A stretch of DNA of 64,000 bases from Corynebacterium liangguodongii (GTDB lineage: Bacteria > Actinomycetota > Actinomycetes > Mycobacteriales > Mycobacteriaceae), in assembly GCF_003070865.1 (NCBI RefSeq), contig NZ_CP026948.1, forward strand, positions 1,178,001 to 1,242,000. The letters are read 5' to 3'. The translations under genes were made by a program, and so were the position numbers. This document shows positions 1 through 64,000 of the stretch, one piece after another. The notes under the pieces were generated by a model, which was not told the DNA's origin, ran no database searches, and saw only the letters and a program-made list of their open reading frames with translations. Within the stretch, counting starts at the first letter, position 1; every line of letters begins with the position of its first letter.

Positions 1-459
1 CGCATCAACCGCTTTGACACCACTATCCAAGACCTCGACTGGCGCGGCGGGCGCCAAGGCGGCACGCTGCGCGCGGGACTCGGCGTCGGTGGTGTTGCGG
101 CCGGGCGCGATGGGCTCGTCCTCGCGGCGGATAACACGGGATCCCAACTCCTTGTCTATACCGCCAACGACATCATCAGGCTCCAGCAGTCGGCCCCGGT
201 CCCGCCGAGCCCGTGGGCCGTGAGCTGGGACGATGAATCTGCTCTCGCGTGGGTGGCCTCGACCGCCAGCAACGTTGCGACCGGCTACGATATTTCCACC
301 GGCGTGCCAGTGAAAAAGGCCCAGGTCAACACCATCGCCGATGCGCTCCACATGGTCACGCTTGACGACGGCACCTTGGTCATCGCATCGGCCACCGGGG
401 GCGGGATCCAGGTCGTTCCCCCGGCGCTAAAGCTTCAGGAGAAAGGACAGGCGAGCTAG
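1..459 (+). CDS. Hypothetical protein, C-terminal part only
   Basis: The frame is open from the first base, so the 5' end lies outside the window; 152 residues are visible. The visible part is rich in short Gly/Val/Ala/Thr segments alternating with charged turns, which resembles blades of a beta-propeller, but I cannot name a family. There is no membrane segment in the visible part. The TAG stop is followed directly by the ATG of pyrD without a gap, so the two are probably co-transcribed. Function unknown. Confidence 0.75.
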   Translation, partial: RINRFDTTIQDLDWRGGRQGGTLRAGLGVGGVAAGRDGLVLAADNTGSQLLVYTANDIIRLQQSAPVPPSPWAVSWDDESALAWVASTASNVATGYDISTGVPVKKAQVNTIADALHMVTLDDGTLVIASATGGGIQVVPPALKLQEKGQAS

Positions 460-1605
460 ATGGTGTCAACAACACCGAGAACTTGGGGCTCAGGATTGGG
501 TGCTGCATGCGGGGCTGTATACGACGCCGGCTACGGGCTGGCACTGAAGGCAATGTTTATGCTCCCGCCGGAGCGCATCCACCTGGTGATGAGCGCGGCG
601 CTTCGCGCGCTCCACGCCGCCCGGCCGGTCAACCGCGCGTTGCGGGCCGCGCTGCGTATCGATGACCCCGTCCTCGAGCAGACCGTCTTCGGCGTGACGT
701 TTCCCGCGCCGCTCGGCCTGGCGGCCGGGTTCGACAAAAACGCCAGCGCGGCGGATGCGTGGGGGGCGGTCGGGTTCGGCTACGCCGAGCTAGGGACGGT
801 CACGCCCAAGCCCCAGCCCGGCAACCCGCGCCCGAGGCTCTATCGCCTTCCCAAGGACAAGGCGATTCTCAACCGCATGGGGTTTAACAACGACGGCGCC
901 CTGACCGTGGCATCGCACCTGCGCGCCCGGCGCTCCGGAGACGTCGTCGGGATCAACATCGGCAAGAACAAGACGTCTGCCGATGCCGTCGCGGACTACC
1001 GCGCCTGCGCCTCCGCGCTCGGAGGGCTGGCCGACTACCTCGTGGTCAACGTCTCCTCCCCCAACACCCCGGGCCTGCGCGACCTGCAGGCGATCGAGGA
1101 GCTCCGGCCGATCCTCGAGGTGGTCACCGGGGCGACCTCAACCCCGGTGCTGGTCAAGATCGCGCCGGATCTAAGCGACGCCGACATCGACGCCGTGGCG
1201 GATCTGGCCCTCGAGCTCGGGCTGGCCGGGATCGTCGCCACGAACACGACGATTTCGCGTGACAACCTCGCCACCGACCCTGCCGAGGTCGCCGCGATGG
1301 GTTCCGGGGGGATCTCCGGCGAGCCGCTGCACCGGCGCTCGCTCGAGGTGCTGCGCCGGCTCCACGCGCGCGTCGGAGGCAAGCTCGCGCTGATCAGCGT
1401 CGGCGGGATCACCACCCCGGAGCGGGCGTGGGAGCGCATCGCGGCCGGAGCCAGCTTGCTGCAGGGATACACCCCGTTCATCTACGGCGGACCGGGCTGG
1501 ATCCGACGCATCCACGTAGGCCTCGCCGCCCAGGTCAAGGCCCACGGCTTGGGCACAATCTCCGAGGCCGTGGGCAGCGGGCTGGGGTGGGTGGAGCCGA
1601 GCTAG
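460..1605 (+). CDS. pyrD: Dihydroorotate dehydrogenase (quinone), class 2
   Basis: This protein of 381 residues oxidises dihydroorotate to orotate in pyrimidine synthesis and passes electrons to menaquinone at the membrane. Class 2 hallmarks are the extended amphipathic N-terminus (about residues 20-60, including LPPERIH), the LAAGFDKN motif (87-94), the NRMGFNN loop (about 138-144) and the catalytic-serine segment [11 protein letters not shown] (198-208). The C-terminal [17 protein letters not shown] stretch binds the FMN phosphate. The ATG abuts the upstream stop codon, and a purine-rich AGGAGAAAGGA lies upstream. Its TAG stop overlaps by 4 bp, in a shared CTAG, with the stop of the convergent gene. 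Confidence 0.97.
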
Positions 1606-2132
1606 TTCTCGTCCCACCCCCACACGATCGAGCGGCCGATCGAGTGGAAGTAGAGGTTAAAGCCGAGCACGGTCGGGTTGGTGATTTCGTCGGCGGGCAG
1701 CTCCTCGACGTCGACCGCGTGGACGGCGAAGAGGTAGCGGTGCGGGCCGTGCCCGGCGGGCGGGTTGGACCCGTAGTAGCCGGATGACCCCGAATCGCCG
1801 GGCAGCGCGACCGCGCCGACGCCGAGGCCGGGTTCGCTCGCCGCGCCGGTGGGAAGCTCGCTCACCGTAGCGGGGATGTTAAACACCGCCCAGTGCCAGT
1901 ACCCGGAGGCCGTCGGGGCGTCCGGATCGAAGCAGGTTACGGCCAGGGACTTCGTCCCCTCCGGCAGGCCCGACCAGGACAGGTGCGGCGAGGTCGCCTC
2001 GGGCCCGGTGAGCGCGTCGGCAAGCTTGGCGCCGTCCACGATGTCGGTAGAGGTCAACTCGAAGCTGGGCAGGTCCTTCAGCGGAGCGTAGGGGTCGGGA
2101 CCTGGGAAGCGGGGGTCATTGTAGGTGCTCAT
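1602..2132 (-). CDS. PEBP family (YbhB/YbcL-type) protein
   Basis: The 176-residue protein belongs to the phosphatidylethanolamine-binding/RKIP-like family. Visible signatures are the DPDAPT segment followed by GYWHW (about 69-83) and the [15 protein letters not shown] ligand-pocket block (about 118-132), ending in a short hydrophobic C-terminus. Cellular role in bacteria is not known. The frame extends 50 codons further upstream, but the MSTYND start at 2132 fits the family, and the upstream extension has low-complexity shadow character. A TAAGAC hexamer sits 7 nt before this ATG, so transcription may be leaderless. Confidence 0.88.
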
Positions 2133-2269
2133 GGTCCAAGTCTTACCAAATCCGCGTGCGACACGGCCCGAAAGCGCCGAAAGCGCCGGAAAACGAATGA
2201 CACCGATGCAACTAGCAGCCGAAAAAGGCGGCGTGACGTGCCGATTTGTGGGTTGTCGGGGGTTGGCCC

Positions 2270-2275
2270 TATAGT
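2270..2275 (+). promoter_or_regulatory. Putative -10 element upstream of tRNA-Leu
   Basis: TATAGT lies 56 bp before the mature tRNA 5' end; a TTTGTG about 19 bp upstream could serve as -35. The 2133-2331 gap holds this, the start region of the PEBP gene and a short tandem CCGAAAGCG pair near 2168-2185. Confidence 0.45.
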
Positions 2276-2331
2276 TATCCAAGTGCTTAGCGCCCAGGGC
2301 GATGGCCCCGCGGAGCTAAGAGCAACACCCG

Positions 2332-2417
2332 GCCCGGGTGGCGGAATGGCAGACGCGCTAGCTTGAGGTGCTAGTGTCCTATTAACGGACGTGGGGGTTC
2401 AAGTCCCCCCTCGGGCA
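2332..2417 (+). tRNA. tRNA-Leu (anticodon GAG)
   Basis: The 86-nt cloverleaf has a 7-bp acceptor stem GCCCGGG/CTCGGGC, discriminator A2417, anticodon stem CTAGC/GCTAG enclosing the loop TTGAGGT (anticodon GAG at 2365-2367), a long class II variable arm as expected for Leu, and a T arm GGGGGTTCAAGTCCCCC. The CCA end is not encoded (CAG follows). Confidence 0.97.
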
Positions 2418-2426
2418 CAGACCACA

Positions 2427-2453
2427 CCGGCCCCCTCGAGGGGGCCGGTTTTT
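2427..2453 (+). terminator. Rho-independent terminator after tRNA-Leu
   Basis: CCGGCCCCC and GGGGGCCGG pair in a GC-rich hairpin around a TCGA centre, followed by five T residues. It ends the tRNA transcript only 15 bp before the next start codon, so its T tract is just upstream of that gene's ribosome-binding site. Confidence 0.9.
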
Positions 2454-2468
2454 CGTTGGAGGTTCACC

Positions 2469-3149
2469 GTGGCACGCTGGCGGATCCCGCTCCTCGCGCT
2501 CGCCCTCGTCGCGCTCGTCGCGGCATGGCAGCTTTTCGACGCCCCCTCGCTCGCCATCCTGCGCCACTGGGCGGACGAGACGGGCGCCTGGTTCCCCGTC
2601 GTCTTCTGGCTCCTCTACGTTTTGATCACCCAGTTCCCCATCCCCCGCACCGTGATGACAGTCTCCGCCGGAATCCTCTTTGGCACGCTGTGGGGCATCC
2701 TCATCGCCCTTACCGCCACCACGGTGTCATCCGTGCTCTCGCTGCTCGTGGTGCGCTACCTCGCGCGGGACATCGTCGAGGCGCACGTGAGAGACCACCC
2801 CGCGGTCGAGCGGATCAACCTCCACCTGGAGAGGCGCGGATGGGTGGCGATAGCCAGCCTGCGGCTCATCGCGATCGTGCCCTTTTCTCTCCTCAACTAC
2901 GCCGCCGCCCTCACCCGCGTCCACGTCGTACCGTTCGCGGCCGCCACGCTCGTCGGTTCCGCTCCCAACACCGTGGTCGTCGCGCTCTTCGGCGACGCAC
3001 TCACCGGTGGGTCGAGCCCCATCGTGCTCGTGGCCATGGGGGTGGCCGCCGTCGTCGGCGTCGTGGGGCTCGCCATCGACGCGCTGATCCCGGCACGGTC
3101 CCCCACACAGTCCCCGTCGCGGGGAGCGGAAGTAAACCCGCTAGACTAG
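2469..3149 (+). CDS. TVP38/TMEM64 (DedA-like, VTT domain) membrane protein
   Basis: The 226-residue integral membrane protein belongs to the VTT-domain family, related to DedA; some homologues scramble or flip lipids, but the bacterial role is unsettled. There are about five to six hydrophobic segments. Family marks are the re-entrant Pro-containing segment FPIPRTVMTVSAG and the VPFSLLNYAAALTRV motif. The start is GTG at 2469, chosen because GGAGG (2458-2462) precedes it by 6 nt; a longer frame would begin inside the tRNA gene. The charged C-terminal tail ends in TAG. Confidence 0.85.
   Translation: MARWRIPLLALALVALVAAWQLFDAPSLAILRHWADETGAWFPVVFWLLYVLITQFPIPRTVMTVSAGILFGTLWGILIALTATTVSSVLSLLVVRYLARDIVEAHVRDHPAVERINLHLERRGWVAIASLRLIAIVPFSLLNYAAALTRVHVVPFAAATLVGSAPNTVVVALFGDALTGGSSPIVLVAMGVAAVVGVVGLAIDALIPARSPTQSPSRGAEVNPLD
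3142..3147 (+). promoter_or_regulatory. -10 box, predicted leaderless promoter of HTH gene
   Basis: TAGACT lies 7 nt before the ATG at 3155 and its last T is the first base of the upstream stop codon. Confidence 0.6.
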
Positions 3150-3154
3150 ACGGC

Positions 3155-3724
3155 ATGATCGCTGTTCACGCGCGCTACCGCGGGCGGGAAAAGGCCCGGG
3201 CGCAGCTCGTAGCCCGCTCCGCCCGGGCACTTGCGACACTGCCCGACGTCGGCGAGTTCGACATTGTCGGGGTAGAAGACATCCGAGCACACGTTGATTC
3301 GCCCGACGGCGCTGTGGGCGTCATCATGGCGCTGCTCTCCGACCGCGATTGGGCGATCGGGCTCGGCATCGCCGTCGCGGGAGGGGCGAGCGCGGCGCTC
3401 GCGGAGGCCACCGCCGCCGCCGGCGCCCGGCCGGGCGAGGTCGGCGTGCGCGTCGACGGAGGTGGAGCGGAGGCGGCCGACATCGCCGCGGTCTTCGCCC
3501 TGATCGCCCACGTCCTTGAGAAGCGTTCCTTCGAGGGGCGGGAGGCCACGGGCCTGGTGCGCCGGGGGCTGAGCCAAAACGAGGCAGCAGCACAGCTCGG
3601 CATCTCCAAACAGGCGATGAGCCAGCGGCTCAAGGCGGCCGGCTGGCAGGCCGAGCAGGCCGGGATCCGGCTGGCCCTGCGCCTTATCGGCAGGGCGGCC
3701 GGGGTTGAGGCTGGGGCCGGCTAG
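3155..3724 (+). CDS. Hypothetical protein with C-terminal helix-turn-helix
   Basis: The 189-residue protein has an N-terminal region of unknown fold (about 1-115, rich in Ala and Gly) and a C-terminal HTH at about 138-161 (RGLSQNEAAAQLGISKQAMSQRL), which reads like a sigma-70 region 4 or Xre-like recognition pair and should bind DNA. No nucleotide-binding or metal motif is visible. The start at 3155 is supported by a -10 box 7 nt upstream and the absence of a ribosome-binding site. The 3' end shares a CTAG with the SPFH gene on the other strand. Likely a regulator, target unknown. Confidence 0.75.
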   Translation: MIAVHARYRGREKARAQLVARSARALATLPDVGEFDIVGVEDIRAHVDSPDGAVGVIMALLSDRDWAIGLGIAVAGGASAALAEATAAAGARPGEVGVRVDGGGAEAADIAAVFALIAHVLEKRSFEGREATGLVRRGLSQNEAAAQLGISKQAMSQRLKAAGWQAEQAGIRLALRLIGRAAGVEAGAG

Positions 3725-4935
3725 GCGTTTTCCGGATCCGGCTGCTGGTTGCCGGTGGGCAGGCCCAGGGTGCTCGAGCCGCCCGGGGAGGAGGGAAGCT
3801 CGCCGGAGCGCTCCGTCGGGGCGGGTTTCTGGGTCGGGTCGGGGGCGTCGACGTGCTTGTTCGCCACCGCGCGCGCTTCGGCGAGCGCCTTCGCCAGCTC
3901 AGGGTCGGTGGAGGTATCGAACCACTTGTCGGTGTTTTCGGCCTCCGCCATCTCCTTGGTGTCCTCGTCAACGGACTGGGACTCGTAGCGGAAGACGCCG
4001 TCATCGCCCTTGTTCGCAAACGCCTTGGCAAACTCCTCGAGCGAATCACCGAGCTGGGAGGGGATCATCCACATCGTGGCCGCCTCGCTCTGCGCGATCT
4101 GCGGCAGCTTGTCCAGGTACTGGTAGGCAAGCAGCTCCGGGGTCACGCCGGAGGACTTGATCGCGGCGTTGACCTTCTGCAGCGCACGAGCCTCGCCCTG
4201 CGCGGAGAGGTACTTCGCGGCGCGGTCGCCCTCGGCGCGCAGGATCATCGCCTGGCGCTCCGCCTCCGCGGCGAGGATGGCGGCGTGCTTCTCGCCCTCG
4301 GCGGAGAGGATGCGGGCCTGCTTCTCGCCCTCGGCGGTCTTGATGTCGGATTCGCGTTTGCCCTCGGCGGTGAGGATCATCGCGCGCTTTTCCCGGTCCG
4401 CCTTCATCTGCATCTCCATGGACTGCTGGATGGACGGCGGCGGATCAATCGCCTTGAGCTCGACGCGGCTGATGCGCAGCCCCCACTTCGCGGTCGCCGC
4501 GTCGAGCTCTCCGCGCAGGCGCCGGTTGATGGTCTCGCGGGAGGTCAGCGTTTCCTCCAGCGTCATTCCACCGACGACGTCGCGAAGCGTTGCCACGGAA
4601 ATCTGCTCGACGCCGACGAGGTAGTTGTCCACGCCGTAGATGGCGCGGGCCGGGTCGTTGATCTGGAAGGTCACCACGGTGTCGATGGCGACGGTGAGGT
4701 TGTCCTGCGTGATCACGGCCTGTGGCGGGAAGGATACGACGCGCTCGCGGGTGTCGATACGCTGCCGAACGCGGTCAATAAACGGGATGAGCAGTGTGAC
4801 TCCCCCGGTCACTGTGCGGGTGTAGCGGCCGAGGCGCTCAATGACCGCAGCCTCGCCCTGCGGGATCATCTTGATGGAACTAAAGAGGATCACCACCACG
4901 AAGACGATGATGATCAGGGGTAAGGCTAGGCCCAT
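3721..4935 (-). CDS. SPFH/band 7 (stomatin-like) membrane protein
   Basis: The 404-residue protein has an N-terminal membrane anchor (about 4-21), an SPFH/prohibitin domain (about 24-180) with the IPQGEAAVIERLGRY entry motif, then a long coiled coil. That coil holds six consecutive 11-residue repeats (187-252, consensus ILxAEGExxAx). The tail from about 320 is acidic, Pro/Ser-rich and probably disordered. Such proteins form oligomeric membrane microdomain scaffolds. The start is one base-overlapped with the stop of nfeD (TAATG), so the two are translationally coupled. An apparent longer frame through nfeD is out of frame with it and is not a fusion. Confidence 0.93.
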   Translation of the reverse strand: MGLALPLIIIVFVVVILFSSIKMIPQGEAAVIERLGRYTRTVTGGVTLLIPFIDRVRQRIDTRERVVSFPPQAVITQDNLTVAIDTVVTFQINDPARAIYGVDNYLVGVEQISVATLRDVVGGMTLEETLTSRETINRRLRGELDAATAKWGLRISRVELKAIDPPPSIQQSMEMQMKADREKRAMILTAEGKRESDIKTAEGEKQARILSAEGEKHAAILAAEAERQAMILRAEGDRAAKYLSAQGEARALQKVNAAIKSSGVTPELLAYQYLDKLPQIAQSEAATMWMIPSQLGDSLEEFAKAFANKGDDGVFRYESQSVDEDTKEMAEAENTDKWFDTSTDPELAKALAEARAVANKHVDAPDPTQKPAPTERSGELPSSPGGSSTLGLPTGNQQPDPENA

Positions 4936-5372
4936 TAGGGCTCCTTCCAGACGACCGCGACGGGGCCGTCGATATCGGATACGGTAACGTGCTGGCCGGC
5001 CGGGATGGTCTCCGCGGGATCGAGGCTGCGCGCGGACCAGATCGAGCCCTCGAGGCGGACCTGCCCGCTGCCCGGGGTGATGTCTTCGATCACCTCGGCG
5101 CGTTGCCCGACGAGGGCGCGCGGTGAGTCGTCGTAAAGCAAGGGCGCATGAAAGCGCTTGTGAAGGTACGGCCTGAGGAAGACCCAAAAAGCGAGCGAAG
5201 AGACCCCAAATACCGCCACCTCCGCCCACAGCGGGATGGCCGTGAAGGCAGCGACGCCGGCGGTGAGCGCGCCTGCGGCAATCATGAGGAAGGTGAACTC
5301 GCCCGCCAGAAGCTCGAGGCCGGCGAGGACAGCTGCTGCGATAAACCAAACGAGTGCGCCCACGGGCCCCAC
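4935..5372 (-). CDS. nfeD: NfeD-like membrane protein, short form
   Basis: This 145-residue protein has two to three N-terminal membrane segments (about 5-65) and a C-terminal OB-fold-like beta domain (about 80-145: GQRAEVIEDITPGSGQVRL). Short NfeD proteins pair with SPFH proteins; here the SPFH gene follows with a TAATG overlap. No protease domain (long-form NfeD) is present. Start is GTG at 5372. Confidence 0.9.
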   Translation of the reverse strand: MGPVGALVWFIAAAVLAGLELLAGEFTFLMIAAGALTAGVAAFTAIPLWAEVAVFGVSSLAFWVFLRPYLHKRFHAPLLYDDSPRALVGQRAEVIEDITPGSGQVRLEGSIWSARSLDPAETIPAGQHVTVSDIDGPVAVVWKEP

Positions 5373-5384
5373 CTTACATGCGGG

Positions 5385-6236
5385 TTACGGCACTAGGTCT
5401 GACTTGGTGAGCTCGGGGGTGGTCACGAAATCGACGAGCCGCTCCACCGCGCCGATGAGCGTGTGGTCGAGATCCTTGTAGGTGTGCACCGCCGCGAGCA
5501 CGCGCCGGAAGCCCTCCTGCGGATCAGGCCACCCGAGCCGGCGGCACACGCCCTCCTTCCAATCCTCGCCGTAGGGAACATCGGGCCAGGCCGGGATGCG
5601 CACGCTCGCGGGCTTTACCGCCGCCCAAATGTCGATGTAGGGGTGCCCGGTGACCAGCACGTCGGGCCCGACTCCCTCGACCAAGCGGGTCTCCTTGCTG
5701 CCCTCGACGAGGTGGTCCGCTAACACCCCGATCCGGCGGCCCGGGCCCGGGCCGAACTCCGCCAGGCGGGCTGGCAGGTTGTCCAGCCCCTCGAGGTATT
5801 CGACGACGACACCTTCGACCCGCAGGTCGTGGCCCCAGACCTTCTCCACGATCGCCGCGTCGTGGACGCCCTCAACCCAGATCCGGCTCGGCATCGCGAC
5901 CTTGGCGCGGGCACCCTCGACCCGCCGGGAGCCCGAGTTCGATTGGCGGGGTGCCTGCGGCTGCGTATCGACGTACCGCGTGAGCGTTACCCGCCTGCCC
6001 TCGAGCAGAAACGCGCCGGGGAGCAGCTTGAAGAGCCGTTGCGTTCCGCGGCGATCCTCGAGGCGGACGAAATCGCCATCGTAGGTGCGCTCCGAGGAGA
6101 TCACGGCCCCCACAAAGTCGTCCCCGACGACCTCGACGACCGTGCCGGGCTCGGCCGTCACCGCCGGGTAGGTGGGCTTGCGGGTGCGCGCGTGGCCGCC
6201 GAAGATGTCGCCGCTATAGGGGTCTGTCCAACTCAT
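5385..6236 (-). CDS. DUF3097 family protein
   Basis: The 283-residue cytoplasmic protein matches the actinobacterial DUF3097 family in overall sequence; function unknown. It begins MSWTDPYSGDIFGGH and holds the charged SRIWVEGVHDAAIVEKVWGHDLR segment (about 117-139), which resembles a Toprim-like WVEG...D entry, followed by GVLADHLVEGSKE. I infer a possible Toprim relation only from that pattern. A TAGAAT box lies 9 nt before the ATG. Confidence 0.85.
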   Translation of the reverse strand: MSWTDPYSGDIFGGHARTRKPTYPAVTAEPGTVVEVVGDDFVGAVISSERTYDGDFVRLEDRRGTQRLFKLLPGAFLLEGRRVTLTRYVDTQPQAPRQSNSGSRRVEGARAKVAMPSRIWVEGVHDAAIVEKVWGHDLRVEGVVVEYLEGLDNLPARLAEFGPGPGRRIGVLADHLVEGSKETRLVEGVGPDVLVTGHPYIDIWAAVKPASVRIPAWPDVPYGEDWKEGVCRRLGWPDPQEGFRRVLAAVHTYKDLDHTLIGAVERLVDFVTTPELTKSDLVP

Positions 6237-6244
6237 AGTGGAAC

Positions 6245-6251
6245 TATTCTA
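6245..6251. promoter_or_regulatory. Overlapping divergent -10 elements
   Basis: TATTCTA reads as TATTCT (6245-6250) for the plus-strand gene and as TAGAAT (6251-6246) for the DUF3097 gene on the minus strand, so one 7-bp site could start transcription both ways. Confidence 0.5.
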
Positions 6252-6270
6252 TTCGCTACCATGGCCGCTT

Positions 6271-7020
6271 ATGTATACCCGCGCCGAAGTGTATTCTCCC
6301 CTCCAAAACACGGCGGTGTGGCTCGCCGCGTGGCTCTACGGGGCGGAATCGACCGACGAGACGGTCTCCGCCTTCGCCGACCTCGGCGGGCGGCACTCCT
6401 ACGGCGGCCAGCCGCTCTCGCCGCTGCTTTACGACGCCCGCACGCACGCCGATCTCGACTCGCCCGAACCAGTGCTGAGGCTCGTGCTCTGGGGCCCGGG
6501 TCAAGCCCCGGGGCTTCACGCCCATACCCCGGCCGCGGCCGCGCTCGGGCCGGCCGGAGCGATTGTTCTCAAGGAGGCGGACGATCGATTCCACGTCCTC
6601 GTGCCCAGCTACGGCGCGGGCGTGGAGTGGCGCTGGTTCGAGGAAGACACCCGTCCGCCGGAGCCCGCGTGGCTCAGCCCGGGCGAGGCCGATGCGCTAC
6701 TTGCAGGGGCCACGCGGGAGGCCGCGGTGCTCATCGAGGCGGCCGGTGGGACGCGGGCCGATCTGCCTAACCCGCGGCTCGCGGTGGGGAGCCTGGCGGA
6801 TTTCTACGACACCCCCGGCCTGCCGCGCGGTGTGACCCCGCGGGCCGCGAAGCTCTTCTCCAGGGCCGACCGGGTCGCCGCGATTGTCGAGACGGTTACC
6901 GACCGCCTTGGCGACCACACCTTCGACCCGCAGCTCAACGCTCTGTGGCGCCACATCCGCACCGCGCGGATGGTTGGCGTCGCCGAGGCGGTCGCGGAGT
7001 ACCGCCGTCAGTGGCGCTAG
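6271..7020 (+). CDS. Hypothetical protein, conserved position next to hemH
   Basis: The 249-residue soluble protein is not assignable to a family. It starts MYTRAEVYSPLQNTAVWLAAWLYG and contains a Gly/Pro-rich middle and a C-terminal segment NALWRHIRTARMVGVAEAVAEYRRQW. It has no signal peptide or membrane segment. ATG 6271 was chosen; a GTG at 6238 is in frame but overlaps the divergent promoter. The end carries a 9-bp tandem duplication TGGCGCTAG that repeats Trp-Arg-stop. Confidence 0.7.
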   Translation: MYTRAEVYSPLQNTAVWLAAWLYGAESTDETVSAFADLGGRHSYGGQPLSPLLYDARTHADLDSPEPVLRLVLWGPGQAPGLHAHTPAAAALGPAGAIVLKEADDRFHVLVPSYGAGVEWRWFEEDTRPPEPAWLSPGEADALLAGATREAAVLIEAAGGTRADLPNPRLAVGSLADFYDTPGLPRGVTPRAAKLFSRADRVAAIVETVTDRLGDHTFDPQLNALWRHIRTARMVGVAEAVAEYRRQWR

Positions 7021-7043
7021 TGGCGCTAGCGCCTTTCGGCCAG

Positions 7044-8126
7044 TTACGCCGAGTGCTCGACGTTGCTCTGCGGGTGGCTCGGAGCGGGCTTGCCCGGGCG
7101 CTGCATCATGCAGCAGTCCGGCGAGCAGGGCGCGCCGCCCACGGTGCAGCCCTGCACGGTGACCTCCGAGAGGGTGGCCGGGGATGCGCCCTGCGTGACG
7201 TTTTCGGCAATATCAACAACCATGGCCGCAAACCGCGGGTCAAGCCCGACGGTGGGGACGCGATGAAGCGTCATGCTGGCCTCCTCCAGGGCCTCCTTCA
7301 GCTCGGTGTCGAGGTCCCAGACAACCTCCATGTGGTCGGTGATAAACCCGATGGGCACGCAGATGATATGGGTGACGCCGTCATCTTTGCCCAGCTCGAG
7401 GCTGCGGTCGACCACGTCGGGCTCGAGCCACGGCGTGGCGGGGTTGCCCGAACGCGATTGCCACACGACCTCGTAGTTGTCGACGCCGGCCGCCTCGGCC
7501 ACGAGCCGCGCCGCCTCTGCGACCTGGCGGGAGTACAAGTTCGCATCCTGCGGCCCGCCCGAGGACTGATCCGCGGCCAGCGGCACGGAGTGGGCGGAAA
7601 ACAGCACCTTCGTCGTGGCGGGATCGCACGCACCGAGGGCGGCACGGGTGGCCTCGGCCATGAGCTCGACGAAGGTGGGGTGGCCGTAGAACTGCCAGAG
7701 CTTGGTGTACTCCACGTCGGGGGTGAATTCGCGCAGGCGCAGGATGTCTTCGTCGTACTGGCGGCAGGCGGAGTAGCCGCCCCATGCGGAGGTGGCGAAG
7801 ACCAGCACGCGCTTATGCCCTGCCGCGGAGATCTCCGCGGCCGCTTCCTCGCCGAGCGGGTGCCAGTTTCGGTTGCCGAAGTAGACCGGCAGGTCGATGC
7901 CGCGACGCTCGAGCTCGGCCTCGATGTTGGCGATGATCGTGCGGTTTTGCCCGTTGATGGGGCTGACGCCGTCGAAGTGGAAGTAGTGCTCCCCGACCTC
8001 TTTGAGGCGGTCTTTGGGGATTCCCCGGCCGCGCGTGACGTTTTCGAGGAACGGAATAACCTCGTCTACCCCTTCGGGGCCGCCGAAGGAGAGGACGAGG
8101 AGTGCGTCGTAGTCATGTAATGCCAT
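7044..8126 (-). CDS. hemH: Coproporphyrin III ferrochelatase (CpfC/HemH)
   Basis: The 360-residue enzyme inserts iron into coproporphyrin III in the actinobacterial heme route. Visible family segments are LVLSFGGPEG at the N-terminus, FATSAWGGYSACRQY and FSAHSVP. The C-terminus has C327, C334, C338 and C339, matching the cysteine-rich tail of actinobacterial ferrochelatases that binds a [2Fe-2S] cluster. A TAAAAT box lies 7 nt upstream of the ATG and overlaps the stop of the endopeptidase gene. The SUF operon in this window would supply its cluster. Confidence 0.95.
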   Translation of the reverse strand: MALHDYDALLVLSFGGPEGVDEVIPFLENVTRGRGIPKDRLKEVGEHYFHFDGVSPINGQNRTIIANIEAELERRGIDLPVYFGNRNWHPLGEEAAAEISAAGHKRVLVFATSAWGGYSACRQYDEDILRLREFTPDVEYTKLWQFYGHPTFVELMAEATRAALGACDPATTKVLFSAHSVPLAADQSSGGPQDANLYSRQVAEAARLVAEAAGVDNYEVVWQSRSGNPATPWLEPDVVDRSLELGKDDGVTHIICVPIGFITDHMEVVWDLDTELKEALEEASMTLHRVPTVGLDPRFAAMVVDIAENVTQGASPATLSEVTVQGCTVGGAPCSPDCCMMQRPGKPAPSHPQSNVEHSA

Positions 8127-8136
8127 GCATGAGATT

Positions 8137-9855
8137 TTAGAGCAGCCGGACCGCTTTCGGTGACATCCCCGACCAACGCACCGGTGTGATCCGCACCGTC
8201 ATTCCCGATTGCGGGGCCTCGATCATGGTGCCGTCGCCAAGGTTGATGGCGACGTGGCTCTCGCCGCCCGCGCCGTAGAAGAACAGGTCCCCGCGCTTGG
8301 CCTCGCTCGGGTCCACCTGGGTGCCGCGCTGGTACTGGTAGCCGCTGTAGTGCGGCAACGAGATCCCTACGCCGGCAAACGCGTAGACGACGAGCCCGGA
8401 GCAGTCGAAACCCTTCACGCTGCCGCCGTCGACGCCCGTGGTGGGACCGTTTGCGTCGCCGCCGCCCCACACGTACGGGGTGCCGATCATTGACTGGGCC
8501 CGCGCAATGACGGTCTCCACCTGCGAGGAGTTCGGCATCTTCGGCAGCGAGCTCTGAATGGAGTCGCTCACCTGCTCCGAGGTGGAGACCTCCGGCAGCA
8601 CCGAAGAGACGTCCCCCGCGGAGCCGTCAGAAGATGCGTTAGCGCTAAGGACGGAGGACAACCCGCTGGAAAACGCCGCGATGAGCTCCTTGCTGCTCGC
8701 CCCGCCGTAGGGGTTGTCGAAGGAGCTATGCGCGGCCTGCGAGGAGCCCACGAGCGCGGCAGCGGCGGCGATCGCAGCCGCCTGCTCGGTGAGCTCAGGC
8801 GAGTTAGCGATGAGCGATTCGACGACCTCGGAGCTGAGCTCGGCGTCTCCCCCTGCCGAGGCGGCGTAGGGGGTGAGCCCGCTCGCGGCGCCCGAGTCTG
8901 CCGCGGGCGCGGCCGTGAGCGCCGTTTCGAGCGCGCGCGCGACGTCCTCTTCCTTCGGCGCGGGGGCCTCCGGGGCCACCGCGGCGACGGCGTCCTCGAC
9001 CGCGGCGAGGGTCTGCTTGTCGACGCCCAAGTTCTCCGGCCTTGCCGGCTGGGAAGCGGCGGCAGAATCGGCCACAGACTCGGCTGCAGACTCGGCGGCG
9101 GGCTCCGCGCCGGGTTGCTCCGGCACCGACCCCGCGCCGGGGCGGACCTGGTCGAGCTGCTGGCGCGCCTCTTCTTGCTCGGCGGCTGCCGCCTCGCGCT
9201 GCGCGAGCTGGGAGGTGAGCTCGGCTTCGCTCGCCTCTAAGGTGGAGCGCGCCTGGTTCTCGGCTTCGGCCGCCTCGCGGGCCGTGCGCTCGGCGCGCTC
9301 GGCGGCGAGCCGCAGGGTAGATTCCTCGTTTGCCGCCTCCGTGCGGGCGCGCTCGACTTCGTCGAGCTTGGACTGCTTGGCTTCTGCCTGTTGGCGCAGG
9401 TAGAGGGAGCGATCAAGAACGTCTTGCTGCGCATCTTTGCCAGCAGCGCCTGCGATCGGCGAAGGTGAGCCAAGGCCGCGGTACTGCGACCGGCTCACCT
9501 CCCCAAGCTCGGCGCGGGCGCGCTCGACCTCGGCCTGGGTCTCCTCGAGCCTGCGGCGGGCCTCGTCGGCGCCTTGGCGGGACTGCTCCGCGAGCGACTG
9601 CGCGTCGTGGAGGTCGACCAGTGCCCGGTTGACGTTCTCGCGGAGGACGCCGATGGCGGCATCGAGTTCGTCGATACGCGACTGCGCCCGGGAGATCTCG
9701 GTGGCGAGCTGGGCGGGCGCGGGGCTTACTTCTTGTGCGAGGGCGACGGTGCCCGCGGCAACGGTGAGCCCGATCGTTGTGGTGCACGCGACGATGCTCG
9801 TGGCGGCGCGCCGCCAGCGGCGCTGGTCGCGGCGCAGTGTTAGGTGGATATCCAC
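8137..9855 (-). CDS. Secreted NlpC/P60 peptidoglycan endopeptidase, RipA-type
   Basis: The 572-residue precursor has a signal peptide (about 1-40, ending near VALAQE), a long coiled-coil region (about 45-240) like the autoinhibitory N-domain of RipA, an Ala/Ser/Pro-rich linker (about 240-440) and a C-terminal NlpC/P60 domain (446-572). Catalytic Cys485 is in GFDCSGL, His534 in ESHVAI, and the third residue position falls near Glu546. It should cut the D-Glu-mDAP bond during cell separation. GTG start with AGGAG 8 nt upstream. The gene follows a 462-bp leader region with several regulatory signals. Confidence 0.93.
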   Translation of the reverse strand: MDIHLTLRRDQRRWRRAATSIVACTTTIGLTVAAGTVALAQEVSPAPAQLATEISRAQSRIDELDAAIGVLRENVNRALVDLHDAQSLAEQSRQGADEARRRLEETQAEVERARAELGEVSRSQYRGLGSPSPIAGAAGKDAQQDVLDRSLYLRQQAEAKQSKLDEVERARTEAANEESTLRLAAERAERTAREAAEAENQARSTLEASEAELTSQLAQREAAAAEQEEARQQLDQVRPGAGSVPEQPGAEPAAESAAESVADSAAASQPARPENLGVDKQTLAAVEDAVAAVAPEAPAPKEEDVARALETALTAAPAADSGAASGLTPYAASAGGDAELSSEVVESLIANSPELTEQAAAIAAAAALVGSSQAAHSSFDNPYGGASSKELIAAFSSGLSSVLSANASSDGSAGDVSSVLPEVSTSEQVSDSIQSSLPKMPNSSQVETVIARAQSMIGTPYVWGGGDANGPTTGVDGGSVKGFDCSGLVVYAFAGVGISLPHYSGYQYQRGTQVDPSEAKRGDLFFYGAGGESHVAINLGDGTMIEAPQSGMTVRITPVRWSGMSPKAVRLL

Positions 9856-9933
9856 GGTGGGGGCTCCTCACGGCGCGCGCCGACACCCCCGTTCCGCGGC
9901 CGCTGACTAGGCAAGCCTGGAGGGTTGACGCAC

Positions 9934-10056
9934 GCAGGTATATGGCTGACTACTGATTGTCGGCCACCGGGCCCCGCTAGAGACGCGGCGCACTCGCCCG
10001 CACGGTGAGGAGGTGCCTGGCGTGCTTCCCCACATGCCCGAACCTCGTATACCTGC
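9934..10056 (-). ncRNA. Candidate structured 5' leader of the endopeptidase gene
   Basis: GCAGGTATA and TATACCTGC (9 bp, exact) bracket 105 nt that contain further short complementary pairs (GAGGT/ACCTC and CACCG/CGGTG in the transcript). NlpC/P60 genes of actinobacteria are often preceded by the c-di-AMP (ydaO/yuaA) riboswitch, and the GUCAGCC segment near the 3' end is reminiscent of it. The GGGGUGAAUC core is not seen, so the identity is open. Confidence 0.35.
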
Positions 10057-10150
10057 CGCGATCCCGGCGTGACTAGCGCCGAGCGTGACAAGTGGTGCGA
10101 ATGAGTATCCGTGAAACTAGAAACGACTGATGAGCCGACATGGAAACCAT

Positions 10151-10166
10151 ACGACACTCGTGTCGT
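10151..10166. promoter_or_regulatory. Inverted repeat, operator candidate
   Basis: ACGACAC-tc-GTGTCGT is a perfect 7-bp-arm inverted repeat about 300 bp before the endopeptidase start. Binding protein unknown. Confidence 0.4.
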
Positions 10167-10262
10167 CTGTGATACAACCTTTACCAAAGTTCACATCAGT
10201 CAAGTTTTGCGACATGACAAACATGCGCCACATGCTGCACGGACGCGACACGCGCGGAATTG

Positions 10263-10278
10263 GGTGACTTTTGTCACA
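10263..10278. promoter_or_regulatory. GlxR-like (cAMP receptor) site
   Basis: On the minus strand the site reads TGTGACAAAAGTCACC, which matches TGTGA-N6-TCACA at nine of ten fixed positions. It lies just after the membrane-protein gene and about 408 bp before the endopeptidase start. Confidence 0.45.
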
Positions 10279-10317
10279 GGGGTGTAATCCGGCGGGGTGC
10301 GCAGCCCGCGGAGGCCA

Positions 10318-10821
10318 CTAGCGGGCCGAGGTGCGCGAGCGCAGGACGGTCACCGCGGTGCCGAGAACGACGGCCGCGGCGGCGAGCAAAAACAGCGCCG
10401 CGACGAGCGGCCACGACCAGCCCGTGGACACCGCGGTATCGACAAACGCGCGCACTCCCTCCGGGTAGTCGGAGTGCTCGAGCATTGCCCGCTGCGCGGA
10501 TTCGATCTGATAGCGCGAGAGGCGCTCGCTCACCGCGCCGGACGCGTGCGGCGTGCGCACGATCACGGTCTCGAATTGCGTCTCCGAGGCGAGGTCCTGA
10601 GCGAGGTCGCGCAGATCGGCGGGCTGCCGCGGGGTCTGCTCGAGCACGACGAGCGCGACTGGCTCGATGTGCTCTGCCCCTGCGGCGGCCAGAGCGCCGT
10701 CGAGTGCGTCGCTCATGGCGGGCCCGAGCTGCGCGTTGACCGGGTTGGCGGTGCCAAAGGCCACGTCGCCGGCGGTCAATTGGTCCTTGATGGAGTCGAT
10801 GTTGACGCCTTCCGGGGTCAT
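10318..10821 (-). CDS. Rv1476-like (DUF6676) membrane protein
   Basis: The 167-residue protein has a soluble N-terminal domain (about 1-130) resembling a TPM-like fold and one C-terminal membrane helix (about 135-158: WSWPLVAALFLLAAAAVVLGTAV) followed by a basic end. The position between acn and a RipA-type endopeptidase matches Rv1476 in M. tuberculosis, between acn (Rv1475c) and ripA (Rv1477). Role unknown, possibly in control of the hydrolase. Start 10819-10821 with GGAG upstream. Confidence 0.82.
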   Translation of the reverse strand: MTPEGVNIDSIKDQLTAGDVAFGTANPVNAQLGPAMSDALDGALAAAGAEHIEPVALVVLEQTPRQPADLRDLAQDLASETQFETVIVRTPHASGAVSERLSRYQIESAQRAMLEHSDYPEGVRAFVDTAVSTGWSWPLVAALFLLAAAAVVLGTAVTVLRSRTSAR

Positions 10822-10980
10822 GGGGAGCTCTCCTCGCTAGCCGGTTGCCTCGCGGCGATGGATTCTTGAGCGTGATTCTAATGGGGCACCCGGCGCAACC
10901 CGCCACGCGGCGCGTCTCGGTCGCTCGGAGGGGCCTTATACCCCCGTCTGCTCCCCCATGACCGGGCCGGGTCCAATACA

Positions 10981-10997
10981 TAACGTGCGTTACGTTA
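10981..10997. promoter_or_regulatory. Operator in the acn promoter (AcnR candidate)
   Basis: TAACGTgcgttACGTTA is a perfect 6-bp-arm inverted repeat. Its right arm overlaps the first two bases of the -10 box at 10996-11001, so a bound repressor would block RNA polymerase. AcnR encoded downstream of acn is the obvious candidate; the C. glutamicum AcnR motif differs. Confidence 0.55.
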
Positions 10998-11001
10998 GAA
11001 T
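10996..11001 (+). promoter_or_regulatory. -10 element of acn
   Basis: TAGAAT about 123 bp before the acn start, overlapping the inverted repeat. The leader then contains two copies of ATCTGGGCTGT (11000-11010 and 11049-11059). Confidence 0.55.
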
Positions 11002-11123
11002 CTGGGCTGTGCGGTCGCTCCTCCGCGATAGGATGGGCACTGACCACCATCTGGGCTGTATCCGGCGCGGGTGGCAAGACACTGGTAACACACTGGCACG
11101 ACAAACGAGAAACGGAGCTCACT

Positions 11124-13904
<2,781 letters not shown>

Positions 13905-13928
13905 CAGCGCCTAGCCACAACCGTCTCC

Positions 13929-13960
13929 GAGGGGCCCCGGCAGCAGCCGGTCGGCCCCTC
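13929..13960 (+). terminator. Hairpin between acn and acnR
   Basis: GAGGGGCC and GGCCCCTC form an 8-bp stem with inner CCGG pairing, but no T tract follows. It may lower read-through into acnR or stabilise the acn mRNA 3' end rather than end all transcription. Confidence 0.5.
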
Positions 13961-13998
13961 GCCCATGTCCACCCACGTCGAGCCCGAAGCGAGCGCGC

Positions 13999-14565
13999 AT
14001 GCCGATTGTCAGTGATAACGAACTCTCCCGCCGGCGCCGGGAGATCATCGCCGCTGCCCGCGGCTGCTTCGCCCGCTACGGCTACGAGGGGGCTACCGTC
14101 ACCAGGCTCGAGGAGGCCACGGGCAAGACGCGCGGCGCGATCTTTCACCACTTCAAGGACAAAGAGGAGCTCTTCCTCGCGATCGCAGCCGAGGACGCGG
14201 CCCGTCAGGCCGAGGTCGTGGCGGAACACGGGCTCATCGAGGTGATGCGCCGCCTCGTGCGCAACCCGGGCTCGAACGACTGGTACATCACCCGCGCGGA
14301 AATCGTGCGCAAGCTGCGCACCGACCCCTGTTTCGAAACCCGCTGGCGCGTGCACCAGGTTGTGCTCGACGAGGCCATCCACGAGCGGCTCGCGCACAAC
14401 GCGGCCATGCGTGACGACGTCCCCATCGACGTGCTCCAGGAATACCTCACGACGGTGATGGAAGGGCTGATCCTCAAACTCGCCTCCGGCGAGCCCCCGC
14501 AGCGCCTCGAGGCCACCCTCGACCTCGTCGAACAATCGGTGCGGGCCCCGGGCGTCGGCAAGTAG
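13999..14565 (+). CDS. acnR: TetR-family repressor of aconitase, AcnR
   Basis: The 188-residue protein has an N-terminal TetR DNA-binding domain (about 8-55) with ARGCFARYGYEGATVTRLEEATGKTRGAIFHHFKDKEELF, close to the C. glutamicum AcnR sequence. In that species AcnR represses acn and responds to citrate-metal complexes and iron supply. The ligand domain covers about 60-188. It lies 94 bp after acn in the same direction, so acn and acnR may share a transcript. Confidence 0.93.
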   Translation: MPIVSDNELSRRRREIIAAARGCFARYGYEGATVTRLEEATGKTRGAIFHHFKDKEELFLAIAAEDAARQAEVVAEHGLIEVMRRLVRNPGSNDWYITRAEIVRKLRTDPCFETRWRVHQVVLDEAIHERLAHNAAMRDDVPIDVLQEYLTTVMEGLILKLASGEPPQRLEATLDLVEQSVRAPGVGK

Positions 14566-14576
14566 ACAGAGCGGTA

Positions 14577-14582
14577 TAGGAT
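14577..14582 (+). promoter_or_regulatory. -10 box, predicted leaderless promoter
   Basis: TAGGAT (within TATAGGAT) lies 7 nt before ATG 14590. Confidence 0.6.
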
Positions 14583-14589
14583 GTGCCTC

Positions 14590-15327
14590 ATGGCGCACAT
14601 CCTTTTCGTATCGCTCCGCACCGGAGACATGGGGCCGGACGTCGCTCAAGCAGAGCTCGGCGATGTCCTCGCGGCAAGCGGGCTCAACGCCTCCGATGTG
14701 GAGATGCGGGTCATAGCCGACACGGAGACGGCCATCGGATCGCTCGACGGGTTCGACGGCGTCATCGTCGGCGGCAGCTCCCTCAACGTCACCGCGCCGG
14801 AATATTCGCCCTGGCAGCGCCACGTGCACGCGCAGCTCTCCGAGCTTGTCACCTCCCCGGTTCCCGTCTTCCTCGTGTGCTTCGGTTTTAGCTGGTTGAG
14901 CGCCGAGCTCGGCGGCACCGTCGGCCACAGCGCGCCCGAAGTCTCGGGTCCTACCGACGTGACGCTAACCGCGGCCGCGGAGGGCGATCGGCTCCTACAC
15001 GGTTACCCGGCGAGCTTCGCCGCCTTCACCGGGCATACCGAAAACCCTGAGATCGTCCCGCCTGAGCTCGAGGTGCTGGCAACGGGGCCCACTGGCGCCG
15101 CGCAGCTCGTGCGCTACGGGTCGGTCGTGTGGGCGAGCCAGTTTCACGCGGAGATGGATGCCGCCGCGATGAAGGCGCGGATGGATTTCTACTACGACTA
15201 TGGGTACTTCCCGCTGAGCGAATACGACACGATCGTCGCAGCGCTCCCCGCGGTCGACGTGTCCTGGGCGAACGAGCTTTTGCGCAGATTCGTGGCCGTG
15301 TGCGACGAGCTCTCGCCGCGGCGCTAG
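14590..15327 (+). CDS. Class I glutamine amidotransferase-like protein
   Basis: The 245-residue single-domain protein has the GATase triad Cys97 (LVCFGFSW), His186 and Glu188 (QFHAEMD), so it is probably an active glutaminase or related hydrolase (gamma-glutamyl type), substrate unknown. The nucleophile motif lacks the usual GxCxGxQ glycine before Cys and Gln after, a variation also seen in stand-alone members. It stands downstream of acnR. ATG 14590 was preferred over an in-frame ATG at 14581 because of the -10 box position. Confidence 0.88.
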
Positions 15328-15330
15328 ACT
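15325..15330 (+). promoter_or_regulatory. -10 box, predicted leaderless promoter of ACT gene
   Basis: TAGACT, whose first three bases are the stop codon of the upstream gene, lies 8 nt before ATG 15339. Confidence 0.6.
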
Positions 15331-15338
15331 GCAGGGCC

Positions 15339-15608
15339 ATGTACGCCATTATCACCACCACGGGCCACGATCGCGTCGGCATCATCGCCGGCATTTCCTC
15401 CGCCGCGGCACAGCGCAACCTCAACATCGTCGACGTCTCCCAGACGCTGATGGACCACTACTTCACCATGATCATGCGCGTCGAGATCCCGGCGGACGAG
15501 GTCGACTTAAGCGAGCTCGCGGCGCACCTCTCCGGCGTCGGCAAAAAGCTCGGCGTCGTTGTTCGCGTGCAGTCCGAGGCGCTGTTTTCCGCGATCAACG
15601 AGATCTAG
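15339..15608 (+). CDS. ACT domain protein (UPF0237)
   Basis: The 89-residue protein is a single ACT domain ([24 protein letters not shown] at the start), a small-molecule binding fold that usually binds amino acids. UPF0237 genes are regularly followed by UPF0210 genes, as here with a 20-nt gap, which suggests a regulatory subunit for the next product. A longer frame to the left overlaps the amidotransferase gene and was not used. Confidence 0.93.
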
Positions 15609-15628
15609 AAAGGGGGTATACGAGCATC

Positions 15629-16999
15629 ATGGCGAGCGACCACACCATAGCGCCGAGCCGCATCCTTGACGTGATCCACATGATCGAGGACTACCGCCTC
15701 GATATCCGCACCGTGACAATGGGGATCTCGCTGCTCGGGTGCACGCGCGCGAGCGCCGAGGAGACCGCGCAGGCCGTCTACGACCGTGTCACCCAGCGCG
15801 CCGAGCGCCTCGTGGCGGTGTGCGAAGAGATCGAGCGCGAGCTCGGCATCCCGATCGTGAACAAGCGGGTCTCGGTCTCCCCCATCTCCCTGGTAGCCGC
15901 GGGCGTGGACGGCAGCCCGGTGGCCATCGCCCGCGCCCTCGACCGCGCCGCCGCTCAGCTCGGCGTGAACTTCGTCGGCGGCTACTCGGCGCTCGTGGAG
16001 AAGGGTACGACCGAATCGGACCGGCGCCTCATCGAGTCGCTGCCCGAGGCCCTCTCGACCACGGAGAGGGTGTGCGGGTCGGTCAATGTGGCGTCGTCAC
16101 GCGCGGGCATCAACATGGATGCGGTGTCCACGATGGGGCGGGTGATCAAGGAGGCCGCAGAGCTCACGCGCGAGCAATCCTCCATCGCGTGCGCGAAGCT
16201 CGTCGTCTTTGCCAACGCGGTGGGCGATAACCCCTTCATGGCGGGGGCCTTCCACGGCATCGAGGAGGCCGACACGGTGGTCTCCGTCGGGGTCTCGGGC
16301 CCGGGCGTTGTCGATCACGCCGTCGGCAGGATGGAAGGCGCCTCGCTTGGAGAGGTCGCCGAGGAAATCAAGAAGGCCGCGTTCAAGATCACCCGGGCAG
16401 GCCAGCTCGTGGGCACGATGGCGGCCGAGCGCCTCGGTGTGCCCTTCGGCATCGTCGATCTCTCGCTCGCTCCCACCGCCGAGGTCGGCGATTCCGTTGC
16501 CCACATCCTCGAGCACATGGGCCTGGGCCAGGTGGGCACCCACGGCACGACCGCCGCGCTCGCGCTGCTTAACGACGCCGTGAAGAAAGGCGGGATGATG
16601 GCCTGCTCCCGCGTCGGCGGCCTCTCCGGCTCGTTCATCCCCGTCTCGGAGGACCGCGGCATGATCGACGCTGTGCGGGCCGGATCCATCTCAATGGACA
16701 AGCTCGAGGCAATGACCTCGATCTGCTCGGTCGGCTTCGACATGATCGCCATCCCCGGAGATACCACGGCCGAGCTCATTGCGGGCATGATCGCCGACGA
16801 GGCGGCGATCGGCGTAATAAACCACAAGACGACCGCCGCGCGCCTCATCCCGGTGCCCGGCACGCGGCCCGGCGACGAGGTCAACTTCGGTGGGCTGCTC
16901 GGCTACGCCCCCGTCATCCCCGTGAGCACCGTGCGTAACGACGCCTTCATCCACCGCGGCGGGTTCATCCCCGCGCCGGTGCATGGGATGCGCAACTAG
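15629..16999 (+). CDS. UPF0210 (PFL-like, DUF711) protein
   Basis: The 456-residue protein belongs to the UPF0210 family, which has a fold related to pyruvate formate-lyase but no proven function. Conserved Gly-rich segments [10 protein letters not shown] (about 117-126), [17 protein letters not shown] and [11 protein letters not shown] (about 423-433) are present. An AAAGGGGG ribosome-binding site precedes the start by 12 nt. Its end faces a small convergent gene with an 8-bp gap. Confidence 0.93.
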
Positions 17000-17007
17000 G
17001 GCGGCCG

Positions 17008-17217
17008 CTACTTACCCTTGCGGCCGAAGAGGAACCAGGCGATCCACCCGAAGGTGTTGATGGCGGCGATTGCCGGGGTCCAGGCCCACTTCGGCCCGCG
17101 CACCTGCTTCGCGTCGGTGCGCGCGAGGCTTGCGAACGCAGCTGCCTTGCCTGCGGCGTCGACAGCGGCGAGGATGCCGATGACGAACTTCTGATTGTTC
17201 TGTGTTTTCTTTGCCAT
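17008..17217 (-). CDS. Small PLDc_N-like membrane protein
   Basis: The 69-residue protein begins MAKKTQNNQKFVIGILAAVDAAGK and has two hydrophobic stretches, the second WTPAIAAINTFGWIAWFLFGRK, similar to the PLDc_N (phospholipase D N-terminal) two-helix unit; there is no catalytic HKD motif. Role unknown. ATG 17217 fits better than an upstream in-frame start. A perfect GlxR-type site lies 36 bp upstream. Confidence 0.75.
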   Translation of the reverse strand: MAKKTQNNQKFVIGILAAVDAAGKAAAFASLARTDAKQVRGPKWAWTPAIAAINTFGWIAWFLFGRKGK

Positions 17218-17252
17218 GCATGCCATTCTGCCCGCCCGCAATGCCCATTAAA

Positions 17253-17268
17253 TGTGATATACATCACA
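17253..17268. promoter_or_regulatory. GlxR (cAMP-receptor-type) operator
   Basis: TGTGATATACATCACA fits the C. glutamicum GlxR consensus TGTGA-NNTANN-TCACA at every fixed position. It sits between the divergent small membrane protein (start 17217) and the HNH gene (start 17391) and could control either. Confidence 0.8.
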
Positions 17269-17390
17269 GCTCTTTTACGGCCATGTCGCCGTTATCCCAG
17301 GTCACGGCGTTTTCAGGCTGGTCCACCGCCTTCGGGGATGTCGCACACGTTTTCTATGGTGTCCTTACAGCCGACAAAAGGGGGTGCACA

Positions 17391-18800
17391 ATGGCCGCTG
17401 ATCTGGGAAAACACGTCGATACGCTCATCGCGTCTCTGCTCGCTATCCGCGACGTCTTTGCCGATCCCTCTGCGCTCAACCTCGCGGACGCGGCCGCGCA
17501 CATGGAAAAGCTCGAGGGGGCGATGGGGGCCAAAGCATTCATTGACGCCGCGTTCGCGCACCTCTGCGAGCGCGACGAGGCCGGCCGCCTCGTGGGTGCC
17601 AAGCACCCCGACGCGTATTTGCGGCAGCGCCTAGGCCTCTCGCCCCGCGAGGCTTTCGACCGCCTCGGACGCGGGCGCGATCTCTTCGGGGAGCCGCACA
17701 TCCCCGACCCGGAAGGCGAGGACTCGGGCCTTTTCGGCGACAAGGAGTCCGGACCGGAGCGGGGCGAAGAAGCTCGCCGCGAGCAGAAGCGCGCACGCTC
17801 CCGCGCCGACAAGGTGAGCGCCGAGGCCCAATCCGCGATCCGCTTCGAGCTGGACAAGCTCCTCGCCGCCGCCCGTGGGGCCCGCCCGCGTCTCCTTGCT
17901 GCCGCCCTGCGGGAGGCCGAATCGCGCACGATTAAAGACCTCAGGATGCTCGTGCGGCGCTGGGTGGATGAGGAAAACCGCAAGTACGCAGCCCCGGGCA
18001 ACCCGAATGCGGGGATGGAGCGGCGTGGAGTGCGGATTGGGCGCCGGAAGGCCGACGGCACCCACGAGATCACCGTGACCGCGACCGCGGGGGACGCTGC
18101 CCTGCTCAAGGCACTACTGGATAAGGGGGCCGCCCCGAACGCGAACCTTCCCGAGGGCATTCGCGATGACCGCACCCCCGGGCAGAGGCACTACGACCAG
18201 CTGATGAAGATGGTGCGTCATGTGGAGGCGTGCAACCGGCCCGCCGCGGGTGGCTGCGCCTCGGTCGTCGTGACGGTAACGCTCGACGATCTTGCCGGGG
18301 CCGATGCGGCCACGCTCTTTGCCACCAATACGGGTATCGAGGTCGACGCCTTTGACCTCGTGCGCCTCGGCATGGAGGGTGCCGATGATTTCGTGCTCAC
18401 CATCGACGGCGCCACCGGCGTTCCCCTCAACCTTGTGCGCAGCAGCCGAACGGCGTCCATCTGGCAGAGGGTGGCGATGCTAGCCGTCCAGGGGGTGTGC
18501 TCGTGGGCGGGGTGCACCGCACCCATGAGTGAGTGCGAGGCCCACCACATCCTCGCGTGGATCCAGGGAGGAAGCACAGACATCTCAAACCTCACGGGTC
18601 TCTGTCGCGAGCATCATAGACGCAACAATGATCACAGAGACCACCGATTCAACACCTGCCACATGGAATACGACCCGGCCAGCGGCAGAGCGGGGCTCAA
18701 GGTCCCCGGGGAGACGGCGCTGAAGTTCAACCACGCCGATGCCGCGCGCCGCTCCGCCGTCAACCGGACGGTCGCGCGCGTGCGAGGCGTCCCGCCCTAG
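17391..18800 (+). CDS. HNH endonuclease domain protein (DUF222/13E12-type)
   Basis: The 469-residue protein has an Ala/Arg-rich helical N-terminal DUF222-like part and a C-terminal HNH nuclease module: C370 and C375, the ECEAHHILAWIQGGSTDISN core with H385-H386, and C405 with H408-H409 near the end. These are the metal and zinc positions of active HNH folds. Such genes are multicopy in corynebacteria and mycobacteria and may be mobile or defence-linked; nothing mobile is next to this copy. ATG 17391 has AAAAGGGGG 6 nt upstream. The segment near 18590-18660 is less GC-rich than the surroundings. Confidence 0.9.
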   Translation: MAADLGKHVDTLIASLLAIRDVFADPSALNLADAAAHMEKLEGAMGAKAFIDAAFAHLCERDEAGRLVGAKHPDAYLRQRLGLSPREAFDRLGRGRDLFGEPHIPDPEGEDSGLFGDKESGPERGEEARREQKRARSRADKVSAEAQSAIRFELDKLLAAARGARPRLLAAALREAESRTIKDLRMLVRRWVDEENRKYAAPGNPNAGMERRGVRIGRRKADGTHEITVTATAGDAALLKALLDKGAAPNANLPEGIRDDRTPGQRHYDQLMKMVRHVEACNRPAAGGCASVVVTVTLDDLAGADAATLFATNTGIEVDAFDLVRLGMEGADDFVLTIDGATGVPLNLVRSSRTASIWQRVAMLAVQGVCSWAGCTAPMSECEAHHILAWIQGGSTDISNLTGLCREHHRRNNDHRDHRFNTCHMEYDPASGRAGLKVPGETALKFNHADAARRSAVNRTVARVRGVPP

Positions 18801-19063
18801 AGATCCTCGCCCGCCTCGAGGCGGTCCACCACACGCTTCGCGGCGGCAAGCCCGAGGCCGGTTTCCTCACGCAGCTGCTTGATCGCGGCGACCTTCTTTC
18901 CCTGCCCAAGGAGCCGGCGCACCTCGTCGGAGGCCAAGCGCCTGCGTCGCGCGTCGGCGGGCCGCCCAGCCTGGGAGGAAAGCTCGGCGACCTCGCGTTC
19001 GAGTTCGGCGACCCGAACGATGAGCTCATCAAGCGCGCCCTGGTAGCGGTTTCCGAAAAGCAT
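18797..19063 (-). CDS. Small protein with L7/L12 C-terminal-like domain
   Basis: The 88-residue protein has an N-terminal helix with heptad character (LDELIVRVAELEREVAELS) and a C-terminal LLGQGKKVAAIKQLREETGLGLAAAKRVVDRLE stretch that matches the ribosomal protein L7/L12 C-terminal domain. It is not the ribosomal protein itself. Its role is unknown; it lies right after an ABC-F gene, so a ribosome or translation-factor link is possible. The start at 19063 has TACCTT 7 nt upstream. The stop shares CTAG with the HNH gene. Confidence 0.82.
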   Translation of the reverse strand: MLFGNRYQGALDELIVRVAELEREVAELSSQAGRPADARRRRLASDEVRRLLGQGKKVAAIKQLREETGLGLAAAKRVVDRLEAGEDL

Positions 19064-19070
19064 GCCCACC

Positions 19071-19076
19071 AAGGTA
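19071..19076 (-). promoter_or_regulatory. -10 box, predicted leaderless promoter of L7/L12-like gene
   Basis: TACCTT on the minus strand, 7 nt before ATG 19063, directly after the ABC-F stop codon region. Confidence 0.5.
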
Positions 19077-20705
<1,629 letters not shown>

Positions 20706-20713
20706 GGCGGGTT

Positions 20714-20719
20714 AGTATA
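20714..20719 (-). promoter_or_regulatory. -10 box, predicted leaderless promoter of ABC-F gene
   Basis: TATACT on the minus strand, 8 nt before the GTG at 20705. It is close to consensus. Confidence 0.65.
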
Positions 20720-20731
20720 CCCCCGGGGACC

Positions 20732-21104
20732 CTACACCGCGAAGCCGAGCGCGCGCAGCTGTTCGCGGCCTTCCTCGGTGATCATGTGCGGGCCCCACGG
20801 CGGCATCCACACCCAGTTGATGGCCACCTCGTCGACGGCGGTGTTGTCCACCACCGCGATCGCGGCCTGCTCCTCAATGACGTCCGTGAGCGGGCACGCC
20901 GGCGAGGTCAGCGTCATGTTGATCGCGGCCCGGGTCGTGTCGCCGTCTTGCTCGATCCACAGGTCGTAGACCAAACCGAGGTCGACGACGTTGATGCCCA
21001 GCTCCGGGTCGATCACATCGTGCAAGTACTCCGCGGCGTCGGCGGCGAGCTGGATCTGCTCCTCCGTCTGCGGCGGGCGGGCCGGCGCCTTCTCGAAAGT
21101 TGAC

Positions 21105-21112
<8 letters not shown>
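20732..21112 (-). CDS. sufT: SufT, DUF59/MIP18 Fe-S assembly factor
   Basis: The 126-residue protein has the DUF59 fold (about 28-126: DVIDPELGINVVDLGLVYDL) and the TSPACPLTD segment with its conserved Cys. SufT proteins help mature Fe-S proteins under high demand. It is the last gene of the suf operon; its ATG overlaps the sufU end by 8 nt (ATGGCTGA). Confidence 0.94.
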
Positions 21113-23577
<2,465 letters not shown>

Positions 23578-23622
23578 TGTGTTCTTTCCGTGACTCTTTC
23601 TAGAAACGTGGGGCGGGGGCGG

Positions 23623-24804
23623 TTAGAGGTTGGCTTGCTCGAGCTCGCCGGAGACGCGGGCGATGAGCTCGTCGCGCACCGACTCGACCGGGATCTTGTT
23701 GAGCACTTCGTTGAAGAAGCCGCGGATGATGAGCCGGGTCGCTTCCTTCTCGGGGATGCCGCGGGCGCGCAGGTAGAACAGCTGCTCGTCGTCGAAGCGG
23801 CCCACGGTAGCGGCGTGTCCGGCGCCTGCGATCTCGCCGGTTTCAATCTCGAGGTTCGGGATGGCGTCGGCCCGGGCGCCGTCGGTCAGAACCATGTTCC
23901 GGTTCGTCTCGTACGTGTCGGTCCCCAGAGCCTCGGCGCGGATGAGCACGTCGCCGACCCAGCAGGTGCGCGCGTCGGGCTTTGCGGAGGCCTTGTCGCC
24001 CTGCAGCGCGCCCTTGTACATGACGTTGGAGCGGCAGTTGGGCACGGAGTGGTCGACGAGGAGGCGGTTTTCGATGTACTGCCCGTCGTCGGCGAAGTAG
24101 ACGCCGGTGAGCTCGACGTCGCCGCCGGGAGCGGTGAACTTCACGCGCGGGGTCATGCGGGTGACCTCGCCGCCGAAGCCCGCGACCGTGTGGCGCAACG
24201 TGGCGTCGCGGCCGACGACGATCGATTGCGCCCCGAGGTGGACGGCGTCGTCGTCCCACTGGGTGTCCACCACCGCGTAGACGCGCGAGTTATCGCCGAT
24301 CACCCAGTTGACGTTGTCGGCGTGGGTGCCGGTGCCCGCGTAGCGGACGACGACCGTGGCCGAGGAGTTCGCGCCGGATTCGATGAGGACGGTGCCGAAG
24401 GTGGTGACCTCGTCCCCGGCCCCGGTCACCGTGATGGTGACGGGCTCGGTGAGCTCGGCGTCCGCCGGGATGCTCACGATCGTGCCGGACTTCGCCGACG
24501 TAAACGCCTGCGCGGCTACGCGGTCGACGGGGGCACCGGCTGCCTTGAGCCGGGCGTCGTCAGGAGCGACCGTCTCCACGGCGACCTCGGCGGGCGCCTC
24601 GACGGAGATGTTGGCCTCCGCCACCGGGGCGAAGGAGGCGTTGTGGAGCCCGCGGATGCGGCGCAGCGAGATGAAGCGCCAGTCCTCGTCGCGCCCGCCG
24701 GGCACGGCGAAGTCATCGACGTTGAACGACGAAAACGCGTCGCCCTTGGTGTTCACGCCCGAGGCGTTGGTCACGGGGTTGGTTTCCAAAGCGGTATCTG
24801 CCAT
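23623..24804 (-). CDS. sufD: Fe-S scaffold subunit SufD
   Basis: The 393-residue protein has the beta-helix core of the SufB/SufD family and the C-terminal block QLFYLRARGIPEKEATRLIIRGFFNE. It pairs with SufB and SufC to build clusters. It lies 5 bp after sufB. An internal repeat-like V/T-rich region spans about 90-200. Confidence 0.96.
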   Translation of the reverse strand: MADTALETNPVTNASGVNTKGDAFSSFNVDDFAVPGGRDEDWRFISLRRIRGLHNASFAPVAEANISVEAPAEVAVETVAPDDARLKAAGAPVDRVAAQAFTSAKSGTIVSIPADAELTEPVTITVTGAGDEVTTFGTVLIESGANSSATVVVRYAGTGTHADNVNWVIGDNSRVYAVVDTQWDDDAVHLGAQSIVVGRDATLRHTVAGFGGEVTRMTPRVKFTAPGGDVELTGVYFADDGQYIENRLLVDHSVPNCRSNVMYKGALQGDKASAKPDARTCWVGDVLIRAEALGTDTYETNRNMVLTDGARADAIPNLEIETGEIAGAGHAATVGRFDDEQLFYLRARGIPEKEATRLIIRGFFNEVLNKIPVESVRDELIARVSGELEQANL

Positions 24805-24809
24805 TGTTT

Positions 24810-26255
24810 TTAGCCCACGGATCCTTCCATTTGCAGTTCGATGAGACGGTTGAGCTCGAGGGCGTATTCCATCGGCAACTCCTTGGCAATCGGCTCGACG
24901 AAGCCGCGCACGATCATCGCCATCGCCTCTTCCTCGGCAATCCCGCGGGACATGAGGTAGAACAGCTGCTCCTCGGAGACCTTCGAGACCTTCGCCTCGT
25001 GGCCGAGGGTGACGTGGTCATTGCGGATGTCGTTGTACGGGTAGGTATCCGAGCGCGAGATGTTATCCACCAGCAGGGCGTCGCACTCGACGTTGGAGGC
25101 CGAGTGGTGCGCGTTCGGGTTGATCTGCACCAGCCCGCGGTAGGCGGCGCGGCCGCCGCCGCGGGCGACCGACTTCGACACGATGGTCGAGGACGTGTGC
25201 GGGGCCATGTGGGTCATCTTCGCGCCCGTGTCCTGGAACTGGCCCTCGCCGGCGAAGGCGACGGAGAGCACCTCGCCCTTGGCATACGGCCCGGTCATCC
25301 ATACGGCCGGGTACTTCATGGTCACCTTGGAGCCGATGTTGCCGTCGACCCATTCCATGGTCGCGCCCTCTTCCGCCTTGGCGCGCTTGGTCACCAGGTT
25401 GTAGACGTTGTTCGACCAGTTCTGGATCGTGGTGTAGCGGCAGCGGCCGCCCTTCTTCACAATGATCTCGACGACCGCGGAGTGCAGGGAGTCGGACTTG
25501 TAGATCGGCGCGGTGCAGCCCTCGACGTAGTGGACGTAGGCGTCCTCGTCGACGATGATGAGGGTGCGCTCGAACTGGCCCATGTTCTCCGTGTTGATGC
25601 GGAAGTAGGCCTGTAGCGGAATATCCACGTGCACGCCCTTGGGCACGTAGATGAAGGACCCGCCGGACCACACGGCCGAATTCAGCGCGGAGAACTTGTT
25701 GTCGCCGGCCGGGATGACGGTGCCGAAGTACTCCTTGAACAGATCCTCGTGCTCGCGCAGTGCGGTGTCGGTGTCGACGAAAATAACGCCCTTTTCCTCC
25801 AGGTCCTGGCGGATCTGGTGGTAGACCACCTCGGACTCGTACTGCGCCGCGACGCCGGCGACGAGGCGCTGCTTCTCGGCCTCGGGGATGCCGAGCTTGT
25901 CATAGGTGTTCTTGATGTCCTCCGGCAGGTCCTCCCAGCTGGTGGCCTGCTGCTCGGTGGAGCGCACGTAGTACTTGATGTTGTCGAAGTCGATCCCGCT
26001 CAGGTCGGCGCCCCAGGTCGGCATCGGCTTCTTCTCAAAGATGTCCAGGGCCTTGAGGCGCTGGTTGAGCATCCACTCCGGCTCGTTCTTGATACCGGAG
26101 ATGTCCTTGACCACGTCGGCATCGAGGCCGCGTCGGGCGGACGCCCCGGCGACGTCGGAGTCGTGCCACCCGTAGTTGTAGGCGCCAATAGATTCGATGA
26201 TCTCATCGTCGTTCATCGGCCTCTCGAGGCCGGGTGCGGCTTGTGTCTCAGTCAA
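24810..26255 (-). CDS. sufB: Fe-S scaffold subunit SufB
   Basis: The 481-residue scaffold protein contains the conserved [15 protein letters not shown]-terminal block, the [22 protein letters not shown] core and the C-terminal [23 protein letters not shown] block shared with SufD. Start chosen is TTG 26255 (MTETQAAPG), with AAAGGAG upstream and 8-nt overlap with the sufR stop (TTGACTGA); the first internal ATG would lose 13 residues. Confidence 0.95.
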
Positions 26256-26964
26256 GATCTCCGCTCCTTTCGGTGTGTGTCTCGCCTACCGCCCGTTTCC
26301 GGGATACGGCGGCGAGTGGAATGTTGGTCGTGCAAATGCCGTTGCCGTCCGCGATCGACGCGAGCGGCTGGACGTGTCTGCCGACGAGCGCCGAGATGGC
26401 TTCGTGTTCCGCCTCGCAGATCTCCGGGTGCTCCGCCGCCACCGCCGATACCGGGCAGTGGTGCTGGCAGATCTGGATCCCTGTGCCTGCGCGCGTCACT
26501 GTTGCAGCGTACCCGTTGGTATCGAGCGCGTCCGCCAGCTGGTGGGCCACCTGCTCGATGTCCCCGCCAGCCTTATCGACGCCTTCGACGCCGCCGAGAA
26601 TTTTCCTCGCCCGAGCGGCCGCCAGGGCCTTGACGGCTTCGGCGCCACCGATTTCCTTCAGCGCGTCGATCGCCTCCGTGGCGAGAGAGTCGTATTGGCT
26701 GCCGAAGTGGCTGCGCCCGGCCTCGGTGAGCCGGTAGTGCTTGGCGGGCCGGCCCCGCGAGGTGGTCACCCCTGCAACGCCGTGCGGCTCACAGGTCTCG
26801 GCAAGCTGTTCTTCGACCAGCTTGTCAAGGTGGCGGCGCACGCCCGCGGCGGAGAGCCCGAGCAGGCCTCCGAGCTCGGTGGCGGCGACGGGGCCGTGCT
26901 TGAGCAGGGCGGACATGACCTCCTTGCGGGTTTGTCCGCCGATAGAGCGAGCGTTGTCCTCCAT
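26248..26964 (-). CDS. sufR: SufR, Fe-S-sensing repressor of the suf operon
   Basis: The 238-residue winged-helix protein (HTH about 14-55: [24 protein letters not shown]) has four C-terminal cysteines C166, C170, C183 and C211 that match the cluster-binding region of SufR. Apo and holo forms tune suf transcription. It is the first gene of the operon. ATG 26964 was chosen because GGAGG lies 8 nt upstream; a GTG at 26973 overlaps that site. Confidence 0.95.
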
Positions 26965-27021
26965 TGTCGACACCTCCGTTTCTTCCTCGCCTTCCGCATT
27001 CTCCTCGTACGCCTTTTTCCA

Positions 27022-27031
27022 ACACTAGTGT
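27022..27031. promoter_or_regulatory. Palindrome at the sufR promoter (SufR operator candidate)
   Basis: ACACTAGTGT is a perfect palindrome that contains TAGTGT, a possible -10 for sufR. A second inverted repeat CCGCATGTGCGG is at 27045-27056. SufR autoregulation would fit. Confidence 0.4.
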
Positions 27032-27080
27032 GTAGAAATTCATTCCGCATGTGCGGCCCCGGGTGCGCCGCCGGCTTTTG

Positions 27081-27086
27081 TAGACT
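27081..27086 (+). promoter_or_regulatory. -10 box, predicted leaderless promoter of mptB
   Basis: TAGACT lies 8 nt before GTG 27095 and 11 nt before ATG 27098. Confidence 0.55.
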
Positions 27087-27094
27087 GCTCGCTT

Positions 27095-28768
27095 GTGATG
27101 ACACGGCGCACGGCGGGGCCAGGGGCGCGGCGCGCCCGGCGAGGAAGCGGGCTAACCCAGGTGCTCCCTCGGCTGGGGAGGCCGGGTTCGCGCTCGGCGC
27201 GGCTGCACAAGACGCACGAGGCATCGCGTGGCGACGCCTCTGTGGTACGCCCCTCCACACCGGAGGCGAACCGGTTCGCGCTGCTACGCTGGATTGGCCT
27301 GATGGGGACGATTCTCATCGGCCTCGGCGGCCTGGGCGGCGGGGCGTTGCCCGTAGTGGACAACCCGTATGCGGCCCTGCCCGGCGGGGCGCTACTCGGG
27401 CGGATGCTGCAGGCGTCGTCCTCCCTCATCCTCATCGGCGTGGGCATGCTCGTGGCCGCTTGGCTGTTCATGGCCCCGTTCGTCGGCGCCGCCGGCGTGC
27501 CGGGGCGCGTGGGAACGGCGGTGACCGTGCGCACCTTCATCGCGTGGGTGATCCCGCTCATCCCCACCGCTCCCCTGTTCACCCAGGACATCTACTCCTA
27601 CCTCGCGCAGGGCTCGATCGTGGCCCAGGGTCTCGACCCCTATGCCGCCGGGCCCGTAGAAACCCTCGGCGCGGAGCACCCCCTCGCCCGGTCGGTGCCG
27701 TTTATCTGGGCGCAATCCTCCAGCCCGTACGGGCCCGTCGCGCTGAGCATCTCCGCGGCGCTCTCGCGCCTGACGGGGGATTCCATCGTTGCCGGCGTCT
27801 ACGCGCACCGGCTCGTCTCGCTGGCCGGCATCGCCGCCGCGGCGTGGGGAGTGGTCGCGCTGGCGCGGCGCAGCTCGGTCTTCGCCCCCGCTGCCTTATG
27901 GCTCGGGATCTTAAACCCGCTGCTCATCTTGCACCTCGTCGGCGGGATCCACAACGAGGCGATCCTGCTCGGCTTCCTGCTTGTCGGCCTCGAGGTGGGC
28001 CTGCGCGGGCTCGATTCCCTCAGCTCGCGCCCCGGGCACGCGTGGGCCCTGCTTCTCGCCTCCGGCGCGCTCATCTCCTGCGCGGGGCTGGTCAAGGTCA
28101 CGGGGTTTATCGGCCTTGGGTTCACCGGGATGGCGCTGGCGCGCCGGCTCGCCACTAGGTGGCCGGCCGCCGGGGCGATCGCCGCGGCCGCGGCGCTGCA
28201 GGCCGGGCTCCTGGTGGCCACCACCGTGGCGGTCAGCCTCGCCAGCGGGATCGGCTACGGGTGGGTGACCGGCCAGGGCGGCGCCGCGACGATCAGGAGC
28301 TGGCTGTCCATCACCACGGACATCGGCGTGATCGGCGGCCACGTAGGGATGCTGCTCGGCCTGGGAGATCACATCGAGGCCATGCTGGTGGTCACCCGTG
28401 CCGCGGGGCTGGCGGTGGCAGCGGCGTTTATGGCGCGCATGCTGTGGGCGACCTTCCGCGGGACGATCCACCCCGTCGGCGGCCTCGGCGTGGCCACGGT
28501 GGTGCTGGTGATCCTCTTCCCCGTTGTCCACCCCTGGTACCCGCTGTGGGCCATCGTGCCGCTGGCGGCGTGGGCCAACCGCCAGCTCTTCCGGATTGGT
28601 GTGGCGGCCTATTCGGCGATCTTCAGCTTCCTCGTCCTGCCCCGCGGGCTCGCGCTCGACCCCGGCGCGGTGGTGACCATCTACGCCAGCGCGGCAGTGG
28701 CGTTTGCCACCCTGTGCGCCTTGGCGTGGTGGCTCTACCGACGATTCGGGCGGGCGAGTCTAAACTAG
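27095..28768 (+). CDS. mptB: Alpha-(1->6)-mannosyltransferase MptB-like, GT-C
   Basis: The 557-residue polytopic protein has about 12-13 membrane segments and the GT-C first-loop acidic motif in TQDIYSYLAQG (about 168-178), which is the catalytic Asp region of polyprenol-phosphate-mannose-using transferases. In Corynebacterium MptB starts the lipomannan backbone in the periplasm, next to the suf operon as here. The first about 60 residues are basic and variable. GTG 27095 and ATG 27098 are both possible starts. Confidence 0.9.
   Translation: MMTRRTAGPGARRARRGSGLTQVLPRLGRPGSRSARLHKTHEASRGDASVVRPSTPEANRFALLRWIGLMGTILIGLGGLGGGALPVVDNPYAALPGGALLGRMLQASSSLILIGVGMLVAAWLFMAPFVGAAGVPGRVGTAVTVRTFIAWVIPLIPTAPLFTQDIYSYLAQGSIVAQGLDPYAAGPVETLGAEHPLARSVPFIWAQSSSPYGPVALSISAALSRLTGDSIVAGVYAHRLVSLAGIAAAAWGVVALARRSSVFAPAALWLGILNPLLILHLVGGIHNEAILLGFLLVGLEVGLRGLDSLSSRPGHAWALLLASGALISCAGLVKVTGFIGLGFTGMALARRLATRWPAAGAIAAAAALQAGLLVATTVAVSLASGIGYGWVTGQGGAATIRSWLSITTDIGVIGGHVGMLLGLGDHIEAMLVVTRAAGLAVAAAFMARMLWATFRGTIHPVGGLGVATVVLVILFPVVHPWYPLWAIVPLAAWANRQLFRIGVAAYSAIFSFLVLPRGLALDPGAVVTIYASAAVAFATLCALAWWLYRRFGRASLN
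28761..28766 (+). promoter_or_regulatory. -10 box, predicted leaderless promoter of ABC ATPase
   Basis: TAAACT, with its last T being the first base of the mptB stop, lies 8 nt before ATG 28775. Confidence 0.6.
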
Positions 28769-28774
28769 CCAGCC

Positions 28775-29731
28775 ATGCAGAAGACCTCTGATGCCCCCGC
28801 GCTCGTCGTCGAGGCCGTGACCAAGACCTTCTCTTCCGGACGGTCCGGGGCGGTGGTCACTGCGGTGGACGGGCTGAGTTTCTGCGCCCAGCGCGGAGAA
28901 GTGCTCGCGCTGCTCGGGCCGAACGGCGCGGGAAAGACCACCACCATCGACATGTGCGAAGGCTTTACCCGCCCGAGCAGCGGGCGCATCCGGGTGCTTG
29001 GGCTCGACCCGAGCACCCAGCCCGAGGCCCTGCGCGCCCGCATCGGCATCATGCTCCAAGGTGGTGGGTCCTATTCCGGCATCCGGGTGCGGGAGATGCT
29101 CGAGCTCACCGCGCGCTACAACGTCGATCCCCTAGACCCTGACTGGCTCATCGACCTCCTCGGGCTGCGGGGTGTAGAGCGGACGACCTATCGCCGCCTC
29201 TCCGGAGGCCAACAGCAGCGCCTCTCCCTGGCGCTCGCGTTGATCGGCCGCCCGGAGCTGGTTTTTTTGGACGAGCCGACGGCGGGGATGGACGCCCAGT
29301 CCCGCATCGCGGTGTGGGAGATCATCGGCGCGCTCAAACGCGACGGGGTGACCGTCGTGCTCACCACCCACCTCATGGACGAGGCCGAGGCCTTGGCAGA
29401 CCACGTCGTTATCGTCGACCACGGCAGGGTCGTGGGCCAGGGTAGCCCGGCCGAGCTCACGGCACGGGAAGAGGTTCCGTCGGTGAGCATCCTCACGGAT
29501 CGCGAGCTCGACCTCGTCGCGTTGGGAAGGGCGCTTGAGGGCCGTGGCGTCGATACGCACAAGGCCCGGCCGCTGCGCTACCGCGTAAGCGGCGGGGCGG
29601 ACCCGGGGATCGTTGCCTCCATTGCGGCCGAGGCGCAGCGTCAGGGCGTGTTGCTGCGCGAGCTCAGTGTCACCCACCGCACCCTCGAAGACGTCTTTTT
29701 GGACATGACGGGCCGAGAGCTGCGCAGCTAG
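28775..29731 (+). CDS. ABC transporter ATP-binding protein
   Basis: The 318-residue ATPase has Walker A GPNGAGKT (48-55), signature LSGGQQQR (142-149) and Walker B LVFLDEPTAGMD (162-172), followed by a C-terminal extension of the DrrA/CcmA drug-export type. It pairs with the permease gene 20 bp downstream. Position between mptB and ctaA is conserved in Corynebacterium; substrate unknown. Confidence 0.95.
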   Translation: MQKTSDAPALVVEAVTKTFSSGRSGAVVTAVDGLSFCAQRGEVLALLGPNGAGKTTTIDMCEGFTRPSSGRIRVLGLDPSTQPEALRARIGIMLQGGGSYSGIRVREMLELTARYNVDPLDPDWLIDLLGLRGVERTTYRRLSGGQQQRLSLALALIGRPELVFLDEPTAGMDAQSRIAVWEIIGALKRDGVTVVLTTHLMDEAEALADHVVIVDHGRVVGQGSPAELTAREEVPSVSILTDRELDLVALGRALEGRGVDTHKARPLRYRVSGGADPGIVASIAAEAQRQGVLLRELSVTHRTLEDVFLDMTGRELRS

Positions 29732-29751
29732 CCAGCCAAGAAAGGTATCTC

Positions 29752-30531
29752 ATGACGTACGCACTACCTCCCGGAACGTTTTCTCCCCGGCCTCGCCGCG
29801 CCCCGGTGGCGCGCATGGCGCTCGCTCAGGGCCGCGTGGAGGCGGCCCTCATGCTGCGCCACGGCGAGCAGCTCATGCTCAACCTCATTATCCCGGCCGC
29901 GATCCTCATCGCGGCGGCCAAGCTTCCCCTGCCGGGGGCGATCGACGGGCGTGCCGCGCAGCTTAGCCACCTCGTGCCGGTCGTCTTCGCCGTCGCGGCG
30001 AGCAGCGCGGGCTTTACCGGCCAGGCGATCGCGCTCGCCTTCGATCGGCGCTACGGAGCGCTCAAGCGCGCCGGTGCCTCGGGCGTGCCGGCGTGGACGA
30101 TCATCGCCGGGAAGATCCTGGGCGTGCTCGCCATGGTCGCGGTCCAAATCATCGTGCTCGGCGCGCTCGCGCTCGCGCTCGGCTGGCGAGTATCCGCCGC
30201 CGGGGCCGCCTTCGGGGCGCTCACATTGCTCCTCGGCGTTGCGTGCTTTACCGCCCTTGGCCTGCTCATGGGGGGATCGCTGAGCTCGGAGCTGGTGCTT
30301 GCCCTCGCGAACCTCGCGTGGCTCGCCCTCGTGGGCACCCTCGGCTACGTTGCCTACGTGGGCTCGCTCGCCAGCGCCGGGTGGTTCAACGCCGTACCCA
30401 CCGTCGCCCTGGCCGGGGCGCTCTCGCAGGCGTTCGTCGGCGTGGTCGACTCCGCGGCCTGGATAGCACTGGTCGCGTGGGCCGTCCTCGCCGTCGCCGC
30501 GGCGGTGCGGTGGTTCCGTTTCGACGGCTAG
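29752..30531 (+). CDS. ABC-2-type transporter permease
   Basis: The 259-residue protein has six hydrophobic segments typical of ABC-2 exporters after a short basic N-terminus. It forms the membrane part for the preceding ATPase. AAGAAAGG precedes the start. Immediately after the TAG stop are 12-bp tandem repeats (GGCTMGCTCAYC) leading in frame to a second TAG. Confidence 0.9.
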   Translation: MTYALPPGTFSPRPRRAPVARMALAQGRVEAALMLRHGEQLMLNLIIPAAILIAAAKLPLPGAIDGRAAQLSHLVPVVFAVAASSAGFTGQAIALAFDRRYGALKRAGASGVPAWTIIAGKILGVLAMVAVQIIVLGALALALGWRVSAAGAAFGALTLLLGVACFTALGLLMGGSLSSELVLALANLAWLALVGTLGYVAYVGSLASAGWFNAVPTVALAGALSQAFVGVVDSAAWIALVAWAVLAVAAAVRWFRFDG

Positions 30532-30567
30532 CTCACCGGCTCGCTCACCGGCTCGCTCATCGGCTAG
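30526..30567 (+). repeat. 12-bp tandem repeat across a stop codon
   Basis: Units GGCTAGCTCACC, GGCTCGCTCACC, GGCTCGCTCATC and a final GGCTAG run from the permease stop codon. The frame through them reads LTGSLTGSLIG between two TAG codons. Confidence 0.9.
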
Positions 30568-30587
30568 GCGGCGGGGCGGGCGTCGAT

Positions 30588-30593
30588 TAGACT
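30588..30593 (+). promoter_or_regulatory. Putative -10 element of ctaA
   Basis: TAGACT about 46 bp upstream of the favoured ctaA start. Confidence 0.45.
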
Positions 30594-30639
30594 AAGTATC
30601 CATCGAAAGTTTGAGGCAAGGAAGGTGCGTGCGAACGCC

Positions 30640-31575
30640 ATGGTTGCGACCTTAAGCAAGGATTCCACCCCGCGCGGGCGGCGGGAAGGCCCCACTGTGG
30701 CGCTGCAGCGCAGGCTCGCCCTCGTGCTCCTGTTGTGCCAGGGCGGCATCACGGTCTCCGGCTCGCTCGTGCGCGTCACCGGCTCCGGGCTGGGCTGCAG
30801 CCAGTGGCCGCTGTGCAACGCCGACTCCCTGGTCCCCGTCGCGGGCGCCGCCCCCCTCGTGCACCAGGCCATCGAGTTTGGCAACCGCTTGCTGACCTTC
30901 GTCGTCTCCGCCGCGGCGATCGCCGTCGTCATCGCCGCCCACCGCGCGGGACGTCGCCGAGAGATCAAGGCGCTCGCCTGGGCCTCGATCGGGGGCGTTG
31001 TCCTCCAGGCGATTATCGGCGGCATCTCCGTGCTCGTGGACCTGCGGTGGTGGGCGGTGGCCGTCCACTTCCTGCCGTCCATGGCGCTGGTGTGGGTCGC
31101 GGCCCTGCTTTATATGCGCATCGCCGAGCCGGACGAGGCCCCATTGATCGTGCGCTTCGCGCCCGCAGCCCGCCGCCTGGCCGCCCTCGCCGCGGCGGCG
31201 CTGTGCGTCGTGCTCGTTACCGGCACGATGGTCACGGGCTCTGGCCCGCACTCCGGCGACGCGACGGTGGGAATGGAGGGCCGCCTTGCCCTCGATACGG
31301 AAATGCTCGCCTACGTCCACGCCGCCTGCATGTACGCCTACCTCATCGCCACCTTGTGCACCGTCTACCTCCTGCGGCGCTCGCACGCACCGGCGGACGC
31401 GTTTTCCACCGCCGTCGTCCTCGTGGCGATGATCATCATCCAGTGGGGCATCGGGGTGGCCCAGTTCTACCTCGGGGTGCCACGCTGGACCGTGCCCATG
31501 CACATCGCCATGTCCTCGGTTGTCGTCGCCGCAACCGCGTTCTTGTGGGCGCACGGCCGCAGGCGGCTGCCGTAG
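30640..31575 (+). CDS. ctaA: Heme A synthase, COX15/CtaA family
   Basis: The roughly 311-residue membrane protein has eight membrane segments and the conserved His residues of the two heme-binding halves: VHQAIEFGNRLL, VHFLPSMALVW, VHAACMYAYLI and MHIAMSSVVV. It oxidises heme O to heme A for the aa3 oxidase. A GTG at 30625 gives a longer N-terminus, but its AAGGA is too close; the ATG at 30640 is therefore preferred, with moderate certainty. ctaB lies about 1 kb downstream on the other strand. Confidence 0.93.
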   Translation: MVATLSKDSTPRGRREGPTVALQRRLALVLLLCQGGITVSGSLVRVTGSGLGCSQWPLCNADSLVPVAGAAPLVHQAIEFGNRLLTFVVSAAAIAVVIAAHRAGRRREIKALAWASIGGVVLQAIIGGISVLVDLRWWAVAVHFLPSMALVWVAALLYMRIAEPDEAPLIVRFAPAARRLAALAAAALCVVLVTGTMVTGSGPHSGDATVGMEGRLALDTEMLAYVHAACMYAYLIATLCTVYLLRRSHAPADAFSTAVVLVAMIIIQWGIGVAQFYLGVPRWTVPMHIAMSSVVVAATAFLWAHGRRRLP

Positions 31576-31601
31576 CCTAGCGCGCACATCGCCCCGTGCC
31601 C

Positions 31602-31607
31602 TAGTCT
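31602..31607 (+). promoter_or_regulatory. -10 box, predicted leaderless promoter of qor
   Basis: TAGTCT lies 8 nt before ATG 31616, with no ribosome-binding site. Confidence 0.6.
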
Positions 31608-31615
31608 GGGTGGGC

Positions 31616-32578
31616 ATGAAGGCGATTTTTGTCACGGAAACCGGTGGGCCCGAGGTCTTAAACGTCGTCGATCGGCCCGAGCCTCGCCCCGCGCCCGACG
31701 AGGTGCTCGTCGAGGTCGCCTACGCCGGGGTCAACTACATTGACACCTACTTCCGCTCAGGGTCCTATGCCCAGGAGCTTCCCTACATTCCCGGTTCGGA
31801 GGGCTGCGGCCGCGTGCTCGCCGACCCCGCCGGCGAGATCGCCGCGGGCACGGTCGTGGCGTGGCACGACGCCCCCGGCTCCTACGCGGAGCGGGTCTGC
31901 GTGAAGCGCAACCGTCTCGTCGCGGTGCCTGAGGGCATCGATCTGCCCGTCGCGGCCTCGATGCTTCTGCAGGGCATGACCGCCCACTACCTGCTCTTTG
32001 GCACCCGAGAGACGCGCGAGGGCGATACCTTGCTGGTCACCGCCGGGGCGGGCGGGGTCGGCCTCGTGCTCACGCAGATGGCGGTGAGCGCCGGGGCGAT
32101 TGTCTACTCGGTGACCTCGACGCCGGAGAAGGCGGCGCTCGCCGCCGAGGCGGGCGCGTCCGCTGTCTTCGGCTACGACGATTTCGCCGCCAAGGCCCGC
32201 GAGGCCACCGGCGGGCGCGGCGTCGACGCGGTGTTCGACGGCGTGGGCAAGACGACGTTTCCGCAGGCGCTTGAGGCGTGCCGCCCGCGCGGCCTGGTCT
32301 GCTCCTTCGGCTCAGCCTCGGGAGAGGTCGAGGGCTTTGCCATCCAGGAGCTCAACAAGCACGGCTCGCTCTTCCTCACCCGCCCCTCCATCGGCGCGTA
32401 CGTCGCCAGCGACGACGAGTTCCGCCTGCGCGCCCAGGCGGTGGTGCGCGCGATCGAGGAGGGCTCGTTGCGGTTGAGGATCCACGAGCCTTTCCTGCTT
32501 GACGACGCCATCGCCGCCCACACCGAACTCCAGGCGCGCCGCACCACCGGCTCGGTCGTGCTCAAGGTCGCGGGCTAG
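31616..32578 (+). CDS. qor: NADPH:quinone oxidoreductase (zeta-crystallin-like)
   Basis: The 320-residue MDR-family protein lacks zinc ligands and has the nucleotide motif [15 protein letters not shown] (about 141-155) and the quinone-reductase segment [15 protein letters not shown]. It likely reduces quinones with NADPH. The stop codon shares a CTAG with ctaB. Confidence 0.92.
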
Positions 32579-33534
32579 AGCAGCGCCCCGACTGTCGGCC
32601 ACCCCAGCACGGCGTCGACGGACAGGGCGAGGAAGAGCACCGCGAGGTAGTTGTTGGACAGGATGAAAAGCTTCAGCGGCTTGACGTCCTCGCCGGCGAC
32701 GACCCCGCGGTGCAGGCGCGTGGCCATGACCAAAAACGCCGCGCCGGAGACCACGGCTGCGACGAGGTAGATCCAGGACGTCGCCGGCACGATGAGCAGC
32801 GAGGTGGCGACGGTGAGCCAGGAGTAGAACACGATCTGGCGGGTGGTCTCCTGCGCCGTGGCCACAACGGGCAGCATGGGCACGTTGACGCGGGCGTAGT
32901 CGTCTTTGTACTTCATCGCCAGCGCCCACGTGTGCGGCGGTGTCCAGAAGAAGATGATCATGAACAGCACCACCGCCTGCCACCACTGGTCGCTGGTGCC
33001 ATCGGTGACGTTATCGCGGACGGCGGCCCACCCGACGAGCACCGGCATGCACCCGGCCGCTCCGCCCCAGATGACGTTTTGCCAGGTCCTGCGCTTGAGC
33101 CACTTCGTGTAGACGTAGATGTAGAACCAGTTGGTCAGCACCACGAACCCTGCCGCGAGCCACGAGTGGCACAACAACCCGAGCCACATGACGGAGGCAG
33201 CGAGCAGCGCCCACGCGAAGAGCGCCGCGCGCGTCTTGGTCACGGTGTGGCGCACCAGGGGCCGGGCGCGCGTGCGGCCCATCTGCTGGTCGATGTCGTA
33301 GTCCGCGACCATGTTGAAGGTGTTGGCGGCGCCGGCGCCCATCCACCCGCCGAAGAGGGTTCCCAGGATGAGCCAGAGGTCGACTTCGCCGCGATCGGCC
33401 TGGAGCATGGCCGGGATGGCGGCGATGAGGAGAAGCTCAATGACCCTCGGCTTCGTCAGCGCGAAATAAGCCTTGATGGTCTCCACCGAAATAATCTCCT
33501 CCGCCGTCGCGTGCCCCCGCCCGGGGGCCTTCAT
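32575..33534 (-). CDS. ctaB: Protoheme IX farnesyltransferase (heme O synthase)
   Basis: The 319-residue UbiA-family membrane protein has the first Asp-rich motif with N74, D78 and D82 followed by MGRTRARPL, and the second in [13 protein letters not shown]. It adds farnesyl to heme B to form heme O, the substrate of CtaA. The frame extends upstream to 33807, but the MKAPGRG start gives the usual length. TACCAT lies 11 nt before the start. It is divergent from tkt. Confidence 0.95.
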
Positions 33535-33569
33535 ACCTTCGTATGATGGTAGCGGCCCCGGGGCACAGG

Positions 33570-33591
33570 GGACGAATTGAAGGACGAATTG
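33570..33591. repeat. Direct repeat in the ctaB-tkt spacer
   Basis: GGACGAATTG occurs twice (33570-33579 and 33582-33591), 12 bp apart, about one helix turn. It could be a regulator site for either divergent gene. The rest of the 217-bp spacer holds a TAGGCT (33656-33661), a possible tkt -10. Confidence 0.6.
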
Positions 33592-33751
33592 CGCGCGGCG
33601 GCCGCGCAGGCGCAGCATTGCCGCGGCGTCGCCGAACCACAGCCGTGAGAAACGATAGGCTAGGTGCCACTGCGCGCGCAGTCGACGCGGCCGCGCGCGC
33701 CAAAGAAATACACCAGAGAAGTACCCAGCGAACATACAAGCGAGGACGATA

Positions 33752-35911
33752 GTGACCAACTCGAACGAGGCCCCCAGCGCGGCCCCCAGCCCGGCGCAGC
33801 AGGCCACGCTGCCCGCCGAGCTTCAAGCCATGACCGTGCGCAACTACCCGGCGGACTGGACCGATGTGGATACGAGGGCCGTCGATACGGTTCGCGTGCT
33901 CGCCGCCGACGCCGTGGAGAAGTGCGGCTCCGGCCACCCCGGTACCGCCATGTCGCTCGCGCCGCTGGCCTACACGCTCTACCAGAGGGTGATGAACATC
34001 GACCCGGCCGACCCCCACTGGGTGGGGCGCGACCGCTTCGTGCTCTCCAACGGGCACTCCTCGCTCACCCAGTACATCCAGCTCTACCTCGGTGGCCTCG
34101 GCCTCGAGCTCGACGACCTCAAGTCGCTGCGCACCTGGGGCTCTAAGACCCCGGGCCACCCGGAGTACAACCACACCAAGCACGTCGAAATCACCACCGG
34201 CCCGCTCGGCCAGGGTCTTGCCTCGGCCGTCGGCATGGCCATGGCGGCGCGGCGCGAGCGCGGCCTGTTCGACCCGGACGCTCCGGCCGGGCAGTCCCCC
34301 TTCGACCACTTCATCTACGTCATCGCGGGCGACGGCTGCCTCCAGGAGGGCGTGACCGCGGAGGCGTCTTCCCTGGCGGGTACCCAGCAGCTGGGCAACC
34401 TCATCTTGTTCTGGGACGACAACCGCATCTCCATCGAAGACGACACGCGCATCGCGTTTACCGAGGACGTGATGAAGCGCTACGAGGCCTACGGCTGGCA
34501 GACGCTCACGGTGGAATCCGGCGAGGATGTCGTCGCCATCGAGGCCGCCGTGGCCGAGGCGAAGGCCGAGACGGCTCGCCCGAGCATCATCCGGGTGAAA
34601 ACCGTGATCGGCTACCCGGCCCCCAACCTGCAAAACACCGGGGCCGTCCACGGCGCCGCGCTCGGTGGAGAGGAGATCGCGCTGGTCAAGCAGGCCCTCG
34701 GGTTCGATCCTGAGGTCTCTTTCCCCGTCGAGCCCGAGGTCATCGAGCACACCCGCAAGCTCGGTGAGCGCGCCGCCGCCAAGCGGGCGGAGTGGGACAG
34801 AAGGTTTAGCGCGTGGGCCGAGGCCAACCCGGAGCGCGCCGAGCTTCTCCGCCGCCTCACCGCCCGCGAGCTGCCTGAGAACTGGAGCGCGGAGATGCCC
34901 ACCTGGGACGCCGACCCGAAGGGTGTGGCGACCCGCAAGGCGTCCGAGGCGGCGATCCAGGCCGCCGCGGCCGCGCTGCCGGAGCTTTGGGGCGGCTCGG
35001 CCGACCTCGCCGGCTCGAACAACACCTTGATCAAGGGCGCGAACTCGTTCGGCCCGAACGCGATCACGACGGGGAAGTTCACCGCCGAGCCCTACGGGCG
35101 CAACCTGCACTTCGGCATCCGCGAACACGCGATGGGCGCGATCATGAACGGCATCGCCCTGCACGGCGGCACCCGCGTCTACGGCGGCACCTTCCTCATC
35201 TTCTCGGAGTACCTCTACCCCGCGATCCGCGTCGCCGCTCTCTCCGGCATCGACGGCTACTACGTCTTCACCCACGACTCGATTGGCCTGGGCGAGGACG
35301 GCCCGACCCACCAGCCGGTGGAGACGCTCGCCGCGCTGCGCGCCATCCCCGACCTCGCGGTGATCCGCCCGGCCGACGCTAACGAGACCTCCGCCGCGTG
35401 GAAGGCCGCGCTCGAGGCCAAGGAGCAGCCGAAGGCGCTGGCCTTGACCCGCCAGAACGTCCCCGTGCTGGAAGGCACCAGGGAGAAGGCCTTCGACGGC
35501 GTGGCCCGCGGCGCCTACGTACTTGTCGAGGGCTCGAAGCCGACCCCGGATGTCATCCTCATCGGCACCGGCTCCGAGGTGCAGCTCGCGGTGGAAGCGG
35601 CGCAAACGCTCGAGGCCGAGGGCACAGCCGCCCGCGTCGTGTCCATGCCGTCGATGGAGTGGTTCCTCGAGCAGGAAGACTCCTACGTCGAATCCGTTGT
35701 GCCGCGCGCGGTGGAGGCACGCGTGAGCGTCGAGGCGGGCATCGCCATGCCCTGGTACCGCTTCCTCGGCGCCCACGGCCGCGCCGTCTCGCTCGAGCAC
35801 TTCGGCGCCTCCGCCCCCGGCGCCGAGCTCTTCGAGCGCTTCGGCATCACCGCCGAGGCGGTCGCCGAGGCCGCGCGCGCATCCATCGCCAGCGCACGCA
35901 CGAGCAACTAG
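33752..35911 (+). CDS. tkt: Transketolase
   Basis: The 719-residue TPP enzyme moves two-carbon units in the pentose phosphate pathway. Visible motifs: [13 protein letters not shown] (59-71), the TPP motif [13 protein letters not shown] ending in the DDN after about 30 residues, and [15 protein letters not shown] in the pyrimidine domain. Start GTG with GAGGA 5 nt upstream. The N-terminus is about 20 residues longer than in many homologues. First gene of tkt-tal-zwf-opcA-pgl. Confidence 0.97.
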
Positions 35912-35939
35912 CACACCACACACTAAGGACCACGCAACC

Positions 35940-37028
35940 ATGAGCATCATTGACCAACTCTTCGACATCGGCACCTCCACGTGGCTCGACGACCTGTCGC
36001 GGGACCGGATCACGTCGGGCAACCTGGGCGAGATCAAGGCGTCGAAAAGCATTAAGGGCGTGACCACAAACCCCGCGATCTTTGCCAAGGCCATGTCCGC
36101 GGGCACCGCCTACGACGCGCAGCTCGCCGAGCTCAAGGCCGCGCGTAGCGACGTCGATACCGCCGTCTACGCCATGAGCGTGAAAGACGTGCAGGACGCC
36201 TGCGACCTCTTCGCCGACGTCTTCGCGGCCACCGACGGGCGCGACGGCCGCGTCTCCATCGAGGTCGACCCGCGCTACGCCGCCGACGAGGCCCGCACCG
36301 TCGCGCACGCCGCGGAGCTGGCGCGCCTTGTCGATCGCCCCAACGTCATGATCAAGATTCCGGCCACGGACGAATCGCTGCCCGCCATTACGGCAACGCT
36401 GGCGGCCGGGATCTCCGTCAACGTCACGCTCATCTTCTCCGTCGGTCGCTACCGCCAAGTCATCGACGCCTACCGGGAGGGCCTGCGCCAGGCCGCGGCG
36501 AACGGGCACGACGTCTCCGCGATCCACTCGGTCGCCTCCTTCTTCGTCTCCCGGATGGATACCGAGGTAGACAACCGCCTGGAGACCATCGGTACCGACG
36601 AGGCGCTCGCGCTGCGCGGCCAGGCCGGAATCGCCAACGCGCGGCTGGCCTACCAGCTCTTCCTCGACGAGTTCTCCGATCCGGCCGCCCTGCCCGCGGG
36701 GGCCAATAAGCAGCGCCCGCTCTGGGCGTCGACCGGGGTGAAAAACCCGGCCTACCCGGCGGACATGTACGTCACCGAGCTCGCCGGGCCCGATACCGTC
36801 AACACCATGCCGGAGGCCACCCTCGACGCCGTCATCGAGGCCGGGGAGCTCAAGGGCGACACGCTCACGGGCACCGCCGAGGACGCGCAGGCCGTCTTCG
36901 CGCGTCTCGCCGCCGTCGGCATCGACATCGATGACGTCGTCTCCGTGCTCGAGCGCGAGGGCGTGGAGAAGTTCGTCGACGCCTGGCAGGACCTGCTCGA
37001 CTCGATGTCTGCCAACCTCGCCGACTAG
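35940..37028 (+). CDS. tal: Transaldolase
   Basis: The 362-residue enzyme has the Schiff-base lysine in NVMIKIPAT (about residue 139), followed by GISVNVTLIFSVGRY. Together with transketolase it links the pentose phosphate pathway to glycolysis. It lies 28 bp after tkt. Confidence 0.97.
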   Translation: MSIIDQLFDIGTSTWLDDLSRDRITSGNLGEIKASKSIKGVTTNPAIFAKAMSAGTAYDAQLAELKAARSDVDTAVYAMSVKDVQDACDLFADVFAATDGRDGRVSIEVDPRYAADEARTVAHAAELARLVDRPNVMIKIPATDESLPAITATLAAGISVNVTLIFSVGRYRQVIDAYREGLRQAAANGHDVSAIHSVASFFVSRMDTEVDNRLETIGTDEALALRGQAGIANARLAYQLFLDEFSDPAALPAGANKQRPLWASTGVKNPAYPADMYVTELAGPDTVNTMPEATLDAVIEAGELKGDTLTGTAEDAQAVFARLAAVGIDIDDVVSVLEREGVEKFVDAWQDLLDSMSANLAD

Positions 37029-37055
37029 CGCGCCGGCGCATTCGCGGGATCCTCA

Positions 37056-37080
37056 TACCCTGTCGCCCGGCGGCAGGGTA
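37056..37080 (+). terminator. Hairpin between tal and zwf
   Basis: TACCCTGTCGCC pairs with GGCGGCAGGGTA with one G-U pair. No long T tract follows, so it may attenuate rather than stop transcription into zwf. Confidence 0.5.
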
Positions 37081-37133
37081 AATTTGAACGAACAACCAAA
37101 ATCGTCCCTTACTACCATTCGAGGTGAACATTC

Positions 37134-38669
37134 GTGACGGAAGACGCCGCGTGGGTCAACCCCCTGCGCCAACCCGACGACAAGCGCCTGCCCCGGATCG
37201 CCGGCCCCTCCGGCATGGTGATCTTCGGCGTCACCGGCGACCTCGCGCGCCGCAAGCTCCTGCCCGCCGTCTACGACCTCGCCAACCGTGGCCTCCTGCC
37301 GGCCGGTTTCACCCTCGTGGGTTTCGGCCGCCGGGAGTGGTCGAAGCGAGACTTCGAGGACTACGTGCGCAGCGCGATCGAGAAATCCTCGCGCACGACG
37401 TTTAACGAAAACGTCTGGAACCGGCTTGCCGAGGGCATGCACTTCGTCACCGGTGCCTTCGACGACGACGAGGCATTCGAGCGGCTCGCCGAGCTGCTGG
37501 CGCAGATGGACGCCGACCGCGGCACCGGCGGCAACTGGGCGTTCTACCTCTCCGTCCCGCCGGAGTACTTCTCCGACGTCGTCCACCAGCTCGACCGCTG
37601 CCACATGGCGCAGCCGAAGGGCAACCAGTGGCGCCGGGTCATCATCGAAAAGCCCTTCGGCCACGACCTCTCCTCCGCCCGCGAGCTCAACGACGTGGTC
37701 AACCAGGTCTTTCCCGAGCGCGCCGTCTTCCGCATCGACCACTACCTGGGCAAGGAGACGGTGCAAAACATCCTGGCCCTGCGCTTTGCCAACCAGATGT
37801 TCGAGCCGGTGTGGAACTCCAACTACATCGACCACGTGCAGATCACGATGGCGGAAGACATCGGGCTGGGCGGACGCGCGGGCTACTACGACGGCATCGG
37901 CGCGGCCCGCGACGTGATTCAAAACCACCTCATCCAGCTCCTGGCGCTCGTGGCCATGGAAGAGCCGACCTCGTTCTCTCCGCGCCGCCTGCGCGCCGAG
38001 AAGCTCAAGGTGCTGCGCGCCACCACCCCGGTCGAGCCTTTCGATCTCACCACCGCGCGCGGCCAATACGCCGCCGGGTGGCAGGGCTCCGAGAAGGTCA
38101 TCGGCCTGCGGGAGGAGGAGGGGTTCGACCCGAACTCCTCGACCGAGACCTATGCTGCGTGTACGCTGCAGATCAACTCGCGCCGCTGGGCCGGGGTGCC
38201 CTTCTACCTGCGCACGGGCAAGCGCCTCGGCCGGCGTGTCACCGAGATCGCGCTCGTGTTCAAGCGCCCGCCGTTTCAGCCTTTTGCGAAGGGCCAGACC
38301 GACCTGCTCACGGCGAACGCCGTGGTCCTGCGCATCCAGCCCGACGAGGGTGTGCTCATGCGCTTCGGCTCGAAGGTGCCGGGCTCGACCATGGAGGTGC
38401 GCGACGTCAATATGGACTTCTCCTATTCCGAGGCGTTTACCGAAGAATCGCCGGAGGCCTACGAGCGCCTCATCCTCGACGCGCTGCTCGACGAGTCGGG
38501 CCTCTTCCCCACCAACGAGGAAGTGGAGCGCAGCTGGGAAATCCTCGACCCGATCTTGGAGCACTGGGCGGCGAGCGGACGCCCCGACGAGTACCCTGCG
38601 GGCACCTGGGGGCCGGCCTCCGCCGACGCCATGCTCGAGCGCACCGGACGCCACTGGCGCCGGCCCTAG
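37134..38669 (+). CDS. zwf: Glucose-6-phosphate dehydrogenase
   Basis: The 511-residue enzyme has the NADP motif GVTGDLARR (32-40) and the active-site signature RIDHYLGKE (200-208) with its substrate Lys and His. It makes NADPH and 6-phosphogluconolactone and works with OpcA. Start GTG with GAGGTGA upstream. The stop codon lies in an exact 12-bp tandem duplication. Confidence 0.98.
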   Translation: MTEDAAWVNPLRQPDDKRLPRIAGPSGMVIFGVTGDLARRKLLPAVYDLANRGLLPAGFTLVGFGRREWSKRDFEDYVRSAIEKSSRTTFNENVWNRLAEGMHFVTGAFDDDEAFERLAELLAQMDADRGTGGNWAFYLSVPPEYFSDVVHQLDRCHMAQPKGNQWRRVIIEKPFGHDLSSARELNDVVNQVFPERAVFRIDHYLGKETVQNILALRFANQMFEPVWNSNYIDHVQITMAEDIGLGGRAGYYDGIGAARDVIQNHLIQLLALVAMEEPTSFSPRRLRAEKLKVLRATTPVEPFDLTTARGQYAAGWQGSEKVIGLREEEGFDPNSSTETYAACTLQINSRRWAGVPFYLRTGKRLGRRVTEIALVFKRPPFQPFAKGQTDLLTANAVVLRIQPDEGVLMRFGSKVPGSTMEVRDVNMDFSYSEAFTEESPEAYERLILDALLDESGLFPTNEEVERSWEILDPILEHWAASGRPDEYPAGTWGPASADAMLERTGRHWRRP

Positions 38670-38683
38670 CTCCGGCCCTAGCT
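38660..38683 (+). repeat. 12-bp tandem duplication containing the zwf stop codon
   Basis: CCGGCCCTAGCT occurs twice without a mismatch. The second copy supplies a second in-frame TAG four codons later. Confidence 0.95.
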
Positions 38684-38733
38684 AAGGCACCGCGCCACCC
38701 CGCCCGCCCCACGATGTGAAAGAGACCCCGCAG

Positions 38734-39666
38734 ATGATTATCCCCCTGCCCAACACCTCGACGCGCGAGATTTCCGCGACGCTGCTCGACGCGCACGACA
38801 ACTACTCCCTGGCAACGGGTCGCGTGCTCACCCTCATCGTCGTCGCTGCCGCCTCGGACGACGTCGACTCCATCCTCGTCTCCGTGCGCGACGCGACGCA
38901 GGAGCACCCCGCCCGCGTGCTCGTCATGCTGCTTGGGGACCCAGCGGCGCCGACCACCCTCGACGCCGAGTGCATCCTCACCGCCGACGCCGGGGCCTCC
39001 GAGATGGTGGTGATGCACCTCGGCGGAGAGCTCACGGCCAACCTCGATGCCGTGGTGACCCCGTTGATCCTGCCCGATACGCCGATCGCCGCGTGGTGGC
39101 CCACCACCGCCCCGGCCTGCCCGGCGCAAGCGCCCCTGGGCAACATCGCCCAGCGGCGCATCACCAACGCGCGGCGCAACGTCTCCGGCAACGCGCTTCT
39201 GCGCCTGTCCAACGGGTATACGCCGGGCGATTCGGACATGATGTGGTCGCGGATTACGCCGTGGCGCGGCATCGTCGCCTCGGCGTCCGACCGGCACCAG
39301 GGCGAGGACATCACGGCGGTGACGATCTCCGGGCCGGTGGATAACCCGAGCGTGGACATCGCGGCCGGGTGGCTGGCCAGCAGCCTCGGGGTGGACGTGA
39401 CGCGTTGCCCCGCACCGCCGACCTCCGAGATCATCGAGAACGTCCCGATCACGGAGCTGCGGCTGTGCTACGAGCGCGGCGACATCGTCGTCTCTGTTAT
39501 CGACGAGCACACCGTGCGCGTCTCGGTTCCCGGCAGCCCGGATTCCTATGTGGCCATGACGGCGCGCACGGATGCGGAGTGCCTGGCCGAGGAGCTGCGC
39601 CACCTCGATCCCGATACCGCGTACTCGCGCGCGCTGCAGGGCCTGTCCCACGTGAAGGAGAGCTAG
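38734..39666 (+). CDS. opcA: OpcA, glucose-6-phosphate dehydrogenase assembly protein
   Basis: The 310-residue protein matches actinobacterial OpcA, needed for full Zwf activity. Conserved blocks are GRVLTLIVV, DAGASEMVVMHLGG, VTPLILPDTPIAAWWP and MWSRITPWRG. MIIPLPNTST at 38734 aligns with C. glutamicum OpcA, better than the in-frame GTG at 38716. Confidence 0.96.
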   Translation: MIIPLPNTSTREISATLLDAHDNYSLATGRVLTLIVVAAASDDVDSILVSVRDATQEHPARVLVMLLGDPAAPTTLDAECILTADAGASEMVVMHLGGELTANLDAVVTPLILPDTPIAAWWPTTAPACPAQAPLGNIAQRRITNARRNVSGNALLRLSNGYTPGDSDMMWSRITPWRGIVASASDRHQGEDITAVTISGPVDNPSVDIAAGWLASSLGVDVTRCPAPPTSEIIENVPITELRLCYERGDIVVSVIDEHTVRVSVPGSPDSYVAMTARTDAECLAEELRHLDPDTAYSRALQGLSHVKES

Positions 39667-39667
39667 C

Positions 39668-40393
39668 ATGGTCGCCGTGTCGCGCCACAGCGAGCTTGGC
39701 TCGCTTATCGACGCCGCATCCGCTCGCTTCACCGAGCTCGTCGGCGCCATCCAGTCCGACCCGTCCGGCGGGGTCGGGGGCGACGGTTGCGCACGCGTCG
39801 TTGTCACCGGGGGCACCGCGGGCATTCGCTTCTTGGCCGCGCTGAGGGGTGCCCCGATCGACTTCGCCCGGCTCCACGTGTTCTTCGGCGACGAGCGCAA
39901 CGTCCCGGTCTCCCACCCGGACTCCAATGAGGGGCAGGCCCGCGAGGCCCTGCTCGATCACGTGGGCATACCGGAGGCAAACATCCACGGATACGGCCTC
40001 GACGGGTCGGATATGGCCGCCGCGGTGCGGCGCTACGACGAGGTGCTCGCCCGGTTCGCGCCCGACGGGTTCGACCTCCACCTGCTCGGGATGGGCGGCG
40101 AGGGGCACGTCAATTCCCTCTTCCCGCACACGCCCCAGGTGCGCGAGTCGGAGCGCCTCGTCGTGGCGGTGACGGATTCGCCTAAGCCCCCGGCCGAGCG
40201 CGCCACGCTGACGCTTCCGGCCGTGGCGCGCGCGGAGCGTGTGTGGTTGCTGGTCTCCGGCGCGGAGAAGGCCGAGGCGGCGGGCCACGTGGCCCGCGGC
40301 GCCGATCCGGTCGAGTGGCCGGCGGCGGGCGCGGTGGGCCGGGCGGAGACGGTGTTGTTCGTCAGCGAGGACGCGGCGAGCGCGATCGGGTAG
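39668..40393 (+). CDS. pgl: 6-Phosphogluconolactonase
   Basis: The 241-residue enzyme has the NagB/DevB-type motifs VVTGGTAGIRFLAAL, FFGDERNVPVSHPDSN and LLGMGGEGHVNSLFP. It hydrolyses the Zwf product. It starts one base after the opcA stop. Its TAG is the first part of a 10-bp hairpin. Confidence 0.95.
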   Translation: MVAVSRHSELGSLIDAASARFTELVGAIQSDPSGGVGGDGCARVVVTGGTAGIRFLAALRGAPIDFARLHVFFGDERNVPVSHPDSNEGQAREALLDHVGIPEANIHGYGLDGSDMAAAVRRYDEVLARFAPDGFDLHLLGMGGEGHVNSLFPHTPQVRESERLVVAVTDSPKPPAERATLTLPAVARAERVWLLVSGAEKAEAAGHVARGADPVEWPAAGAVGRAETVLFVSEDAASAIG

Positions 40394-40416
40394 TCCGGCG
40401 GTAGCTCGCCGGACTA
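40391..40416. terminator. Hairpin between convergent pgl and secG
   Basis: TAGTCCGGCG and CGCCGGACTA pair perfectly over a 6-nt loop GTAGCT. The left arm includes the pgl stop codon. It is symmetrical and may end transcription from both sides, though T tracts are missing. Confidence 0.65.
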
Positions 40417-40426
40417 GCGCGCGCCG

Positions 40427-40663
40427 CTAGGCCGCGAAGGACTGCGCGATGTTGAGCCCGAGGATGCAGGTGATCCAGATCAGGGCGATGACGATGGTGT
40501 AGCGGGTGAGGTTGCGCTCCACGATCGTCGAGCCCGAGAGGTTCGCCTGGACCCCGCCGCCGAACAGGCTCGACAGGCCGCCGCCCTTGCCCCGGTGGAG
40601 CAGGATGAAGACGGTGAGCAGGACGGCGGTGATGACCAGCGTGATCTGGAGAGCCACAATCAT
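40427..40663 (-). CDS. secG: Protein-export membrane protein SecG
   Basis: The 78-residue protein has two membrane segments (about 2-20 and 53-73) and the conserved loop HRGKGGGLSSLFGGG. It is part of the SecYEG translocon. TAATGT lies 7 nt before the start, so translation may be leaderless. Confidence 0.96.
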   Translation of the reverse strand: MIVALQITLVITAVLLTVFILLHRGKGGGLSSLFGGGVQANLSGSTIVERNLTRYTIVIALIWITCILGLNIAQSFAA

Positions 40664-40670
40664 GGCCTAC

Positions 40671-40676
40671 ACATTA
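40671..40676 (-). promoter_or_regulatory. -10 box, predicted leaderless promoter of secG
   Basis: TAATGT on the minus strand, 7 nt before ATG 40663, inside the 45-bp gap after tpiA. Confidence 0.5.
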
Positions 40677-40708
40677 CACGACCGCCACCGGCTCCCCGCG
40701 CACGCCCG

Positions 40709-41491
40709 CTACCGCACGGCGTTTGCGGCCGCGGCGGCGAGTCTGGCAAACTCTTGGCCGTCGAGCGAGGCCCCGCCCACGAGCCCCCCGTCGACGTCGG
40801 GTTCGGCGACGACCTCGCCAATCGTCTCGACCTTGACGGAGCCGCCGTAGAGGATGCGGATGGACTCGGCCGTGGCGTCGTCAGCAAGCTCGCGGATGAC
40901 CCCGCGAATCGCCTGGCAGACCTCCTGCGCGTCTGCCGCGGAGGCGGTCTTGCCGGTGCCGATCGCCCAGACAGGCTCGTAGGCGATGACGGTCTTCGCC
41001 AGGTCGGCCGCGCTCAGCCCGGCCAGCGAGGCGCGGGTCTGCTCGGTGACGAATGCGACGTGGCTACCGGCGTCGCGGACCGCCTCGGGCTCACCGACGC
41101 ACACGATCGGGCTGATGCCGTGCGCGAGCGCCTTGGCCGCCTTGGCCGCGACGAGCTCGTCGGTTTCGCCGTGATCAGCGCGGCGCTCGGAGTGCCCGAC
41201 GATGACCCAGGTGCAGCCCAGCTTGGCCAGCATGCTCGCCGAGATGTCCCCGGTGTGCGCGCCGTTATCGTGTTGGGAGAGGTCCTGGGCGCCGTAGGTG
41301 ATGGAGAGCTTGTCGCCGTCGACAAGCGTCTGAATCGAGCGCAGGTCCGTAAACGGTACCGTCAGCGCGATGTCGACGTATTCGTAGCCGTCCTTCGGAA
41401 AGGCGAACGCGAGCTTCTGCGCGCTCGAGAGAGCCTCGAGGTGGTCGAGGTTCATCTTCCAGTTGCCGGCGATAAGTGGTTTGCGTGCCAT
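40709..41491 (-). CDS. tpiA: Triose-phosphate isomerase
   Basis: The 260-residue TIM barrel has N10/K12 (AGNWKMN), the catalytic His in VGHSERR and the catalytic Glu in [18 protein letters not shown] lies 5 nt before the ATG. It follows pgk by 18 bp. Confidence 0.98.
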
Positions 41492-41509
41492 CGGTGCTCC
41501 TCCCCCGCC

Positions 41510-42727
41510 CTACTCGCTGACCGCGCTCACGCCGGGCAGGTCCTTGCCCTCGATGAGCTCGAGGGAGGCGCCGCCGCCGGTCGAGATGTGGCTAAAGCCG
41601 TCCTCGTCGAGGCCGAGCATGCGTACCGACGCCGCCGAGTCGCCGCCGCCGACGACCGTGAAGCTGCCGTTGTCCCGGGTCGCCTCAATCATCGCGGTCG
41701 CGACGGCCTTGGTGCCATCGGCGAAGTTCGGGAACTCGAACACGCCCATCGGGCCGTTCCAGAAGACCGTCTTGGCACCCTTGACCGCCTCCGCGTACGT
41801 CTTCGCGGTCTCCGGGCCGATGTCGAGAGACATCCAGCCCTCGGGGATGTCGTCGAGCCCGACGATCTTCTTCTCCGCGCCCTTGTCAAACTCCGGGGCG
41901 ACGGCGAGGTCGACGGGGAGGACGAGCTTGTCCCCGTAGGTCTTAATAAGCTCCGCGCAGGTCTCCACCATGTCGTCTTGGAGCAGCGATTTCTGCACGT
42001 CGTGGCCCTGGGCGGCGAGGAAGGTGTAGCACATCCCGCCGCCGATGATGACCTTGTCGGCCTTCTCGGCGAGGGCCTGGATGACGCCGAGCTTGTCGGA
42101 GACCTTCGAGCCGCCGAGCACGACAACATACGGGTGTACCGGGGCGTCCTTGACGGCGCTTAAGGTCTCCACCTCCTTGGCCACGAGGTAGCCCGCGTAG
42201 GCCGGGAGCTTCTTAGCCACATCGAAGACGGAGGCCTGCTTGCGGTGGACAACACCGAAGCCGTCGGAGACGAAGGCGCCGTCATCGGCGGCGAGCGCGG
42301 CGAGCTCGGCGGCGAATTCGGCGCGCTCGGCGTCGTCCTTGGAGGTCTCCCTGGCGTCGAAACGCACGTTCTCGACGAGCAGGATCTCGCCTTCGGTCAG
42401 GCCGTTGGCGCGCTCGTGGGCGTCCTCGCCGGAGACGTCGGAGGCGAGCGGGACGAACTGGCCGAGGCGCTCGGAGAGCGCTTCGGCGACGGGCTTGAGG
42501 GAAAACTCCGGCTTGAACTCGCCCTTCGGACGGCCCAGGTGCGCGGTGACGATGACCTTGGCGCCTGCATCGAGCAGGGCCTTGAGCGTCGGGATGGAGG
42601 CATCGATGCGGCCCGGGTCTGTGATATTGCCCTCGTCATCGAGCGGGACGTTGAAATCGGAGCGGACGAGCACGTGGCGCCCGTCCACGCCCTCGGCGAG
42701 CAGATGGTCAATAGTCTTGAGTGCCAT
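41510..42727 (-). CDS. pgk: Phosphoglycerate kinase
   Basis: The 405-residue two-domain kinase has the [10 protein letters not shown] substrate motif (about 22-31), [10 protein letters not shown] and the C-terminal [13 protein letters not shown] nucleotide segment. It makes ATP in lower glycolysis. AAGGAG precedes the start. Confidence 0.98.
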
Positions 42728-42795
42728 GGGGGGGAAATCTCCTTGATAAATGGCCGGCGATCTTCGTTTTTCTTTCAGTGTAGTGAGAAACGCGA

Positions 42796-42832
42796 TCGCC
42801 CGGGCGCATCGCGCTTGGCGACGCCCGGGCGA
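42796..42832 (-). terminator. Hairpin between gapA and pgk
   Basis: TCGCCCGGGCG and CGCCCGGGCGA are perfect 11-bp complements around a 15-nt loop. In the minus-strand transcript a short T-rich TTTCTC follows. It may act as an attenuator or mRNA processing and stability element within the cluster. Confidence 0.55.
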
Positions 42833-42856
42833 GGCAGTTGTGGGTACCGAGCGGCG

Positions 42857-44002
<1,146 letters not shown>

Positions 44003-44030
44003 TCATACCCCAGCTGTCCCGGGTGCCCCG

Positions 44031-45008
44031 CTACTCGCCCTCCCTCTCGACGGCGCTGTGGGTATCCGGAATCCCCAGCTCGGCGGCGCGCTTGTCCGCC
44101 AGCGAGAGCAGGCGCCTGATCCGCCCGGCGACCGCGTCCTTTGTCATCGGCGGGTCGGCCAATCGCCCGAGCTCCTCGAGGGAGGCGTGCCGGTGATCGA
44201 CGCGCAGGGACCCCGCCTCAGCGAGGTGCTCCGGGACGTCGTCGCCAAGAATGTCCATCGCCCTCTCGACGCGCAGCGCGGCCGCCGCCGCGGCCTGGGC
44301 GGAGCGCCGGGTATTGGCGTCATCGAAGGTGGCCAGGCGCTGCCCGCCCGCAGAGCGCTCCTGCCGCGCCGAGCGCTTCGCGTCCCACACCAGGCGGGCG
44401 CGCTGCGCCCCCATTCTGCTCAGCAGCACGGCCACCGCGTCGCCGTCGCGCACGTAGACGCGCTCGATCGCCCGGGTCTGCCGCGTCTTCGCAGATATTG
44501 AAAGCCGCCGCGCGAGGCCGACGAGCGCCAGCGCGGCCTCCTCGCAGGGGCAGGCGACCTCGAGGCTCGAGCTGCGCCCCGGTGCGGTGAGCGTGCCGCG
44601 GGCCAAAAACGCCCCGCGCCAGGCCGCCTCGACGTCTTGCATCTCCCCGGAGATGATGTGGCTGGGCATGCCCACGACCGGGTGGCCCGAAGCCGTGACA
44701 AGCTTGAGCCTGCGGATGACCTCGCGCGCGTCGTCCTCGACCCGCACCACGTAGCCCGCCTCGCGCGCACCCGTGCCCTGCCCGGGCGGAGCGACCACGA
44801 CGTGGACCCCGCAGAGTTCCTCCAGCGAGGCGCTGAGGCGGCGCGCGACGCGCTGGTCGGCGAAATCGGCGGCCAGGCTGAGGCCCTGTGGTCCGGCCTC
44901 GATCTGCCCGGCGAAGCGCACCAGCGCCGCGGCCTCGGCGACGCGGGCGCTGTGGCAGGGGTGCTCGAGCTGCAGCAGCTCGTCGATGACCTGCGCGGTT
45001 AGTGACAC
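44031..45008 (-). CDS. whiA: DNA-binding protein WhiA
   Basis: The 325-residue protein has an N-terminal LAGLIDADG-like fold and a C-terminal HTH (about 230-315: LEELGRLADPPMTKDAVAGRIRRLLSLADK). WhiA works with WhiB-type proteins in division control. Start is GTG 45008 with GGAGG 7 nt upstream; the longer frame to 45266 lies inside the next gene. The classical whiA-yvcK-rapZ order is kept. Confidence 0.95.
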   Translation of the reverse strand: MSLTAQVIDELLQLEHPCHSARVAEAAALVRFAGQIEAGPQGLSLAADFADQRVARRLSASLEELCGVHVVVAPPGQGTGAREAGYVVRVEDDAREVIRRLKLVTASGHPVVGMPSHIISGEMQDVEAAWRGAFLARGTLTAPGRSSSLEVACPCEEAALALVGLARRLSISAKTRQTRAIERVYVRDGDAVAVLLSRMGAQRARLVWDAKRSARQERSAGGQRLATFDDANTRRSAQAAAAAALRVERAMDILGDDVPEHLAEAGSLRVDHRHASLEELGRLADPPMTKDAVAGRIRRLLSLADKRAAELGIPDTHSAVEREGE

Positions 45009-45090
45009 CACCGGACCTCCATTGTGCTTCGTGTCTGCTCCCTCGCGCAGGAGCGGATCGGCCGACCGCGCCCTGACGAGCCCCATCAGT

Positions 45091-46059
45091 CTAGCTTGAC
45101 GCCAATTCGAGCAACGCCTGAGCCAGCTTCTCTGGATCGTGGGTGAGCCCCATGGTGCCGTCGGCAAGGATCGTGCGCACGTCCCGGTAGCTGATTTCCG
45201 CCCCGGCCCGCGCGGCGGTCCGCGAGAGGTTCGCGCGCTCGCCCGGGGTCGTCTCCGCGTTTGCATCGGCCAAGAAGTGGTCCACCTCGAGCCCGAGCGC
45301 GTGCTGCGACAGGAGGTGGATATGGCGCTCAGTGGTAAAGCCCTGCGTCTCCCCCGCCTCCGGGGAGAGGTTCAAGATGACGATCACCCGCGCGCTCGTC
45401 TCGTTGAGCGCGGCGATGACGTCCGGCACCAAAAGATGCGGGATGACCGAAGAAAACCACGAGCCGGGACCGATCGTGACCACGTCTGCGTTCAGGATGG
45501 CCTCGATCGCGGCGGGGTTGACCGGCGGGTTCGGCGGGAGCAGCCGGACCCTCCGCACGCTACCCGGCGTCGTGGCCACCGCCACTTGGCCGCGCACGGA
45601 GCGCATGATACGGGGATCATCGTCTAACCCGGCGACATCGGCCTCGATCTCCAGCGGCTGGTTGCACACGGGGATCACCCGGCCGGCAGAGCCGGTCCAC
45701 CGCGCCAGCACATCGAGCGCGGCCTGCATGCCCCCGGTGGTCTCGCTTAACCCCGCGAGCACGAGATTGCCCACGGCGTGCCCAGCCATAGCCCCGTTAC
45801 CCTTAAACCGGTGCTGCAGCATGGTCCGCCACAGCCGGCCCTCCTCGTCGTCGCTGGTGAGCGCGGAGAGCGCCATCCGCAGGTCGCCGGGCGGAATCAT
45901 TGCGAGCTCCCGGCGCAACCGGCCGGAGGAGCCACCGTCGTCAGCGACGGTGACCACCGCGTCGATGTGACCCGCGCGCGCCTGCCGCGCCGCCAGCAGC
46001 GTCTGGTAGAGCCCGTGCCCTCCCCCAAGGCACGTGAAATGAAGGGCGTCTTTCGTCAT
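45091..46059 (-). CDS. yvcK: YvcK/CofD-like UDP-sugar-binding protein (GlmR-type)
   Basis: The 322-residue protein has the Gly-rich CLGGGHGL start and VTVADDGGSSGRLRRE motif of the YvcK family. In other species it affects cell-wall precursor supply and binds UDP-GlcNAc. It lies 82 bp before whiA and 35 bp after rapZ. Confidence 0.94.
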   Translation of the reverse strand: MTKDALHFTCLGGGHGLYQTLLAARQARAGHIDAVVTVADDGGSSGRLRRELAMIPPGDLRMALSALTSDDEEGRLWRTMLQHRFKGNGAMAGHAVGNLVLAGLSETTGGMQAALDVLARWTGSAGRVIPVCNQPLEIEADVAGLDDDPRIMRSVRGQVAVATTPGSVRRVRLLPPNPPVNPAAIEAILNADVVTIGPGSWFSSVIPHLLVPDVIAALNETSARVIVILNLSPEAGETQGFTTERHIHLLSQHALGLEVDHFLADANAETTPGERANLSRTAARAGAEISYRDVRTILADGTMGLTHDPEKLAQALLELASS

Positions 46060-46094
46060 TGGTCTCTCTTCCTCGCTTGACCGTTGGGGGGTAA

Positions 46095-46979
46095 TTAATG
46101 GCGCTCAAGGTCACGGTGCAAAACGTGGACATCCACCTCGCCGCGCTCGCGCAGCGTCTCCGCCACCGCCTCCGCGATCGCGACTGAGCGGTGGTGGCCC
46201 CCGGTGCAGCCGATGCCCACGGTGACGAAATCCTTGCCTTCATGGCGGTACCCCGGCAGCATCGAGGTCAATAGGGCAACGAGATTATCGACGAACTCGC
46301 GGGCGCCGGGCTGCGAGAGCACGTAATCGGAGACCGGGGCGTCGGTCCCCCGGAAATCGCGCAGCCCCTCGATCCAGTACGGGTTGGGCAAAAAGCGCAC
46401 GTCCATCACCACGTCGGCGTCGCGCGGGGATCCGTGCTTGAAGCCGAAGGATTCCACGGTGACGTGCTGGCGGTGGGCGGTGAGCTCGCCGACTGACGCC
46501 TCCACCGCGCGCCGCAGGTCGTGCACGGAGAGGTTGGTCGTGTCGATGATGACATCGGCGAGGTCGCGCACCGCGGAGAGCTGCTCGCGCTCCCGGGCGA
46601 TGCCGACGCTGAGCGGATCGACGTCCTGCAGCGGGTGGGTGCGCCGGACGCTATCGAAGCGGCGAATCAAGACGTCGTCACGCGCCTCGAGGTAGAGCAC
46701 GAACGGATCGATGCCCTTGGCCTTGATCGCCCCGATCGTCTCGAGCAGCGAGCCGGAGAAATTGCGCGCGCGGACGTCGGTGACGAAGGCGAGGTGCTCG
46801 ATCGGCGCCTCGCCCGCCAGCGCCATCTCCGTGAGCTGCAGGATCATCGCCGGGGGCAGGTTCTGCGAGACAAAATAGCCCTTGTCCTCGAAGATCTTCG
46901 CGGCGGAGGAAAGCCCCCCGCCGGAGAGCCCCGTGATGATGACGGGGCGGATGTCGAAAGAGCGCTCCATGCCGACCAT
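46095..46979 (-). CDS. rapZ: RapZ-like nucleotide-binding protein
   Basis: The 294-residue protein matches RapZ/YvcJ family members along its length. The P-loop reads GLSGGGLSSAAK, with Leu where Lys or Arg is usual. The C-terminal motif reads GIGCTGGHHRSVAIAE, with His in place of the usual Lys. ATG 46979 begins one base after the uvrC stop; a second ATG at 46970 is possible. Confidence 0.93.
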   Translation of the reverse strand: MVGMERSFDIRPVIITGLSGGGLSSAAKIFEDKGYFVSQNLPPAMILQLTEMALAGEAPIEHLAFVTDVRARNFSGSLLETIGAIKAKGIDPFVLYLEARDDVLIRRFDSVRRTHPLQDVDPLSVGIAREREQLSAVRDLADVIIDTTNLSVHDLRRAVEASVGELTAHRQHVTVESFGFKHGSPRDADVVMDVRFLPNPYWIEGLRDFRGTDAPVSDYVLSQPGAREFVDNLVALLTSMLPGYRHEGKDFVTVGIGCTGGHHRSVAIAEAVAETLRERGEVDVHVLHRDLERH

Positions 46980-46980
46980 G

Positions 46981-49080
46981 CTAGTTCATCCCACCCGGCC
47001 CTGGGAGCGGATCGTCCTTGTGAAGGTGCGCGAAGATCACCTCGGCGAGCTTCGGACCGACGCCCTTGACCTCTTGGATCTGCTCGACGGAGGCCTCTTT
47101 GACCTTCTTCACGCTCCCGAAGTGCTTCACCAGGTCGCTGCGCCGCGCCGGGCCGAGCCCCGGCACCCCGTCGAGGGCGGAGGCCCGCATGCGCTTGGAG
47201 CGCTGCTGCCGGTGGTAGGTGATGGCGAAGCGGTGGGCCTCGTCGCGGATCTGCTGGAGCAGGTAGAGGCCATCGGAGTTGCGCGGCAGGATCACGGGCT
47301 CGTCGTCCTCGGGGACCCAGACTTCCTCGAGGCGCTTGGCCAGGCCGATGAGCCGCACGTCGACGATGCCGAGCTCGTCGAAGACGGCCTGGGCTGCGTT
47401 GACCTGCGGCTTGCCGCCGTCGACGATGAAGAGCTGCGGCGGGTAGGCAAACCGCCTCGTGCTGGTGGCCTCCACCTCCGCGGCCTCCTCGGCAAACATC
47501 ATCGCTCCCGCCTCCTCGTCGGGGTTGGCCAGCTTGTCGTCGTTGTAGCGCTTAAAGCGCCTGCGCGTGACCTCCGCGATCGAACCGACGTCGTCGGAGC
47601 GCCCCTCCCCCGCGGCCTCCTTGATGCGGTAGCGGCGGTAGTCGGACTTCTTCGGCAGCCCGTCTTCGAAGACCACCAGGGACGCCACCACGTCGGTGCC
47701 CTGGATGTGGGAGATGTCGGTGCACTCCATCCGCAGGGGGGCCTCGTCCATGCCGAGGGCGTCCTGGATGTCCTTAAGCGCCTGCGAGCGGGCGGTGAGG
47801 TCGCCGACCCGCTTGAGCTTGTGCTGGTGCAGCGCCTCGGAGGCGTTGCGCTTGACGGTCTGCATGAGCGCGGCCTTGTCCCCGCGCTGCGGCACCCTCA
47901 CGTCGACTGCGGCGCCGCGCAGCTCGCAGAGGAGCTCGGCGACCTCGGGGGCCTCCGCGGGCTCGTCGCACACGAGGATCTCGTGCGGCACGGGCACCGG
48001 GGGCGCCGGCGCGGCGACCGATTCCTGGTCCACCCCGCGGCGGCGCACCTTAGAGGCGGCGAGCCGCGCGTCTTCCGCCTTTTCCTCGTTAACCCTCTCG
48101 ACCGCATCGGAGTAGTACTGCACCAAAAAGTCGCGCACCAAAGAGGGCAAGGCCGGGTCCGCCTGCCCCTCCTCGAGGCGCTCCCGGCTGCCCGGCTCGT
48201 CGCCGGTTTTCTCCACCACCCAGCCGCGCTGGGCGCGGATCCGGCCGCCGCGCACGATGAAGATCTGCACCGCCGCCTCCAGCTCGTCGGTGTCGAAGGC
48301 GATGAGGTCCGCATCAGTGTCCCCGCCGAGCACGACGGTTTGGCGCTCCATGACCTTGTTCACAGCCTCGAGGTCGTCGCGAAGCCGCGCGGCCTTTTCA
48401 AACTCGAGCGCGGCTGCGGCATCATTCATCCGCCGCGTCAGCTCCTTGACTACCGTGTCGGTCCGGCCGGACAAAAACGCCATGAAGCCGCGCACGATCT
48501 CGTCGTACTCCGCCTCGTCGACGCGTCCCACACACGGCGCCGAGCACTTGTCGATGTAGCCGAGCAGGCACGGCCGCCCGAGGGACTGGTGGCGGTTATA
48601 TACCCCGTTCGAGCACGTGCGGATGGGAAAGACGCGCGTGAGCAAATCGAGGGTCTCGCGCACCGCCCACGCGTGCGAGTACGGGCCGAAGTAGCGCACC
48701 CCTTTGCGGCGCGGGCCGCGGTAGAAAAACGCCCGCGGGAAGCGCTCCCCAACGCTCACGGCGAGCATGGGGTAGGTCTTATCATCGCGGTACATGACGT
48801 TGAACCACGGGTCAAAGCGCTTGATCCAGGTGTATTCGAGCTGGAGCGCCTCGACCTCGCTGGCAACAACGGTCCACTCCACCGACGCGGCGGTAGAGAC
48901 CATCTGCCGGGTGCGCGGGTGGAGCTGGGCGGGCGGCTGGAAGTAGTTGTTAAGCCGCGCCCGCAAGTTTTTCGCCTTGCCTACGTAGACGACGCGGCCG
49001 GAGGAGTCGCGAAACTTATACACCCCGGGCTCGGTCGGGATGGTGCCCGGCGCAGGCCGGTAGCTTTCGGGATTGGCCAC
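46981..49080 (-). CDS. uvrC: Excinuclease ABC subunit C
   Basis: The 699-residue nuclease has the N-terminal GIY-YIG domain ([26 protein letters not shown], about 19-44), a UVR motif ([14 protein letters not shown], about 210-223), the RNase H-like second nuclease domain and C-terminal helix-hairpin-helices ([20 protein letters not shown]). It makes both incisions in UvrABC repair. GTG start. Confidence 0.97.
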
Positions 49081-49086
49081 GCGGAA

Positions 49087-49614
49087 TTAGCTCTCCGGCA
49101 TGTAGGCGGCTTCAAGGGCACGGAACTTATCGACGGCCGCGAGCGCGCCCTTCCCGTCCGCCGCCTGGATCGCCCACAGCGGCACGTACTCGAACTCGGG
49201 CAGCTCGAGGCGGGCCATGCGCGCCGAGCGCGGGAAGGACAGGCCGTAGATCACGAGCCACGGGTAGAACCGGGTGCCGATGATGTTGCGTACCTCCACC
49301 CCATCGGCGTTGACCCGCACGCGGGGCCTAGTGAGGGCTACGTAAGAAAGAGCCGAGATGATCACCCCGATGCCGGGGAAGGCGAGCTTGTCAACGAGCG
49401 TGAAATCAAGCCCGGTAAACCCGGCGTCCACCACGGCGCCCATGAAGATGTGCACTGCCATCACCACAACGACCCACCCGATGGCCACCTTCTTAAGAAA
49501 CGGCGAGCGCAGCTCGAGCTCCCACGGCTTCGTCGAGGTCACCGCGTGCGGGTCAGCGGCATAGAGGCGCGTTAAGTCCTCGTCGCTGAGCTGCCGTGTC
49601 TGTTTCGCCGCCAC
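49087..49614 (-). CDS. PH domain-containing membrane protein
   Basis: The 175-residue protein has two membrane segments (about 43-65 and 75-93) and a C-terminal bacterial PH-like domain (about 97-160: RPRVRVNADGVEVRNIIGTRFYPW). Function unknown. GTG start with a GAGAGGA upstream. A tandem promoter-like repeat lies about 45-70 bp before it, so it may start the PH-uvrC-rapZ-yvcK-whiA transcription unit. Confidence 0.88.
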   Translation of the reverse strand: MAAKQTRQLSDEDLTRLYAADPHAVTSTKPWELELRSPFLKKVAIGWVVVVMAVHIFMGAVVDAGFTGLDFTLVDKLAFPGIGVIISALSYVALTRPRVRVNADGVEVRNIIGTRFYPWLVIYGLSFPRSARMARLELPEFEYVPLWAIQAADGKGALAAVDKFRALEAAYMPES

Positions 49615-49656
49615 GCTGCCGCCGTCCTCTCCGTGAAAATGTGGGTGGTTGTGCTA

Positions 49657-49686
49657 GATCATAACGCCAAGGATCATAATTCCAAG
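49657..49686 (-). repeat. 15-bp tandem repeat with two -10-like hexamers
   Basis: GATCATAACGCCAAG is followed directly by GATCATAATTCCAAG. On the minus strand each copy contains TATGAT, so the PH-domain gene may have two -10 boxes 15 bp apart. Confidence 0.7.
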
Positions 49687-49691
49687 GCGCG

Positions 49692-50192
49692 CTAGGTCCG
49701 CGTCTGCGTCTGCTTCGGCGCCAGCTGGCGGACCTTCGCCAGCTCGTCGAGTGCCCCAAGCGCGGCGAGCACCGCCTCGGCGCCCTTGTCTTCCTTCGCG
49801 TCCTCGCCACCGGCGCGCTCGAGCGCCTGGTCCTCGTCGTCGACGGTGAGCACGCCGTTGCCCACGGGGGTCTCCTCGTCGAGCGCGACCCTGGTCAGCC
49901 CCGAGGTGACCGACTCACACACGTAGGTAAAGTGAGCGGTCTCTCCCCGAATCACGCAGCCGAGCGCGACGACCGCGTCGTAGCGCCTCGCGCACGCCTG
50001 GGCGAGAACCGGCAACTCGAACGCCCCGGAGACCCAGTACTCGTCGACCTTCGCCCCGAGCTCGCGCGCCGTGGAGACCGCGCGCTCGTGCAGCAGGGCA
50101 ACGATCTTCTCGTTCCACCGCGTGGATACGACCGCGACCCGCGCCCCCTCGGCGTTCGGTCTCGGTACCTCTGGTGCCCCTTGGTGTGCCAA
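49692..50192 (-). CDS. ribH: 6,7-Dimethyl-8-ribityllumazine synthase
   Basis: The 166-residue enzyme has STRWNEKIVALL, VSGAFELPVLAQ, ALGCVIRGETAHF and the C-terminal GVLTVDDEDQALERAGG segment. It makes lumazine for riboflavin synthase. Start is TTG 50192 with AAAGGAG 7 nt upstream. Confidence 0.96.
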   Translation of the reverse strand: MAHQGAPEVPRPNAEGARVAVVSTRWNEKIVALLHERAVSTARELGAKVDEYWVSGAFELPVLAQACARRYDAVVALGCVIRGETAHFTYVCESVTSGLTRVALDEETPVGNGVLTVDDEDQALERAGGEDAKEDKGAEAVLAALGALDELAKVRQLAPKQTQTRT

Positions 50193-50221
50193 CGTGATGC
50201 TCCTTTCGTCGCCGGCGGCCG

Positions 50222-51472
50222 CTACCGCCCGCCGGGCGTTACGTCCCAGGCCTCAACCGAGGGCAGGTCGTGGCCGAGGCGCTCGCGCTTGGTGCGCAGG
50301 TAGCGGATGTTGTCGTGGGAGGGAACAATCTCGATCCTAGTGCGGCCCGAGACCACGGGCCCAAAACCCGCCAGGGCCTCGACCTTTTCGGGGTTATTCG
50401 AGAGCACCTCGAAGGACTCCACGCCCAGATCGGCGAGGATCTGACCTGCCACGGAGTACTCTCGGGCGTCGATAGGAAGCCCCTGTTCGAGGTTCGCATC
50501 GACGGTGTCAAGCCCGGCGTCTTGCAGCCGGTAGGCCTCGAGCTTGGCCACCAGCCCTATGCCGCGGCCCTCGTGCCCGCGGACGTAGACGATGACGCCG
50601 CGCCCGGCCTGTTGCACCCTGCGCATCGACTCGTGCAGCTGGGGCCCGCAATCGCACCGGCGTGAGGCGAAGACGTCCCCGGTGAGGCACTCGGAGTGCA
50701 CGCGCACGAGGACATCGCTGCCCCCGGCGACATCGCCGACGACGAGGGCGACGTGCTCCGTGCCGTCGATGTCGTTGCTGTATCCGTAGGCGCGAAATTC
50801 GCCGAAGTCCGTGGGCAGTAGCGTCTCGGTGCGTCGCGTGACAAACCTCTCGTGGCGGCGCCGGTACTCAATGAGCTGGGCGATCGAGATCATCGCCAGG
50901 CCGTGCTCGTCGGCGAAGCGGCGCAACTCCGGGCCGCGGGCCATGTCGGTGGGGTCGTCCTCGGAGACGATCTCGCAGAGCGCGCCGGCGGGGCGAAGGC
51001 CGGCGAGGCGCGAGAGATCCACCGCCGCCTCGGTGTGCCCGTTGCGCGCGAGCACCCCGCCCGGCCGAGCGCGCAGCGGCACGACGTGGCCGGGGCGGGT
51101 GAAATCCTCCGGGCCCCGCGCCGGGTCGGCCAGCCGCGTGATGGTCTCGGCCCGCGAGCGCGCCGAGATGCCCGTTGTCCCCGTCGCGGCGTCGACCGTC
51201 ACAGCGTACGCGGTCGCGCGGGCGTCCTCGTTGCGCGCCACCATCGGGGGAAGCTGGAGCCTGTCGGCCGCCTCCGGCTCCAGCGAGACGCAGATGTAGC
51301 CGGAGGTGTGGCGCACCATAAAGGCAACGAGCTCGGGCGTTGCGCGCTCGGCGGCGAAGATCAGGTCGCCTTCGTTTTCCCTGTCTTCGTCGTCGACAAC
51401 AACGACCGCCTCCCCGCGGGCGATCGCCGCGATGGCGTCTTCGACGCCGTCCAGGGAAATCCGCTCACTCAT
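50222..51472 (-). CDS. ribBA: Bifunctional DHBP synthase / GTP cyclohydrolase II
   Basis: The 416-residue fusion has an N-terminal DHBP synthase ([39 protein letters not shown]) and a C-terminal GTP cyclohydrolase II with zinc ligands in [15 protein letters not shown] and the [12 protein letters not shown] motif. Both feed riboflavin synthesis. TACCAT lies 8 nt before the start, within the ribE 3' end. Confidence 0.97.
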
Positions 51473-51477
51473 GGGTG

Positions 51478-52071
51478 CTAATGGTAGACCCCAACAATCT
51501 TTTCGACGTACTTGGCCACGATATCGACCTCGAGGTTGACCGGATCGCCAACACCCAGCTCGCCCGCCGTCGTCTCCGCCAGGGTCGTCGGGATGAGAGA
51601 GACCTCGAAGTAGCCCTCACCCACCGCGGAGACGGTCAGCGAGGTCCCGTTGACGGTGATCGAGCCCTTCTCCACGACGTAGCGGGAGAGCTGCGCCGGC
51701 AGCGAGATCCGCACGACCTCCCAATGCTCGGAGGCGGTGCGCGATGCGACCTCGCCGACGCCGTCGACGTGGCCTTGCACGATGTGTCCTCCCATGCGCT
51801 CCCCGGCGGCAAGTGCGCGCTCGAGGTTTACCCTGCTGCCCGGTGCGTAAGTGCCCAGGCGGGAGCGGTTGAGAGTTTCTTGCATCACATCGGCCGTAAA
51901 CTCCCCTTCCGCCGCCTCGACGACGGTGAGGCACACCCCGTCGACGGCGATGGAATCGCCCGGGCGGGCATCGGCCGTGACCACGGGGGCGCGCACGGCC
52001 ACGCGGACGGCGTCGCCAAGCTGTTCGAGCCTGACCACCCGGCCGACTTCTTCAACTAGCCCTGTAAACAT
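51478..52071 (-). CDS. ribE: Riboflavin synthase
   Basis: The 197-residue protein consists of two lumazine-binding repeats (starts [10 protein letters not shown]; second repeat near [15 protein letters not shown]). It dismutates two lumazines to riboflavin. It overlaps ribD by 16 bp. Confidence 0.97.
51481..51486 (-). promoter_or_regulatory. -10 box, predicted leaderless internal promoter of ribBA
   Basis: TACCAT, which encodes the last two residues of RibE, lies 8 nt before ATG 51472. Confidence 0.45.
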
Positions 52072-53045
52072 TCCTTCTCCATTTCGATGAGCACGTCTTC
52101 TCCTAAGGTCGCGGTGTCAACGAGCTGGTAGCGCGGCGCCGCAGACAGGCTCGGCGCCAGGGCGCGCGCAAGCACCCCCGTACCGCCGCCGAGCAGCAGC
52201 GGCGCGAGGTAAGCCTGGACACGATCGACAACGCCGAGCTCGATGAAGCTCGCCGCCAGGCTGGCCCCGCCCTCGACGAGGACGTCGCGCGCACCTGTGT
52301 CCCACAGCGCCTCGAGCGCCTCCTCAGGAGTGCCGTAGCGCTCGTAGCCAAGCCGCGAGAGGTTCCCCGCGGGCACGTCCCGCGTGCCGACGACCACCCG
52401 CCGCGGCTGGTGTCGCCGCAGCGTCCCGTCCGGCAGGCGGGCCGTGAGCGAGGGGTTATCCGCGATGGCGGTGCCGGTGCCGATCACGATGGCATCGCGC
52501 GCGGCGCGGTCCGCGTGGACGTGCTCGCGGGCGGCCGGGCCGGTGATCCACTGGCTGGTGCCGTCCGGGGCGGCGGTGAAGCCGTCGATACTCGCGGCGA
52601 ACTTCACCGTCACCGAGACCCGGCCGTGGCGCACCGAGCTCAGCCACGGGTCGAGCGCCTTGACCCGGCGGGGCGCGAAGGTCGCCTCGATGCCGCGTGA
52701 GCGCAGGTAATCGGCACCCCCGGCGGCCAGCGGGTTGGGGTCTTCGGTGAGGTAGATCACTTCGACTACCCCCGCCTCCGCGAGCGCCTCTGCGCACGGC
52801 CCGGTGCGGCCGGTGTGGTTGCACGGCTCGAGAGTGACCACCGCGATCGCCCCGCGCGCCGCGGACCCGGCCCGCCGAAGGGCGTTGACCTCCGCGTGGG
52901 GGCCTCCCGCGGGCGAGGTCGCCCCGGTGGCAATGAGCGCACCGTCGGGCCGGTAGAGCGCGCAGCCAACGGGCGGGTTCGGCGAGGTCGTCCCCCGCAC
53001 CGACTCCCCCGCCCGCAGCGCCGGGCCGACGTCTGGCTGCCTCAC
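52056..53045 (-). CDS. ribD: Riboflavin deaminase/reductase RibD
   Basis: The 329-residue bifunctional protein has an N-terminal zinc deaminase (H50 and E52 in PHAEV; C75 and C84 in LEPCNHTGRTGPC) and a C-terminal reductase (VTVKFAASIDGF, VEGGASLAASF). GTG start overlaps the rpe stop as GTGA. Confidence 0.96.
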   Translation of the reverse strand: MRQPDVGPALRAGESVRGTTSPNPPVGCALYRPDGALIATGATSPAGGPHAEVNALRRAGSAARGAIAVVTLEPCNHTGRTGPCAEALAEAGVVEVIYLTEDPNPLAAGGADYLRSRGIEATFAPRRVKALDPWLSSVRHGRVSVTVKFAASIDGFTAAPDGTSQWITGPAAREHVHADRAARDAIVIGTGTAIADNPSLTARLPDGTLRRHQPRRVVVGTRDVPAGNLSRLGYERYGTPEEALEALWDTGARDVLVEGGASLAASFIELGVVDRVQAYLAPLLLGGGTGVLARALAPSLSAAPRYQLVDTATLGEDVLIEMEKECLQG

Positions 53046-53716
53046 CGGGCCGCCGGGCCCGCCTGCGCCGCGCGGGCCAGCTCCCGGAGCTTATCCACCG
53101 CCGCGGCGGGGTCATCCGACCCGAACACCGCGGAGCCGGCGACGAAGGATTCGACCCCGGCGGCGGCCGCCTGCGCGATGGTGGACGCGGCGATGCCCCC
53201 ATCGATGGCGATGATCGTGCCCAGCCCCGCATCGGCGATGTGGGCGCGCAGTGCCTCCGCCTTGGCTAAGACCTCTGGCATGAATTTCTGCCCGCCGAAT
53301 CCCGGCTCGACGCTCATAATCATGACTTCTTCGACGAGCTCGACGTGCTCGAGGTAGGGCTCGATCGGGGTGCCGGGTTTGACCGCGAAGCCGGCCTGCG
53401 CCCCGGCCTCGTGGGCGCTCCGCGCCGCCGCGGAGACGTCGCGGACAGCCTCGACGTGGAAGATGAGCCGGTCCCCACCCGCGGCGACGTAGGTGTCAAA
53501 CCAGCGCTCCGGCTGCTCGATCATCAAATGCATATCGAGGAACTGCTCGGTGACCCCGTCCACAGCCCGGGTGAGGTCCGGGCCGAAGGAGAGGTTGGGC
53601 ACGAAATGCCCGTCCATGATGTCGACGTGGAGTAGGTCGGCGTTGGCCACCTTGCGCACGTCCTGCCCGAGCGCCGCGTAATCCGCGGCGAGGATTGAGG
53701 GGGCGATGTAGAGCAT
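53042..53716 (-). CDS. rpe: Ribulose-phosphate 3-epimerase
   Basis: The 224-residue TIM barrel has SILAADYAALGQ, the metal-site segments VDIMDGHFVPNLSFGP and HLMIEQP, and a C-terminal IDGGIAAST. It links ribulose-5-P to xylulose-5-P and supplies substrate near the riboflavin genes. TAGGCT lies 7 nt before the ATG. Confidence 0.97.
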   Translation of the reverse strand: MLYIAPSILAADYAALGQDVRKVANADLLHVDIMDGHFVPNLSFGPDLTRAVDGVTEQFLDMHLMIEQPERWFDTYVAAGGDRLIFHVEAVRDVSAAARSAHEAGAQAGFAVKPGTPIEPYLEHVELVEEVMIMSVEPGFGGQKFMPEVLAKAEALRAHIADAGLGTIIAIDGGIAASTIAQAAAAGVESFVAGSAVFGSDDPAAAVDKLRELARAAQAGPAAR

Positions 53717-53723
53717 GGCACCA

Positions 53724-53729
53724 AGCCTA
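53724..53729 (-). promoter_or_regulatory. -10 box, predicted leaderless promoter of rpe
   Basis: TAGGCT on the minus strand, 7 nt before ATG 53716, within the 24-bp gap after rsmB. It could start the rpe-ribD-ribE-ribBA-ribH unit. Confidence 0.55.
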
Positions 53730-53740
53730 CTTTTCCCGCG

Positions 53741-55168
53741 CTACTTCTTGCGCAGCACGCTGAAAAACATCGCGTCGGTGCCGTGGCGGTGCGGCCACAT
53801 CTGCACGCTCTTGCCCTCCCCGGCGTCCTCGAGGCCCGGCACGTAGGGGTGGGCATCGAGCTCTTCGACACCGCCCGCCGCCACAGCGGCCTCGACTACC
53901 CCCCTAGTCTCCCGCAGGTCCGGCGAGCAGGTGGAGTAGACCACCACGCCGCCCGGTCTGACCAGGCGAATCGCCGAGGCGAGCAGCTCACCTTGGAGGT
54001 CGGTGAGTGATGCTATGTCCGCCTCCGATTTCACCCACCGCGCCTCGGGGCGGCGGCGCAGGGCGCCGAGGCCGGAACAGGGGGCGTCGACAAGCACGCG
54101 GTCGAAGCCCGGATCGAGCCCAGGGTCGCGGCCGTCGCCGACGGTGACCCGCACGGGTAGCTCGCCGACGGCCTTGCGGACAAGCTCGGCGCGGTGTTCG
54201 CTGACCTCCACGGCGTCGACGCGGGCGCCCTCGATGCCCGCGATTGCCCCGAGCAACGCGGCCTTGCCGCCCGGCCCGGCGCACAGGTCGAGCCAGCGCC
54301 CCGCATCGTCCTCGACCTCAACCTCGGCAACGGCGCGCGCAATGAGCTGAGAGCCTTCGTCCTGCACCCCAGCCAGGCCGCTGCGCACCGGCTCGAGGCT
54401 ACCCGGGTCGCCCTCTGGCAGGTAGACCGCGTACGGGGAGTACTTCCCCTCTTCTCCCCCGGTGATCGCGGCGAGCTCGGCCGCCGAGATCTCCCCGGGG
54501 CGGGCGACGAGGTGGACGACCGGGCGCTGCGAGTCGGCCTCGAGCGCGCGTTCAAGCTCCGCCGCCCGGTCCGGCCCGAGCGCGGTGGAAAACGAGCGCG
54601 CGATCCACTCGGGGTGCGCGGTGCGAAACGCCACGGCGCCGAGCTCGTCTGCCGGCGCGAGCTCATGGATCCAGCGCGGCGCGGGCGTGCGGGAGACGCT
54701 GCGCAGCACGGCGTTGGCAAACCCCTTAGCCTTCACTACCCCGGCGGCCTCGACGAGGCGCACGGACGTATCGACGGCCGCGTGGGCGTCAACTCGCATA
54801 TAGAGCAACTGGTAGGTGCCCAGGCGCAGTGCGGCGAGAACCTCGGGGGCGATCTCGCCCAGCGGGCGCGAGGAGCAGCGCTCAATCACCGCGTCGATCA
54901 CGCCTTGGGTGCGCAGGGTGCCGTAGGCGAGCTCGGTGGCAAACGCCGCGTCGCGCCCGCTGATGCGGCGAGAGCGCAGCAGCTTGGGCAGCACGAGGTT
55001 GGCAAAGGCCTCGTCGGTGGCCACGCGCAACACGACGTCGAAGGCCGCCTCTCGCGCCGCGTCGCCGATCGACCCGACCTCGGCCGCCCGGGGCTGCCCG
55101 CTCTGGGGTGCCGCCTCGGCCTTCTGGCTGCGGCGCCCCGCGGCGCGCGACCTAAACCCTCCGCTCAC
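53741..55168 (-). CDS. rsmB: 16S rRNA m5C967 methyltransferase RsmB/Fmu-type
   Basis: The 475-residue protein has a basic N-terminus, a NusB-like RNA-binding domain (about 38-165) and a Rossmann methyltransferase with LDLCAGPGGKA, Cys364 (VDAPCSGLG) and Cys414 (YSTCS), the two cysteines of m5C enzymes. GTG start overlaps the fmt stop as GTGA. Confidence 0.95.
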   Translation of the reverse strand: MSGGFRSRAAGRRSQKAEAAPQSGQPRAAEVGSIGDAAREAAFDVVLRVATDEAFANLVLPKLLRSRRISGRDAAFATELAYGTLRTQGVIDAVIERCSSRPLGEIAPEVLAALRLGTYQLLYMRVDAHAAVDTSVRLVEAAGVVKAKGFANAVLRSVSRTPAPRWIHELAPADELGAVAFRTAHPEWIARSFSTALGPDRAAELERALEADSQRPVVHLVARPGEISAAELAAITGGEEGKYSPYAVYLPEGDPGSLEPVRSGLAGVQDEGSQLIARAVAEVEVEDDAGRWLDLCAGPGGKAALLGAIAGIEGARVDAVEVSEHRAELVRKAVGELPVRVTVGDGRDPGLDPGFDRVLVDAPCSGLGALRRRPEARWVKSEADIASLTDLQGELLASAIRLVRPGGVVVYSTCSPDLRETRGVVEAAVAAGGVEELDAHPYVPGLEDAGEGKSVQMWPHRHGTDAMFFSVLRKK

Positions 55169-56100
55169 TCGAACACCAGCTCCTTTCCGTTGCCGTTAGC
55201 GCCGTGGATCCCGCGCGCCCAGTCGGGCGCGGGCATCATCTTCTTGCCTGGCGGCTGGATCGTCCCAAGGCGCACGGCACCGCCGCGCGTGCCGACGACC
55301 ACCTCGCCCTTCCCCACGCTGACCTGCCCGGGTGAAAGCCCTGCCCGCTCGCAAGGCTCCACGGGCCCGAGCTTGATGCGCTCGCCGCAAAGAGTCGTCC
55401 ACGCGCCGGGCGCCGGGGTGTGGGCACGGATCTGGCGGTCGATCGCCGCCGCCTCGGACTCCCAGCTCACCCGCGCGTCCGCGCTCGTGATCTTGCCCGC
55501 GTACGTCCCCTCCGGCGGCTGGGCGACGGGGGTAGACTCCCCGCGCTCGAGGCCCGTCATCGTCTCCACGAGCAACTCGGCCCCGGACGTAGCGAGGCGG
55601 GTGAGCAGGTCGTCGGCGGTATCGCGCGGCCGGATCTCCGCGTGGATGTGGCCGAGGATCGGGCCGGTGTCGAGCCCCTCATCGATGCGAAACGTCGTCG
55701 CCCCGGTATCGACGTCCCCGGCGGCGATCGCGGCCTGCACTGGGGCGGCGCCGCGCCAGCGCGGCAGGAGGGAGAAATGCAGGTTTATCCAGCCGTGTTC
55801 CGGGATGTCGAGCATATCCGCGGGGATGAGGTTGCCGTAGGCGACGACGGGGATCGCCTGCGGGGAGATCTCGCGCAGCGCGGCGCGGATCTCCCCGTTT
55901 TCTTTCAGCGTGGTCGGGGTATAGACCTCGATGCCGCTGTTCAGCGCGACCTCCTTGACCGGCGAGGGGTGCAGGCTGCGGCCGCGGCCCTTGCGCGCGT
56001 CGGGCCTGGTGATGACGGCTTCCACGACGTGCTCCGAGGCGATGAGGCGCTCGAGAGCGACCGCGGCGGGCTCGGGTGTTCCGGCGAAGACGAGGCGCAT
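55165..56100 (-). CDS. fmt: Methionyl-tRNA formyltransferase
   Basis: The 311-residue enzyme has the N-terminal FAGTPEPAAVAL, the active-site INLHFSLLPRWRGAAPVQ and RIDEGLDTGP, and the C-terminal OB-like tRNA-binding domain. It formylates initiator tRNA. It begins one base after def. Confidence 0.97.
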   Translation of the reverse strand: MRLVFAGTPEPAAVALERLIASEHVVEAVITRPDARKGRGRSLHPSPVKEVALNSGIEVYTPTTLKENGEIRAALREISPQAIPVVAYGNLIPADMLDIPEHGWINLHFSLLPRWRGAAPVQAAIAAGDVDTGATTFRIDEGLDTGPILGHIHAEIRPRDTADDLLTRLATSGAELLVETMTGLERGESTPVAQPPEGTYAGKITSADARVSWESEAAAIDRQIRAHTPAPGAWTTLCGERIKLGPVEPCERAGLSPGQVSVGKGEVVVGTRGGAVRLGTIQPPGKKMMPAPDWARGIHGANGNGKELVFE

Positions 56101-56101
56101 G

Positions 56102-56602
56102 CTAGTTCTCCTTAAACCACTCGGAGGCGCGGATGAGCGCCATTGCTTCCTTGCGCGCCTCCGGGTCCATGCGACGCATGAACATGACCCCGTCGAGGTG
56201 GTCCGTCTCGTGCTGGATGCAGCGCGCGAGCAGCCCCGTCGCTCTCACTGTCAACGGGCGACCGGAGGTGTCGGTAGCGGACATGACAACGCTGTTGTGC
56301 CGGGTCACGGTCCCGCCGATGCCCGGCACTGACAGGCAACCTTCGCCCCCGGTCTGGACGTCATCTCCCAGCGGCCGCCACGTGGGGTTGACGGCGTGGC
56401 CGCGCATGCCCTGGCAATCGAAGACGAAGACGCGGGCGGCGACGCCGACCTGGTTGGCGGCCAGCCCGACCCCGCCTGCGGCGTCCATCGTCTCGAGCAT
56501 GTCGCTCACCAGGGTGCGCAGCGAGGAGTCGAACCGAGCCACCGGCGGCATGGGCGAATTGAGCACCGGGTCGCCGAACAAGCGGATCTCACGTATAGCC
56601 AT
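56102..56602 (-). CDS. def: Peptide deformylase
   Basis: The 166-residue metalloenzyme has the three motifs GVGLAANQ (44-51), EGCLSVPG (87-94, ligand Cys89) and QHETDHLDG (130-138, ligands His131 and His135, catalytic Glu132). It removes the formyl group added through Fmt. Confidence 0.97.
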   Translation of the reverse strand: MAIREIRLFGDPVLNSPMPPVARFDSSLRTLVSDMLETMDAAGGVGLAANQVGVAARVFVFDCQGMRGHAVNPTWRPLGDDVQTGGEGCLSVPGIGGTVTRHNSVVMSATDTSGRPLTVRATGLLARCIQHETDHLDGVMFMRRMDPEARKEAMALIRASEWFKEN

Positions 56603-56617
56603 GGTCTCGCAGTCTAC

Positions 56618-58633
56618 TTAGCCAATCTGGAGGGGATCGACCTGGATGCGTAGCGGCTGGTCCTGCTTGCGCGCCGCGCGGCTCACCGCAGCCGCCCGGA
56701 GCGCCCGGCCGAGCGCCGCGCGCCCGGCGAGCGGGCTGCGCACGAGGACGCGCTGGGCCGGGCCGTGCGCGACCTCGTCCCACTGCCCCGGCAGCTCGAC
56801 CCCGGGCGGAAGGTCGACGGGACCGAGCAGCTCCGCGTGGGCGGGCAGCTCCGCGTGGGAGAAGAAATCCTCGAGCGCGGCGCGGGGTGCGTCGACGACG
56901 GCGACGTGGACGGCCGGCGGGAAGCGGGCGTCCCGGCGCTGCGCGAGCTCGCGCGCGGCGTGCCCCGCCGGGTCCCAGCGGATGAGGTGCTGCACGGTCG
57001 GGTGGGCCGGGTCTGCAACGACAACGACCTCCCCGCCGCGGCTTGCCGGGGCGACGAGCGTGGCGGCGGCCATCCAGCGCTCTAAGGCTTCCTCGCTCGC
57101 CCGCAGGTCGGGGCGCTCGAGAAGGGCCCAGGTATCGAGCAGGATCGCGGCCCCGTATGAGCCGTCGCGCACCCGCGGCTCGGCGCCGGGTGTGGCCACC
57201 ACGACGGCGGGGGCGTTGTCCACGGCGTCTATAATCCGCTCGCCCCACGAGGTGCGCACCCGGTATTTCGCGAACGCCCTGCCGAGCTCCTCGGCGGTGC
57301 GCTCGGTGCCTATCACCACCGCCCGCAGTCGGCGCGAACCGCACGCCGGGCAGCGGTGCTCCGCATCCATCCGCCCGCACCAGCGGCACGTCGGCGCCGC
57401 GGCCCCGCCACCGGAAGGCAGCGCCAGCGGCCCGTTGCACCATCGGCAGCGCGCCGGGGTCCGGCACTGCCCGCAGGCCAGGGCTTGGACGTATCCCCCG
57501 CGGGGGACCTGGACGAGCACGGGGCGGCCCCCTTCCAACGCGCGCGTGGCCGCCTGAAACGCCACCGAGGGGATGCGCGCCTGCCGCGCGCGCGGGTCGC
57601 GCTCGAGGGCTACGTCGGTATCGCCGGCCGCGTGGATGCGCGGGGCGCGGCGGCGCAGCATGTCCCTGGGCGCCGCCAGCTCGTGCATCCACCCGGACTC
57701 CACCAGCAGCTGGGCCTCCGTGCTGCGGGAATGCCCGCCGAGGAGCAGGGAGGCCTTCTCCTGGGCGGAGCGGGTCGTGAGCACCTCGCGGGCGTGGACG
57801 TAGGGCGCCCGGGGGTCAACCAGCGAGTCATCACCGTCGTGCATGAGCACGATGAGTCTTAGCCCCTCCACCGGCGCGAACGCCGCTGAGCGCGTCCCCA
57901 GGACGATCCGGGCCTGGCCGTGGAGGATGGAGAGGAAGCGCGAGTAGCGCGCCTGCGGTCCTTGGGAGGCGGTCAGCGTCGTGATGTGGCGCGCGCCGAC
58001 GTGATCGCGCAGCGCCGCGCCGCAGCGGTCAAGGTCGCGCTGGTCGGGCACGACGATGAGCACACCGCCGCCGCCCTGGGCCACCTTCGCCGCCAGCGCC
58101 GCGACGGGTCGTGCCCAGTCGTGCCCGGGGGCGATTTGCCAGGCGGCGCGGGCGAGGCGGCCGTCAATCACGGAGTCCGCGAACGAGCTGCCGTGTTCGT
58201 AGACCATCCAGTCGGAGAGGTCGGGTTCGGTGAGATCTCCGAGCTCCTCCCAGGCGGTGGTGGTGTCGGTTTCTTCCGCCTTCGCGTGGCGCGGCGGGAT
58301 CGCCGCGCGGTAGATGTCAGAGCGGATGCCCGCGTATCTCTCGCACAGGGAATCGACGAGCAGACGCAGCCGCTCGGGCGCGACGACCTCGGGGCTAATC
58401 ACCCGCTCGATATAGCGCAGCGCGCCGGCGTGCTCTGTGGTCTCGCGGCGCTCGAGCACGAGTGCGTCGACAAGCCGTCCTGCAAACCGGATGCGCACCT
58501 TGACCCCAGCAACGGCGGCCGCGCTGTCGCGTTCGGCAACGAGGTAGTCGAAGGGCCGATCCAGGTGCGCGAGCCCGAGGAGGGGAAGCACCCGGGCCAC
58601 CGGCAGTTTGGCGGCGCTGGGGGTCTCAGGCAT
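56618..58633 (-). CDS. priA: PriA-like replication restart protein, degenerate helicase
   Basis: The 671-residue protein keeps the PriA N-terminal DNA-binding domain and the eight-cysteine zinc region (ACGQCRTPARCRWC and CRWCGRMDAEHRCPACG). The Walker A position reads APGHDWARP without GKT, and the DEEH box reads MHDGDD, so helicase activity is unlikely. Such PriA forms are known from other actinobacteria. Position between def and metK is the corynebacterial one. Confidence 0.93.
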   Translation of the reverse strand: MPETPSAAKLPVARVLPLLGLAHLDRPFDYLVAERDSAAAVAGVKVRIRFAGRLVDALVLERRETTEHAGALRYIERVISPEVVAPERLRLLVDSLCERYAGIRSDIYRAAIPPRHAKAEETDTTTAWEELGDLTEPDLSDWMVYEHGSSFADSVIDGRLARAAWQIAPGHDWARPVAALAAKVAQGGGGVLIVVPDQRDLDRCGAALRDHVGARHITTLTASQGPQARYSRFLSILHGQARIVLGTRSAAFAPVEGLRLIVLMHDGDDSLVDPRAPYVHAREVLTTRSAQEKASLLLGGHSRSTEAQLLVESGWMHELAAPRDMLRRRAPRIHAAGDTDVALERDPRARQARIPSVAFQAATRALEGGRPVLVQVPRGGYVQALACGQCRTPARCRWCNGPLALPSGGGAAAPTCRWCGRMDAEHRCPACGSRRLRAVVIGTERTAEELGRAFAKYRVRTSWGERIIDAVDNAPAVVVATPGAEPRVRDGSYGAAILLDTWALLERPDLRASEEALERWMAAATLVAPASRGGEVVVVADPAHPTVQHLIRWDPAGHAARELAQRRDARFPPAVHVAVVDAPRAALEDFFSHAELPAHAELLGPVDLPPGVELPGQWDEVAHGPAQRVLVRSPLAGRAALGRALRAAAVSRAARKQDQPLRIQVDPLQIG

Positions 58634-58642
58634 GGGCCCATC

Positions 58643-59869
58643 CTAGCCTTGGGCGGCGGCCGCCTTGAGCTGCTCGACCTTATCTAGCCGCTCCCACGGC
58701 ACATCGATGTCCGTGCGCCCGAAGTGGCCGTACGCCGCGGTCTGCGCGTAGATCGGGCGCAACAGGTCGAGCTCGCGGATGATGGCGTCCGGTCGGAGAT
58801 CGAAGACCTGCGCCACGGCCTTTTGGATGCTCTCGTCGGTGTGCCCCTCTGCCGCCGTGCCGAAGGTCTCCACGTAGAGGCCCACGGGGTTGGCCCGCCC
58901 GATGGCGTAGGCAACCTGCACCTCGACGCGGTCGGCGAGGCCGGCGGCGACGATGTTCTTGGCCACCCAGCGCATCGCGTAGGCCGCGGAGCGATCGACC
59001 TTCGAGGGGTCCTTGCCCGAAAACGCGCCGCCGCCGTGGCGCGCCATCCCGCCGTAGGTGTCCACGATAATCTTCCGGCCGGTAAGCCCCGCATCCCCCA
59101 TCGGCCCGCCGAGCACGAAGGAACCCGACGGGTTGACAAGGAGCTTGGTGTCCTCGGTGTAGTAATCCTGCAGGCCGGCATCGGCGATGACCCATTCGAC
59201 AACCTTCGTGCGGATGGCCTCTTCGAGCGCCGCGCCCTGGAAGTCGGGGTCGTGTTGGGTGGAGACGACAACGGTGTCGAGGTAGACCGGCACGGTCCCG
59301 TCGTAAGCGAAGGTCACCTGGGTCTTCCCATCGGGCCGCAGGCCGACGACCTCGCCCATCTTGCGCACCTCCGTGAGGCGGCGCGCGAGCCGGTGCGCGG
59401 TGGAAATTGGCAGCGGCATGTATTCGGGGGTCTCGTTGGTGGCGTAGCCGAACATGAGGCCCTGGTCCCCGGCGCCGGACTGGTCGTTTACTCCAGTTGC
59501 GGAGTTCTCGCGCACCTCCTGCGAGGTGGTCACGCCGTCGGAGATCTCGGCGGATTGCTCCCCGATGGCGATGTTGACGCCGCAGGTGCGGCCGTCGAAG
59601 CCGACCTCGGAGGAGGTAAAGCCGATGCCGACGAGCTTGTCGCGCACAATTTTGGCGATGTTGGAGTACGCCTCCGTGTTCACTTCGCCGACGACGTGGA
59701 CCTGGCCCGTGGTCACGAGCGTCTCCACTGCGACACGCGACTGTGGGTCCTGGGAGAGCATGTCGTCGAGGATGGCGTCCGAGATGGCGTCGCAAATCTT
59801 ATCGGGGTGTCCCTCGGTGACGGACTCGCTAGTGAAGAGTCGGTAGTAGGGCTCGTGCGGGGTAGTCAA
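58643..59869 (-). CDS. metK: S-adenosylmethionine synthetase
   Basis: The 408-residue enzyme has [27 protein letters not shown] and [19 protein letters not shown]. It forms SAM from methionine and ATP. The frame allows TTG at 59911 or TTG at 59869; the latter gives the length of the C. glutamicum protein and has AAAGGA upstream. A perfect McbR-type operator lies at the promoter. Confidence 0.96.
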
Positions 59870-59913
59870 GGCTCGGGTTTCCTTTACGGCGAAACAATGT
59901 GTCTCGCCCAATA

Positions 59914-59929
59914 TAGACTAAGCTGTCTA
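59914..59929. promoter_or_regulatory. McbR operator upstream of metK
   Basis: TAGACtaagctGTCTA matches TAGAC-N6-GTCTA, the binding motif of the methionine/cysteine repressor McbR in C. glutamicum, where metK is a target. It overlaps the probable -10 TATATT (59914-59909 on the minus strand). Confidence 0.85.
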
Positions 59930-59940
59930 AAACGGGCAAA

Positions 59941-61158
59941 CTAGCGCTCGAAATCCTCGATCGCGTCCCATATCTGGGCGGCAACGACCTGTTTTGGCCC
60001 GTCAGCAATCTCGGTGACCGTGCCATCGGAGCCAACGAGCCACCCACTGTTGCGCGCCTGCCCGAACACCGCTCCGCCCGCCACCGAATTGACCATGAGC
60101 ATGTCGGCGCCCTTGCGGGCGAGCTTCTCCTTGCCGTACTCCAGCGGGTTGTCCGTCTCCGCGGCAAAGCCCACGATCACGGCATCAGTCTCGCCCGCAC
60201 GCCGCTTATCGACGAGCCCGTGCAGCACGTCCGGGTTCTCCACAAGCTCGATCCGGGCCAACGCCTCGGTATCGGCCCCCTTCTTCATCTTCGATGGGGC
60301 CTCCGTGCGCGGACGGAAGTCGGAGACGGCCGCCGCCATGACAATGATGTCCGCGCCCGCGGCGCGCGCGTTCATCTCCTCCTCCAACTCGCGTGTCGAG
60401 CGCACCCGCACGATCTCCGCTCCGGCCGGGGTGTAGAGCTCGTTGATGTCTCCGGCGACGACGGTGACCTCCGCCCCGCGCTGCGCGGCGATCTCCGCGA
60501 GCGCAAATCCCTGCCGCCCCGAGGAACGGTTGCCAATAAACCGCACGGGGTCGATATTTTCCTGGGTGCCGCCTGCGCTGATGAGCACGCGCTTGCCCTC
60601 CAGGCCGCGCCCTATCGCACCGACCTCGGCCACGGTGCGCGCGAGCTCGGCGATTTGGCCAGGCTCCAGCATCCGCCCGGGGCCGGAGTCCTTACCCGTC
60701 AAGCGCCCGTCGGCGGGCTCGAGCACGGTCATCCCCCGCTGCCTCAACGTGGCCACGTTGGCCTGGGTGGCGGGGTTGACCCACATCTCGGTGTGCATCG
60801 CCGGCGCGAGGACGACCGGGCACGTAGCCACGAGGATCGTGGAGGTCAACAGGTCGTCGGCACGCCCGGCCGCAATCCGCGCGATGATGTCCGCGGTCGC
60901 CGGGGCGACGATAATGAGGTCCGCTTCCTGCCCGATGCGCACGTGCTGCACGGAATCAACACGCGTGAACACGCCTGTGTCCACCGGGTTGCCGGAAAGT
61001 GCCTCGAACGTCGCAGCGCCGACAAACTGAAGAGCGTTTTCGGTCGGTACAACGCGGACGCTATCCCCCGCCTCCTTGAAATCCCTCACGAGGTGGCAGG
61101 CCTTATACGCCGCGATACCTCCGGTAACGCCGATAACCACGTTGCGGGGTGATGTCAT
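59941..61158 (-). CDS. coaBC: Bifunctional CoaBC (PPCS/PPC decarboxylase)
   Basis: The 405-residue flavoprotein has the N-terminal CoaC decarboxylase (VTGGIAAYK, PATADIIARIAAG, PAMHTEMW) and the C-terminal CoaB ligase (ISAGGTQENIDPVRFIGNRSSGRQG, AAAVSDFRP). It acts in coenzyme A synthesis. ATG 61158 was chosen because TAGAAT lies 8 nt upstream; the longer frame is upstream noise. Confidence 0.96.
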   Translation of the reverse strand: MTSPRNVVIGVTGGIAAYKACHLVRDFKEAGDSVRVVPTENALQFVGAATFEALSGNPVDTGVFTRVDSVQHVRIGQEADLIIVAPATADIIARIAAGRADDLLTSTILVATCPVVLAPAMHTEMWVNPATQANVATLRQRGMTVLEPADGRLTGKDSGPGRMLEPGQIAELARTVAEVGAIGRGLEGKRVLISAGGTQENIDPVRFIGNRSSGRQGFALAEIAAQRGAEVTVVAGDINELYTPAGAEIVRVRSTRELEEEMNARAAGADIIVMAAAVSDFRPRTEAPSKMKKGADTEALARIELVENPDVLHGLVDKRRAGETDAVIVGFAAETDNPLEYGKEKLARKGADMLMVNSVAGGAVFGQARNSGWLVGSDGTVTEIADGPKQVVAAQIWDAIEDFER

Positions 61159-61166
61159 AGTGACGC

Positions 61167-61172
61167 ATTCTA
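61167..61172 (-). promoter_or_regulatory. -10 box, predicted leaderless promoter of coaBC
   Basis: TAGAAT on the minus strand, 8 nt before ATG 61158, downstream of the rpoZ terminator. Confidence 0.65.
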
Positions 61173-61261
61173 CTCCAGTGCCTTGCCTGTCACCTCGCGC
61201 GCTCGGGCAGCGGCTGCTGCGCCGGCCGGTAGGGGCGACGGAGACAGTGAAAGACACAGCG

Positions 61262-61296
61262 AAAAAGGCCGCACCCCTTCGGAAAGGGCGCGGCCG
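61262..61296 (-). terminator. Rho-independent terminator after rpoZ
   Basis: On the minus strand a GGCCGC-type stem with CCCTTTCC/GGAAGGGG-type inner pairing is followed by five T residues. It separates gmk-rpoZ from coaBC. Confidence 0.85.
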
Positions 61297-61314
61297 CGTG
61301 CCGGTGAGGGGGCT

Positions 61315-61641
61315 TTAGTTGCCCTCTTCGTGCTCCAGCATGCCTTCTTGGATTTCGCGCAGCGCGATGGAAAGCGGCTTCTCACCGGCCTGTGGGGTCA
61401 CCAGAGGACCGATGAACTCGAAGACGCCTTCGTCCTGCTCCTGGTAGTAGCTGTTGATCTGGCGGGCCCGCTTGGCCGCGAAGATGACCAGCGCGTACTT
61501 CGAGGAGACCTTCTCCAAAAGCTCGTCGATGGGGGGCGCGGTGATGCCCTCCGGCGCGTCGTAGACGGCGACGGGCGCGGCGGTCTCTGCCTCGCCGGCA
61601 GGAGCGGTCTCGGCCGCGTGATCGTTGGATACGTTGCTCAC
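61315..61641 (-). CDS. rpoZ: RNA polymerase omega subunit
   Basis: The 108-residue protein has the omega core [31 protein letters not shown] (about 36-66). The Ala-rich N-terminus (1-30) is an actinobacterial extension. It follows gmk by 8 bp. GTG start. Confidence 0.96.
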
Positions 61642-61649
61642 AATTGAAC

Positions 61650-62240
61650 CTATTCGTTGTCGTTGTTCGGTGTGGTGCGCACAATGGCCGCGATTGCGGC
61701 GACGGCATCGTCCACGTCGTCGTTGACCACTACGCTGTCAAACTCGCCCTGCGCGTCGAGCTCCCCGCGCGCCGTCGCGAGCCTGCGCTCGATCACCTCT
61801 GCGGACTCGGTGCCCCGCCCAGTGAGCCGGTCCACGAGCACCTCCCACGAAGGCGGTGCCAAAAAGACCGTGTGCGCCTCCGGCATGAGGGACTTGATGG
61901 TGCGGGCGCCGACGAGGTCGACCTCGATGAGCACGGGCCTGCCGGCTTTGAGCGCCTCCTTCACCGGGCCCGCCGGTGTCCCGGAGCGCTGCAGGCCGCC
62001 ATGGATATCGGCCCATTCGAGCATCTCTCCCGCGTCGATCGTGCGCTGGAAGTCCTCGGCGGTGACGAAGTAGTAGTCCTTGCCGTCGACCTCGCCCGGG
62101 CGTGGAGCCCGGGTGGTCATTGAGACCGAAAAAAAGAGGTGGGGTACGTCGGTGCGCAGACGGTTGACGACAGTCGATTTGCCGACAGCAGAGGGTCCGG
62201 CCAAGACGACAAGCCGGCCCTGCGGTGTCACGTCTGCCAC
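61650..62240 (-). CDS. gmk: Guanylate kinase
   Basis: The 196-residue kinase has the P-loop GPSAVGKST (15-23), the [22 protein letters not shown]-binding segment and [10 protein letters not shown]. It makes GDP from GMP. GTG 62240 was chosen over the longer frame because the upstream part overlaps mihF; a GAGG lies 9 nt upstream. Confidence 0.96.
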
Positions 62241-62244
62241 CGGT

Positions 62245-62565
62245 TTAGCCCTCGAAGCCGAAGCGCTCCAGCAGGGCGCGGCGCTGGCGCTCACCCAGGC
62301 CACGGAGGCGGCGGGTCTGAGCGATCTCGAGCTCCTCCATGATCTCGCGGGCCTTGACCTTGCCCACCTTCGGCATTGCCTCGAGCAATGCGGATACCTT
62401 GGTCTTGCCGATGATCTCGTCGGACTCGGCTTTGTCGAGGACGTCCTTCAAGGTGGTGTCGCCGCGCTTGAGCGACGCCTTCAGCTCGGCGCGCTGCTTG
62501 CGGGCCTCGGCTGCCTTTGCGAGTGCTTCCTTGCGCTGCTCGTCGGTCAACTGTGGAAGGGCCAC
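62245..62565 (-). CDS. mihF: Integration host factor, actinobacterial type
   Basis: The 106-residue DNA-binding protein matches mIHF: Ala/Lys-rich N-terminal helix, then [53 protein letters not shown] with the helix-two-turn-helix. It bends DNA and shapes the nucleoid. GTG start with GGAGG 5 nt upstream. The longer frame to 62739 is not used. Confidence 0.96.
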
Positions 62566-62671
62566 GGATTCCTCCAAATTGTCGTAGTTAAGGTTTTCAG
62601 CCAGGTGCCACACCCGGACCGGTTGTGAGGCGGGCGGAAATCCCACCGATGCAACTCGCTGGTTCCGGCCA

Positions 62672-62677
62672 AGTGTA
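62672..62677 (-). promoter_or_regulatory. Putative -10 element of mihF
   Basis: TACACT on the minus strand about 107 bp upstream of the GTG, in the 246-bp gap after pyrF. I saw no clear terminator in that gap. Confidence 0.5.
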
Positions 62678-62811
62678 GCACCCTCAGTGATGATCGTCGG
62701 CGAACGCGGCAACGTTTCCCAAGGAAGCCGTTTTACCACGTCACCGCGATGACGCCCTCAAATTACCAGGCTTTTTGCGTTTCCACGAATAAGGGGCCGC
62801 ATAACCGCCGC

Positions 62812-63606
62812 TTAGGCGAAGGATTCGAGGCGTTTGTGCAGCTCAGCAACGTCGGGCCCGGCGGAGAGGACAGAGCGCGAGACGTTGGGGAAGGCAAGCT
62901 CTGCACGCTCGCCGACGATGCGCGAGACATCCTCAAGCGTCGCCCCCTGCGCCCCGACACCGGGCATGAGCACCGGCGCGTTGAGCGCGCCAAGGCGCGG
63001 CGGCTCGGCAACGGTCGCCCCCACCACCACCCCGACATCGCCCACGCCGGGGCCGGGATTGTAGGCCGCGCACGCATCGACCATCTGCTGGGCGATGCTC
63101 ACCCCGTCAACTAGCTGGGACTGGAAGGCCTCCGCTTCCGGGTTGGAGTTCGCCGCCATGACGAAGACCCCCTTGCCGTGCTCCCCCGCCAGCTCGATGG
63201 CCGGGTCGAGCGAACCGACCCCGAGGTAGGGCGTGAGCGTGACCGCGTCGGCCTCCAAGGGCGAACCCGGGGCGAGCCACGCGGCGGCGTAGCCTTTCAT
63301 GGTCGAGCCGATGTCGCCGCGCTTCGCGTCGGCCACGACCAGCGTTCCGGCCTCCCGCAGCGCCGCCAGGGTCTCTTCCAGGACCGCGTAGCCGACCGAG
63401 CCGAAGCGCTCGTAGAACGCGACCTGGGGCTTGACCAGGGCTACCCGCCCCGCAAAGGCCTCGACGCAGGTGCGGGAGAACTCGCGCAAGCCGTCTGCGT
63501 CATCGCCCAGCCCCCACGCCTCGAGCAGGGCGGGGTGCGGGTCGATGCCGACGCAGAGGCGGCCGAGGCGCGCCCCGGCGTCAACAAGCGCCTGCCCGAA
63601 TCCCAT
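62812..63606 (-). CDS. pyrF: Orotidine 5'-phosphate decarboxylase, type 2
   Basis: The 264-residue TIM barrel has VGIDPHPALL (19-28) and the catalytic DAKRGDIGSTMKGYA (93-107, D93/K95/D98). It makes UMP. ATG directly follows the carB stop, so it is co-translated with carB. Confidence 0.97.
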   Translation of the reverse strand: MGFGQALVDAGARLGRLCVGIDPHPALLEAWGLGDDADGLREFSRTCVEAFAGRVALVKPQVAFYERFGSVGYAVLEETLAALREAGTLVVADAKRGDIGSTMKGYAAAWLAPGSPLEADAVTLTPYLGVGSLDPAIELAGEHGKGVFVMAANSNPEAEAFQSQLVDGVSIAQQMVDACAAYNPGPGVGDVGVVVGATVAEPPRLGALNAPVLMPGVGAQGATLEDVSRIVGERAELAFPNVSRSVLSAGPDVAELHKRLESFA

Positions 63607-64000
63607 CTAGCGCTCCCCCGATCCGGTGTGCTCGAGCTCCTGCAGGCTCATCACGCCCAGCTCGCTCTCGCGCAGCGCCTCGATGCCCTGCACGGCGGCG
63701 ACGACGCCCTGCACGGTGGTCACCAACGGCACCCCGGCCGCCGCCGCGGTCGCGCGGATCTCGTAGCCGTCGAAGCGGGCACCCGCGGAGCCCGCCGGGG
63801 TGTTGAGGATGAGGTCGACCTCGCCTGCCCCGATGCGCTCGACGATGGAGGTCCCCTCGGCGCCATCGCGCACCTCGGAGGCCTTGAGCGCAAGCTCGCA
63901 CTCGATGCCGTTGCGGCGCAGCATCGACGCCGTACCCGTGGTGGCGAGGATGGTAAAGCCCATGGTGGCCAGGCGCTGGATCGGGAAGATCAGGGAGCGC
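63607..64000 (-). CDS. carB: Carbamoyl-phosphate synthase large chain, C-terminal end
   Basis: The visible 130 residues form the MGS-like allosteric domain: [30 protein letters not shown] and [10 protein letters not shown]. The frame runs out of the window, so the 5' part is missing; an internal ATG at 63963 is not the start. Confidence 0.95.

Follow-up and report, generated by a model that had tools for sequence, protein, structure and literature searches.

Stop codons in the window and in the genome sample

The window, that is, the whole stretch of DNA analysed here (64,000 nucleotides; positions 1..64000, corresponding to C1:1178001-1242000 of the Corynebacterium liangguodongii genome), has a GC content of 0.67-0.70 in 8-kb steps and contains 64 called genes, of which 45 end in TAG, 12 in TAA and 7 in TGA. 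TAG is normally the rarest stop codon in bacteria. All counts for this genome come from a purpose-made ORF caller, not from annotation; it was trained on the window together with 20 stretches of 20 kb from the same genome (464 kb, ~20% of 2,357,924 bp), and when trained on the window alone it gives 60 genes there (TAG 43, TAA 11, TGA 6). The genome-trained counts reproduce exactly those of the first-pass annotation, whose claim that TAG is the dominant stop is borne out in the ~20% genome sample: its 417 genes comprise 95 TAA, 233 TAG and 89 TGA stops (23/56/21%), which places TAG above 25% and, unlike in an ordinary high-GC actinomycete, leaves TGA short of a majority. Outside the window (400 kb), TAG terminates 188 of 353 genes (53%), so that the window over-represents TAG (Fisher p = 0.013). 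The 74 of the 417 genes with a homologue in the fetched loci described below end in TAA, TAG and TGA in 13, 46 and 15 cases.

TGA stops in the window often lie in gene overlaps on the minus strand. Same-strand overlaps of 4 nt impose a TGA stop at 22819..22822 (gene 22819-23577), 53042..53045 (gene 53042-53716) and 55165..55168 (gene 55165-56100), and the gene at 26248-26916 ends in TGA within an 8-nt overlap (26248..26255). The earlier count attributed six of seven TGA stops to overlaps; overlap does impose many, but four of six when the present same-strand rule is applied. Of the 64 stops lying in same-strand overlaps in the genome sample, 47 are TGA. At 1-nt overlaps avoidance of TGA is absent in C. 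liangguodongii (TAA 7, TAG 1, TGA 8); the corresponding figures, 36, 4 and 13 for Corynebacterium and 1, 0 and 10 for other Actinomycetota, do speak for it in the genus. CTAG serves as the stop of both members of convergent gene pairs at 1602..1605 (460-1605 on the plus strand and 1602-2132 on the minus strand), 3721..3724 (3155-3724 plus, 3721-4935 minus), 18797..18800 (17241-18800 plus, 18797-19063 minus) and 32575..32578 (31616-32578 plus, 32575-33486 minus).

Avoidance of TGA as a stop in Corynebacterium

The non-overlapping genes of C. liangguodongii have 77 TAA, 190 TAG and 36 TGA stops (25/63/12%), whereas the noncoding triplets of 63.7 kb, read on both strands, number 645, 1040 and 1515, respectively. 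The two distributions differ with a chi-square p of 3e-34, and the k-mer expectation that stops follow noncoding DNA fails. Relative to noncoding DNA, ln TAG/TGA is +2.04 and ln TAG/TAA is +0.43; TGA is thus common in the DNA of this genome, yet genes avoid ending in it, by a factor of about 7.7 compared with TAG.

The extent of this avoidance was surveyed in relatives. The transketolase gene tkt (33752..35911, plus strand), itself ending in TAG, was the query for fetching homologous loci of named relatives. It gave 78 loci, of which 39 from Corynebacterium and 12 from other Actinomycetota were pooled; the 27 unpooled loci are from other phyla and MAG contigs, including four Actinomycetota-type MAG loci, L048-L051, with TAA/TAG/TGA of 5/4/6, 6/6/6, 2/2/10 and 2/9/9. 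The tkt and prfB locus sets have some species in common. The Corynebacterium loci surveyed span 46 to 70% GC, and 127 of them, placed in seven GC bins, give ln TAG/TGA of +2.00, +1.88, +2.13, +2.13, +1.29, +1.62 and +1.43 (SE 0.17-0.36), with ln TAG/TAA between -0.36 and +0.22 across bins. Avoidance of TGA is therefore genus-wide and holds in every GC bin. It is less pronounced above 63% GC, and the C. glyciniphilum-type clade shows only a small effect (ln TAG/TGA +0.54 +- 0.23). The TGA-rich Corynebacterium group comprises nine loci, with L257 assigned on TGA use alone, and the high-GC loci with raised TGA (L214, L224, L245, L252 and L256) were kept in the TGA-low pool.

Outside the genus, the 12 loci of other Actinomycetota show no shift (ln TAG/TGA -0.19 +- 0.23), TGA terminating 0.84 of all their genes. 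Where an orthologue in one of 15 other-Actinomycetota loci has TGA, the C. liangguodongii gene has TAG in 45 of 46 pairings; these comparisons are not independent, as the same few genes recur. In the sister genus (G279; 30 genes of one genome), the non-overlapping stops TAA/TAG/TGA are 16/13/1 against 79/88/110 in noncoding DNA, and in a third genus (G282) they are 2/4/6. These data support the lineage-specific shift suspected in the first-pass annotation, without a compositional explanation; the ln TAG/TGA of +2.04 over noncoding DNA is what selection on termination would give. The shift is, however, a genus-wide avoidance of TGA and not a preference for TAG peculiar to this lineage, and ribosomal genes keep TAA. 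In this respect C. liangguodongii partly resembles ordinary corynebacteria, in which TGA is also low and TAG makes up 37-46% of all genes when they are pooled by GC. TAG dominance in its genome follows from the genus-wide avoidance.

TAA and TAG, on the other hand, are nearly interchangeable. Between members of 55 disjoint pairs of relatives, 144 switches connect TAA and TAG, 26 TAA and TGA, and 23 TAG and TGA, and stop conservation in the same pairs is 0.65 for TAA, 0.67 for TAG and 0.53 for TGA. Ribosomal and elongation-factor genes mostly end in TAA (TAA 14, TAG 3 and TGA 1 of 18 recognised genes, used instead of a broader rp-region set of 39 ORFs that contains doubtful ones). TGA is in excess among genes of low codon adaptation (17/69 in the lowest quartile vs 18/209 above, p = 0.0013). 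Horizontally acquired genes could contribute to the TGA stops at low adaptation. At position +4, T is found after TGA more often than after TAG in the genus (0.28 vs 0.12, p = 1e-7), a contrast absent in the TGA-rich relatives (0.18 vs 0.21); it consists of T depletion after TAA and TAG, the gain after TGA being non-significant (p = 0.15). The outcome for phages is mixed: TGA terminates 4/33, 4/38 and 14/44 non-overlapping genes of the corynephages phi673, P1201 and BFK20, and 17/27, 12/27 and 8/30 in phages of other hosts, whose GC is unmatched to that of the corynephages. Alternative and pseudogene rows were dropped from the phage tables, as was the terminal cut gene of phi673 and of P1201.

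Release factors, tRNA-Trp and other candidate causes

Both prfA and prfB are present and open in C. liangguodongii. With codon adaptation as a proxy for abundance, RF1 (0.626, 86th percentile) stands above RF2 (0.536, 61st), and the altered balance of RF1 and RF2 proposed in the first-pass annotation is plausible. The prfB frameshift site, which it had named for inspection along with both genes, is missing; prfB is a single frame. Since this site is absent in all 2,658 Actinomycetota surveyed in a published study (PMC12421855), its lack here is unremarkable. Across the genus, prfB exceeds the family cut-off in 236 of 242 genomes, the remaining six giving weaker matches, and no internal stop occurs in prfB among the matches listed. 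The RF2 motifs GGQ and SPF are intact. Several candidates were rejected. First, the RF2 columns separating Corynebacterium from outgroups (five of seven outgroup rows were usable, L118 and L136 being left out as in the wrong frame) are common to its TGA-rich clade, so that no RF2 change found marks the avoidance. Second, for RF3, 119 of the 121 genus genomes have a prfC above the family cut-off, including the TGA-rich G066, G084 and G163, and the other two are incomplete genomes. Third, leaderless prfB occurs also in TGA-rich and outgroup lineages.

A change in RF1 deserves closer consideration. The His that intercalates at the stop codon is highly conserved in bacterial release factors; in RF1 it is His193 in Thermus thermophilus and His197 in Escherichia coli. 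In RF1 it forms a stacking interaction with the second base of the stop codon, and release is 5-fold slower in His197Ala (PMC3974865). A Gln motif at this place was found in 236 of 242 genus genomes and the His version in none (0/242), and three of the six genomes off the motif were examined and have Gln too. Of the 185 genomes from other genera in the family sample, 123 match the pattern (62 give no match) and 120 of these 123 have His; in the three apparent exceptions the real prfA encodes His, as do all 26 of the 26 prfA genes of other genera that were read (1 of 30 loci unread). A quick RF1 tree gives Gln one origin, with a group support of 100. The RF1 decoding site thus carries Gln in the genus and His in related genera, which is new. 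The change from His to Gln in the Corynebacterium ancestor might have made RF1 the better factor and driven TGA to TAG, but we regard this as unlikely: the sister genus already avoids TGA (16/13/1) with a His-type RF1, and the TGA-rich C. glyciniphilum-type clade retains Gln, so that the change seems unnecessary for the avoidance and insufficient to produce it. It was probably not the starter of the shift and fits better as a later adjustment.

It is improbable that history explains the pattern without present selection, through an ancestor of lower GC that lost TGA and a later rise in GC that left it unfilled. TGA is indeed higher in several high-GC lineages. However, one A-to-G change is enough to convert TAA into either TGA or TAG, and noncoding DNA favours TGA, yet switches between relatives are 144 to 26 in favour of the TAA/TAG exchange, which disfavours this account.

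Leakiness of UGA through reading by tRNA-Trp, of the 4-bp anticodon stem, G24A or A9C type, is quite improbable here. Lineages with a 4-bp-stem tRNA-Trp use less UGA in 13 of 19 orders (PMC13092985), and C. liangguodongii has a second, divergent tRNA-Trp. Both of its tRNA-Trp genes, however, have 5-bp anticodon stems in ARAGORN drawings. The genus-wide comparison covers the 5' half of the core gene; 240 of the 242 genus genomes contain this half, with G24 in 150/150 among the matches listed and position 9 being A or G among them, by eye without relation to TGA use. As judged from these genes, the variants examined are not supported as a cause.

The first-pass annotation had also suggested mutation at CTAG. 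Mutation or k-mer bias raising TAG might be suggested by the 15 convergent gene pairs, out of 65 in the genome sample, that share a CTAG palindrome. It is very improbable, however, and the data on this genome already refute it: the window has fewer CTAG sites than expected (126 vs 183.6 over the two strands, ratio 0.69), noncoding TGA exceeds TAG (1515 vs 1040), and a C at -1 is similarly frequent before TAG (108/190) and before TAA (41/77). Recoding of TGA to a sense codon, with which its scarcity as a stop would agree, is hardly credible given an RF2 with intact motifs and TGA acting as the stop in those 47 of 64 same-strand overlaps.

Proposed cost of UGA and comparison with published systems

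We consider it probable that UGA is a costly stop in Corynebacterium, and apparently in the sister genus too, that it is selected against while RF1 handles most termination, and that GC turns TAA into TAG. UGA would be counterselected wherever an overlap leaves the choice of stop free, and UAA and UAG, the two codons that RF1 reads, would be nearly interchangeable, with UAA retained in ribosomal genes. At ~68% GC, the pressure that raises TGA in other bacteria could mostly only convert TAA to TAG, making TAG the majority stop. The cost would lie in poor or slow termination at UGA, and limitation of RF2 relative to RF1 is its most likely physiological cause. More tentatively, UGA may have been demoted in the ancestor of Corynebacterium and the sister genus, with an RF1-centred retooling afterwards that included the change from His to Gln, as in actinobacterial RF2. 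If so, nature would offer a lineage whose stop usage shifted first and whose release factor followed, and with it a direct test of causal direction. Tractable C. glutamicum, TGA-rich lineages within the genus and a fixed RF1 change make causation between stop usage and release factor testable. If UGA is costly, UAA or UAG would be safer than UGA in corynebacterial expression constructs.

No paper on Corynebacterium stop usage was found in the literature covered, older subscription-journal papers on codon usage in corynebacteria lying outside its scope. Corynebacterium agrees with the Actinomycetota pattern in lacking the prfB frameshift site; the loss of this site has been tied to high TGA demand (PMC12421855), unlike in Corynebacterium, where this demand is low. 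It resembles the lineages with a 4-bp-stem tRNA-Trp in lower UGA use but differs from them in the 5-bp stems of both genes of C. liangguodongii (PMC13092985). Wei et al. (2016) reported that highly expressed genes prefer UAA and avoid UGA, that low RF2 is expected to counterselect UGA, and that RF2 is relatively high at high GC (PMC4989110). The enrichment of UAA in ribosomal genes (14/18 with elongation-factor genes) accords with this; the avoidance of UGA by a GC-rich actinomycete does not. Povolotskaya et al. (2012), who likewise set stop frequencies against base composition, stated that 'TAG is universally suboptimal' (PMC3549826), whereas Corynebacterium disfavours TGA and holds TAG about equal to TAA. 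The 'TAG paradox' and k-mer account of Ho and Hurst also concerns TAG against TGA as GC changes; in it TAG stays near 20% and flat with GC, 3' UTR triplets follow the stops and release factors are unneeded (PMC8789281, PMC9348620). In C. liangguodongii, by contrast, stops and noncoding triplets differ about 7-fold and TAG reaches 56-63%. Corynebacterium is therefore a natural exception to published rules of bacterial stop choice, departing both from a suboptimal TAG of ~20% at every GC, since TAG is the majority stop in C. liangguodongii, and from the rule that stops follow the noncoding trend, since the two differ several-fold.

Stop codon usage in C. liangguodongii

The genome of C. liangguodongii is a single contig of 2,357,924 bp. 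Judged by transketolase, the named species closest to it are C. lipophiloflavum and C. senegalense, with 87% identity in the best segment. In the window (GC 0.67-0.70), training the gene model on 464 kb of this genome yields 64 genes, which reproduce the first-pass tally of 45 TAG, 12 TAA and 7 TGA. TAG ends significantly fewer genes beyond the window (188/353, 53%; p = 0.013), and the window therefore overstates the bias. The 417 genes of the whole sample end in TAA (95), TAG (233) or TGA (89), and the 303 without overlapping stops in TAA (77), TAG (190) or TGA (36). TGA is thus the rarest stop, though stops that followed the DNA would make it the commonest; noncoding triplets in the same stretches number 645 TAA, 1040 TAG and 1515 TGA. 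Corrected for these triplets, TAG is favored at stops about 7.7-fold over TGA (ln +2.04) and 1.5-fold over TAA (ln +0.43).

Mutation at CTAG, once suggested as a source of the bias, is excluded because CTAG is under-represented within the window. The CTAG palindrome provides both stops of convergent genes at 1602-1605, 3721-3724, 18797-18800 and 32575-32578 of the window; such pairs make up 15/65 convergent pairs in our sample, 28/339 in other Corynebacterium loci and 2/43 in other Actinomycetota.

TGA is still a genuine stop in this genome, since it ends 47 of the 64 genes with same-strand overlapping stops in the sample and all 35 with 4-nt overlaps, whose geometry requires it. These 4-nt overlaps occur in 35/269 same-strand pairs of the sample, 73/1377 in Corynebacterium and 41/182 in other Actinomycetota; their scarcity in the genus is perhaps another trace of TGA avoidance.

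Extent of TGA avoidance and order of preference

The comparison drew on two sets: homologous tkt loci of named genomes, and prfB-centred loci, mostly 20 kb long, of 100 genomes (97 from Corynebacterium). In 127 Corynebacterium loci, TGA is avoided in each GC bin from <0.53 to >0.67 (ln TAG/TGA +1.3 to +2.1), with ln TAG/TAA close to zero throughout (-0.36 to +0.22). Twelve loci of other Actinomycetota show no TGA avoidance (-0.19 +- 0.23). High TGA use returns in one nested clade of high GC, that of C. glyciniphilum and C. kalidii (+0.54 +- 0.23). The whole genus thus shares the avoidance, which has been partly reversed in some high-GC lineages and is retained here at about 68% GC. Around prfA, TGA accounts for 8/35 non-overlapping stops in Corynebacterium versus 56/74 in other genera and outgroups. 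Among corynephages, TGA ends 14/44 non-overlapping genes of BFK20 (L295), in whose sequence overall TAG triplets outnumber TGA triplets, 4/33 of phi673 and 4/38 of P1201.

Between disjoint pairs of relatives, 144 swaps are between TAA and TAG, and the two classes involving TGA number 26 and 23; TAA stops are as well conserved as TAG stops. Even so, TAG does not rank as the best stop, because the ribosomal and elongation-factor genes of C. liangguodongii end in TAA in 14 of 18 cases; it is just the GC-rich alternative to TAA left once TGA is disfavored. The TGA share is 17/69 in genes of lowest codon adaptation versus 18/209 in the rest. T at +4, a context said in one study to lower readthrough (PMC5289835), follows 0.28 of TGA stops in Corynebacterium versus 0.12 of TAG stops. 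This contrast is mostly T depletion behind TAA and TAG: in non-overlapping genes, +4T is 0.13 after TAA and 0.12 after TAG versus 0.21 and 0.23 in noncoding DNA, and is not depleted after TGA.

Release factors

The likeliest cause, we infer, is that RF2 would be limiting relative to RF1, making UGA termination costly. In its favor, codon adaptation is higher for RF1 than for RF2, and the prfA start is preceded by a GGAG-type sequence while the prfB promoter looks leaderless. The leaderless structure itself is ruled out as the cause, because all 99 prfB genes found by script (101 loci; 2 not found) share it, those of TGA-rich and outgroup genomes included. TGA-poor and TGA-rich lineages are not distinguished by RF2 motifs, RF3 or the tested tRNA-Trp features.

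In prfB of C. liangguodongii (G000:C1:638298-639338; L001/L146) and the other prfB loci (L161-L260), an in-frame start follows 7-8 nt after the end of a TANNNT box in 99/99 loci, Nocardia and Prauserella included, so that prfB is putatively leaderless; of the called genes overall, 352/2093 have the box, versus 18 at a control distance. This arrangement might replace the frameshift control absent from Actinomycetota. Two full-length matches to prfB occur in a single Corynebacterium genome (G118:C1:41144-42184 and 2239670-2240710), and another, rated 100% complete (G196), has one weaker match and none above the cut-off. A second, divergent, low-GC tRNA-Trp(CCA) (L262:1488-1561, minus strand, near G000:C1:2140782) adjoins a tRNA-Gln(TTG) and is perhaps of mobile-element origin.

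RF1 itself has changed. The residue stacking on the second stop-codon base, elsewhere a conserved His (His197 in E. coli and His193 in T. thermophilus; PMC3974865, PMC5681627), is Gln in prfA of C. liangguodongii (G000:C1:930353-931402; L278). The Gln codon pattern was found in 236/242 Corynebacterium genomes and the His pattern in 0/242; three of the six pattern-less genomes were read, and all have Gln. In other genera of the family, 123/185 genomes match the pattern, 120 of the 123 with His by row count, and the true prfA has His in the three apparent exceptions. Actinobacterial RF2 has Gln at this position in 153/156 segments read, some genomes being counted twice. A quick RF1 tree places a single origin of Gln on the branch leading to Corynebacterium, whose sister is a genus of small genomes (SH-aLRT 91). 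This sister genus has RF1 with His, yet avoids TGA (TAA/TAG/TGA 16/13/1 at stops versus 79/88/110 in noncoding DNA), and the TGA-rich Corynebacterium clade has Gln; the RF1 change therefore probably came after the shift in stop usage. It fits a tuning of RF1 to a greater load.

Comparison with published surveys

In these surveys, TAG is suboptimal across all bacteria (Povolotskaya 2012; PMC3549826) and stays at about 20%, flat with GC (PMC9348620), and Actinobacteria are classed as UGA-dominant (PMC6006363). Corynebacterium is unmentioned in the main text of the papers checked for the genus name, and we therefore judge this a new case. Ho and Hurst (PMC8789281) propose noncoding k-mers, which do not account for the TGA avoidance here, and argue for a causal direction from stop usage to release factor, which the RF1 change fits. 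The Corynebacterium case is a stop-codon bias of a known sort in which the usual loser and winner have traded places.
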